Source of the DNA: Solobacterium sp.
GTDB lineage: Bacteria > Bacillota_I > Bacilli_A > Erysipelotrichales > Erysipelotrichaceae
Assembly: GCA_017469355.1 (NCBI GenBank)
Contig: JAFUGM010000063.1
Coordinates: forward strand, 1 to 41,104
Length of the DNA stretch: 41,104 bases
Direction: 5' to 3'
In this document: one piece after another, positions 1-41,104 of the stretch
How the letters are laid out: every line of letters begins with the position of its first letter
Numbering within the stretch: position 1 is the stretch's first letter
The notes under the pieces: model-generated
Told to the model about the DNA's origin: nothing
The model's database searches: none
The model's input: only the letters and a program-made list of their open reading frames with translations
Translations under genes and position numbers: made by a program

Positions 1-695
1 GGGGCATCCTGATCAAGGAACGCATGAATTGCATTACGTTCCACAAACTGATTCTGAATCAACGCTTCTGTATGAGACTTTGGCGTGGATTGTAATCCAA
101 GGGAATAATAATCCTGCACAAAGTTCTCATACAGTGATGGGGTTGGCTCAGAATGCGTCAGTACAACCGTATAGCCAATGGAAGATACCGGTTCTTCCAG
201 TACCACTTCTGTAATCCCAGGTTCCGTTTCCATGGGTTCCTGCTGTTTCAAAACAGTTTTCAGCTCTTCCAGTTCCGCAACTGCTTCCTCATTTGCCATG
301 ACATGAATCGGAATCGCATTCGCACTGACTTCTCCGTTGACATAGGCGTAAAGGTAACCGTTTCCGGTTTCCTTTGCGCTGAGTGTTCCATTAACTATGG
401 TGATATTGGAGGAAGGAGTTCCATCCTCATTCCTCACAATATACTGAATTGACTCTTCTGCTGTTGGCTCCTCCAGCATCACACTCACAAGATTCCGTAC
501 ATCCACGGCGGCTCCTGCCGCAAGATATACCGGTTCTCCAGAGACGGATACCGAATGAGATTCGCCTCGAACATCAAAGGATGGCGCACAACCGCTGATG
601 ATTACCGCATCAGCCAGAAGAAACAGAACACCAGTCGTGAAAACTGCGCATGTGGTTTTTACAAGAGAATGTTTTAACTGATTCTTTTTCTGCAT
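1..695 (-). CDS. Putative surface lipoprotein downstream of the giant adhesin (partial, 3' end outside window)
   Basis: The frame is open from an ATG at 693-695 to the window edge with no stop, giving at least 231 residues. A strong AAAGGAGG ribosome site lies just upstream. The N-terminus has a basic region, a hydrophobic stretch and a lipobox-like ISGC ending at Cys36, so it is probably a lipoprotein on the outer face of the membrane. The mature part is acidic. It contains a segment (VDVRNLV) resembling the LRNIL/LRDVL segments of the duplicated N-terminal domain of the neighbouring adhesin, which may be a shared Ig-like fold; this is weak. It starts 44 bp after the adhesin stop with no terminator between, so it should be the last visible gene of the pilin-adhesin operon. 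I recognise no family. A role in holding the adhesin at the cell surface is inference only. Confidence 0.8.
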   Translation of the reverse strand, partial: MQKKNQLKHSLVKTTCAVFTTGVLFLLADAVIISGCAPSFDVRGESHSVSVSGEPVYLAAGAAVDVRNLVSVMLEEPTAEESIQYIVRNEDGTPSSNITIVNGTLSAKETGNGYLYAYVNGEVSANAIPIHVMANEEAVAELEELKTVLKQQEPMETEPGITEVVLEEPVSSIGYTVVLTHSEPTPSLYENFVQDYYSLGLQSTPKSHTEALIQNQFVERNAIHAFLDQDA

Positions 696-739
696 CACTA
701 CCTCCTTTCCTGTTGTCTGTTGTTTCATATGAAGTTGTA

Positions 740-3700
740 TTATTCTGTAGTATTTTTTGCGGTCTGAGTTACCTCACCATCTCTGGATACGGTGATCTCA
801 AACCAGTTCTCACCATCCGTAGACTTATATCCTGCAGGAGTGATTGTCTCATGGAGGTAATACGTCCCTGCTGGAAGATCACCGATCCAGAAGATACCAC
901 TGTCGGTAGAACGAAGTCCTCTTTCTACTACGGTATGATCTGCACGGAGAAGTTCAAACACTGCACCAGGCAGAGGATCATGTGCTGCCTCGAGCTTACG
1001 GAGAACGACTCTGCGCTCGGTATCAATCAGGTTCATAACACCATAGGTGCTAATATCCGGAACTGCGGTTGCCTGATTGTTTTCAATCAGGAATACCGCG
1101 GAGTCTTTCTGCTCTTCTCCACTTCCTCTTTGAGAAAGAATATGACTGGTGGTGATATTGGCAAGGATTCCACTGTCAATCGCCTGGAATCCAGCCTCTC
1201 CCACAAGTGCGACATACGTATTCTCAACACGATTCTTTAAATCATAGGAATTGACATAGCCTTTCGGAACGGTTGTCTCCTTAAGGTAGTAAACACCCGC
1301 AGGAATCTGTTCAAAGAGAACGGTTCCTTTTTTAAGAACTTCACCCTTCACATTAGTGAAGGTAGCCGTTCCATCCGCGGAGGTCGCCGTCGCATCTTCC
1401 CCGCGAATCTTATATGTATTTCTGCATTCTGGATCAGTAAACAGAGTAAATTCTGCCTGTGCCAACGGTTCGCCAAATCCATCGATCTTGAGGAAAGAGA
1501 TGTCATATCCTCCAGACCAGTAGATACATCTGGCTGTTCCAATATTATTGCCGGATTGACCAGTCAAATAGTCTCCACCACAATCCGTATCCACGTCGGC
1601 GCGTGCATTTCTGAACGCGTTGTAAGTCGCTTCGGAAACTTCTCCAGCAAAGGAAACCACCGCAAACTGCTTCTGCATATAGTAGTGGTTAGGCTGTGTA
1701 TTATCATCACCTTCAGCCCATACCCAGATCGAACCCGCCGGTACAGTATCAGCAAGATTTCCGTTCAGAGTAATGGATGTTAGTGCCTGTCCATCCGCTG
1801 CGATTCCCGCAAGGTAGATATCCTGATGAGCGACTGTATAGGCCTCACCACCATTTGTGGCATCTCCTGGCAACACAGTATCACTGAAGTTATCGTTGAA
1901 GCTCGGGTTACCAGAGAGGTAGAGTCTGCTGTCCTTAGCAAGGTAAATACCTGCACCGTTTCCACCCTTGACACTGAGATTATTACTGATCGTGCCGCCA
2001 GTGAAATAAACCGATGTTCCAGCACCAGCATTCACTGCTCCGCCATTACCCTCTACTATGGAATTGCGCAATGTCGCATGATCAGAGATTGTCAGCACTG
2101 CCGATGTCTGAGCATTATTGACGATACCGCCATCGCAAACGATGACACGATCATTTTCACGATCTTCTCTATGGCCATCACCATCAAGAGTAATATTCAT
2201 CAATGTCAGGTTAGAGTTGTTGGTAATCATACTGCCTGTGCAGCCATCACCTCTCGTGATGACACATACAGTATTATCATCGCCAGTATACGCATAACCG
2301 TCAGTATCAGTCTTAGGAGCAGTTGTAAGCATTACGGTCTTACCACGGGCCAGCTCTACACCCTCATTGAGTGTATATTCACTGACCAGCATCTCGATTA
2401 ATCGTGCTGTACCTCTGCTGCCATTGCTGTAGGTAAAGGTTGATGTACCTGCCTGATTATATGCAGCGAAGCACTCTTCCAACGAACCGTATACAGCAGG
2501 AGCACCATTGATATACAGCAGGGTTCCATTTCGATCCGTAATCTTACAGATAACTTCATCCCACTGCGCGTAAAGCGTCATATCACCCTTTGAAATCTCA
2601 TCTGCATACTTATTTGAAGGTTCAGTAGAATCGATGCCGCGATAGAAGGTGATGTTATCTTCACGTACATACTCGAAGTAGCCAAGTTCTTTCAGTTGTT
2701 CTTCTGTCAGTTCTTCGCCGTTTTCACCTTCAGGTTTTTTATCCATCGTAGCCCACGCTTTGAATACATGGCTATCCCAAGTGGGGTTCGTTTCCATAAT
2801 TGTGTAGTTATGGCTGGTTTCTACGGTTGTAAAGCCAATCGTATCTGTACGTTCCCCATTGTTATCTGACAGTTTTCCGCCCATGGCATTAAAGGTCAGT
2901 GTCGGTTTAATATCGTTCTTCAACCCGAATGTTTCACCAAGGAACGCCTTCTCAGGCAGATCGATATTAAGCGTACGGTCAACATCACCGTCTACCGGCA
3001 CCACTTCCCAAGACACAGAATTATCTCTGCCGATGGTCACTTTCCAGTGTCCTGCAGGAAGTACGGTATCTCCTGCCGTGGCAGTCTGATCGAGTCGATA
3101 GACGCTTCCCGGAGCAAACCTAGCGGCATTTCCACCTGTTGTTTCGACGCTGCCCCACGGAATAGTCACAATACCTTCCGCATTGCTACGTCCGCTCCAG
3201 ACCTGAACATCACCTTCGCCCTCAGCCTCTCTGGTTAAGGTAAAGCTGGCATTCGGTACAGGAACAACTTCATCAGAAACAACGATATTTCCTTCATCGT
3301 CAATCTGAGGCAGATATTGTGTCACTTTGAGTTCCAGTCCCTTACCAGTCCAGGCAATGTGCTGTTTTCCTTCAGTTACCGATCCACTGATACCAGTCAG
3401 TGTAGTGTCACGGTCATTAACGAATTTATTCAATCTCGCACCACTGATGTTGGCTCCGGTATAAGTACCGAAGTCTCTGCCGCCAACGCCATGATCCGCA
3501 TAGATCGGATAATCCATTCGGTTCGGAGTTCCTTCAGATTCTGGTTCACCATCAGCCACATAAATACCAATGTTGGCACTGGAGCCAAGACCAGAGCTTG
3601 TAATAATTGTGTTGCTGTCATAGCCAAGATAAACATTCTTGACAGTTGTTCCATCAGAATCTGTATTGCCAGTGACAATTGCATTACCAGAGAAAGCAAG

Positions 3701-6700
3701 TGTTGCATTCTCACCAGTGGATACCGCTCCCTCCGGAGACTTGTTTCTTTCTTTAATACTGCCTCCGGTCATGGTGAAGGTTTTCCATGCGGCCACATAA
3801 ACTGCGCCACCCGAGGTAGTTGCATTATTTCCAGTCACGCTTCCACCACTCATCGTAACAGAACCGCCATTATATACCGCGCCGCCATAATCAGCTTCAT
3901 TTTCAGTAATAACAGGCGCACCAGAAATCGTCACAACTGCTTCTTCCGCCGCATGAATTGCACCACCGGTCTTTTCTGCGCTGTTACTTTGGAGAGTACC
4001 TCCCGCAATTCGAGCATTCCCTGCTGTCCAAAGAGCACCACCTTCAGTTGCCTTATTTCCGCTTATGATACTTCCAGCGTACATGGTGAAGGTGGTTCCG
4101 TTGTTCATGTAAATACCACCACCATTGTTACCAGCAGTGTTTCCATTTCCTGATTCAGTTCCACCAACAGCACCTCTTAGAACCACGTTTGCCTTGGAGT
4201 ATACTGCACCACCATCATTCTCTGCCTGATTGCCCGTGAGAATTGTTCCGACATTCAGATTTACACTTGTTCCAGTAGAAGCGTAGATTGCACCGCCATT
4301 ACCATTATTATTTGCTTCACAGTCCGTGATTGTTCCAGCAGTCGTAATGGTGACAAAGCCGGAATCAGCGTAGACGCCTCCTCCATTAGCTGCAGAACAG
4401 TCCCGAATAATTCCGTTCATGATAAGAGATGCTCCGGTGTTCAGATAAATTGCACCACCATTGCCCGTAGTTTCAGAATTCTGTAAAATCGCACCGCTAT
4501 TGACTGTCAGACGAACCGGACCGGCAACCTGAATGATGCCACCATTTCCATCTGAAGTTATCGGAGTTTCTGCGTTCTTAGCACCATCCAGAACAATCTT
4601 ATCGATGGTAAGAGCTCCATTATCTACGATCATACCGCCTTCCGCAAAACCACGGCTGACAACAGAAACGTTACCATTTCCATCATCCACTCCCTTGTTA
4701 TATGGGAAGTTGTCTTCATCCGTTGTTAATGCTGTGGAAAGGATCACAGTCTTACCAGTGTTCAGTACAGCAGTATTCTCCATTGTATATTCAGGAACAA
4801 CCATCTCAATTCTCAACGTTCCTGAAACAGTACCATTTCGAGAAGTTCTGAGATTACCGGAATTGATCTGTGCAAATGCATCTTCCAGATGTGCAAAGAC
4901 TGCCTCTCTCAGATTGCCGTTAGATTCCCTGATATACAGCAGTTCACGACTGCGGTTAGTAATCTTGCAGACAATCTCCAGGAAAGTATTCTCAAAGACA
5001 ACCTCAGAAGAAGAAACTGCCAGTTCATTACCGTCTTCATCTACCACGTTCTCACCGATGATGCCTTCCTGCATCATTGCAGAAACAGGCTCGGATCCAT
5101 TCTTCGAAACCATCGTACGAACAGAAATTCTCTGGGTATCAGAAAGCTCTTCTTCCACTGCGTACTTCAAATCCGTAGGCAGTCCGTGAATTATAAGAGA
5201 CTCTCCATGTTTCAGAGTAAACTCTGCCACACCATCCGTGAACTCTATTTCTCCGTAAATCGAATTATTGTTTGCGTCCGACTTTTCTGCTTGATAAGTC
5301 TTTGAAATGGTATTGTCATCCAAAGACAATTTGAAACTGAAATCCTCTTGGTAATCCTGCTCCGCATTACTTACAACCTGTTTGGAAACAATAAGATCTC
5401 CAGTTACACGAATGTTGTTAAAGGATACAGAGGAGAGACTTGTAGAATTTACGGATCCAATGTTTTCACCCAATGCCCCAACTACGGTCAGAGGCTTTTC
5501 ATCTGTGAAGGTAAATGTCTCTCCATTCCTCATTGCCTCTGCTGTATAGTCTTCTTTCTGAGCCTCAGACAGAGCCTCGGTCACCTCATAGGCCACCTTG
5601 TCAAATGCATCCGGGAAAATCGCAGTCGCTGATTCACCAGCTTTAAGCCTTACAGTGGCTTGACCATCCTTGTTGAATGTCAAATCACCATACTTTGTGC
5701 TGTTCATCGTAAACTTGTCGGCAGGCAATCGCACTATAAACTCGAACTCTGCCGCAGTTTGATCATATGACCAGTCACTAGTAATGGTCTTTGTCACAGT
5801 GAGGAGTGGATGGTACTCCCAATAAATATTTGAATTACCCTTATCGGTACTCTGGAAACCTCGCAGTGTTGAATCACGATCATTAACAAAGCAGAAGAGG
5901 TTATCTTCATCTACCGCCCATGTACCAAAAGGCTTCCCACTCAGACCATGTTTGTAGTAGATAGAAGTTGTCTGGGTCTCTTTACCTTCAGTATAAATAC
6001 CAATCTCAGATCTGGCATCAAGTCCACTTGCCTTGATAAGATCATTGCTATCCTGATTAAACTGAACATTGTTTCGAGTCGTGTTCTTCAGTGTATTGCC
6101 AGTCACTGTACAGTAGCCTGAGAAAATCGCTTGCGCACTAGAATCAGTAGCAATCGCAATACCACCGCCCTGAGTTGTGGCATTATTTCCAGTAATCACA
6201 CCACCGTTCATTTCAATCTTACTGCTGTTTGTCAAATAGACGGCACCGCCATTGGCTGCCGAGCAGCCAGTAATCGTACCACCATTCATGGTGAAGGTGC
6301 CATCATTGAGCGCTACAGCACCACCGTTTCTTGAACCTGCAGCACTATTTTCAATCTTACTTCCAGCATTCATGATCAGTGTGCTTTCAGAACCATTAAG
6401 GTATACCGCACCACCATCTTTATTATTTGTTTTGCCATTTTGCAGCGTTGCTTCTTTATCCAAGACAACCTTATTGGAACCCTCAATACGCAGAATCGCT
6501 CCTTCCTGGTTCGCTGAATAACTAGAGCCATTAAGTGTAATATTCTGCAGATTCAGTTCCCAGTTTCCACTTCCGCTCAAAGAAGTCATAGCAATGGTGG
6601 TCGCAGTCCTCTTAATGGTGGCATTAAATCTAGCATCCCCAATGTAATAGAAGCCGCATTCATCTGGTGTAGTAGAAGCCGTGGTCAATGTAACCTTTCG

Positions 6701-9700
6701 TTTCGCTTCACTATCAAGATAAATCTGTCTACTAGAAGATAATCCATATTCCTGCACCAGCATCTGAACCTGATATTCATCACCTGTATACTGGATACCA
6801 TCCTTGGTGTAGAGCGCAGGTGTACCTGCAACATTTAGTACATTAAACGCGCCATCAGCTACAGTCTCAAGAACACTATAAACAGCAGGTGAACCATCTG
6901 CATCTCTGTATAACAGGTTTCCTTCACCATCAGTAATCTTGCATACAAACTCCGGCCAAATAACTTCACTATTTTGATTGCCCTTCAGTCCATAGAGATA
7001 TTGTCTGCGGTCATTGTGGTAGACGTTAAGATTATCGAAATTGTTACTAATGTATGTAGCGAAAGGCATTCCAGGGACACCATGTCCTGCATCCTGTTCA
7101 TCTGAGGCGTAAACACCAATATACGAATCCGCATTTAACGAATAATTTTTAATAATTGTATTGCGATTCTGATCCAGATAAACATTACAAGTGGTATTTT
7201 GTGAACCCATCGTATTGTTTTTTACCTTCACCGTTCCTTGGAAGGTCAGCAAGGAATCCGGTCCACCAACGGCAATACCACCACCATAGGACAGGGCATG
7301 ATTGTAGCTGATTTCCAATGTCTTAGCAGTATTGTCATTGAAGGTTGCCGTCTGTCCGTCAGCCACGAAAATACCCGCACCTATATTCGCTGTATTTCCA
7401 TTTCCCTCAGAGCCACCAATTACTGCGCCGGAATCAGTCATGCTGAACGTTCCGCCGGCATGATATACACCTCCACCATTTTCAGACGCACTATTCTGAA
7501 TAATATTCCCACCATAGAAAGCAAATGTTCCACCAGCATGGTACACACCACCACCATTACCGTCGGCCACGCATGATTTAATTACAGATGTATTGCGTAG
7601 GTTGAATGTGCCACTTGCAGCATATACACCGCCACCATTGACCGTGGCTCGACAGTTTTCAATCGTGCCAAAACTGGTATTATCCTTTTCTCCCATATTG
7701 AGGGTATTCGAATTCAGATAAACACCACCACCATTTGTCGCAAGGCAGTTTTGAATCTTTGCAGTAGAATCCGATCCATAGAAGAAGATATCGTTATTCC
7801 CACCAGTACTGGTATGGTAAATACCACCACCATTACCAGCTGCCTGACAGTTAGTAATGACACCGTCATAGATTTTGACAGCGCCACCTGCCACATACAC
7901 GCCACCGCCATCACCTGACGCTGTGGCTGTGTAAAGGATTTCTCCGTCTTCACCCGTCTCCTCACTACCTATGCTACCGCCAGCATTTAAGGTAAGTATT
8001 CCGCTCGCATTGTATACGCCACCGCCATTGACCGCTGATGATGTAACAGTCTTTGTGGTTTGCTCATTGTCTACTGTGTCATTAAGAGTAATCAGACCAC
8101 CAATTGAAGCGCCATCTGCATACTCGACATCATCATATGTTCCACTTCCGACATTATAGGTACTGGTCTTATATACAGCTCCGCCATTAGCTGTTGCAGT
8201 ACCGCCAACAATGCCTCCATATTGATTGATTGTTCCGCTTGACTGATAAATGCCACCGCCATTTGTCGCATTACCACTTATGAAACCACCTAAGATATAG
8301 AATGTTCCACTATCGTACCAACCGCCGCCGCTTACAGCATCACAATCGCTAATGATACCGCTATGATAAACAGCTGTACCGCTGCTATGATATATTCCTC
8401 CGCCGCTAACGGCTTCGCAATCACTGATGATGTTGTTTTGATATACAGACGTGCCATCAGCCTGATAGATACCGCCGCCATACGCGGCCTCACAGTCAGT
8501 AATGATACTGTTTTGATATACAGTCGCACCTCCTCCTTGATAGATTCCTCCACCTTTGCTGTCGGAATTGGTGACTGAATTTCCAGTAATCGTGCAACCA
8601 TCAAAACTAGCAGTGCTGGGATTAATGTAAATCCCACCGCCATTCGCCTTTGAAGTACTATCAAGGATAGATCCATTTTCCAAAGTGACAATCTTCGCAC
8701 CGGTATAAATTGCGCCACCAGCATTGACTATTGCTGTACAGTTCTGAAATGATCCATCTTTAAAGGTAAAAGCTGAGCCCTCAGCGCTACGATTATGATA
8801 TAGACCTCCACCATCTGTCTGAGCGGTGCAATTTTCAAAGACACTCTGTTCACCAATGATACTCAGTGTTTGAGCAGTTGAATACATACCACCACCAGTA
8901 GCAGACTTAGCCGTACAATCTTTGAAAACGCTGTTCGCTATAGCCGCAGTTCCAGCATAATCATGATACAATCCACCACCTGCATTGGCTGCCGTACAGT
9001 TGACAAAAGAGCTTTCTGAACCTTTTATCGCACAATTATTTTCTGCGTCATAATTTACATAGAATTCCCGCGCATTAGAATATATACCGCCGCCATTTCC
9101 GCCATTCAAGGCCTCACAATTGATGAACGCGCTGTTTTCAAGTGTTACACGACTTCCTGCTGTATTTCTGTTCTGATAGACAGCACCGCCACTACCCCAT
9201 CCAGTACAATCCGCAAAGGTATTAGATGTACCTGTAATTGAGAGTGTTTTTGCTTGAGTATAAAGCGCACCACCCCCGCCTGTCCTTGCCACGCATCCTG
9301 TAAAATTCACATTTTGCATAAAGACAGATGCATCATCTTTCGGGTTATAAATACCTCCACCCAGATTTGCTGTACAGTCAGTAAAATAGTTGTTACCATC
9401 CTTCGCACTATCATCAAGATACTTGCCGGGATTATCTTTCCCTATGATTACCGTAGCCGCATTTGAACTTACTGCACCGCCGTTTCCAGTTGCAAGGCAG
9501 TTATCGAAAGTACATCCATAAATTTCTAACTTTCTGGCGTTTGTCATAGCAACTGCACCACCAGTGACAGATTGGCTGTTTCTGAAAACACTGCCCTGCA
9601 GAATCAGATCATGGGAAGTTGTACGAATTGCACCGCCAACTGCGCTACCATTCTTTGCGCTGCAGTTATCAAATGTACAATCAATAACACGTAAAATACT

Positions 9701-12700
9701 ATACTTGGCGGTAGATGCTTCGTCATTTGCATAAACGTTGATTGCGCCTCCATTACCAGAACTCTTGTTTGTATAGCTACCATCAAAAGAGCATCGTTCA
9801 ATAGTGACATCGAGTGCATCAGACTCGATGGTGCCTCCAGAGCCACCCACTGAATAAGAGTTTTTAAAGGTGCTATCTGTAATCACTGTTTTCGAATCAG
9901 AAGACCACCCTCCTCGAATGTTATGGAAAACTGATCCTGCCTGAGCATTACCCGTAAGACATGCGCAACTGTCAAAAGAGCAATTTATTACATATAGCTC
10001 TCTGGCTGTTGTCCATATAGCACCACCACCTGCTTTGTCATTAGATCCGTTGGTCTGACAATTATCAAATACGCAATCTTCAACAGTCAAACTACTACCT
10101 GCTTTTTGGTTATCAACATAAATTGCACCACCTTGTTTAGCTCGAAAGCCTCTAACATCGCAGTTTGTAATTTTGACAGTCAAGCAATTACTTGTACTGA
10201 TCGCTCCTCCGGCACCTGAGCCCGCTAAAGACCTGCCATCGAAGGCGAGATTTTCAACCGTCAGTGTACTATCTGTTGCTGTGACCGAAGAACCGGTATT
10301 GCCCGTATCGCGGCTGAGGGTAGCCTTATCACCGGTTCCTGTGTATGGTAAAGTTTCATCATCTTTGGAAGCAGTGGTAAAGGTAATATCATATCCAGCC
10401 GGAATATTCAGTACATCATCCTTGGGCACCAGATAATCTACCAGCATCTCAATCTTGTAAGTGTTGTTACCAGTTACCGCTTTTTCAGCAACAGCATACG
10501 CCATTGCAGCCTTAAGAGTGGGGAACGGCATATCCCCAATCTTACAGATAGGAAGCGCACTGCCTATAATGAGCTCTGCAGCAGTGTCACTGCTGTTCAA
10601 CTTACCACTTACTTCAAGTTCTATGCCGGTAATTGTCTGAGAAGCTCCACCATTAAAGGTATAGCTGATATCGCCTGTACCGCTAAAGGTTCCCTTGATT
10701 GTAATATTCTGTCCCTGAGCACCAGGAAGCATCAGTTTGATAGATTCTCCTGAACCCAATCTCATATCATCACTTGAGACGGCACGAAGAGTTTGTATGG
10801 TCGCACCATTTTTCGCAGTAACAAAACCATAAATACCTTCCGCAACATTATGACCTAGCACACTAATCTCAGAAATATCCAACTTCAGTTCACTGGTATT
10901 GTTGTTAACAATAGTAAGATACGCCGGAGCAGAGTAGAAAATTATAAGTTTTTCCAGAGGTGCCTCGGTTCCGTCTTGCTGAGTATAAGACCATTTACGG
11001 TTTACTGCATCCCATTTGATAGTTTTTAGATAATCCTCAAAGTTGGTTAGCGCTTTGTCAGAATACGTATAAGCATAGACTGCTGTTGAAGCATAGTCAG
11101 CCCCTACTTTACTAGTAAACTGACTGTTATGAGTTTCATACAGCTTCATAGCCATTACGAGGTCATATATATCGTTCTCCCGTGTACGTGGCAAATAGGT
11201 TTGATTCGTGACCACATCTTTGTATGTTCCGGTAGGAGGAAACGACTGACTATCGTAACTCTTCAAATACCGCACATCGTACTTCAATGCATGTACCCAA
11301 TACATCCGGTTGTACTCATAACGAACTTCCAGATCGCTGAATCTATCGTTTTTAAACACAGTGCTCAGCTTAGTGAGATCGCCCGCAGAAACATACGCCC
11401 CAAAGTATCCAGTAACATCGCCATGTGCCACAACCAGATCGTCATCAACTTTGCCAGGTACATAAACACCGATCTTCTTTCCTGAAGTTAGTGTGTTGGC
11501 ATTAATAACAAGTTCAGAGTCAACATCCAGGTATACATTGCTCTGTTTACCATTCATCATGTTGTTGTTAACTTCAGCATTCCCAGAGAAATTCAATCTT
11601 GCAGTAATACTTCCGACACCAACAGCACCACCATTGGTAGCGTTATTGCCTGTAATAGATGCTGAAATATTGGCGATACCCGATCCGACATAGATTGCTG
11701 CACCATTGACAGCGGTATTTTCATTATTAATATTGCCGCCGGTATAGCTTACCGTGCCGCTTTCCGCATAAATCGCACCGCCAAGGCCAACTGATGTATC
11801 TTCACTATCGCCCCGGTTTGCGCTATTTCTACCGAGCGCACCTCCACTAATAGTTACAGCACCATTTTCAGAATAGATGCCACCACCATTGCCTTGTGCA
11901 GCTTTATTCGCAGTAATGCCTCCATCTTTAACTGTCACAGACGCACTGACAGCATAGATTGCTCCTCCACTCGACTTAGCTTCGTTGCCCTCCAGTTTGC
12001 CGTTATTTACAGTAACCGTACCGCTGGCAGCATAAATTGCGCCTCCATCAGTTGCTTTGTTTCCAACTAGCGTGCTATCCGCATTCATGACACTCAAACT
12101 GCCACCTTCCATGTAGAATGCACCGCCGTTACCTAGAGATTCATTACTGGTGAAGGAGACTTTGTTTCCCTCTTCTCCACCTCTACTATTATATGTTCCG
12201 CCAATTCCAGCATTGGTATTCAGCGCATAAATCGCACCGCCATTGGCAGTAGAGGTATTGTTGGTGAAGTTTGCACCATTTAAATTTAACGTTGACCCAC
12301 TTATATAGATAGCGCCACCATTAACAGCTGAGTTACCCGTTCCTTCATCGTTTCCTCCAAAAGTACCAGTAACCGTTACAGTACCACCAACTGAATAGAG
12401 TCCACCGCCATTGCCTGTAGCCGCATTCCCACTAAATGTTCCATCGGCTTTCAAAGTACCATTCACACGGTAAATACCACCACCGTTTGCCGCAGTATTT
12501 CCTGCAATAGATCCGTTATTGATGAAGGTTCCATTACCCTGATATACTGCTCCGCCATTGGCTAATGCGCTGTTTTCAGAAAGTGTACCATTCACTTCTT
12601 CTGTAAATGTTCCATTGTTAAGATAAACAGCTCCGCCGTTTTCCGTAGCGGCATTTTTTGAGATACTACCACTTGTTGTCAGGGTTCCTCCATTTTGATA

Positions 12701-15700
12701 GACTGCGCCACCATTTTGAGCACTGTTTCCTTCGAGAGCACCAGTTAGGTTGACATTGCTTCTGACTATATATACCGCACCACCATTAGCCGCGTAGTTT
12801 CCGCTAACAGTTCCACTGATTCCAATTTCTCCAGCGTAGGCATAAACTGCTCCACCACTGGCATTTGCGTGGTTATCACTGACGATTCCATCAATTTCAA
12901 GTAATCCGGAATTAACATAGATTGCTCCACCATTATTGGTTGTACTATTACCTGTGATATTTCCATGCAGTTTGACTGCGCCCGCATTCACATAAACTGC
13001 ACCACCACTTGTAGCCGCATTATCTTTAAGAGCGCCATTCACAGTCACTTCACCGCTCCTAACATAAATTGCACCACCACTATTTCCAATCGCATTGCGT
13101 AAAGTGGCATTTTCTGCAATCGTGAGATATGCCTTTACTTCAACATTAATTGTCTCTTCAGGATTCTCACCCACTTCTTTAACAGTAGTCGACTCATTAA
13201 GCACGGTCGCATCGGATGCACGTACATTCTTGCCATCCAGAATAATGTTCTCGAATGTAAGGGTTCCCCTGTTAGTAAATAAGTGACCACTGGTGTAACT
13301 CATACTGCGGCTAATTACCGCGGTGCCTGTCCCTTCATATTCTGTTTGTGCTGTGGTAATAGTAATGTTACAGCCCATAGGTATAGTCACAGCATCAGAA
13401 GCAGATCGAATAGAATAATCTTCGATCAACATCTCAATCGTAGCTATCTTTCCGTTCGCGTTTGCATACTGAACAGCCTCTTTCAAAGAGTAGAACTTCA
13501 CCTCACCGATCTTACAAACGTACTTAGGGAGATAGAACAGGATAAGTTGAGCATCTGTTGGAGCATCTTTGAATTCATCTCCAGTTTTATATTGCCACTT
13601 ATCATCATCGCGGTCGTACCGAATCTCTGTAACACCCGTCGCTCCTTCAATTGCGACGCCGGCCTTAGTATATAGAGACGCATGATCATACACATAGTAC
13701 ATATTGGTAGGCAGCGCATATCCGATTTTGCTGTGCATTTCATCCGCAAAGTCAGCATTAATAACTCTGCTGTCACCATCAGGAATACCCATAGATCCTT
13801 CCCGGCCTGCTAACGGTGTAGCTCCTGCTTCCTCCTGACTTACTGCAGCTCTTGCGGCTACAGGCAGACTGATTCGATTATGTGTAAATGCGATTTCATG
13901 ATAGGTCTCTACACTATCGATTGTGCAGAGCGTAGAATCATCCGGATTCGTATATGAAGTACCATCCAACCGTACGGTTGTAACATAGTCATTGTTTGTA
14001 GTATCCTGCTTGACGCTCAGTTTAGCGCCACCTGGAACTTTCAGCGTAATCATATTTGACTTATCGCTAGCAGGAAGCGTAAATGTCTGGGTGTATACTT
14101 CGCCATCCTTTTCAAACCCATTTTTGTTGTAATCTGAAAGGCCGGTGCCATTGATATCAAGCGTAGCTATATACGTATATTCCGGGTTAGCATCCGCATC
14201 TGCATGATCGATTAACGGCTGTGTTACATCGACATCAAGAATTGCCAGAATACCAAATGTGCCAGGTTCGTAGTCGACAATATAATTCGACTGAATAGAT
14301 TCACCGCTGGCAGTAATCGGATATTCTCCTTCTTCTTCACCTTCATCACGTTTTAAAGTAAATGTCAGTAAAGTAGAATCCTCGAGCGTGTAGGTCCATG
14401 TAACGATAGCTGTGTTCTCACCTTCGTCAAGTTCGATTTCGTAAGTCGCCTCTGCGTTCTCATCCTGACCTTTCCAACCTGTTACAGTCGCAGTAAGAAG
14501 CGGATCTTCCTTAAGACCAATCGCTTTCATAACTCGATCAGGAGTTACTATCAGCTCTGCACGCAGAATCTCCAGGTTACCAGTCTCATCATATATGAGG
14601 ACATAGTTTCCCTGTTCCGTATTGCCAGAAGGGATCAATTTGTAAGTCCCTGCGTTTTCACCCAGTTCACGGTTTACTTCAAATTCCAGCAGCGCTTCTT
14701 CATCATTGCCAATTGTGTATGAATAGGTGCGTGCTCCGGTTTCTTCATTCAGGACAGAATTCAATACGCCGCCATCATCATTCCCCTGAAGTCCGTCAAG
14801 AATAACTTCCCATTCAGGGTCAGCATCTCCATAGGTCTTTACCGTATTCTCTAATTTCACGGTTAAAGCAGCAGGGGTGATTGTAAATTCAGCATTCTTA
14901 TATGTAACAGAATAATTACCCTGTAGCGCATCACCCGATGCCTCTATCTCATATGGGCCAATGTTCTCACCTGATGTACGAGCCAGGTTATAGCTGATGG
15001 TACTGTCCTCATCCGTGAATTTCAAACCAGTGACTTCAGCAGTGAATAAAGGGTCTTCCTCACCATAAACCTTGCTGGTGCTTACTGCTTTCACAATCAC
15101 TGGAGCCGGTGTAATAACAAGCTCAGCGTTTGATCGATCATAGGTAACCGCATAGTTTCCCTGGACAGAATCACCTTCCAGAGTAATAGGATAACTTCCA
15201 ACATCCTCCCCTTCCTCACGGGAAACTGTAAAGGAAAGAACATCGGCGCTTTCATTATTTTTAAGACCATCAATAGTTGCGAGGTCAGGATCTGCATCGC
15301 CGTATGCCTTTGTTGCCCCGGCGGTAATGGTTACTGTCGCACGATTAATCGTAAGTGTTCCAGACACAAACACGACTCTGTAGCCTTCCTGCAAAGTAGC
15401 ACCAGAAGGTGTAATTACATAAACCCCGGCATTTTCATCGGAATCGCGCGTTACTGTAAACACAATTTGACTGATACTGCCGTTTGCGGCTGTCACTTCA
15501 GCAGTATACTTGCCACTGTCATCCGGGCCTGTAACACTGACACTTGCACCATCCTCTTTAACATCCGTCTCAAATGTATAGCCAGTATCCGGATCACCAT
15601 ATGTCTTTTCAAGATCATTTACTTTGATTGTTACCGTAATCGGAGTCTGCTTATTAATAATCGTAAGCGTCCGTGGTTCAGAATCCGTAGATGCCGCAAT

Positions 15701-18700
15701 CGAATAGGTATCCTCCTGGTTATCAGGTACATCCTCCAACGCATAGTAGTAATACACGTTGCCCTGGGCATCTGTCCGCTGCAGAGATGCTACCGTAGTG
15801 CTCCAGCCGTCTCTTGAAATCGTCAAGCCTGAGCGCACCTTCACAGCATCACTCAAAAACGCCACAAGCTCATCTCTCGTGTAGCTGGTTTTGCTGTTTT
15901 CTTTTGTCGTCCGATAAAGATCAACGGTTACATTGGGTTTATCTTCTGTATCAGTCAAGACCACACCGTTTTGATCACGCCATTCTTTTACGATCTTCAA
16001 ACTGATTGCGGCTTGATTATTAACAACATACCAACCCGTACCGCTTATGTTACTGCTGTAGGCAAATTCCGCGATAATATCTTCACCACTCGCATACACG
16101 TGCTCTTCCTTGATGGAATAAGTGACGTTCTTTCCATCTTCTTTCGCAGGGAGTCCAGTAAAGGTTGTCGTGTCATAATACTTTTCTTTGGTCAGTTGAA
16201 GTGTTATAGGCTGTCCATCATATTTTGTGGCCGGCACCTCAGCCGCACCATCTACTGACTTATACAATCCAATCACTACACTGCTGACGTCCTCTGGCCA
16301 CGCCTCATCATTGTTAACGCCCCATACAACCGTCACAGGGATGTCGACAGTCTCGGCACTGTTATTAAGCGTAACTGTGTTAAACGAGGTTGTTAAATCC
16401 GTAACGGAAGCACCACCAGGAACCCCATCTGGAGCCCCGCTACCGGTTTCAGAGAAGTAGAAGTATGTCTTCTGCGGATTGGTCGGAAGACTATAACCCC
16501 AAGGTGCTGTAGTTTCGACCGCATAGTAAAGAGTATCGGAGCTATACTCTCCATCTATATCTCCTTTTCGTATGGTAATGGATCCAGTTTCATCCGTAGT
16601 GTAGGACAGAACAGGAGTTTCATCATTATCTGCCGCATATACTGTGAACACCGCACCAGACAAAGTCTTACCTGTTTCTTCATCAATTTTGACGATCGTC
16701 AGTTTATGATCCACATACTCATTGGTAAACGCAAAATCATAGCTGAACGCAAGCTTATCATCCGGATCGACTAAGAACTCATTGGCGTCTTCTGTTACAG
16801 GTGTTCCTTCCCGCTGGTAAGAAACCACAACAGATGTATTTGCCTCAATCACTCCTTCTAATTCAGCAGGCAGTACATTCTCTTCAATCACACGATATGT
16901 CGCAAAGTCATCAAGTTCTGTTCCTCCCTCACGACCAGTGTTGAAGTTAATAGAACCATAGGAAAACTCTGCGTAGGTATGACTCTCAACATCTACCCAA
17001 CCGGTTGCGGTGCCGAGTGCTTCCTTCTGGAGTACAAAGCGAATCTCGTTCTTCTGCTCATCCGTCAAAGTATAGTTACCTGTAAAACGTTTTGTGATAT
17101 TGATACCCTTTGCCTCAGGATAGCAGCGCACCTTCAGTACATCTCCATTGAAGTAACTGTAGATGCCTCCGTAGGTGTAGCTCGGGTCATCCGTGATCAG
17201 GAAACTGTAGAATGTATTATCCCTCTGGTAATATACAAACTCACCATCAACATTCTGGTATGGTGCCTCTGTCATTTCGAGATAATAAACTGTGTTTTTA
17301 TGAATTGACAGGCCATCGATTTCATCACTCAGTGTGATGGTGACATAGCCATCACTTCCAGTCGTAAAGGTAATCGGCTTACCGGCATTTTCTCCTGCCG
17401 CATAATACAGCGGACGCATGTTGGAATCGAGCATGCGGAACGTAGCACCTTCAAGGCCCTGTTCCATATGTCCCTCAGCGTAAGCAAACAACTCAATACT
17501 GTATACACCGCCTGTACCAGAGATATCCGTACCAGTAGGAGTAATGGTTTTTGTTTCTGTGACAGTGACTTGATCTCCTTCGATGAAGTCACCTCCATCC
17601 ACACTGCCAACTACCGCGGTATTATCAAATGTCACCGTTTCGCCGACCTGTCCCGAAACTCTGGTGGTATAAGTGATAGTTACTTTCTCGCCACCTGGAA
17701 TGACATAAGTGCCGGTCTGACCACTGAAATCGTAGGTTACTTCGCTACTATTGGTTTTGACAGATCCATAGTTGATGGACTGATTATTACTGAACGTATC
17801 CTTCAAGATAAAGCTTTGTCCATCCTCTGTCAGAATGTATTCCTGAGGATTCACAACGATTTCATAGGTCGCAAGATTACCGTTGAAGGCGGTAAGGCTC
17901 TTTTGAACCATATTCTCAGGCCAGGTAATGGTCAATGTGCCATTAACATATGTAATGTCATAGCTTGCGGTGACATCTTCGCCTACAGCATTTGTTATAA
18001 CCGCATTGCTGGGAATGTTATCGACTGTACCCATCAGCTGCTGTCTTCCTGTCACAGTCACAGAGCTGATGCTGTCACCCTCGGCGAGACCTTCACTGGT
18101 ATAGGTATCCTTTGTCAGTTCGGTATAATCGAATGGCTTCTCCCCGCTGTCCGCAGTAATTGTTAGCGTCTTTTTTGCGATTGTTACTTCAACATACTGT
18201 GCATCACCATCTGTTCCCGGCTTATACCATACATAGTAGGTTCCGGCAGCGGATGCAGTAGGAACGGTTCCACTCCATTTCGAAGTCTCCCCCTCCGTGT
18301 CTTCGGGTACAGTTTCGGCGTCATCGCCGAGCGCATAAGATAATGTTCCGCCCTCAACATAACCAGCTGTCACAAGCGTCTGTTCCTGCCCGTTATAGAC
18401 AAGATCACTTATCGCAACCGGCGCAACGACATTAAGTTCCACTTCAGCATCTTCATCCAGATCATCAATCGGCATAATCGCCGCATTACTAAATGCCGGC
18501 TCTACCTCAAGTGTCTGTCCAACTTCCGGTGCTTCTTCATGAATCCGTGTATCACGTACTGTAATATTTGCAGTCTGACCATCCTTCATAAGAACTGCCA
18601 GGCTCTCTTGTGAGAATGCATTCACTGGAGTGATGACACAGACATCCTCTATCACTTCTACAGATAAGACATCCGGGTTAGAGGAAGTTACGCTTTCTAT

Positions 18701-19699
18701 CTGCGCCTGGAATACGTTTGCGTATTCCTCTTCTACGACTCCTGCAGTGGTGAGAATATTTCTTAAATCAAGCGCATCATCTGTACTGATTTCTACTTCG
18801 TAGTAGTTTCCTTCTACGTAATAAGGGAAGTCCTTGGTATAAACAAAGACATAGGTACCAGAATGTTCTGTTTCAAAGCGGATTCCCACCGCAACTTCTT
18901 CTCCGTCCTGTTCTGTGGTATCCACAACTCCATCAACTAGAGTGCCATCAGCCTGGAATAACAGATAGTCATTTCCCTTTACTGCTTCTGGCAGAACAAA
19001 GTTCACTACATATCCAGACTTCTCTTCATTCACATCAAACCGGAAGGTAAGATAGTCTCCGTATACCACATTCCCTGCTTTAACAGCGTTTACCGCTCCC
19101 TCATCATCAACGAGTTCTGCCTCAACACTGATATCTTCTTTGAACTGTGATCCATCACTTGCCCGCACCGAAAGAGAACCTGTATGATCTTCGATCAATA
19201 TCGGTGTTACTGGCTCATAGGTGGTATCTGTAACGGTAAGATATGTGACAATACCATCTCTCGAATCAATTTCTATTACTTCTGTTCCATCAAAGGTTTC
19301 ATTGGAAGTAATAACCCATTCATCATCTTCCAGAGTCACTTCAAGCGGACTGTTCTCTCCAACCAGAACATCTTCTATATCCGCAAGGAAAGCTTCCAGA
19401 TCTTCTTCTGCCACTGCACCAGACGCAGTTAAAACATCACGCAATGAACGTGTTTCCTGTTCGGTGATACTGAAGCGATACAGTTCTGTCTGCTTGTTAT
19501 CAGACGTATTTCTTGTTTTTACATTTGAAAGGACCGGAACAAGGTCAGATACCGCTTCCGGTGTTTCGGCGATAACAGTTTCATCCACTGTCTCCGCATT
19601 AATCTCCAGCAGACCTGTATCTGCCAGTATCCCACTGAATGCCATATTGAATGACAACAGGAAGGACATTCCTTTCTTTGTGAACTTACTAAACTTCAT
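740..19699 (-). CDS. Giant secreted multidomain beta-helix adhesin, about 6,319 residues
   Basis: A single uninterrupted frame of 18.96 kb. I start at ATG 19697-19699, because the AGGCGGTG ribosome site sits 6 bp before it; a GTG three codons upstream would overlap that site. A Sec signal peptide covers about residues 1-38. Rough order: a duplicated domain of about 90 residues (75-165 and 295-390); MBG/YDG-like domain (425-600); Cna-B/SpaA-like domains (700-1350), some with the ETxxPxGY motif of isopeptide-forming domains; five MBG repeats with K-x-YGD-x-DP motifs (1350-1815); then five beta-helix modules starting near 2061, 3051, 4252, 4910 and 5717, rich in GGAIY/GGGIY rungs as in chlamydial Pmp and pectin-lyase-like proteins. 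SpaA-like domains separate modules 3 and 4, and a SpaA-like domain plus an InlB B-type repeat separate 4 and 5. Two SpaA domains end the protein (6060-6319). There is no LPxTG motif, C-terminal membrane helix or charged tail. Most likely a cell-surface adhesin; the ligand is unknown. Confidence 0.93.
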   Translation of the reverse strand: MKFSKFTKKGMSFLLSFNMAFSGILADTGLLEINAETVDETVIAETPEAVSDLVPVLSNVKTRNTSDNKQTELYRFSITEQETRSLRDVLTASGAVAEEDLEAFLADIEDVLVGENSPLEVTLEDDEWVITSNETFDGTEVIEIDSRDGIVTYLTVTDTTYEPVTPILIEDHTGSLSVRASDGSQFKEDISVEAELVDDEGAVNAVKAGNVVYGDYLTFRFDVNEEKSGYVVNFVLPEAVKGNDYLLFQADGTLVDGVVDTTEQDGEEVAVGIRFETEHSGTYVFVYTKDFPYYVEGNYYEVEISTDDALDLRNILTTAGVVEEEYANVFQAQIESVTSSNPDVLSVEVIEDVCVITPVNAFSQESLAVLMKDGQTANITVRDTRIHEEAPEVGQTLEVEPAFSNAAIMPIDDLDEDAEVELNVVAPVAISDLVYNGQEQTLVTAGYVEGGTLSYALGDDAETVPEDTEGETSKWSGTVPTASAAGTYYVWYKPGTDGDAQYVEVTIAKKTLTITADSGEKPFDYTELTKDTYTSEGLAEGDSISSVTVTGRQQLMGTVDNIPSNAVITNAVGEDVTASYDITYVNGTLTITWPENMVQKSLTAFNGNLATYEIVVNPQEYILTEDGQSFILKDTFSNNQSINYGSVKTNSSEVTYDFSGQTGTYVIPGGEKVTITYTTRVSGQVGETVTFDNTAVVGSVDGGDFIEGDQVTVTETKTITPTGTDISGTGGVYSIELFAYAEGHMEQGLEGATFRMLDSNMRPLYYAAGENAGKPITFTTGSDGYVTITLSDEIDGLSIHKNTVYYLEMTEAPYQNVDGEFVYYQRDNTFYSFLITDDPSYTYGGIYSYFNGDVLKVRCYPEAKGINITKRFTGNYTLTDEQKNEIRFVLQKEALGTATGWVDVESHTYAEFSYGSINFNTGREGGTELDDFATYRVIEENVLPAELEGVIEANTSVVVSYQREGTPVTEDANEFLVDPDDKLAFSYDFAFTNEYVDHKLTIVKIDEETGKTLSGAVFTVYAADNDETPVLSYTTDETGSITIRKGDIDGEYSSDTLYYAVETTAPWGYSLPTNPQKTYFYFSETGSGAPDGVPGGASVTDLTTSFNTVTLNNSAETVDIPVTVVWGVNNDEAWPEDVSSVVIGLYKSVDGAAEVPATKYDGQPITLQLTKEKYYDTTTFTGLPAKEDGKNVTYSIKEEHVYASGEDIIAEFAYSSNISGTGWYVVNNQAAISLKIVKEWRDQNGVVLTDTEDKPNVTVDLYRTTKENSKTSYTRDELVAFLSDAVKVRSGLTISRDGWSTTVASLQRTDAQGNVYYYYALEDVPDNQEDTYSIAASTDSEPRTLTIINKQTPITVTIKVNDLEKTYGDPDTGYTFETDVKEDGASVSVTGPDDSGKYTAEVTAANGSISQIVFTVTRDSDENAGVYVITPSGATLQEGYRVVFVSGTLTINRATVTITAGATKAYGDADPDLATIDGLKNNESADVLSFTVSREEGEDVGSYPITLEGDSVQGNYAVTYDRSNAELVITPAPVIVKAVSTSKVYGEEDPLFTAEVTGLKFTDEDSTISYNLARTSGENIGPYEIEASGDALQGNYSVTYKNAEFTITPAALTVKLENTVKTYGDADPEWEVILDGLQGNDDGGVLNSVLNEETGARTYSYTIGNDEEALLEFEVNRELGENAGTYKLIPSGNTEQGNYVLIYDETGNLEILRAELIVTPDRVMKAIGLKEDPLLTATVTGWKGQDENAEATYEIELDEGENTAIVTWTYTLEDSTLLTFTLKRDEGEEEGEYPITASGESIQSNYIVDYEPGTFGILAILDVDVTQPLIDHADADANPEYTYIATLDINGTGLSDYNKNGFEKDGEVYTQTFTLPASDKSNMITLKVPGGAKLSVKQDTTNNDYVTTVRLDGTSYTNPDDSTLCTIDSVETYHEIAFTHNRISLPVAARAAVSQEEAGATPLAGREGSMGIPDGDSRVINADFADEMHSKIGYALPTNMYYVYDHASLYTKAGVAIEGATGVTEIRYDRDDDKWQYKTGDEFKDAPTDAQLILFYLPKYVCKIGEVKFYSLKEAVQYANANGKIATIEMLIEDYSIRSASDAVTIPMGCNITITTAQTEYEGTGTAVISRSMSYTSGHLFTNRGTLTFENIILDGKNVRASDATVLNESTTVKEVGENPEETINVEVKAYLTIAENATLRNAIGNSGGAIYVRSGEVTVNGALKDNAATSGGAVYVNAGAVKLHGNITGNSTTNNGGAIYVNSGLLEIDGIVSDNHANASGGAVYAYAGEIGISGTVSGNYAANGGAVYIVRSNVNLTGALEGNSAQNGGAVYQNGGTLTTSGSISKNAATENGGAVYLNNGTFTEEVNGTLSENSALANGGAVYQGNGTFINNGSIAGNTAANGGGIYRVNGTLKADGTFSGNAATGNGGGLYSVGGTVTVTGTFGGNDEGTGNSAVNGGAIYISGSTLNLNGANFTNNTSTANGGAIYALNTNAGIGGTYNSRGGEEGNKVSFTSNESLGNGGAFYMEGGSLSVMNADSTLVGNKATDGGAIYAASGTVTVNNGKLEGNEAKSSGGAIYAVSASVTVKDGGITANKAAQGNGGGIYSENGAVTISGGALGRNSANRGDSEDTSVGLGGAIYAESGTVSYTGGNINNENTAVNGAAIYVGSGIANISASITGNNATNGGAVGVGSITARLNFSGNAEVNNNMMNGKQSNVYLDVDSELVINANTLTSGKKIGVYVPGKVDDDLVVAHGDVTGYFGAYVSAGDLTKLSTVFKNDRFSDLEVRYEYNRMYWVHALKYDVRYLKSYDSQSFPPTGTYKDVVTNQTYLPRTRENDIYDLVMAMKLYETHNSQFTSKVGADYASTAVYAYTYSDKALTNFEDYLKTIKWDAVNRKWSYTQQDGTEAPLEKLIIFYSAPAYLTIVNNNTSELKLDISEISVLGHNVAEGIYGFVTAKNGATIQTLRAVSSDDMRLGSGESIKLMLPGAQGQNITIKGTFSGTGDISYTFNGGASQTITGIELEVSGKLNSSDTAAELIIGSALPICKIGDMPFPTLKAAMAYAVAEKAVTGNNTYKIEMLVDYLVPKDDVLNIPAGYDITFTTASKDDETLPYTGTGDKATLSRDTGNTGSSVTATDSTLTVENLAFDGRSLAGSGAGGAISTSNCLTVKITNCDVRGFRAKQGGAIYVDNQKAGSSLTVEDCVFDNCQTNGSNDKAGGGAIWTTARELYVINCSFDSCACLTGNAQAGSVFHNIRGGWSSDSKTVITDSTFKNSYSVGGSGGTIESDALDVTIERCSFDGSYTNKSSGNGGAINVYANDEASTAKYSILRVIDCTFDNCSAKNGSAVGGAIRTTSHDLILQGSVFRNSQSVTGGAVAMTNARKLEIYGCTFDNCLATGNGGAVSSNAATVIIGKDNPGKYLDDSAKDGNNYFTDCTANLGGGIYNPKDDASVFMQNVNFTGCVARTGGGGALYTQAKTLSITGTSNTFADCTGWGSGGAVYQNRNTAGSRVTLENSAFINCEALNGGNGGGIYSNAREFYVNYDAENNCAIKGSESSFVNCTAANAGGGLYHDYAGTAAIANSVFKDCTAKSATGGGMYSTAQTLSIIGEQSVFENCTAQTDGGGLYHNRSAEGSAFTFKDGSFQNCTAIVNAGGAIYTGAKIVTLENGSILDSTSKANGGGIYINPSTASFDGCTITGNSVTNSDSKGGGIYQGGGATVYQNSIITDCEAAYGGGIYQADGTSVYQNNIISDCEAVSGGGIYHSSGTAVYHSGIISDCDAVSGGGWYDSGTFYILGGFISGNATNGGGIYQSSGTINQYGGIVGGTATANGGAVYKTSTYNVGSGTYDDVEYADGASIGGLITLNDTVDNEQTTKTVTSSAVNGGGVYNASGILTLNAGGSIGSEETGEDGEILYTATASGDGGGVYVAGGAVKIYDGVITNCQAAGNGGGIYHTSTGGNNDIFFYGSDSTAKIQNCLATNGGGVYLNSNTLNMGEKDNTSFGTIENCRATVNGGGVYAASGTFNLRNTSVIKSCVADGNGGGVYHAGGTFAFYGGNIIQNSASENGGGVYHAGGTFSMTDSGAVIGGSEGNGNTANIGAGIFVADGQTATFNDNTAKTLEISYNHALSYGGGIAVGGPDSLLTFQGTVKVKNNTMGSQNTTCNVYLDQNRNTIIKNYSLNADSYIGVYASDEQDAGHGVPGMPFATYISNNFDNLNVYHNDRRQYLYGLKGNQNSEVIWPEFVCKITDGEGNLLYRDADGSPAVYSVLETVADGAFNVLNVAGTPALYTKDGIQYTGDEYQVQMLVQEYGLSSSRQIYLDSEAKRKVTLTTASTTPDECGFYYIGDARFNATIKRTATTIAMTSLSGSGNWELNLQNITLNGSSYSANQEGAILRIEGSNKVVLDKEATLQNGKTNNKDGGAVYLNGSESTLIMNAGSKIENSAAGSRNGGAVALNDGTFTMNGGTITGCSAANGGAVYLTNSSKIEMNGGVITGNNATTQGGGIAIATDSSAQAIFSGYCTVTGNTLKNTTRNNVQFNQDSNDLIKASGLDARSEIGIYTEGKETQTTSIYYKHGLSGKPFGTWAVDEDNLFCFVNDRDSTLRGFQSTDKGNSNIYWEYHPLLTVTKTITSDWSYDQTAAEFEFIVRLPADKFTMNSTKYGDLTFNKDGQATVRLKAGESATAIFPDAFDKVAYEVTEALSEAQKEDYTAEAMRNGETFTFTDEKPLTVVGALGENIGSVNSTSLSSVSFNNIRVTGDLIVSKQVVSNAEQDYQEDFSFKLSLDDNTISKTYQAEKSDANNNSIYGEIEFTDGVAEFTLKHGESLIIHGLPTDLKYAVEEELSDTQRISVRTMVSKNGSEPVSAMMQEGIIGENVVDEDGNELAVSSSEVVFENTFLEIVCKITNRSRELLYIRESNGNLREAVFAHLEDAFAQINSGNLRTSRNGTVSGTLRIEMVVPEYTMENTAVLNTGKTVILSTALTTDEDNFPYNKGVDDGNGNVSVVSRGFAEGGMIVDNGALTIDKIVLDGAKNAETPITSDGNGGIIQVAGPVRLTVNSGAILQNSETTGNGGAIYLNTGASLIMNGIIRDCSAANGGGVYADSGFVTITTAGTITDCEANNNGNGGAIYASTGTSVNLNVGTILTGNQAENDGGAVYSKANVVLRGAVGGTESGNGNTAGNNGGGIYMNNGTTFTMYAGSIISGNKATEGGALWTAGNARIAGGTLQSNSAEKTGGAIHAAEEAVVTISGAPVITENEADYGGAVYNGGSVTMSGGSVTGNNATTSGGAVYVAAWKTFTMTGGSIKERNKSPEGAVSTGENATLAFSGNAIVTGNTDSDGTTVKNVYLGYDSNTIITSSGLGSSANIGIYVADGEPESEGTPNRMDYPIYADHGVGGRDFGTYTGANISGARLNKFVNDRDTTLTGISGSVTEGKQHIAWTGKGLELKVTQYLPQIDDEGNIVVSDEVVPVPNASFTLTREAEGEGDVQVWSGRSNAEGIVTIPWGSVETTGGNAARFAPGSVYRLDQTATAGDTVLPAGHWKVTIGRDNSVSWEVVPVDGDVDRTLNIDLPEKAFLGETFGLKNDIKPTLTFNAMGGKLSDNNGERTDTIGFTTVETSHNYTIMETNPTWDSHVFKAWATMDKKPEGENGEELTEEQLKELGYFEYVREDNITFYRGIDSTEPSNKYADEISKGDMTLYAQWDEVICKITDRNGTLLYINGAPAVYGSLEECFAAYNQAGTSTFTYSNGSRGTARLIEMLVSEYTLNEGVELARGKTVMLTTAPKTDTDGYAYTGDDNTVCVITRGDGCTGSMITNNSNLTLMNITLDGDGHREDRENDRVIVCDGGIVNNAQTSAVLTISDHATLRNSIVEGNGGAVNAGAGTSVYFTGGTISNNLSVKGGNGAGIYLAKDSRLYLSGNPSFNDNFSDTVLPGDATNGGEAYTVAHQDIYLAGIAADGQALTSITLNGNLADTVPAGSIWVWAEGDDNTQPNHYYMQKQFAVVSFAGEVSEATYNAFRNARADVDTDCGGDYLTGQSGNNIGTARCIYWSGGYDISFLKIDGFGEPLAQAEFTLFTDPECRNTYKIRGEDATATSADGTATFTNVKGEVLKKGTVLFEQIPAGVYYLKETTVPKGYVNSYDLKNRVENTYVALVGEAGFQAIDSGILANITTSHILSQRGSGEEQKDSAVFLIENNQATAVPDISTYGVMNLIDTERRVVLRKLEAAHDPLPGAVFELLRADHTVVERGLRSTDSGIFWIGDLPAGTYYLHETITPAGYKSTDGENWFEITVSRDGEVTQTAKNTTE
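1508..2551 (-). repeat. Beta-helix module 5 of the giant adhesin
   Basis: Last and shortest of five homologous modules inside the giant gene, about 348 residues. It starts with ICKITDRNG, continues with IEML, LTTA and LDGDGH as in the other modules, has only a few GG rungs, and closes at CIYWSGG. Its tail is the most divergent: NVYLD is replaced by DIYLAG and the IGVYV segment by IWVWAEG. Two SpaA-type domains follow directly to the C-terminus. Confidence 0.75.
3339..4972 (-). repeat. Beta-helix module 4 of the giant adhesin
   Basis: About 545 residues inside the giant gene. The head is VCKITNRSRELLY, followed by IEMV, LSTA, VVSR and IVLDGAKN. About ten GGAIY/GGAVY rungs follow. The tail is KNVYLGYDS, IGIYVADG, HGVGGRDFGTY, FVNDRDTTLTG and HIAW. 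A SpaA-like domain and an InlB B-type repeat separate it from module 5. Confidence 0.8.
5810..6946 (-). repeat. Beta-helix module 3 of the giant adhesin
   Basis: About 380 residues inside the giant gene. The head is VCKITDGEGNLLY, followed by VQMLVQEYGL, LTTAST, ATIKR and ITLNGSSY. Four or five GGAVY rungs follow, then the tail NNVQFNQDS, IGIYTEG, HGLSGKPFGTW, FVNDRDSTLRG and IYWEY. Two SpaA-like domains follow before module 4 begins. Confidence 0.8.
6947..10549 (-). repeat. Beta-helix module 2 of the giant adhesin, the longest and cysteine-rich
   Basis: About 1,200 residues inside the giant gene. The head is ICKIGDMPFPTLKAAMAYA, then IEMLVDY, FTTASK, TLSRD and LAFDGRSL. Its first half consists of rungs carrying C-x-F-(D/N)-(N/S)-C motifs between GGAI/GGGIY turns; the second half is mostly cysteine-free GGGVY rungs. 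The tail is CNVYLDQNRN, IGVYASDE, HGVPGMPFATY, YHNDRRQYLYG and VIWPEF. It abuts module 3 directly, with no linker domain. Confidence 0.8.
8341..8565 (-). repeat. Three in-frame 75-bp tandem repeats within module 2
   Basis: Near-identical units begin at 8341, 8416 and 8491 (cacaatcgct, cgcaatcact, cacagtcagt on the plus strand), an exact 75-bp period. They encode three 25-residue rungs of the form GGGIY-x9-VY-x3-I(I/T)(S/T)DC(E/D)A. The similarity at DNA level is higher than between the other rungs of this protein, suggesting recent duplication. Slippage here would change the protein by whole rungs without a frameshift. Confidence 0.75.
11293..13519 (-). repeat. Beta-helix module 1 of the giant adhesin
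   Basis: About 742 residues inside the giant gene. The head is VCKIGEVKFYSLKEAVQYA, then IEMLIEDYSI, ITTAQTEYEGTG, VISRS and IILDGKNV. More than fifteen rungs of the form GGAIY-x-G-x(5-8)-G-x(2-4)-N-x-A follow, nearly free of cysteine. The tail is SNVYLDVDSE, IGVYVPGK, FGAYVSAGDL, FKNDR and MYWV. A linker of about 250 residues separates it from module 2. Confidence 0.8.
14250..15650 (-). repeat. Five tandem MBG-type domains in the giant adhesin
   Basis: Five units of roughly 75-105 residues, each opening with a strand followed by KTYGDPDTG, KAYGDADPD, KVYGEEDPL, KTYGDADPE or the degenerate KAIGLKEDPL. Each ends with a SGxxxQxNYxVxY-like strand (for example GDSVQGNYAVTY, GDALQGNYSVTY). This is the pattern of MBG/YDG domains, which act as stalks in bacterial surface adhesins. 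Confidence 0.75.
18536..19475 (-). repeat. Duplicated N-terminal domain of the giant adhesin
   Basis: Two units of about 90 residues occur after the signal peptide, at roughly 19205-19475 and 18536-18815. They share the pattern SLRDVLTASGAVAEEDLEAF versus DLRNILTTAGVVEEEYANVF, then a I-x(2,3)-V-x(5)-NP/SPL stretch, a VITxxxxF strand and a closing TVTDT/TVRDT. An intervening beta-rich domain links them. The family is not recognised. The downstream lipoprotein has a weakly similar VDVRNLV segment. Confidence 0.6.
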
Positions 19700-19763
19700 A
19701 TAGTTCACCGCCTTTCATCTAAAACAAGAAACAAACTGTAGACTTCGTATGTGAGTAATTTCG

Positions 19764-21821
19764 TTAATTCTTTTGGTTGTATGCCTCGATCACCGGTCCA
19801 GGATATGCCCAGTCTCCGACGTGGGTACTCTGGAACCAGAGCGTGCTGGTTCCACCAAGCTGGAATGTGGTCTTATATGGGAATTTCTCATTATCCCAGT
19901 ACGCATCGTAGTTATAAGAAGTGGTTGTGCCTGCCGGCGCAAAGTCCTGGTCCAGGCTCAGATCCGGATACCGATCCGCATCTTTCACATTCACTTCATC
20001 TATATCAAACTTCCATCCAGCGCCATAATTCTTCGTTCTGTCATATTCGATACCGTTTGCCAGTTCATCCACGGTTGGACCAGATACCGAAGTTGTCGCA
20101 TAACATTGGTTCAGTGTAACCCCTGCCGCGACTGTTCCGATCAGACCACCAGAAGACCCGGTGGACTGAACGTTTGGTCGTCCAGGTGTAGTGGAAGTAA
20201 CACCTTCTTCATTGCCTCGGAATACGCCTTGATCTGTATGGCCTCCCGCATAAGATGCGGTGATCGAACCAGTAGTTACACTTCCAACCAGGCCACCCGC
20301 ACTGGTTGTGCCCTGAACATATACCGCAGCCGCACTGCCGGTAATTGTCGCTCCGTTTGTACGGCCAATTAGTCCTCCGGCATTCCCACCGGTTGTGGTG
20401 ATACTGAGGGCCGCCTCATTAGCAGGAACTGATTCTGTGTTATATGCGATGACATTTGTCAGTGTTACAGTAGTTGCTGTTCCAACAAGTGCACCTGCAT
20501 CTCCTGAAGTTGTATGAAGATTGAAGTTACGAAGTTCAAGATTATCAACCGTGAGTGTTGTCGCCTCTCCAAACAGGCCTGCATCACTTCCAAGACTGTT
20601 ATTTTCAACCCCATCGATATAGAGCTTCCCTCCATGATAGGTAAGCGGGTATTCCAGCACAGGCGGAATATATTCAATCGCCTCTTTCGCAGGAGAATCA
20701 CCCGTAACCAGTTTGTCATGAAGGAATGTCACCTTTTCCTTGAAGTCTTCCCATTCAAGGTTATCGGACTGCGAAATCGTCAATTCTCCACCACTGTTGG
20801 AAAACCCAGATCCGTTTCCGAGGTTCTCAAGATGACGGAAATTCGCCACGGTAATCCCATCTTCAGATTCCCTCAGTCCGCCAAACAATGAATTGAATGA
20901 TTCTGACTCTGGAGAAGATGCTGTATTTGCGAAGTTTTCAGAATCCGAAATCTCTACACGCAGTTTCAGATCTTTGCCAAGAAGTTCACTGAGTGTCAGA
21001 TGGTTCTGTATACGGTTATCAGAAACTGTAATATCATCCAGCACAACGAAGATGCGGCCATCTTCCTTCTTGGAATTTGATGTTGTGGCTGTGATGGGTT
21101 TCGTCTCATCATCAGTGAAGAATACTTTCAGTGATGTCTTGTCGTCATAATTGAAATGACTGAAGAACTCATCACTTACAATCACTTCCACATAAAGAAT
21201 TTCTTCGTTATGAATAATGATTCTTGGTGCCGCAAGAACCGGCTTCTTATCAAGACCGTTGGTATTACCGTAATAACCAATAATGTGATTCCCGTCATAA
21301 CGTTTTCTGGCATCCTTGTTATCTTTAACAGCCTCAAGGTTGCTGTAGAGGGCGCTTCCAACGTCATAATTGTCAGAGTAGAACACTTCAAGAACCGTTG
21401 CGGTTACCGGGTCGAACCGAATGGTATAACTCTGATTGCGAATCGTATCATCGATTGCCCCAAACGGGAGTAACAGCGAATAATAATCCGTAGGATCTTC
21501 CTTATCTAATGTGGCAGAGCCATCAGAAACCTTAAGTGTAAGGATATCTGTGGCCGCAGTCTGTTCTGCTTTTCCACTTTCAAATGCGGTATGAGACTCT
21601 ACGTCAATTCTTCCGAGTGCCTGCGCTTCGGAAAGGTGATTCTGAGCCGTGATGAAAATATCCTTTGCGATGTTATCCATTTCAAGCAGTCTTAAATCCC
21701 GCTGATGGCGGATAACCGCAACTGCGGAAATCCCACCTAAAATGAGAATGATCGCAATCGCCATCAACATTTCTGCGAGCGTGAATCCGCTCCTGTCTTT
21801 TGTTTTTAAGGTCACTCTCAT
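19764..21821 (-). CDS. Modular type IV pilin-like protein with C-terminal GLUG-type adhesin domain (685 aa)
   Basis: The start at 21819-21821 has a GGAGGT ribosome site. The N-terminus is a class III prepilin leader: short basic MRVTLKTKDRSG, cleavage after Gly12, then FTLAEMLMAIAIILILGG with Glu at +5 and a hydrophobic helix. This predicts processing by a prepilin peptidase and packing into a type IV filament or pseudopilus. It is far longer than ordinary pilins. The middle is beta-rich and unassigned. Residues about 410-590 carry GLUG-like rungs (GALVGTAT, GGLIGRTNG, GGLVGSVTTG, GGLIGTVAAG), a beta-helix repeat common in surface proteins. Modular minor pilins with grafted adhesion domains are known from Gram-positive type IV pili. 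It lies 19 bp after the preceding pilin gene, and its stop is 64 bp before the adhesin ATG with no terminator between them. Confidence 0.88.
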   Translation of the reverse strand: MRVTLKTKDRSGFTLAEMLMAIAIILILGGISAVAVIRHQRDLRLLEMDNIAKDIFITAQNHLSEAQALGRIDVESHTAFESGKAEQTAATDILTLKVSDGSATLDKEDPTDYYSLLLPFGAIDDTIRNQSYTIRFDPVTATVLEVFYSDNYDVGSALYSNLEAVKDNKDARKRYDGNHIIGYYGNTNGLDKKPVLAAPRIIIHNEEILYVEVIVSDEFFSHFNYDDKTSLKVFFTDDETKPITATTSNSKKEDGRIFVVLDDITVSDNRIQNHLTLSELLGKDLKLRVEISDSENFANTASSPESESFNSLFGGLRESEDGITVANFRHLENLGNGSGFSNSGGELTISQSDNLEWEDFKEKVTFLHDKLVTGDSPAKEAIEYIPPVLEYPLTYHGGKLYIDGVENNSLGSDAGLFGEATTLTVDNLELRNFNLHTTSGDAGALVGTATTVTLTNVIAYNTESVPANEAALSITTTGGNAGGLIGRTNGATITGSAAAVYVQGTTSAGGLVGSVTTGSITASYAGGHTDQGVFRGNEEGVTSTTPGRPNVQSTGSSGGLIGTVAAGVTLNQCYATTSVSGPTVDELANGIEYDRTKNYGAGWKFDIDEVNVKDADRYPDLSLDQDFAPAGTTTSYNYDAYWDNEKFPYKTTFQLGGTSTLWFQSTHVGDWAYPGPVIEAYNQKN

Positions 21822-21840
21822 CGCGTCAACCTCCAGATCT

Positions 21841-22392
21841 TCAGTTCAGGGATCGAATTACTAATGATTTTGCAGCTCCATCTGTTCCCTGATAAGACGC
21901 CTTTACCGTGCTGTCGGTATTGGATACTACTTTCAGCCCCTCGATCGTAAATACTCCTGTTGCGTTGTTATAGGTGATTCCGGTATAGGTAGGAATCAGC
22001 TGTCCGGATGCGGCTTCGTTCGTCAGAATATGCCAGTTTTGAACCTGTGATTCTGAACTGATGCCAAGTGCAGTAGTTTCATCTGTTAAGGGCGTAAGTG
22101 TAATCCACTTGGTTCCATCTACAGATAACTCATATCGCCAGTCATCATTTCCGATAAATGTACAGGAAGTGCCACTGCACGATGCGTCCTGCGCATAACG
22201 CAGCTGATCCCGAAGCACAATCACCGTGTTGTTCAACAACATTTCTGCCCTTGCCTTCACTGTGATTTTCTCCAGCACATTGCGTATCGCAGGAATAATA
22301 CCGACGATCATCGTACCGACAAGTCCAATCAGCACAACGGTCGCAAGCAGTTCCGTCAATGTCATTCCTTTCCTGTTTCGAAGTCGTTTCAT
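21841..22392 (-). CDS. Type IV pilin-like protein (183 aa)
   Basis: The start at 22390-22392 is preceded by TTAAGGACGG. The leader MKRLRNRKG is followed by MTLTELLATVVLIGLVG, a prepilin peptidase site with Glu at +5 and a single N-terminal transmembrane helix. The soluble part (about 150 residues) contains a short Cys loop (CSGTSC near residue 69) and beta-rich sequence, as expected of a minor pilin or GspH/I/J-like pseudopilin. It begins 7 bp after the upstream pilin stop, so the genes are very probably cotranscribed. No assembly ATPase, platform protein or prepilin peptidase is present in the window. Confidence 0.87.
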   Translation of the reverse strand: MKRLRNRKGMTLTELLATVVLIGLVGTMIVGIIPAIRNVLEKITVKARAEMLLNNTVIVLRDQLRYAQDASCSGTSCTFIGNDDWRYELSVDGTKWITLTPLTDETTALGISSESQVQNWHILTNEAASGQLIPTYTGITYNNATGVFTIEGLKVVSNTDSTVKASYQGTDGAAKSLVIRSLN

Positions 22393-22399
22393 ACCGTCC

Positions 22400-22714
22400 T
22401 TAATCCTTTGCGTAGGAGAACAGCCGCTCTGTACTGTCTCCGTATATCGTTACTGTTCCTGCGGAATGCGTCAGATTCTGCCCACCAAGCTGAATCGATA
22501 CACCTGTGGCCATAGAGGATTCCTGCAGCTCCATGGCAGTTTCCTGTTCCGCATATTCCGCCACTTTATCAATTCCGATCTGAGCGATTTTCGTAGAAGA
22601 CATCGCCATGGTCGCAAATAACAGTGCGCCAAGTGCGCTGACCAGCGTCGCAACCAGAACTTCCGCAATGGAGTCGCCGGAATTTGTTCTCAATTTTTCA
22701 ATCAAGTGCTTCAT
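22400..22714 (-). CDS. Short type IV pilin-like protein (104 aa)
   Basis: The start at 22712-22714 overlaps the stop of the preceding gene in an ATGA arrangement, suggesting translational coupling; AAAGGTGA serves as ribosome site. The sequence MKHLIEKLRTNSG then DSIAEVLVATLVSALGALLF fits a prepilin leader with Glu at +5, though Asp replaces the usual Phe/Met at +1. Only about 60 residues follow the helix, with a strand-rich C-terminus. It is best read as a GspI-like minor pilin, from its small size and position within the pilin cluster. Confidence 0.82.
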   Translation of the reverse strand: MKHLIEKLRTNSGDSIAEVLVATLVSALGALLFATMAMSSTKIAQIGIDKVAEYAEQETAMELQESSMATGVSIQLGGQNLTHSAGTVTIYGDSTERLFSYAKD

Positions 22715-23406
22715 TTCGTCGTCACCTTTCTGATCCGGATGTTCTCGGCAACGTATTTAATCGTGATCGTCCGTGTTGTCTGGTAGGTATGATCACCAAT
22801 CGTTATCGTCTTTTCAGACGTATCGACTTTGGCATCCGCCTCAAGCTGAAGAATGTAAGTGCCATCCTGCTGGTAAACCTTTGCGAGAATCCCACCATAA
22901 CGGTTCATACTCAGTTTTACGATCACATCCAATTCACCATAGGTATCCCCACCTACTGTCAATTTCTTCTCAACTCCTGCAATCGCATTTCCAAGGTAGT
23001 AGAAGTCCACATTTGATTTCCATCGATTCTCTTTTTCAAGAGACAGATACCCATCAAAACACTGACTGAGCATATCCTTTAATAAAGAACTGTCATCTGC
23101 CGCTGCGCCAGTTTCAATCAGTACTCCATCTGTATAAGTGACCGTGCCATCCGCTCCTTCTGTGGCGACATCTGTAACAGTAAATTCCACATCTTCCAGG
23201 GAATCTCTGATGTATCTTGTGGCAGAAGAAACCGCATAGTATTCCTGATCATCTTTCTTCATCGTCGCAAGCTGGCCGCTTACTCCGGAAGCACTGGTAA
23301 GCACAATTGACCCCACCACCGCACACATGATGAAAAACAGCAGCGCAAGCATCAGCGTAGCTCCGTCATTGTTCTTAAGTTTTTTGACTAAAATCGCTGT
23401 TTTCAT
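22711..23406 (-). CDS. Atypical pilin-like protein lacking Glu5 (231 aa), first gene of the operon
   Basis: The frame extends further upstream, but that part crosses the pgi terminator. I take ATG 23404-23406, which yields the short leader MKTAILVKKLKNNDG followed by ATLMLALLFFIMCAVVGSIV. This resembles prepilins, except that Leu replaces Glu at +5, as in GspK and PilX-type tip pilins. The rest has a long amphipathic helix (residues about 40-65) and a beta-rich domain. The ribosome site is weak (CAAGAAACG). Its stop overlaps the next pilin start by four bases. An extended -10 promoter lies about 75 bp upstream, making this the probable first gene of the six-gene operon. The alternative is an unrelated single-pass protein. 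Confidence 0.78.
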   Translation of the reverse strand: MKTAILVKKLKNNDGATLMLALLFFIMCAVVGSIVLTSASGVSGQLATMKKDDQEYYAVSSATRYIRDSLEDVEFTVTDVATEGADGTVTYTDGVLIETGAAADDSSLLKDMLSQCFDGYLSLEKENRWKSNVDFYYLGNAIAGVEKKLTVGGDTYGELDVIVKLSMNRYGGILAKVYQQDGTYILQLEADAKVDTSEKTITIGDHTYQTTRTITIKYVAENIRIRKVTTK

Positions 23407-23479
23407 ACGTTTCTTGCGAGTTTCTGTATCATCCTGTCGAATGCACGACAAAAAATGAATGCATACTTTCGCAAATCTC

Positions 23480-23488
23480 ATTGTATCA
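23480..23488 (-). promoter_or_regulatory. Candidate promoter of the pilin-adhesin operon (extended -10)
   Basis: On the minus strand TGATACAAT fits an extended -10 (TGn then TACAAT, one mismatch from TATAAT). It is about 75 bp upstream of the first pilin ATG. I see no good -35 box, which is usual for extended -10 promoters. Further upstream, at 23520-23538, is a small inverted repeat (TTTGAA, 7-bp spacer, TTCAAA) that could bind a regulator. I looked for a c-di-GMP riboswitch in the leader and saw none. Confidence 0.45.
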
Positions 23489-23588
23489 AAAATCTGAAAC
23501 GAATCACTAAATTTGCTATTTTGAACACTATTTTCAAATTGTACCCCGCTAAAAATAACTTCGTGTTCGTCATCTCGAAGATACATAG

Positions 23589-23625
23589 AAAAAGACCTCC
23601 GGGAGCTTGATTCCCAAGAGGTCTT
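23589..23625 (-). terminator. Rho-independent terminator after pgi
   Basis: On the minus strand AAGACCTC pairs with GAGGTCTT, with further pairing inside (TTGGGA with TCCCGG) and a run of five T at the 3' side. It lies just after the pgi stop and separates pgi from the pilin operon. Confidence 0.85.
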
Positions 23626-23637
23626 ACTCAATTATTC

Positions 23638-24915
23638 TTATTCGGGTTTTCCCAGAAGCTTGAACATGTTCTTCTTATAGACTTCTACGCCTGGCTGATT
23701 GAATGGATTGATATCCAGCATATAGCAGGTCATAGCAGTTGCGATGAAGAACCAGTAGCACTGATAGCCGAAGCTGTAATCACTCATATCCGGAAGTGAA
23801 ATCACAAGATTCGGTACACCGCCGGTTTCCACATGCGCCGCGAGCGTTCCCTGCATTGCCATCTTATTTACCCAGTCCAGATTCTTTCCGGCGAGGTAGT
23901 TCATGGTATCGAGGTTTTCCGGATCATTCGGCACGACCGCATCAAGTGTCGGCTTTTCTACCTTTAATAATGTCTCAAAGAGAACCTTGTTGCCTTCCTG
24001 AATGAACTGACCAAGAGAATGGAGGTCCGTAGAGAAGGTTGCGGAATCAGGGAGAATTCCCTTTCCTTCCTTGCCTTCAGACTCACCCATCAGCTGTTTG
24101 AACCATTCTCCCAGCATCGTTAACTGCGGTTCATAGGTCACAAACATCTCGACGTTGTATCCCTGGTTCTGAAGAATTCTGCGGCTTACCGCATAGCGGT
24201 ATGCGTCATTCACCTTCAGATCATCCGTATTCAGATCATTGTATGCGTCCTTAAGGCCATCCATGACACGCTTGATATCAATTCCCATTAATGCCATCGG
24301 GAGTAAGCCAACCGGAGTGATGACGGAGTAACGGCCACCGATGTTATCGGGAATGACGAAGGTTTCATATCCTTCCTTGTCAGCCAGAGCCTTCAGGGTT
24401 CCTCTTGCCTTATCGGTTGTCGCAATAATACGATCCTTGCATTCTTCCTTGCCGTATTTCTTCTCCATGAACTGCTTCAGAAGACGGAATGCCAGTGCGG
24501 TTTCTGTTGTCGTTCCGGACTTGGAAATAACATTGACTACGACATCCTTATCTTTAATATGGTTGAGCACCTGAGAAATGTATGTGCTGGAGAAGGTGTT
24601 TCCAACAAAGACAACTTCCTTGTCGCTGTCGGGATACATACCCTGAATCATTTCGATTCCAGCCCGTGCACCAAGGTAGGAACCACCGATGCCACAGACA
24701 ACGACACAGTTGGTCTTGTCCTTCAGTTTCTCCGCAACCTGGATAATCCGTTCAAATTCTTCTTTGTCATAGGTCTCAGCCCAGTCAACCCAGCCAAGGA
24801 AATCATTTCCCGGCCCGGTCTTTTCGTGAATCATCTTGTGAACTCTGGTGACTGTCTCCTGGTAGGATTCAATCTCCTCTTTCAGCAGTGCCTGTGTGGA
24901 ATCAAGCTTCATCAT
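23638..24915 (-). CDS. pgi: Glucose-6-phosphate isomerase
   Basis: Interconverts glucose 6-phosphate and fructose 6-phosphate in the cytoplasm, in glycolysis and gluconeogenesis. The 425-residue length is typical of the short bacterial form. Diagnostic segments are GIGGSYLGARAG, the sugar-phosphate-binding SKSGTTTETALAF, the family signature around GGRYSVITPVGLLP, the DLHSLGQ histidine segment and the C-terminal GVEVYKKNMF with the conserved lysine. Two adjacent ATGs (24913-24915 and 24910-24912) are both possible starts. The AAGGAG ribosome site lies inside the end of the upstream S1-domain gene, and only 7 bp separate the two genes, so they probably form an operon that ends at the terminator at 23589-23625. 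Confidence 0.97.
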   Translation of the reverse strand: MMKLDSTQALLKEEIESYQETVTRVHKMIHEKTGPGNDFLGWVDWAETYDKEEFERIIQVAEKLKDKTNCVVVCGIGGSYLGARAGIEMIQGMYPDSDKEVVFVGNTFSSTYISQVLNHIKDKDVVVNVISKSGTTTETALAFRLLKQFMEKKYGKEECKDRIIATTDKARGTLKALADKEGYETFVIPDNIGGRYSVITPVGLLPMALMGIDIKRVMDGLKDAYNDLNTDDLKVNDAYRYAVSRRILQNQGYNVEMFVTYEPQLTMLGEWFKQLMGESEGKEGKGILPDSATFSTDLHSLGQFIQEGNKVLFETLLKVEKPTLDAVVPNDPENLDTMNYLAGKNLDWVNKMAMQGTLAAHVETGGVPNLVISLPDMSDYSFGYQCYWFFIATAMTCYMLDINPFNQPGVEVYKKNMFKLLGKPE

Positions 24916-24922
24916 ATGTGTT

Positions 24923-25285
24923 CTATTCTCCTTTTTCTGATTCCGAAATCCATTGGTCCATCATGGCCGCAATGGATGAAAATCCAATATGATTTGCGGG
25001 AAGCTCCGCCTTGCGGTTCAATGGCCGCCGACGGCTTCTTGCATGGGGGCGATTCAGCGCCTTCAGGGAAAGTCTTGCCTGCTGGGCCTGATAATCGAAG
25101 TCAATGATTTTGACGGTAACGGTATCACCAACCTTCACAAACCGGTTGATATCCCGTACATAACCATCGCTGATTTCCGAAATGTGAATCAGTCCGCTGG
25201 TATAGCGATCCAGGCTTACAAATGCGCCATATGGCTGTATTCCCGTCACTTTGCCTTCAACTGTCTGACCGATTCGATACTGCAT
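24923..25285 (-). CDS. S1-domain RNA-binding protein, YugI/CvfD-like (120 aa)
   Basis: The start at 25283-25285 gives MQYRIGQTVEG with a GGGAGTGA ribosome site; the longer open frame upstream would overlap the divergent promoter. Residues about 5-75 are an S1 OB-fold (GQTVEGKVTGIQPYGAFVSL, GLIHISEIS, VKVGDTVTVKI, RLSLKAL). A short basic linker (ARSRRRPLNRK) and an acidic tail follow. Proteins of this size with one S1 domain (general stress protein 13, YugI, CvfD) bind RNA or ribosomes and act as post-transcriptional regulators in Bacillota; the exact role here is unknown. It sits immediately upstream of pgi, and is divergent from the PAP2-family gene. Confidence 0.9.
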   Translation of the reverse strand: MQYRIGQTVEGKVTGIQPYGAFVSLDRYTSGLIHISEISDGYVRDINRFVKVGDTVTVKIIDFDYQAQQARLSLKALNRPHARSRRRPLNRKAELPANHIGFSSIAAMMDQWISESEKGE

Positions 25286-25326
25286 TTCTTCACTCCCAAG
25301 ACATTTTACCACTTCAATTTTGCCTG

Positions 25327-25335
25327 TGCTATACT
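25327..25335 (+). promoter_or_regulatory. Candidate promoter of the PAP2-nifU unit
   Basis: TGCTATACT is an extended -10 with five of six matches to TATAAT. An upstream TTACCA lies 18 bp before it as a partial -35. The predicted start leaves a short leader before the ATG at 25354 that still contains the GGAG ribosome site. Confidence 0.5.
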
Positions 25336-25353
25336 TCCATGTGGAGTTACGAA

Positions 25354-25809
25354 ATGCTGAGAACAATGTATCCATTCTGGTCAGCGATCACTGCGGCTGT
25401 ACTGGCCCAGATCCTGAAACCGATTATATATTACATACGTACAAGAAAGAGAAATCTCTGGCTGCTGTTTGACAGCGGCGGAATGCCAAGTTCCCATACC
25501 GCACTGGTATCGGCTCTTGCGATATCTGTAGGACTACAGGAACAGTTCAGTTCCACCATCTTTGCGGTTACTGCGACTCTTGCGGTCATCGTCATCTATG
25601 ATGCGGCTAACGTCCGTTATTACAGCGGGCAGAATATCCGGGTTACCCAGCAGTTAGTTAAAGATGTGCAGGAAAACCTGCACACGGAATTCGACAATCC
25701 GATCTACCAGATTAAACTAAAGGAAGTGCTCGGACATCGCTGGAGAGAAATCTTCGCAGGATTCCTGCTGGGCGCTCTGATTGCACTGTTCTTCCATTAT
25801 GGGTTATAA
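25354..25809 (+). CDS. Divergent PAP2 family (DUF212/YuiD-like) membrane protein (151 aa)
   Basis: The start at 25354 (MLRTMYPFW) has a GTGGAG ribosome site 7 bp away; the frame is open further upstream but without a ribosome site. The hallmark LFDSGGMPSSHTALV (residues about 38-52) corresponds to the phosphatase motif region of the COG1963 family. About four hydrophobic segments are visible (residues 8-25, 45-62, 68-85 and 130-148). The family is related to acid phosphatases of the PAP2 type, but the substrate is unknown. The downstream NifU-type gene begins 22 bp after its stop, and the two probably share a transcript ending at 26168. Confidence 0.9.
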   Translation: MLRTMYPFWSAITAAVLAQILKPIIYYIRTRKRNLWLLFDSGGMPSSHTALVSALAISVGLQEQFSSTIFAVTATLAVIVIYDAANVRYYSGQNIRVTQQLVKDVQENLHTEFDNPIYQIKLKEVLGHRWREIFAGFLLGALIALFFHYGL

Positions 25810-25831
25810 CGGTTAGGAGGAAATTGAGAAT

Positions 25832-26143
25832 ATGAGTGAAACAGAAAACAAGGTAAATGAAACTGATGTGGTCGCCCGCATCGATCGTACTATCAACAAA
25901 ATACGTCCCTACATCCAGCAGGATGGCGGTGATGTGGAACTGGTAGACTTCAAAGATGGTGTTGTCACTGTACGTATGCTTGGCGCATGCGCAGGTTGTA
26001 TGGCAATCGATGCCACACTGACCGAAGGCATTCAGGCAATCCTTCTCGATGAAGTTCCCGAGGTCAAGGAAGTACGTCTTGACACCATGACGGGATTTGG
26101 TGGATTCGGTGCTGGTAACGGCAGCGGTTATACCTGGTATTAA
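25832..26143 (+). CDS. NifU-like C-terminal domain iron-sulfur scaffold protein (103 aa)
   Basis: The protein is almost entirely one NifU C-terminal domain: RPYIQQDGGDVELVDF at residues 25-40, then VRMLGACAGCMAIDATL with Cys53 and Cys56 forming the CxxC pair that binds a 4Fe-4S cluster in Nfu proteins. VPEVKEVRLD closes the fold. It should carry clusters to target apoproteins in the cytoplasm. The ribosome site AGGAGG is 11 bp before the ATG, slightly far. A Gly-rich tail with a terminal Tyr-Thr-Trp-Tyr is unusual. No suf or isc genes are in the window. Confidence 0.94.
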   Translation: MSETENKVNETDVVARIDRTINKIRPYIQQDGGDVELVDFKDGVVTVRMLGACAGCMAIDATLTEGIQAILLDEVPEVKEVRLDTMTGFGGFGAGNGSGYTWY

Positions 26144-26168
26144 TCCGCAGAACTGCGGATTTTTATTT
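26142..26168 (+). terminator. Rho-independent terminator after the NifU-like gene
   Basis: ATCCGCAG and CTGCGGAT form a compact GC-containing stem beginning at the stop codon, followed by TTTTTATTTT. Confidence 0.9.
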
Positions 26169-26182
26169 TGAAAATTCAGGTT

Positions 26183-26213
26183 TTGACATATTTTTTCAAA
26201 TTTTTTCATGATT
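26183..26213 (+). promoter_or_regulatory. Candidate glnN promoter
   Basis: A consensus TTGACA at 26183-26188 is followed after 18 bp by CATGAT (four of six matches to TATAAT). If used, the leader would be about 90 nt and contain the phased T-tracts and hairpin described separately. A second, weaker -35-like TTGAAA at 26259-26264 has no convincing -10. Confidence 0.4.
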
Positions 26214-26257
26214 TTTCGAATATTTTTCTGATTTTCAGCACTTTTTCGGAATTTTTT
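26191..26257 (+). other. Helically phased T-tracts (predicted curved DNA)
   Basis: Seven T-runs of four to six bases, most closed by a C, end near 26197, 26207, 26217, 26228, 26236, 26247 and 26257. The spacings are 10, 10, 11, 8, 11 and 10 bp, close to one helical turn. Phased A/T tracts of this kind bend DNA intrinsically. They lie between the NifU terminator and glnN. Confidence 0.6.
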
Positions 26258-26286
26258 ATTGAAAATCACAGTTTTTTATTCAAAAT
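26252..26286 (+). repeat. 15-bp direct repeat upstream of glnN
   Basis: ttttttattgaaaat (26252-26266) and ttttttattcaaaat (26272-26286) differ at one base and are exactly 20 bp apart, about two helical turns. They could bind a regulator on one face of the DNA, but the low complexity makes chance possible. Confidence 0.4.
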
Positions 26287-26310
26287 ATTCCTCATAAGGG
26301 GGAATATTTT
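26282..26310 (+). promoter_or_regulatory. Perfect hairpin overlapping the glnN ribosome site
   Basis: aaaatattcc and ggaatatttt are perfect 10-bp inverted repeats around a 9-base loop, ending at the base before the ATG. The AAGGGGG ribosome site spans the loop and the 3' arm. It could act as an RNA hairpin controlling translation or as a DNA operator; it is too AT-rich, and wrongly placed, to be a terminator. Confidence 0.55.
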
Positions 26311-28398
26311 ATGGAAAAGCCGTTTGAAGAATTCGGATCACTCGTTTTTTCAGAAACTGCGATGAAGGAGCGCTTACCAAAACCTGTCTATCTTTCCTGG
26401 AAGCGCACCGTCGCAAACGAAGGCACCTTAGATCGCCCTACTGCCGACTCCATCGCTCATGCGATGAAACGATGGGCACTGGAACATGGGGCAACGCACT
26501 ACACGCACTGGTTCCAGCCGTTAACCGGAACGACCGCGGAAAAACATGATGCGTTCATTGATCCGGACAGTGCTGGCGAACCGATGACACACTTTTCCGG
26601 GAAGAATCTGATCAAAGGTGAACCGGATGCGTCCAGTTTTCCAAGCGGCGGCTTACGGGCAACCTTTGAAGCACGTGGTTATACCTATTGGGATGTGACA
26701 AGCCCGGCATTCATTAAGGACAACGTCTTATGCATTCCCACCGTATTTGTTTCCTATAACGGGGAATCCCTCGATAAAAAGGATCCCCTTCTCAAATCCA
26801 TCAAGGCACTCTCTGCCGCCAGCACCAATGTCGTAAACATCCTCGGGGATAAGGATGTGCGCTCCTGTACTGCGGTGGTAGGCCTTGAACAGGAGTACTT
26901 CCTGATCGATAAGAAATACTTCGATCTTCGCCCGGATCTTAAACTCACGGGTCGTACGTTATTTGGGGCACCAGCCTCCAAGGGCCAGGAACTTTCTGAC
27001 CATTACTTTGGGGCACTACCAAGACGCGTATCTGAGTTCATGAGTGATGTGGACCAGGAATTATGGAAGCTTGGCATCTTCGCTAAGACCGAACATAACG
27101 AAGTGGCTCCAGGGCAGTTTGAACTGGCACCGGTATATTCCAACTGCAATATGGCCGTCGATGACAACCAGCTGATGATGGAGATTCTTGCGAAGACCGC
27201 AGAAAAACATGGTCTGGCATGTCTGCTTCATGAAAAGCCGTTTGATGGTATTAACGGTTCTGGCAAACACAACAACTGGTCGATCACGACCGATACCGGA
27301 CAGAACTTGTTCTCCCCAGGCGAAAAACCAGCCGAAAACATCCGCTTCCTCGTATTTGTCTGTGCCTTCATCAAGGCTGTCGATGAAAATGCGGTATTAC
27401 TGCGCATGAGTGCAAGTTCCGCCGGAAACGACCATCGACTTGGCGCAGATGAAGCTCCGCCTGCGATCATCTCCATTTATCTTGGAAGCTATATTGAAAA
27501 CATTCTCTATGGCTTATATATGGGGAAAAAGGAAAAGAAGAAGGATACCCCGGATACGGAATTCAATCCGATCTCCGGACTCTCCTATATCCCGCATGAT
27601 AACTCTGACCGCAACCGCACTTCCCCGGTTGCCTTCACAGGAAACAAATTTGAATTCCGCATGTTGGGCTCTTCCATGTCGGCAGCGGAAGTCAATACTG
27701 TACTCAACGCTATCATGGCCAAGTCCCTCAATGAAATAGCGGAGGAACTCTCCGGCCTCAAGTATCTCCAGGATATCCGCGCAAAGGCATTGGATATCTG
27801 CCGGGATATTATTGATAAACATAAGCGTATTCTGTTTTCTGGCGATGGATATTCCGAGGAATGGGTAAAAGAAGCCAAGCGCCGTGGATTACCGAACATC
27901 CGTTCCTTCATCGAAAGCATTGATGTGCTGGATGATGAAGACACAATCGCGATGTTGGCAGATCTTGGAATCTACACGGAAAAGGAATTGGCGGCACGGA
28001 AAGCAATCTATGCGGAACAGTATGTATCAGTCATGGGAATTGAGGTAAAGACCATGTTATCGATGGTACGAAAGTCCGTTCTTCCTTCCATCACCGCGGA
28101 AATTCACTTCTATGAAGAAGCACGCGGTTCTTCCGCAAAACCTGCCAGATTCCTGAAGGATCGCTGTGCGCACCTGCAGAAGCTGATCGATGGCATCTAT
28201 GATGCGGCAGATGATCTGAACAAGGAATATGAGGCAGTATTAAAACTGAACTCCGCAGAAAAAGCAGGACTTGCGATGTATACCACTGTCAGTGAAAAGA
28301 TGAATGCTCTTCGGACACTCATTGATGAGTATGAGACCATTGCTTCCAGTGAGTTCTACAAGCTGCCAAGCTACGAAGATATGTTGTTCAATCTTTAA
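26311..28398 (+). CDS. glnN: Type III glutamine synthetase
   Basis: Makes glutamine from glutamate, ammonia and ATP in the cytoplasm. At 695 residues it matches the GSIII class, which is much longer than GSI or GSII. Typical segments are HYTHWFQPLTG followed by AEKHDAF near residue 70, GLEQEYFLIDK (metal and substrate-binding glutamates), EVAPGQFELAPVY, NGSGKHNNWSI and the NRTSPVAFTGNKFEFR active-site stretch. The ATG at 26311 lies 8 bp after GGGGG. It is monocistronic, with a terminator at 28443-28494. The AT-rich leader has phased T-tracts, a direct repeat and a hairpin at the ribosome site; no GlnR-type TGTNA-N7-TNACA box was seen. Confidence 0.97.
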   Translation: MEKPFEEFGSLVFSETAMKERLPKPVYLSWKRTVANEGTLDRPTADSIAHAMKRWALEHGATHYTHWFQPLTGTTAEKHDAFIDPDSAGEPMTHFSGKNLIKGEPDASSFPSGGLRATFEARGYTYWDVTSPAFIKDNVLCIPTVFVSYNGESLDKKDPLLKSIKALSAASTNVVNILGDKDVRSCTAVVGLEQEYFLIDKKYFDLRPDLKLTGRTLFGAPASKGQELSDHYFGALPRRVSEFMSDVDQELWKLGIFAKTEHNEVAPGQFELAPVYSNCNMAVDDNQLMMEILAKTAEKHGLACLLHEKPFDGINGSGKHNNWSITTDTGQNLFSPGEKPAENIRFLVFVCAFIKAVDENAVLLRMSASSAGNDHRLGADEAPPAIISIYLGSYIENILYGLYMGKKEKKKDTPDTEFNPISGLSYIPHDNSDRNRTSPVAFTGNKFEFRMLGSSMSAAEVNTVLNAIMAKSLNEIAEELSGLKYLQDIRAKALDICRDIIDKHKRILFSGDGYSEEWVKEAKRRGLPNIRSFIESIDVLDDEDTIAMLADLGIYTEKELAARKAIYAEQYVSVMGIEVKTMLSMVRKSVLPSITAEIHFYEEARGSSAKPARFLKDRCAHLQKLIDGIYDAADDLNKEYEAVLKLNSAEKAGLAMYTTVSEKMNALRTLIDEYETIASSEFYKLPSYEDMLFNL

Positions 28399-28442
28399 GC
28401 CATCGAACAAGCCACTCCCGATTCTATAACAGTTATTCATAT

Positions 28443-28494
28443 GGGTCTCTCTTATCTGTTAGGCTCTCAGCCAACATGATAGAAGACCCTTTTA
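28443..28494 (+). terminator. Terminator of glnN
   Basis: GGGTCT pairs with AGACCC as the base of a long imperfect stem (with an apical GGC/GCC stem), followed by TTTT. It is on the plus strand, 45 bp after the glnN stop. Confidence 0.75.
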
Positions 28495-28528
28495 TATATC
28501 TTCGATCAGGTTCTAGGGCTGAACCTAG

Positions 28529-28559
28529 AAAAAACTGCGCAGCCATAAGCTACGCAGCC
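28529..28559 (-). terminator. Terminator of the extracellular reductase gene
   Basis: On the minus strand CTGCGTAGC pairs with GCTGCGCAG (one G-U), followed by six T. It lies 33 bp after the stop of the minus-strand reductase, facing the glnN terminator. The 28399-28591 gap otherwise holds nothing I can assign. Confidence 0.85.
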
Positions 28560-28591
28560 AATTCATAGAATCGTTTTGATGTTTCCTTTGA

Positions 28592-30808
28592 TCAGTTCAG
28601 ATAATCCGCAGCACTCTGTCCAGCAATCCGTCCGTAGACGATGAAGTCCGCAACTGCGTTTCCGCCAAGACGGTTCGCGCCATGAACACCACCGGTAACT
28701 TCGCCTGCCGCAAATAATCCCGGAATCGCCGAGCCATCTTCGCTCAGCACTTCCGCTGCCTCGTCAATCACAAGACCACCCATGGTATGGTGAATACCAG
28801 GCTGTACAGTCAATGCATAATACGGGCCTTCCAGCTTCTCCGCAAAGGACGTACGTCCAAAGTCAGGATCTTCCTTCGCTTCAACATAGCTGTTCCAGGT
28901 AGTAATGGTTTCCGCAAGAACATCTGCGTCAATGCCCATTTCACCAGCCAGCTCTTCCGGTGTTTCGCCAGTTACGGTCCAGCCTTTTCCAACATATCCC
29001 TGAATGACTGCACTTGCGTCATACATCTTCTGGTCAACAATCAGCCATGCGTATCCGCCAGTCTGGTTATTTTCCGCATCGGAGACCTTGTCTCTGGTGC
29101 TGACTTCGTCATAGAAACGAACGCCTTCCGCATTCACAAGAATCGCACCATCACCACGCAGACCTTCGGTAATCAGGTTTGCGGAGCCATCATCCGCAAC
29201 GTGTACGGTCGGATGGAGCTGAATCTGTTCCATATCAACGGTAGCTGCGCCAACTGCCTGACCCATTTCAATTCCCTGTCCGAGAATGCCGGGAGCGTTG
29301 GTGGTAATGTATCCGTCAAGTTCCGGATGGTTCTGCGAAACGACCATGTCGTTGTTTGCGCCAAATCCACCGGAAGCGATGATCACTGCCTTGGCATTAA
29401 TCGTGACGTTTCCTCCAGCAGAGGTAACCGCCTTGATTCCGGAAGCCTTCCCGCCATCCATGATGATCTCAGTCGCTGTGGTATCGAAGAGCACTTCAAT
29501 TCCACGGTCATTCAGATTCTTTTCAAGAATCGGAATGACATAGGCACCAACCGAAACGGTCTTTCCTTCTGCGTTGACCGGACGGTGAATCCGCTTGACG
29601 CTGGCACCGCCGAAGGCACCGACGTTATGTAATTCCGCACCGATCTCATCGAGCCAGTCAATTGCGCTTTCGCTGTATTCCGCAAGGCGTTTTACGAGCA
29701 CCGGATTGTTAATTCCGGAGCCGCCAATCATCGTATCGAGTTCAAACAGTTCTACGGAATCAAAGTACCCATCCGGGTTTGCCTGATAGGCAGCCCACTG
29801 CTCACTGACGGTCGCCGCAAGCTCTTTGATCACGTCTTCATTTTCACCCGTATAAGCCGCAGCACTTGCGAGCATCTTATCGACACCAGCGTTCTCACCG
29901 AACTCATTGGTATCCTGGAACACAGTCTTAGCGGCATTCATACCACCGGTAGAACGCACAGAGTTTCCACCGACCATATTCTGACTTTCCACGAGAATGA
30001 CCTTATGTCCTTCATCGCTGGCCACGATCGCCGCTGTCATACCGGCACCACCGGCACCGATGATAACGACATCACAATCCTTTGTGACATCTTCTGCGAC
30101 TGCCGCAGCGCTTTCTACTGCGGTTTTGTAATCGTCCGGATTCAGCCCAGCAGATTCTAACGCTGCAGCCGCAGCCGCAAGAATCGCATTACTTGTGACG
30201 GTAGCGGAAGATACGGTATCTACCGCGATGGAGCCGCTTTCTGAGATCGCCCCCGGCATGGATTCAATTGCCTTGGATCCAATGCCTTCGGTTTCTCCAG
30301 GTCCTTCTGCCGCCGCATCTACAATTACAGAATTCTCCAGTGTCAGTGTGACAGTGACCGGATTAGCTTCTCCACCCTGGCCTACCGCCTCACCGGTAAA
30401 CACACCAGATACTCCGCCAGCACCCTTATAATCCTCCGGGTTAAGACCAGCACTTTCCAGTGCTGCTTCTGCCGCTTTCAGGATGGCGTTACTGGTAATC
30501 GTAGCGGAAGATACGGTATCAACTGCGATCGATCCGCTTTCTGCGATTGCCCCAGGCATGGATTCCAGTGCCTTTGTGCCAATACCTTCGGTTTCTCCAG
30601 GTCCTTCTGCCGTCGCATCTACGATCACGGAATTCTCCAGTGTCAGAGTGACAGTGACCGGATTGGCGTCACCGCCCATTCCTGATGCGGTACCGGTAAA
30701 GGTTCCGGAAACACCTGCGCCGCTGTCAGTTGCTGCAGAGCCTGAACCGCATCCCACAAGGGTCGCGGTAAGTGCTGCTGCCGTAAAAAATGCCAGTAGC
30801 TTCTTCAT
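28592..30808 (-). CDS. Extracellular flavinylated fumarate-reductase-like lipoprotein with two FMN-binding domains (738 aa)
   Basis: The start at 30806-30808 (MKKLLAFF) has an AGGAGG ribosome site. A lipoprotein signal ends with LVGC, Cys20 being the lipid anchor, so the enzyme faces outward. Two FMN-binding domains of 100 residues each follow, both with the VSSAT sequence whose threonine (103 and 203) is the likely ApbE flavinylation site. From about residue 255 an FAD-binding flavoprotein domain begins (VVIIGAGGAGMTAA), with active-site segments QLHPTVH, EGLRGDGAILVN, GIHHTMGG and GANRLGGN as in fumarate and urocanate reductases. Such enzymes let anaerobes use fumarate, urocanate or related enoates as extracellular electron acceptors; the substrate cannot be read from sequence alone. 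It is monocistronic and divergent from a hybrid histidine kinase. Confidence 0.92.
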   Translation of the reverse strand: MKKLLAFFTAAALTATLVGCGSGSAATDSGAGVSGTFTGTASGMGGDANPVTVTLTLENSVIVDATAEGPGETEGIGTKALESMPGAIAESGSIAVDTVSSATITSNAILKAAEAALESAGLNPEDYKGAGGVSGVFTGEAVGQGGEANPVTVTLTLENSVIVDAAAEGPGETEGIGSKAIESMPGAISESGSIAVDTVSSATVTSNAILAAAAAALESAGLNPDDYKTAVESAAAVAEDVTKDCDVVIIGAGGAGMTAAIVASDEGHKVILVESQNMVGGNSVRSTGGMNAAKTVFQDTNEFGENAGVDKMLASAAAYTGENEDVIKELAATVSEQWAAYQANPDGYFDSVELFELDTMIGGSGINNPVLVKRLAEYSESAIDWLDEIGAELHNVGAFGGASVKRIHRPVNAEGKTVSVGAYVIPILEKNLNDRGIEVLFDTTATEIIMDGGKASGIKAVTSAGGNVTINAKAVIIASGGFGANNDMVVSQNHPELDGYITTNAPGILGQGIEMGQAVGAATVDMEQIQLHPTVHVADDGSANLITEGLRGDGAILVNAEGVRFYDEVSTRDKVSDAENNQTGGYAWLIVDQKMYDASAVIQGYVGKGWTVTGETPEELAGEMGIDADVLAETITTWNSYVEAKEDPDFGRTSFAEKLEGPYYALTVQPGIHHTMGGLVIDEAAEVLSEDGSAIPGLFAAGEVTGGVHGANRLGGNAVADFIVYGRIAGQSAADYLN
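30113..30712 (-). repeat. 300-bp tandem duplication encoding two FMN-binding domains
   Basis: Two direct units of exactly 300 bp (30413-30712 and 30113-30412) encode nearly identical 100-residue FMN-binding domains, both ending near LNP(E/D)DYK. The high DNA identity suggests recent duplication or gene conversion. Confidence 0.85.
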
Positions 30809-30848
30809 TAAATTTCCTCCTATTCCCTTTCTTGAATACTGCGTGTTC

Positions 30849-30877
30849 ATTATATGGGAGATAGGGCGGAAAAGAAA
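30849..30877 (-). promoter_or_regulatory. Candidate promoter of the reductase gene
   Basis: A perfect TATAAT (30849-30854, minus strand) with a poor -35 (TTTCTT) 17 bp upstream. It lies about 40 bp before the reductase ATG. Confidence 0.5.
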
Positions 30878-30894
30878 GAAAACAAATCCGTTTA

Positions 30895-30912
30895 GAGGGG
30901 ATACTTCCCCTC
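30895..30912. promoter_or_regulatory. Perfect dyad in the divergent intergenic region
   Basis: GAGGGGA and TCCCCTC form a perfect 7-bp inverted repeat around TACT. No T-run follows on either strand, so it is more likely an operator than a terminator. It lies between the two outward-facing promoters of the reductase and the hybrid kinase. Confidence 0.5.
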
Positions 30913-30930
30913 AGTGAATGACTTTTGACA

Positions 30931-30939
30931 TGGTATGAT
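30931..30939 (+). promoter_or_regulatory. Candidate promoter of the hybrid kinase gene
   Basis: TGGTATGAT is an extended -10 (TGn plus TATGAT, five of six). The nearby TTGACA (30925-30930) is too close to serve this -10 as a -35. Confidence 0.4.
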
Positions 30940-30999
30940 AAATACACAACACGGGTAACACCCTCAGACGTTTTCATATGTGATTTTGGAGGACTGTAC

Positions 31000-33933
31000 A
31001 TGTTTGGGCAACATTTCCAGTTGAATACAGAAATGATTCATTTCATGGAAGAAATGGGCCGGCAGATGCCGGGTGGTTTCTTTATTTACAAGGCAGAAGG
31101 AAACGAAGAGATCCTCTTCGCTAACCAGGCCGTATTTGATATCTTCGGTTGTGCCGATGCCGAAGAGTTCCGGGAACTGACCGGATATACCTTCCGTGGC
31201 ATGTTGGTGGAAGAAGACTATGCGTCTGTTCTTGATTCCATCAATCACCAGATCGCAATCAATGAAAACAATCTGGACTATGTAGAATATCGTATCCGCC
31301 GGAAAGACGGTTCCATCCGTTGGGTGGATGACTACGGTCACTACACTAAGACCGATGCGTATGGCGGGATTTATTATGTTTTCATTTCCGATATCACGGA
31401 AAAGAAAAACCGGATCGATGCCGAAAGCCGCCGCTATCGGGAAGAAGCAGAAGCCGCTACGAAGATTGCGGAGCTTACCGCATCCATGACTTCCCTTCTT
31501 ACCAATATGCCGGCGATGACCTTTTCCAAGGATATACGCAACGGGCAGTATGTCGCATGTAATCAGGGATTTGCGGATTACGCCCATAAAGCAACTCCTG
31601 AAGGAGTTGTTGGCCTTACCGACTTTGAAATCTTTGATCCGTTAACTGCACAGCACTTTGTGGAGGATGACAAAAAGGCACAGGATATGGATGAACCGTA
31701 TGTGTTCATCGAAGATGTACCAGATGCCAAGGGATTCCCCCGGCACTTCCAGACAACCAAGCTGAAGTTTACCGACGCCTCTGGACGCCCATGTATTCTC
31801 GGTATGAGTGTCGATGTGACCGAAATGGCGCGTCTTACCACCAAGGAAGCGGAAGGACGTGTTCGTAAGCAGGAAGAAGAAAAACATCAGGTACTGCAGG
31901 AACAGCTGATCGAACAGGAAAAACAGGGTGACCAGCAGGCCAAGATGATTACCGCACTTGCGGCAGACTACAAGAGTGTTTACTACATTGAGCTGGATAA
32001 GGACCGGGCAATCTGTTATCAGTCTCATACTGACGTGGAAGACAGTTACGCCGTTGGCGACGTATTCCCCTTCACCAAAGGATTTTCCAACTATGCGGAT
32101 AAATATATCCCTGAGCCATATCACACGGAATTCCTGAAGTTCATCCAGCCGGACAATATCCGGGAAGGACTGAAGAGTGAGCGCGTCATCTCCTTCCGTT
32201 ATATGGTTCATCGGGATGATAAAGACTCTTATGAAATGGTACGGTTTGCGGGTGTACGTCATCCGGAAGATCGGGATGATCATATCGTGCATAATGTCGG
32301 CGGCTGTTTCACTGACGTGGATACGGAAACCCGTCGTTCCCTCCAGCAGAGTGAGGCATTAAGCGATGCCTTAGCTTCTGCCGAAGGCGCAAGTAAGGCC
32401 AAAACCGCATTCCTGTCCAACATGAGTCACGAAATCCGGACGCCGATGAATGCGATTATTGGGTTAAACAACATTGCGATGAATGACCCGGAAACCTCCG
32501 ATAAAACAAGAGAATACCTGGTCAAGATGAATGCGTCTGCCCAGCATCTGCTTAACATCATCAATGACATTCTGGATATGAGCCGGATTGAATCCGGACG
32601 AATGGTGATCAAGAGCGAAGAGTTCTCCTTCTCCAAGATGCTGGAACAGGTCAACACGATTATCAGCGGTCAGTGCCGGGATAAGAACCTTGTATATGAC
32701 TGCCATATCAATGGGCATATTGATGACTACTATATCGGAGATACGATGAAGCTCCGTCAGGTATTAATCAATATTCTCGGTAACTCCGTGAAATTCACCC
32801 CGGAGGGTGGAAGCGTCACCTTCACCGTCCAGGAGATTGCGAAATACGATTCCAAGTCCACACTGAAGTTTGTGATTTCGGATACCGGAATCGGTATGAG
32901 TAAGGAATTCCTTCCCAAGCTCTTCGATACATTCACCCAGGAAGACTCCAGTGCCTCCAATAAATACGGAAGTACAGGTCTTGGAATGCCCATCACAAAG
33001 AGCATTGTCGAACTTATGAACGGAACCATTGAGGTGGAAAGTGAAAAAGGTGTCGGCACCACCTTCACCGTGATCATCACCTTAAGTGATTCCGACCGAA
33101 AGGCCGCAGAGATTGAGGAAGGTGAACTTCATCCGGATGAAATGTGCGTGCTGGCAATCGATGATGATCCTGTCGCATGTGAATATGCCAAGATGGTTCT
33201 GGGCCAGGTAGGAATCTCCTGTGAGGTCGCAGAGTCTGGAAGAGAAGCGATTGAAATGGTCAAGGTCCGCTATGCACGGCGTGAGCCGTACAACCTCATT
33301 CTTGTGGACTGGAGAATGCCGGAGATGGATGGTCTTGAGACCACCCGCAGAATCCGTGAGATTGTCGGAGACAAGACACCGATCATCATTCTCACCTCCT
33401 ATAACTGGGAAGAAGTCGCAGATGAGGCACGGGAAGCCGGCGTTGACAGCTTCGCACCAAAGCCATTGTTCGCCACAACGGTCATGGATGAATTCCGCTC
33501 CGCGTTCCGTAAGAAGAACGAAGGTCTCATCCGCCGTACCGTTGATCTGACTGGGCGGAATATCCTGCTTGCGGAAGATATGTTAATCAATGCGGAAATC
33601 ATGACCATGGTTCTCTCCATGCGTGAGATGAATGTCGATACCGCAGAAAATGGACAAATCGCAGTGGATCTCTTCAAATCCCATGAAGAAGGTTATTATG
33701 ATGCGATCTTAATGGATATGCGGATGCCAGTCATGGATGGCCTGGAAGCGACACGGTTGATCCGGGCACTCGATCGAAGCGATGCGCAGACGGTTCCGAT
33801 TATCGCCTTGACCGCAAATGCGTTTGATGAAGATGTTCAAAGGAGTATGCAGGCGGGATTGAATGCTCATTTAAGTAAGCCGGTGGATGCGGAAGTTCTC
33901 TTCCGTACACTGGAAGGCCTGATTAAAGAATAA
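31000..33933 (+). CDS. Soluble PAS-domain hybrid histidine kinase with two receiver domains (977 aa)
   Basis: The start at 31000 (MFGQHFQLN) has a GGAGG ribosome site. No membrane segment is visible, so it should sense a cytoplasmic or diffusible signal. Residues about 20-140 are a PAS/PAC domain ending VFISDITEKK; a second PAS follows (about 165-275), then a coiled coil rich in Glu and Gln and a third PAS-like region (about 310-450). HisKA has the H-box SHEIRTPMNAI (His477). The HATPase domain has N-box NSVKFTPEGG, DTGIGM, and STGLGMPI. Receiver 1 (about 715-840) has VDWRMPEMDG with Asp770; receiver 2 (about 855-977) has LMDMRMPVMDG with Asp906 and SKPVD. There is no Hpt domain or DNA-binding output. 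Regulation of the divergent reductase is plausible from position only. Confidence 0.94.
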   Translation: MFGQHFQLNTEMIHFMEEMGRQMPGGFFIYKAEGNEEILFANQAVFDIFGCADAEEFRELTGYTFRGMLVEEDYASVLDSINHQIAINENNLDYVEYRIRRKDGSIRWVDDYGHYTKTDAYGGIYYVFISDITEKKNRIDAESRRYREEAEAATKIAELTASMTSLLTNMPAMTFSKDIRNGQYVACNQGFADYAHKATPEGVVGLTDFEIFDPLTAQHFVEDDKKAQDMDEPYVFIEDVPDAKGFPRHFQTTKLKFTDASGRPCILGMSVDVTEMARLTTKEAEGRVRKQEEEKHQVLQEQLIEQEKQGDQQAKMITALAADYKSVYYIELDKDRAICYQSHTDVEDSYAVGDVFPFTKGFSNYADKYIPEPYHTEFLKFIQPDNIREGLKSERVISFRYMVHRDDKDSYEMVRFAGVRHPEDRDDHIVHNVGGCFTDVDTETRRSLQQSEALSDALASAEGASKAKTAFLSNMSHEIRTPMNAIIGLNNIAMNDPETSDKTREYLVKMNASAQHLLNIINDILDMSRIESGRMVIKSEEFSFSKMLEQVNTIISGQCRDKNLVYDCHINGHIDDYYIGDTMKLRQVLINILGNSVKFTPEGGSVTFTVQEIAKYDSKSTLKFVISDTGIGMSKEFLPKLFDTFTQEDSSASNKYGSTGLGMPITKSIVELMNGTIEVESEKGVGTTFTVIITLSDSDRKAAEIEEGELHPDEMCVLAIDDDPVACEYAKMVLGQVGISCEVAESGREAIEMVKVRYARREPYNLILVDWRMPEMDGLETTRRIREIVGDKTPIIILTSYNWEEVADEAREAGVDSFAPKPLFATTVMDEFRSAFRKKNEGLIRRTVDLTGRNILLAEDMLINAEIMTMVLSMREMNVDTAENGQIAVDLFKSHEEGYYDAILMDMRMPVMDGLEATRLIRALDRSDAQTVPIIALTANAFDEDVQRSMQAGLNAHLSKPVDAEVLFRTLEGLIKE

Positions 33934-33944
33934 CTTGTACTGCT

Positions 33945-33970
33945 GGAGAGAGTGACCACTCTCTCCTTTT
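33945..33970 (+). terminator. Terminator of the hybrid kinase gene
   Basis: GGAGAGAGTG and CACTCTCTCC form a perfect 10-bp stem followed by TTTT, 12 bp after the stop codon. Confidence 0.9.
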
Positions 33971-33989
33971 AAAAACGAACAGAGATTCT

Positions 33990-34077
33990 TCAACGCATGT
34001 CCAAAAACGGAGCGATTGCTTCGATAAGGCCTGCCTGGAATTCTTTCCCTTCACCCAGTTTCCTGAGTTGATGAGAA
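33990..34077 (-). other. Possible coding remnant after the first ATPase gene
   Basis: The 88 bp between the ATPase stop and the kinase terminator remain open on the minus strand, in a frame different from the ATPase. They read like a protein C-terminus (SHQLRKLGEGKEF, AGLIEAIAPFLDMR, stop at 33990-33992). There is no start codon or ribosome site. It may be the tail of a lost gene or a chance open stretch. Confidence 0.25.
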
Positions 34078-35430
34078 TCAGTCTGGTTTAGAAAGCGCAT
34101 CTTTCTTCTTAAGATAATCTTTCAGTTTAAAGGCGCAGAAATACGGGAATGTATAAATATCATTGGCATAACCCACATTAAAATCTCCGAGTTTTATTCC
34201 ATAGGAAATATCGCTGTAATTCTGATTTCTGATTAATGTTGATAACGACTTGGATTTTTCATGGTTCGATTTAACTTCAACAGGAATCAGTGCATCCTGT
34301 GTTCTTACAAAAAAGTCTTCCTCCAGCGTAGAGCTTTCCTTTTTGAAATAATAGAGCCCCAACCCCTGCTTCATAAAAGCCTCCGCCACGAAATTCTCAT
34401 ATAGTGCCCCTTTATATACGCCTAGGTTCTTATTAACTCTAAGATCCTCCTGTGCCTCTTCATCTAACGCAGATACCAGAAGTCCCGTATCGGGGTAATA
34501 TAACTTATATTTACTTTCATCTATATTCCCTTTTAATGGCAGTTCCGGGAAATTTAGGCAATAACAGCAAGTAATCACTCCAGCGTCAATCAACCATTCG
34601 ATACAACCGGTATATTCTCTTGATCTTGCATGTTTATCCATCTTGTTAAACTGAAACTTCTTATTCTCTTTGGCAAGCTGAGCGGGAATACTTCTAAATA
34701 CACTTATGATCTTAGCCTGATCCAGTCCCTCCGCATACTTTCTTACGTCTTCCTCATAATCAAGACGAATCTGTTCCTGTACCTCAAGCGTTCCTGAAAA
34801 TGTCCCAGTTTCGATATACAGCTTTACAACATCCGGCATACCACCCAAAACGCAGTAATCTAAAAACAGCCGTTTAAAAACCGTCATCTCATTTTGATTG
34901 AATGGCTGGTTATTTATCATATGTAATAAAATCAAATCGATCTGTTCCTGACTATACCCTTTAGCCCAGAGGAATTCCTCAAAGTCCATTGAAAACATCT
35001 CATAATCCGTTTTAGCGCCAACACTGTTACTGTGAATCTTTCTATAATTTATTCCCAACATAGATCCACTGCAGATAACATCGAATCTGCTATCGATCTT
35101 AAATGATTTCAAAGTTGTGGCCACATCAGGGTTTTCCTGTATCTCATCAAAAACGATCAGTGTTTTACCAGGTATGAACTTCAGTGAGGGATCTGCCAGA
35201 GATATATTTCTGGTCACACTTTCTACATCATAGCCATCCGCAAGTATATGCATGAACTTCTGTTCTAAGGCAAAGTTAATGTAAACAACATTCTCATAGT
35301 ATTCTCTGGCAAAATGCATAATTGATTCTGTTTTTCCAATTTGCCTGGCGCCTTTAACTATCAGAGGTTTATGCGCAGGATCAGCTTTCCAATTGGCTAA
35401 ATACTCATCAATCTTTCGCCTGTAATACAT
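34078..35430 (-). CDS. COG1373/DUF4143 AAA+ ATPase (450 aa), first copy
   Basis: I start at ATG 35428-35430 (MYYRRKIDEYL), because AAGGAGG lies 8 bp upstream; a longer frame of 13 more codons has no ribosome site. Walker A is GARQIGKT (residues 27-34) and Walker B is TLIVFDEIQ near residue 100. The C-terminal DUF4143 region shows YYPDTGLLVSAL and a PD-(D/E)XK-like core ending PVEVKS. These ATPases are widespread in gut anaerobes and mobile or defence-rich regions; their function is not established. It appears AT-richer than the housekeeping genes. Three 14-bp direct repeats lie in its upstream region. Confidence 0.92.
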   Translation of the reverse strand: MYYRRKIDEYLANWKADPAHKPLIVKGARQIGKTESIMHFAREYYENVVYINFALEQKFMHILADGYDVESVTRNISLADPSLKFIPGKTLIVFDEIQENPDVATTLKSFKIDSRFDVICSGSMLGINYRKIHSNSVGAKTDYEMFSMDFEEFLWAKGYSQEQIDLILLHMINNQPFNQNEMTVFKRLFLDYCVLGGMPDVVKLYIETGTFSGTLEVQEQIRLDYEEDVRKYAEGLDQAKIISVFRSIPAQLAKENKKFQFNKMDKHARSREYTGCIEWLIDAGVITCCYCLNFPELPLKGNIDESKYKLYYPDTGLLVSALDEEAQEDLRVNKNLGVYKGALYENFVAEAFMKQGLGLYYFKKESSTLEEDFFVRTQDALIPVEVKSNHEKSKSLSTLIRNQNYSDISYGIKLGDFNVGYANDIYTFPYFCAFKLKDYLKKKDALSKPD

Positions 35431-35499
35431 ATCTTCCGCCTCCTTGCCATTACGATTCATATACAGCAATAGGAAAAACTATCGCCACATACAATCTAT

Positions 35500-35577
35500 C
35501 ACATTTTATGAGGCAATTTGAGGTTTTCTCACACATTTTATGAGGGAATATAAGCTTTATCTACACATTTTATGAGG
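35500..35577. repeat. Three 14-bp direct repeats with exact 32-bp period
   Basis: cacattttatgagg occurs perfectly at 35500-35513, 35532-35545 and 35564-35577. Start-to-start spacing is 32 bp in both intervals, about three helical turns, with 18-bp unrelated spacers. The array fills the space between the second ATPase stop and the first ATPase promoter region. It looks like an iteron or operator array rather than a CRISPR, since the repeat is too short. Confidence 0.85.
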
Positions 35578-35588
35578 ATTAGCAGTAA

Positions 35589-36845
35589 TTACACCCCTAA
35601 CAGAGACACCGGAAAGACAAAGGCATCCTCATTCAATGCATGAATAGCCTCGGTATTATCAATTATCATCCCGCGTTTGATAGGCATGTTATACTTTGCG
35701 AGCACTTTGAAGTTTTTCGTCGGTTTGCTTGGAAACACGCTCTTTTTGATTTCCACAGGATATATACACCCTTCTTTAACCAAGAGTATATCAATCTCTT
35801 TTTTGTCGATATCTCTGTAGAAATATAAATACTGTTTCGGATCGATCCCGTTGTTATAGAAGCTTTTAATTACTTCACTGACTACATATGTTTCAAAAAA
35901 GGCTCCACCCATTACACCATCCTTCAGCATTTCTGCCGTAGGCCATTTACACAGATATGCGCAAAGACCGGTATCCATAAAATACAGCTTCGGCGCCTTA
36001 ATGATTCTCTTTGATGCGTTAGCCATAAATGGCTCAATCAGATAAATAATCCCGGATGTCTGTAGTATCGATATCCATCGTTTACAAGTCTCAACATTGA
36101 TTCCCAATTCTCTGGAAATGTCGCTGAAAATGACTTCCTGTGCTGTTCTCAGCGCAAGAAGTGAAATGAATCGTCTGAACTGCATTTCATTCGCCGCGTT
36201 GATCTGTTTCCGTACATCTTTTTCAATATATGTATCTATGTAGGATTTATAGTACATATCTCTCTCGGATAATCCCGTGCATATGTCCGGCATTCCTCCC
36301 TGGAAAATATCTTTGAAAATTTCCATCTTGTTTCGATAATAGTCAGGATAGCCTTTTTGCTTATTCAACAGATTGTTGAAATCCACATCAAAGATGGCGC
36401 CTTCTTTTCCTCTTTTTTCCATTTGAGTGAATCCAGACATATTCACTATTGCGGTTCTTCCCGCAAGTGATTCCGAGATGCCTTCCTGAAGTTCATATTG
36501 ATTGGAACCCGTCAGAACATACATAAGGCTTCTTGGTTCAGAATTCTTCATCCAGAGTCTTCTTTGTTTATCTACCGATTTCTTGATCTCACTTAGAATA
36601 TTCGGTGCTTTTTGAACCTCATCAATGACAAGGGGCCATGGATGAGATTCAAGAAACGCCCTCGGATTAGAAAGCGCAAGATCCAATTCGTCTGTATCAT
36701 CCAGAGTCACAGTATCAAACGTTTCCCCAAACAGATGATCTACTGTTGTACTCTTACCTACCTGTCTGCTGCCATAAAGCGTTATCACCTGAAATGACTC
36801 CGCCGCCTTCAAAAGAATTTTTTCAACATCTCGTTTGATATACAT
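35589..36845 (-). CDS. COG1373/DUF4143 AAA+ ATPase (418 aa), second copy
   Basis: The start is taken at 36843-36845 (MYIKRDVEKIL), which matches the usual family start and has GGCGG 8 bp upstream; ATG 36858-36860 is an alternative. Walker A is GSRQVGKS (residues 25-32) and Walker B is PLVIDEVQ near residue 70. DUF4143 features are DISRELGINVETCKRWI (winged-helix-like), GIIYLIEP, KLYFMDTGLCAYL and the nuclease-like EIDILL followed by PVEIKK. It is only distantly similar to the first ATPase, so the pair is not a recent duplication. No terminator is obvious after it. A 38-bp palindrome lies 41 bp upstream of its start. Confidence 0.92.
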   Translation of the reverse strand: MYIKRDVEKILLKAAESFQVITLYGSRQVGKSTTVDHLFGETFDTVTLDDTDELDLALSNPRAFLESHPWPLVIDEVQKAPNILSEIKKSVDKQRRLWMKNSEPRSLMYVLTGSNQYELQEGISESLAGRTAIVNMSGFTQMEKRGKEGAIFDVDFNNLLNKQKGYPDYYRNKMEIFKDIFQGGMPDICTGLSERDMYYKSYIDTYIEKDVRKQINAANEMQFRRFISLLALRTAQEVIFSDISRELGINVETCKRWISILQTSGIIYLIEPFMANASKRIIKAPKLYFMDTGLCAYLCKWPTAEMLKDGVMGGAFFETYVVSEVIKSFYNNGIDPKQYLYFYRDIDKKEIDILLVKEGCIYPVEIKKSVFPSKPTKNFKVLAKYNMPIKRGMIIDNTEAIHALNEDAFVFPVSLLGV

Positions 36846-36885
36846 ATGTATAACCGCCATTCCCACAATCAAGATAGCATCAATT

Positions 36886-36923
36886 TGCGATTAAATCACT
36901 AGTCGACTATGCGTTTAATCGCA
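36886..36923. promoter_or_regulatory. 38-bp concentric palindrome upstream of the second ATPase
   Basis: Outer arms tgcgattaaa and tttaatcgca are perfect inverted repeats. The perfect 10-bp palindrome tagtcgacta (36900-36909) sits at the same centre. Overall 15 of 19 positions per arm pair. On the plus strand TTTTTCTT follows, terminator-like, but no plus-strand gene precedes it. I favour an operator for the ATPase gene. Confidence 0.6.
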
Positions 36924-36949
36924 TTTTTCTTAGATCCAGCCATAATCCG

Positions 36950-37192
36950 TTAACTTCCCACGAAATATGCGTCTAACATCCTGGCCTTGCCTTCAAGACA
37001 GGTAAAATCCTCCGAAAACAGACCATACAGCAAGATACCACCCTTGAGTGTGAATTTATCCCTATATTCCGAAATGGATATCCGGTACAGCGTTCTCTCC
37101 AATACATAAATCGTAAAGATATCCTGAACTATACGGTTATTCTTCTTCGCATAGTTCTTCAGGCGCTCCTTTACGGAAGCAGCATTTTTCAT
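36950..37192 (-). pseudogene. Truncated AbiEii-family nucleotidyltransferase toxin
   Basis: The 80-residue product begins MKNAASVKERLKNYAKKNN and has the AbiEii N-terminal pattern, including FTLKGGILLYGLFSEDF. It then ends after an unrelated tail of 17 residues. Intact AbiEii toxins are near 280-300 residues and continue at this point into the R-x-T-x-D-x-D catalytic segment, which is missing. The ATG overlaps the antitoxin stop (ATGA), the normal coupling of abiEi and abiEii. The toxin is therefore probably inactive. Confidence 0.8.
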
Positions 37193-37767
37193 AGCAGTGC
37201 CTCCAGATATTGCTTTATCGTGGTTTCGACCTGCAGACGCTTGGAATAGGCAATCAGTCGGTTGATATCTCTGTCCGGCTGTTGCACATATCGCTTCAAT
37301 ACCTCCATAGCAGGCTCAAAACCCATTTTGTTACGGTGATAAATTACATCACAGACTGTTTTCTCTTTGTCGTAGATACGGAAAGAATTTCCTCTTTCCT
37401 GAACCTCAACAATGCCCATGCCATACCGGGGCTCCGTCATACGATAGAACTTCATTGCAGGCCAGTCCGGCGACTCCGGGATCCGGGCGTTTCTTGGTAT
37501 GGCAACTTCAATCCAGCTCTGGCGCTCGCTGGACAGTTCATAGTATATCGCCGCGCTGATCAGGCAGATGACGCCCTGCTTTGCATACGCGGAAACCGCA
37601 TAGAAGTCATTGATTTCCCCATTATAATTGGCATTCTCATACCATTTCCGGTTCACGCTGATCAGCTCCCCCGCGCCAACAAGTTGCCGAATCTTGTAAT
37701 TGGAATATCCTGCTTCATGAAGCTCCTGCGAGGATATGAATTGCTTTTCAACTGGGAAGAACTTCAT
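37189..37767 (-). CDS. abiEi: AbiEi-like type IV antitoxin (192 aa)
   Basis: The start at 37765-37767 (MKFFPVEKQF) has an AGGAGGTG ribosome site. The N-terminus is a winged-helix-like domain (SSQELHEAGYSNYKIRQLVGAGELISVNRKWY, shown here only as the pattern ISSQEL to KWY), followed by the AbiEi C-terminal region with VICLISAAIYYEL, IEVAIPRNARIP and KTVCDVIYHRNKMG. In type IV systems AbiEi neutralises the AbiEii toxin and represses the operon through inverted repeats. Here the toxin gene directly downstream, overlapping by four bases, is truncated, leaving the antitoxin as an apparent orphan. A good sigma-A-type promoter lies 20-50 bp upstream. Confidence 0.88.
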   Translation of the reverse strand: MKFFPVEKQFISSQELHEAGYSNYKIRQLVGAGELISVNRKWYENANYNGEINDFYAVSAYAKQGVICLISAAIYYELSSERQSWIEVAIPRNARIPESPDWPAMKFYRMTEPRYGMGIVEVQERGNSFRIYDKEKTVCDVIYHRNKMGFEPAMEVLKRYVQQPDRDINRLIAYSKRLQVETTIKQYLEALL

Positions 37768-37789
37768 TCCTACCACCTCCTCGCTCTAC

Positions 37790-37818
37790 ATTTTATCGAA
37801 TGTCGCCATTTTCATCAA
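37790..37818 (-). promoter_or_regulatory. Promoter of the abiEi gene
   Basis: On the minus strand TTGATG (37813-37818), a 17-bp spacer and TAAAAT (37790-37795), the latter five of six matches, 22 bp before the abiEi ATG. Confidence 0.6.
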
Positions 37819-37920
37819 GATGGAGTCTTTCGATCAAATTGAGACGATAATTACTGCTATGTTAACTTCCTAAAGAATTGACACTCAACCCAACACTGCA
37901 CAAGTCAAAAACCGCCTTAT

Positions 37921-38307
37921 TCAAGCGCTTTTCATACTTTTCTTTATTATCTGAAGATAAAGCTTGAATTCTGGCGATACCCAGGAGGCAAACTCAAATG
38001 CAATGTCAATGTGTGCGTAGATACCACCGCCATATCGCCCCGATTTCGTCAGAAGGCCAATAGCTCCAAGTTTCTCTGTCCAGTCCTTTATCGAAAACAC
38101 AAAAGCATTTGATCCGGCATCCTCTTTAAACGTATCGAAATCGATACATTTAAAATCCGGATTATGGAGTGTTTCCCATAATCCAAGAAATTCTACGACG
38201 TCTCTGCCTCGGAGCCAGTTGTGAATAGTAATCCTAGGCTCTATGCTCCTATATCTTGCAATGTCAGTCAATGAAATCGTTCTCGCTAAAATGCACTTTT
38301 TCTCCAC
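37921..38307 (-). pseudogene. KilA-N domain protein remnant
   Basis: The frame shows the KilA-N pattern: ISLTDIARYRSIEP, NWLRGRDVVEFLGLWE, NPDFKCIDFDTF, AGSNAFVFSIKDW, KSGRYGGGIYAHIDIAFEFA, SWVSPEFKLYL. Intact relatives are about 260-280 residues. This one stops at about 128, just where the long C-terminal helical part should begin. The only start in reach is a GTG at 38305-38307, without a ribosome site, and the in-frame sequence before it does not resemble the usual N-terminus. KilA-N proteins are phage or mobile-element DNA-binding proteins. I judge it a decayed remnant. Confidence 0.7.
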
Positions 38308-38348
38308 TCTCCTGGATACCCAAGAATCATCATTTTTTTCTGAACAAC

Positions 38349-38375
38349 AAAAGAGAAGACTGCTTTAATCTTCCC
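38349..38375 (-). terminator. Terminator of the 386-aa lipoprotein gene
   Basis: On the minus strand GGGAAGATT pairs with AGTCTTCTC (two G-U pairs) around AAAGC, followed by TTTTG. It lies about 33 bp after the lipoprotein stop. Confidence 0.65.
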
Positions 38376-38407
38376 TTCACACAATCGTATTCCTTGTCAG
38401 TCACTGC

Positions 38408-39568
38408 TCATTCTTCATCCTGCCATGCGCTTTGCAGTAACACTTTCATCTGTAATAACGCATCCTCAGCTGCGTTTTCATTCATATAAACAATCCAGAT
38501 ATCACTATCATGATACGCATGCCAGAGAATCGCTCCTGAGCCATCATCGCTCAGTTTGAGTTCGGCACCGTCGGATATAACTTCCGCATTGTTTGGAATT
38601 GCGTCATATCGTAGATACAATTCGGGAACCTCAGCGCTGTCAGAGATAATATCAACCTCGTAGCTGTTTCCTTGATAGAGATAGGAGATTCCATAAATAT
38701 CACATCCGGTATAGGTATCATGACGGCAGGTCACATTCTCAAAGCCATAGTCATCAAAGGACAGGTTGTGCCAGGTGTTTTCGTTAATTCCGTTCAAATC
38801 CCAGCCATACCCCTCAGGGGCTGTGCTGGAAGTCACGTCAAACGTGACTCCGGTCTGTTCGCTTGCCTGCGATAGTTTTATAGCCGCTTCTCCGGTATAG
38901 AACCACTGCCACGCTACTGCACCGCCGTTTACTGCCGCGTATGCTTCCTCGCCTGCTTCATACGGACGCCCATAGCGTTTCGTAAGTTCGCTCACCGCAT
39001 CTTCAAATGATAGACTTCCGCATGAAAGATAAATCCGATCAACCGCAGCTGTTCCGTTTTCATGGTCGTTCAAAAGGTATACTGTTCCGCCAACTACCGC
39101 ATTCCCAAACAGATCACCCTCAAATGTAATATCAGAACCTTCGGTGAAATACTCCTTGGATATACCGAGTTCTTCGGTCGTTTTACCAATCCAGGAGAAT
39201 ACGTCACTGATATGATCCACATGATATTCCTGTACTTCCGCAGTCATAGAATTCCTCATTTTCACTTCCAGGTTTACATCATGTTCCGGCATGGTGAATT
39301 GTATGATATACCCCTCCTTATCTGAATAAGATACATTCAGGTATTCTCCATCAAGGTAGAAGGAGTAGTCCTTATCTGTTGCGATCACATTGTAGTAAAG
39401 CGTGACATTCGTTCCGGTACGATACGTATCCTCTGCGCCCTGAAAGAAAGCCTTTGCGTTATTGTAATTCACACGATACGTTTTCGCCCCACAGCCCGAT
39501 AAGCTAAACACCATACATCCTCCTAACAGCACGGCACAGATCGAACGAACTGATTTTTCTGCCCGCAT
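38408..39568 (-). CDS. Lipoprotein of unknown function (386 aa)
   Basis: The start at 39566-39568 (MRAEKSVRSIC) has AAGGAGGT 8 bp upstream; the longer open frame lacks a ribosome site. The signal peptide ends in the lipobox LSGC with the anchor cysteine near residue 27, so it should sit on the outer face of the membrane. Residues about 35-110 contain a beta-rich segment (YRTGTNVTLYYNVIATDKDY, FTMPEHDVNLEV) resembling an InlB-like or FMN-free bacterial repeat domain with the TMPxxDV motif. The remainder is acidic and aromatic-rich with no family I recognise. The gene is monocistronic, with its own terminator, and a separate unit from the AI-2E-family gene upstream. Confidence 0.85.
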   Translation of the reverse strand: MRAEKSVRSICAVLLGGCMVFSLSGCGAKTYRVNYNNAKAFFQGAEDTYRTGTNVTLYYNVIATDKDYSFYLDGEYLNVSYSDKEGYIIQFTMPEHDVNLEVKMRNSMTAEVQEYHVDHISDVFSWIGKTTEELGISKEYFTEGSDITFEGDLFGNAVVGGTVYLLNDHENGTAAVDRIYLSCGSLSFEDAVSELTKRYGRPYEAGEEAYAAVNGGAVAWQWFYTGEAAIKLSQASEQTGVTFDVTSSTAPEGYGWDLNGINENTWHNLSFDDYGFENVTCRHDTYTGCDIYGISYLYQGNSYEVDIISDSAEVPELYLRYDAIPNNAEVISDGAELKLSDDGSGAILWHAYHDSDIWIVYMNENAAEDALLQMKVLLQSAWQDEE

Positions 39569-39711
39569 ATGAATCAACCTCCTTTTAACCAAAGGTATAA
39601 GCTCTGCGCTATCAAACACCCACATTGTATGAACGAATTTTCCATGTTATCCACTTCAATCCTATACCCCAGGTCAGATTAGAGCCAGAATCAAATACCC
39701 AATACGAATAA

Positions 39712-39731
39712 TCCCCGGATTCCTCCGGGGA
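39712..39731 (-). terminator. Terminator of the AI-2E-family gene
   Basis: TCCCCGGA and TCCGGGGA form a perfect 8-bp GC-rich stem with a four-base loop 6 bp after the stop. The minus-strand 3' side is T-rich (TTATTCGTATT) rather than a pure T-run. Confidence 0.75.
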
Positions 39732-39736
39732 CTAGA

Positions 39737-40891
39737 TCAGGTTACTTTGATATGTTTTTCCTTTAGACGCTTGAATACGGTTTCCTTCATCAACACATAG
39801 ATGACAGAGAATAACGGAACTCCGAGAAACATTCCCAGTACACCCCAGAGCGTTCCACCAAGAATAATCGCTAATGTGATGTATATCGGAGGAAGACCCA
39901 TGGAATCGCCGAGAATATATGGGCCAAGAATATTTCCATCCACCTGCTGGAGAATCAGGATGAATACCACAAACTCCAATGCTTTGGCAGGTGAGATGAT
40001 CAGAAGAATAAACGCGCAGGGAATCGCTCCAATAAATGGTCCGAATACCGGAATCATATTCGTGATGCCAACGACGAATGCGATCAATGACGTATACGGG
40101 AACTTCATCACGCTGCAACAGATCGCTGTTGCGATACCGATAATCAGAGAATCGAGCGCTTTTCCGAAGATGAAGCTGTCCAGCATGTCAGAGGTTAATG
40201 TGACTACCCGGAAAATGGATTCCGCATGTTCAGGAGCCAGGAATGCATAGGCTACCTGCTTTGCCTGACGGATCCAGCGTTCCTGATCCAGCAGAAGGTA
40301 TACCGCAATAATAATTCCGACAAAGAAGTTGAATACTCCTTTCACAAGCGTCACAGAATAAGATAATACCTTACTTATGACGGTGTACTGACTGGTAATC
40401 AGATCCACAAGATTTGCCTTCAGATTCTGATAGACGGATAAGAGTACTTCCTCCACTTCTGAACTCTGTCCAAGATTGTTCAGGAACCGCTCTACGGTAG
40501 CGATATATCCATCCATGGATGAAGCCAGTGTCTCAAAGCTGCTGACTAACTGCGGAATCAAAATATAGAAGAAAATCAACAGTACGCATAGGAAAATGAC
40601 AACCGAAAGAATTACCGAAACCACCCGCTTTGCCTTGGGCTTCAGAGGTACATTCTTCAGCCATTTTGTTTCACTCAGCCTGCGTAAAGGCGCCAGTATG
40701 AACGCAATACACAAACCCCACAGGAATGGATTCAACGCGGTCCAGATGATTTTCAGAAAAGAAAGAATATCTCCCCAATGCATGAAGCCAAAGCAGACTG
40801 CCGCAATTAAAATCCCGCTGATTGTCAGGATCTCGATCTGCGTCCTTTTTTCGCCTGGCCACCGTTCTTTCATGAATGTATTATATTCCAT
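39737..40891 (-). CDS. AI-2E family transporter-like membrane protein (384 aa)
   Basis: An integral membrane protein with about seven or eight hydrophobic helices (residues 22-36, 47-68, 90-115, 185-205, 245-265, 268-290, 295-315 and 345-370). Family features are LNPFLWGLCIAFILAPL near the N-terminus, IIIAVYLLLDQER in the middle, and the C-terminal VDGNILGPYILGDSMGLPP followed by LGGTLWGVLGMFLGVPL. Family members include the reported AI-2 exporter TqsA, and others such as YtvI/PerM-like proteins of uncertain substrate, some linked to Na+/H+ antiport. The substrate here is not predictable. The ATG at 40889-40891 has only a weak ribosome site (AAAGCGGG). Confidence 0.92.
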   Translation of the reverse strand: MEYNTFMKERWPGEKRTQIEILTISGILIAAVCFGFMHWGDILSFLKIIWTALNPFLWGLCIAFILAPLRRLSETKWLKNVPLKPKAKRVVSVILSVVIFLCVLLIFFYILIPQLVSSFETLASSMDGYIATVERFLNNLGQSSEVEEVLLSVYQNLKANLVDLITSQYTVISKVLSYSVTLVKGVFNFFVGIIIAVYLLLDQERWIRQAKQVAYAFLAPEHAESIFRVVTLTSDMLDSFIFGKALDSLIIGIATAICCSVMKFPYTSLIAFVVGITNMIPVFGPFIGAIPCAFILLIISPAKALEFVVFILILQQVDGNILGPYILGDSMGLPPIYITLAIILGGTLWGVLGMFLGVPLFSVIYVLMKETVFKRLKEKHIKVT

Positions 40892-40923
40892 CCCGCTTTC
40901 AAGTTATGCAGGTTTTAAGAATT

Positions 40924-40951
40924 ATTTCAAACAAAAGAGGTCATATGTCAA
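40924..40951 (-). promoter_or_regulatory. Weak candidate promoter of the AI-2E-family gene
   Basis: On the minus strand a consensus TTGACA (40946-40951) is followed by a poor -10 (GAAATA at 16 bp, or AATAAT at 19 bp), 33-60 bp before the ATG. Confidence 0.35.
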
Positions 40952-41104
40952 AGTGCCGGTTGACTAATGTGGCTTCTATGGCAGAATAACGTTGTCTTTT
41001 ATCAAGAATGAGGCAAGAGAGTCAGCTCGTTGGCCTCATACCAACCTGCCAGGTCATATGGGTAAGGTGGTAAAGCTGACATCGATTAAAGAAAGAGTGA
41101 AAAC
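40952..41104 (+). other. Unassigned right-edge sequence with a short open frame
   Basis: About 150 bp with no recognised gene. On the plus strand one frame stays open from about 40970 to the edge (GFYGRITLSFIKNEARESAR, then WPHTNLPGHMGKVVKL), with no ribosome site and an in-frame stop just before. An imperfect dyad (TGAGGC near 41010 and GCCTCA near 41035) lies inside it. It may be the beginning of a mobile-element gene or a remnant; I cannot decide from the edge. Confidence 0.2.

Follow-up and report, generated by a model that had tools for sequence, protein, structure and literature searches.

The window, that is, the whole stretch of 41,104 nucleotides of DNA of the Gram-positive, gut-type bacterium Solobacterium sp. 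analyzed here (contig C74), carries an operon of six minus-strand genes, g1 to g6, which runs from 23406 to 1; ORF analysis places the left end of the contig inside g6. The first gene, g1 (22711..23406; 231 aa), encodes a PilX/PilK/GspK-like minor pilin, a candidate tip-capping subunit. It overlaps by 4 bp with g2 (22400..22714; 104 aa), encoding a PilV/PilI/GspI-like minor pilin, which is followed after 7 bp by g3 (21841..22392; 183 aa), encoding a PilW/PilJ/GspJ-like minor pilin, and after a further 19 bp by g4 (19764..21821; 685 aa), encoding a modular minor pilin. A gap of 64 bp (19700..19763), which carries the ribosome binding site AAAGGCGG, separates g4 from g5 (740..19699), encoding a giant Sec-type secreted adhesin of 6,319 aa from the ATG at 19699, or of 6,322 aa from an alternative in-frame GTG at 19708. 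After 44 bp, g6 (1..695; ribosome binding site AAAGGAGG) starts with an ATG at 695, encodes a secreted or lipoprotein-like protein and runs past the contig end; no other contig of the genome overlaps the left end of C74, where the remainder of g6 was sought. These genes, with their overlap and gaps, match those in the initial annotation, and the terminator that it placed between the operon and pgi was also found; it is the intrinsic terminator of pgi, a GC-rich hairpin (GACCTC..GAGGTC) followed by a T-run on the minus strand (about 23588..23623) that sets pgi apart from g1. In the gap upstream of the adhesin gene, neither a promoter-like site scoring 8/12 or better nor a terminator-like site was found in silico, and the six genes are probably co-transcribed.

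Together, g1 to g4 are a type IV pilus minor-pilin quartet of the PilHIJK/GspHIJK type, which upholds their initial description as pilin-like. The prepilin cut-offs of Pfam and NCBIfam were passed only by g3 (prepilin site KG↓MTLTELL; Pfam N_methyl 21.6 bits; TIGR02532 match) and g4 (SG↓FTLAEML; N_methyl 25.8 bits). No Pfam hit was obtained for g1 and g2, nor any NCBIfam hit for g1, and their assignment as pilins rests on motif and synteny. By motif reading, g2 carries a class III prepilin signal, SG↓DSIAEVLV; it aligns with its paralogue on contig C81, and the equivalent slot is filled in five other loci (L036, L062, L063, L079 and L080). Glu5 is kept in g2, g3 and g4 and is absent from g1 (cleavage site NNDG↓ATLML), as it is from PilX and GspK. 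Across 10 quartet g1 homologues, Gly -1 is invariant and Glu5 is found in none; g1 and nine homologues show the pattern G↓(A/V)(S/T)xxx. The AlphaFold model of g1 (pLDDT 72.8) has an N-terminal helix of 58 residues and a beta-sheet head; searches with Foldseek and VIA-align gave no significant match to the GspK/PilX fold (best Z 4.8, to unrelated proteins), and a sequence search of the PDB gave chance-level matches only.

The g4 protein combines a pilin helix, an Ig-like domain and a GLUG-like beta-solenoid, and is thus predicted to have the layout of a modular pilin, with an N-terminal pilin module and a grafted non-pilin module. In the AlphaFold model the helix spans residues 15-68 and the beta-solenoid residues about 390-600 (pLDDT mostly 75-95). 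The solenoid matches 3n6z (Z 25.0 over 270 residues, 3.4 Å) and the beta-helices of IgA1 proteases (Z 18-21). Pfam made no GLUG call on g4, and "GLUG-like" refers here to sequence pattern and structure. A protease role, considered because of the IgA1-protease match, was rejected because no HExxH motif occurs in g4, g5 or the g4 of C81 and because the matched part is the solenoid. A phage origin was also rejected, as the g4 N-terminus had no match in phage records.

On Pfam and motif evidence, g5 comprises MBG_2, SpaA and Cna_B domains, GG(A/G)IY beta-helix blocks, DUF7601 and a C-terminal SpaA pair. The initial description of g5 as a giant beta-helix adhesin holds for residues roughly 2,200-5,300, where GGAIY-type motifs cluster, and not for the N-terminal third, which consists of MBG_2, SpaA and Cna_B domains. 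The Sec signal peptide is weak and was recognized by inspection only. Although the genome encodes two sortases, sortase anchoring of g5 was ruled out, since its C-terminus (...FEITVSRDGEVTQTAKNTTE) lacks an LPXTG-like motif with hydrophobic stretch and basic tail; LP.T[GA] occurs only once, at residue 3116, well inside the protein. Membership of the PilC/PilY1 family was likewise ruled out, because the C-terminal beta-propeller of PilY1 (Pfam Neisseria_PilC/IPR008707) is absent from the Pfam matches of g5, which ends in two SpaA domains; this leaves g5 without homology to known tip effectors. The g6 protein has a lipobox-like VIISG↓C (ISGC), by motif reading only, preceded by a long signal whose hydrophobic part contains an Asp, and gave no Pfam or NCBIfam match.

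The genome encodes PilB (E 1.9e-126), PilT, PilC, the prepilin peptidase PilD, PilM, PilN and PilO on contig C36, so the pilB, pilC and pilD homologues sought elsewhere in the genome are present. No quartet was found in the stretch of this core pil locus that was covered (C36, 18000-50000); a second quartet lies on C81, and a ComG-like locus with pilin-like genes of its own lies on C30.

Quartets beside pilMNO were found in other Erysipelotrichaceae and in Clostridia, directly adjoining these genes in G060/L021, Oscillospiraceae L036, G482 and G840, and lying within the same pil locus in G616. The order of quartet and adhesin recurs with homologous adhesins in distantly related genomes. Modules orthologous to that of the window occur in two clostridial genomes, G1247 (g4 of 731 aa, 63-bp gap, g5 of 4,945 aa) and G1449 (g4 of 737 aa, 79-bp gap, g5 of 3,079 aa), so that in all three a Sec-secreted non-pilin protein is encoded with four minor pilins. 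Their g5 proteins are colinear with that of the window: the one in G1247 is 34% identical to it across 1,824 aligned columns and 38% identical in a C-terminal part of 685, and the one in G1449 is 36% identical across the last 257. In G918, a contig-cut g5 homologue lies 61 bp upstream of a quartet, and a second quartet has a secreted neighbor with an LPHTG wall anchor, which would therefore not need a pilus. G482 and G840 carry an analogous, weakly similar g5 followed by one more secreted protein that differs from g6 of the window. No g6 homologue was seen beside related loci, including those of G1247 and G1449; the role of membrane partner initially proposed for the lipoprotein is not borne out for this truncated gene, and g6 was rejected as a conserved component. 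The module is patchy, with a g4 match in 2/96 genomes of the family and in 1/63 of the family of G1247.

The length of g4 differs among these loci. The g4 proteins of L072, L079 and L080 align with that of the window from end to end, while the g4 of C81 contains the entire core of the short form and then more than 2,000 extra residues; fused versions reach thousands of residues, with open frames of up to 7,664 codons. The hits L034, L035 and G546 were discounted, being ordinary pilins of other systems. Of 34 complete quartet-type loci, a large secreted neighbor was present at 7/9 loci with a short g4 and at 0/25 with a g4 of at least 1,340 residues (Fisher p 7e-6, from counts not corrected for phylogeny). 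Signal peptides were called for this count by a simple script, which missed the weak one of the window's g5, counted by inspection; the short-g4 loci G897 and G888 have no large secreted neighbor. This pattern suggests two forms of the adhesin, one that is part of the tip pilin and one that is split off from it.

Read at the level of sequence, the gene order, the domains, the machinery, the conserved linkage and the short-versus-long pattern suggest that the pilus displays g5 at its tip, as Gram-negative bacteria do with PilY1. The functional link initially proposed between pilins and adhesin is thus strengthened in silico by the recurring gene order, the quartets in type IV pilus operons of relatives, the full machine and the failure to find an internal promoter. 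Each of the three in silico checks that could have refuted it, on promoter, gene order and prepilin peptidase, came out in its favor. The operon probably provides an alternative tip for the type IV pilus of the cell, on which g5 is docked and displayed. After cleavage by PilD, g1 to g4 would form the minor-pilin complex that primes assembly and makes up the tip; they would be assembled first, by PilB, PilC, PilM, PilN and PilO, with g1, which lacks Glu5, as the cap and the GLUG-like beta-solenoid of g4 projecting from the tip. Exported through Sec as a non-pilin partner, g5 would dock on this complex, perhaps by way of the g4 solenoid and of the conserved SpaA pair at its own C-terminus, and would be retained there in place of a sortase anchor. 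Pilus extension could then carry this very long adhesin outward to a putative ligand, and PilT retraction could pull it back. Most relatives would have this adhesive mass fused to g4 as a single giant pilin, and here it would be split off.

Alternatively, the pilus could push g5 through the thick cell wall and release it, like TCP with TcpF or a T2SS pseudopilus. Recognition of secreted substrates by minor pilins is known from T2SS and T4b pili (PMC10191384, PMC9565799), and g5 is without any recognized kind of anchor. However, the equivalent mass is a covalent part of the tip pilin in most relatives, which fits retention better than release. Moreover, Gram-positive cells bring large Sec proteins to their surface without the help of pili, and monoderms have no outer membrane that would make such export necessary; we therefore regard release as unlikely. 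It appears fairly unlikely that g5 is an independent surface protein linked to the pilins only by the operon, for instance because attachment factors are regulated together. In favor of this reading, g5 has MBG_2, SpaA and Cna_B domains, the typical equipment of adhesins anchored by sortase, and one neighbor in G918 is an LPHTG protein, but the homologous adhesins adjacent to quartets have no anchor, share a related C-terminal module and are found only where g4 is short. It is very improbable that the quartet is part of another filament, a separate pseudopilus or one of competence type, rather than of the cell's type IV pilus. The quartets here do lie far from the core pil genes, and there is a ComG-like locus on C30, yet the C30 locus comes with pilin-like genes of its own, and several relatives have the quartet directly adjoining pilMNO.

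If display of g5 at the pilus tip is correct, this monoderm operon uses a non-pilin effector together with a modular pilin, and a solution of the PilY1 type has also arisen in cells that lack an outer membrane. Such display would account for the way in which giant adhesins of gut Firmicutes that have no anchor stay on the cell, and would give a concrete role to the many uncharacterized giant "prepilin" genes of gut bacteria. The fused and split forms would be a natural pair with which to test how an adhesin is held by a pilus tip. More tentatively, and with somewhat less than even confidence, we propose that monoderm gut Firmicutes possess an unrecognized form of pilus-tip display, in which a conserved four-pilin set carries an adhesive part that is either fused or split off as an anchor-free, non-covalently held giant Sec protein, and in which several interchangeable tip operons per genome differ in binding specificity.

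Several known systems share parts of this arrangement. In Streptococcus sanguinis PilB and PilC, a minor pilin with a presumed tip location carries a grafted adhesive module (PMC8179133, PMC9934059); g4 is similar in this respect, but S. sanguinis uses PilABC, whereas the operon here has a four-subunit HIJK-type set. Pilin-IPR011493 architectures, IPR011493 being the GLUG entry, were already included in a 2021 survey of modular pilins. In type IVb pili, a minor pilin at the tip has a secreted non-pilin protein as its binding partner, as with TcpF on TcpB and CofJ on CofB (PMC9565799, PMC8179133); in those systems a single trimeric minor pilin takes the place of the quartet, the effectors are small and soluble, and the hosts are diderms. 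The domain content of g5 is like that of the sortase-anchored MBG/SpaA/Cna_B adhesins of Firmicutes, but g5 lacks their C-terminal LPXTG-type anchor. A review assigns non-pilin tip effectors (PilC/PilY1, TcpF) to diderm pili and modular pilins to monoderms, and describes no non-pilin tip effector for monoderm pili (PMC10191384). The initial annotation considered pilins and secreted adhesins normally unrelated and knew of no described system of this composition; neither statement is supported, since in Pseudomonas and Myxococcus the fimU-pilV-pilW-pilX-pilY1 clusters encode four minor pilins together with a large tip adhesin that is secreted through Sec and is not a pilin (PMC7541494, PMC10191384). 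In these clusters (P. aeruginosa; M. xanthus clusters 1-3) PilY1 sits on the minor pilins, and in M. xanthus one machine and one major pilin are common to several of them (PMC7541494). Like them, the operon in the window combines four minor pilins, of which one lacks Glu5, and a large Sec-secreted adhesin that is not a pilin. In contrast to those diderm hosts, its host is a monoderm; g5 has no counterpart of the conserved C-terminal beta-propeller of PilY1, is several times longer and carries Gram-positive adhesin domains, and g4, unlike the minor pilins of these clusters, is itself a large modular pilin. By analogy, the operon may best be read as a monoderm analogue of fimU-pilVWX-pilY1.

The six minus-strand genes of the window (g1 to g6, from 23406 to 1) were found at the positions and with the spacings given in the initial annotation, which also correctly placed a strong terminator after pgi. 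The ribosome-binding site AAAGGCGG favors the start it chose for the giant secreted adhesin g5, ATG 19699 (6,319 aa), over GTG 19708. Since the left edge of the window is the end of contig C74 (the genome comprises 2.69 Mb in 92 contigs), the lipoprotein-like gene g6 is incomplete. No contig overlapping this end was found in the genome, and g6 matched no recognised family and had no conserved counterpart that we could find.

Among the four minor-pilin genes g1 to g4 (the quartet), g3 and g4 passed the prepilin cut-offs, g2 carries the motif G|DSIAE and g1 carries G|ATLML, without Glu5, a residue also absent from 10/10 g1 homologues examined. The HIJK minor pilins, which prime type IV filaments and cap them, are recognised by the presence of Glu5 in three members and its lack in the fourth (PMC10191384, PMC7541494), and the quartet has the same pattern. 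In the predicted structures, g1 and g4 both have a long N-terminal helix. A fold search with the g1 model did not yield a GspK or PilX match; g1 is therefore a candidate GspK/PilX-type subunit by motif, order and synteny. In the g4 model, which is of moderate confidence (mean pLDDT 61.5; solenoid mostly 75-95), residues 15-68 form the pilin helix, residues about 196-312 an Ig-like domain and residues about 390-600 a beta-solenoid. The best match to the solenoid region was 3n6z (Z 25.0, 270 residues); IgA1 protease beta-helices came next (Z 18-21), and SRRP adhesins of L. reuteri matched in their binding regions (Z about 11). A protease role is not indicated for g4, as the HExxH motif is absent.

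In relatives, the quartet adjoins pilMNO or heads the pil locus, linking it to the type IV pilus. The order is g4-g1-g2-g3-pilM-pilN-pilO in G060 (L021) and pilD-pilM-pilN-pilO-g1-g2-g3-g4 in an Oscillospiraceae MAG (L036); the quartet also adjoins pilMNO in G482 and G840 and stands at the head of the pil locus in G616. A search with the g4 pilin-domain profile yielded members, with open frames of about 150 to 7,664 codons, in one clostridial family (48 of 397 genomes) and in another order (34 of 394), some of the relatives' genomes being incomplete; close to the window's genome g4 is rare (2/96 family genomes, including its own). The prepilin-type frame reported at 7,664 codons (L106; G1020:C19:332792-333538) adjoins pil genes and, at that size, would rank with the largest type IV pilins. 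G1058 (L070, L094; C34, C31) has a short orphan g4 with a possible integrase-like gene upstream; this orphan and a long g4 at another site in the genome have almost identical N termini, possibly reflecting tip-pilin cassette switching. In G1049 (L076, around 11000-15000), a 992-residue g4 immediately follows pilO with no g1-g3 nearby, and a 685-residue Sec-type protein follows in an overlapping frame.

In the window's own genome, contig C36 encodes PilB, PilT, PilC and major pilins, then PilD, PilM, PilN and PilO, and C30 carries a ComG-like locus. No g1-g3 set was found beside pilMNO in the C36 stretch 18000-50000, and when the whole genome was searched for the N-methylation motif, pilins of this kind turned up only on C74, C81, C36 and C30; therefore, the C74 and C81 quartets are likely tip sets of this genome's pilus. 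The C81 quartet (L011:1-10435) has the same order, and its g4 (at least 2,910 residues, running off the contig) combines the short-g4 core with Flg_new and Big_2 modules. On C36 (L009:9000-18000), several major-pilin-like genes, of which some look degenerate, also form an array; a serine recombinase gene interrupts this array, which could be a pilin variation locus.

Neighbours were classified for every complete g4 retrieved, and the comparison was restricted to loci with the quartet. Where g4 is shorter than 900 residues, a large secreted or adhesin-like neighbour occurs at 7/9 loci (the window, G482, G840, both G918 quartets, and the clostridial G1247 and G1449; the exceptions are G897 and G888), versus 0/25 loci where g4 has at least 1,340 residues (Fisher p 7e-6 on raw loci uncorrected for kinship, the G918 cases including one LPHTG-anchored protein; 2.5e-5 when one G918 case is dropped). 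The C81 g4 contains the whole short-g4 core, ending HYGDW.SPE, followed by more than 2,000 further residues. The simplest account of these comparisons would be that the adhesive part is borne either by the tip pilin or by a separate protein, and that both therefore act at one place.

Domains identified in the adhesin g5 are five MBG_2, SpaA and Cna_B, together with long GG(A/G)IY beta-helix blocks, DUF7601 and two SpaA domains paired at the C terminus. Its signal peptide MKFSKFTKKGMSFLLSFNMAFSGILA was called by inspection, falling narrowly below the script threshold; no wall-anchoring signal was found in g5, and the genome has two sortase matches. A 4,945-residue protein lies 63 bp after the quartet in G1247 (34% identity to g5 over 1,824 columns; 38% over a C-terminal stretch of 685) and a 3,079-residue protein 79 bp after it in G1449 (36% over the last 257). 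The C-terminal module is the part common to all three, making it a candidate docking domain. In G918, a contig-cut g5 homologue lies 61 bp upstream of g1; on C41 (L072, L111) a tandem pair of quartets is flanked by a giant adhesin on one side and, on the other, by an LPHTG protein and then a series of small secreted proteins. In G482 and G840 (L062:14655-16346, L063:2529-4550), a secreted beta-helix protein is followed by a conserved secreted protein (563/673 aa) with a very acidic, repetitive C terminus and no Pfam match.

Composition, order, machinery, recurrence and the fused or split pattern are established computationally, at the sequence level. The proposed steps beyond these are that the operon would be transcribed as one unit, that g1-g4 would be cleaved by PilD and assembled into the pilus tip, that g5 may dock there, and that adhesion and retraction would take place. 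Pilus-assisted release of g5, rather than display, may be considered a rival, since TCP handles TcpF in this way (PMC9565799); g5 could alternatively be an independent adhesin that shares only the operon.

Modular pilins are known as well (over 1,200 proteins in 264 architectures; PMC8179133). Within the literature searched, the new elements are a monoderm locus with four minor pilins and a Sec-secreted non-pilin adhesin, the giant anchor-free partner, clostridial homologues of that partner, and its alternation with giant fused pilins. The initial annotation knew of no system of this composition, a claim that fails because fimU-pilVWX-pilY1 has the same layout, four minor pilins and a Sec-secreted non-pilin adhesin. 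Membership of g5 in the PilY1 family was rejected, as the beta-propeller is absent; the g5 system thus "works like" PilY1 rather than "is a" PilY1. In M. xanthus, a single machine is served by three PilY1/minor-pilin clusters, thought to yield differing tip specificities (PMC7541494), and the genome studied here resembles it in having several tip sets per machine, two versus three.
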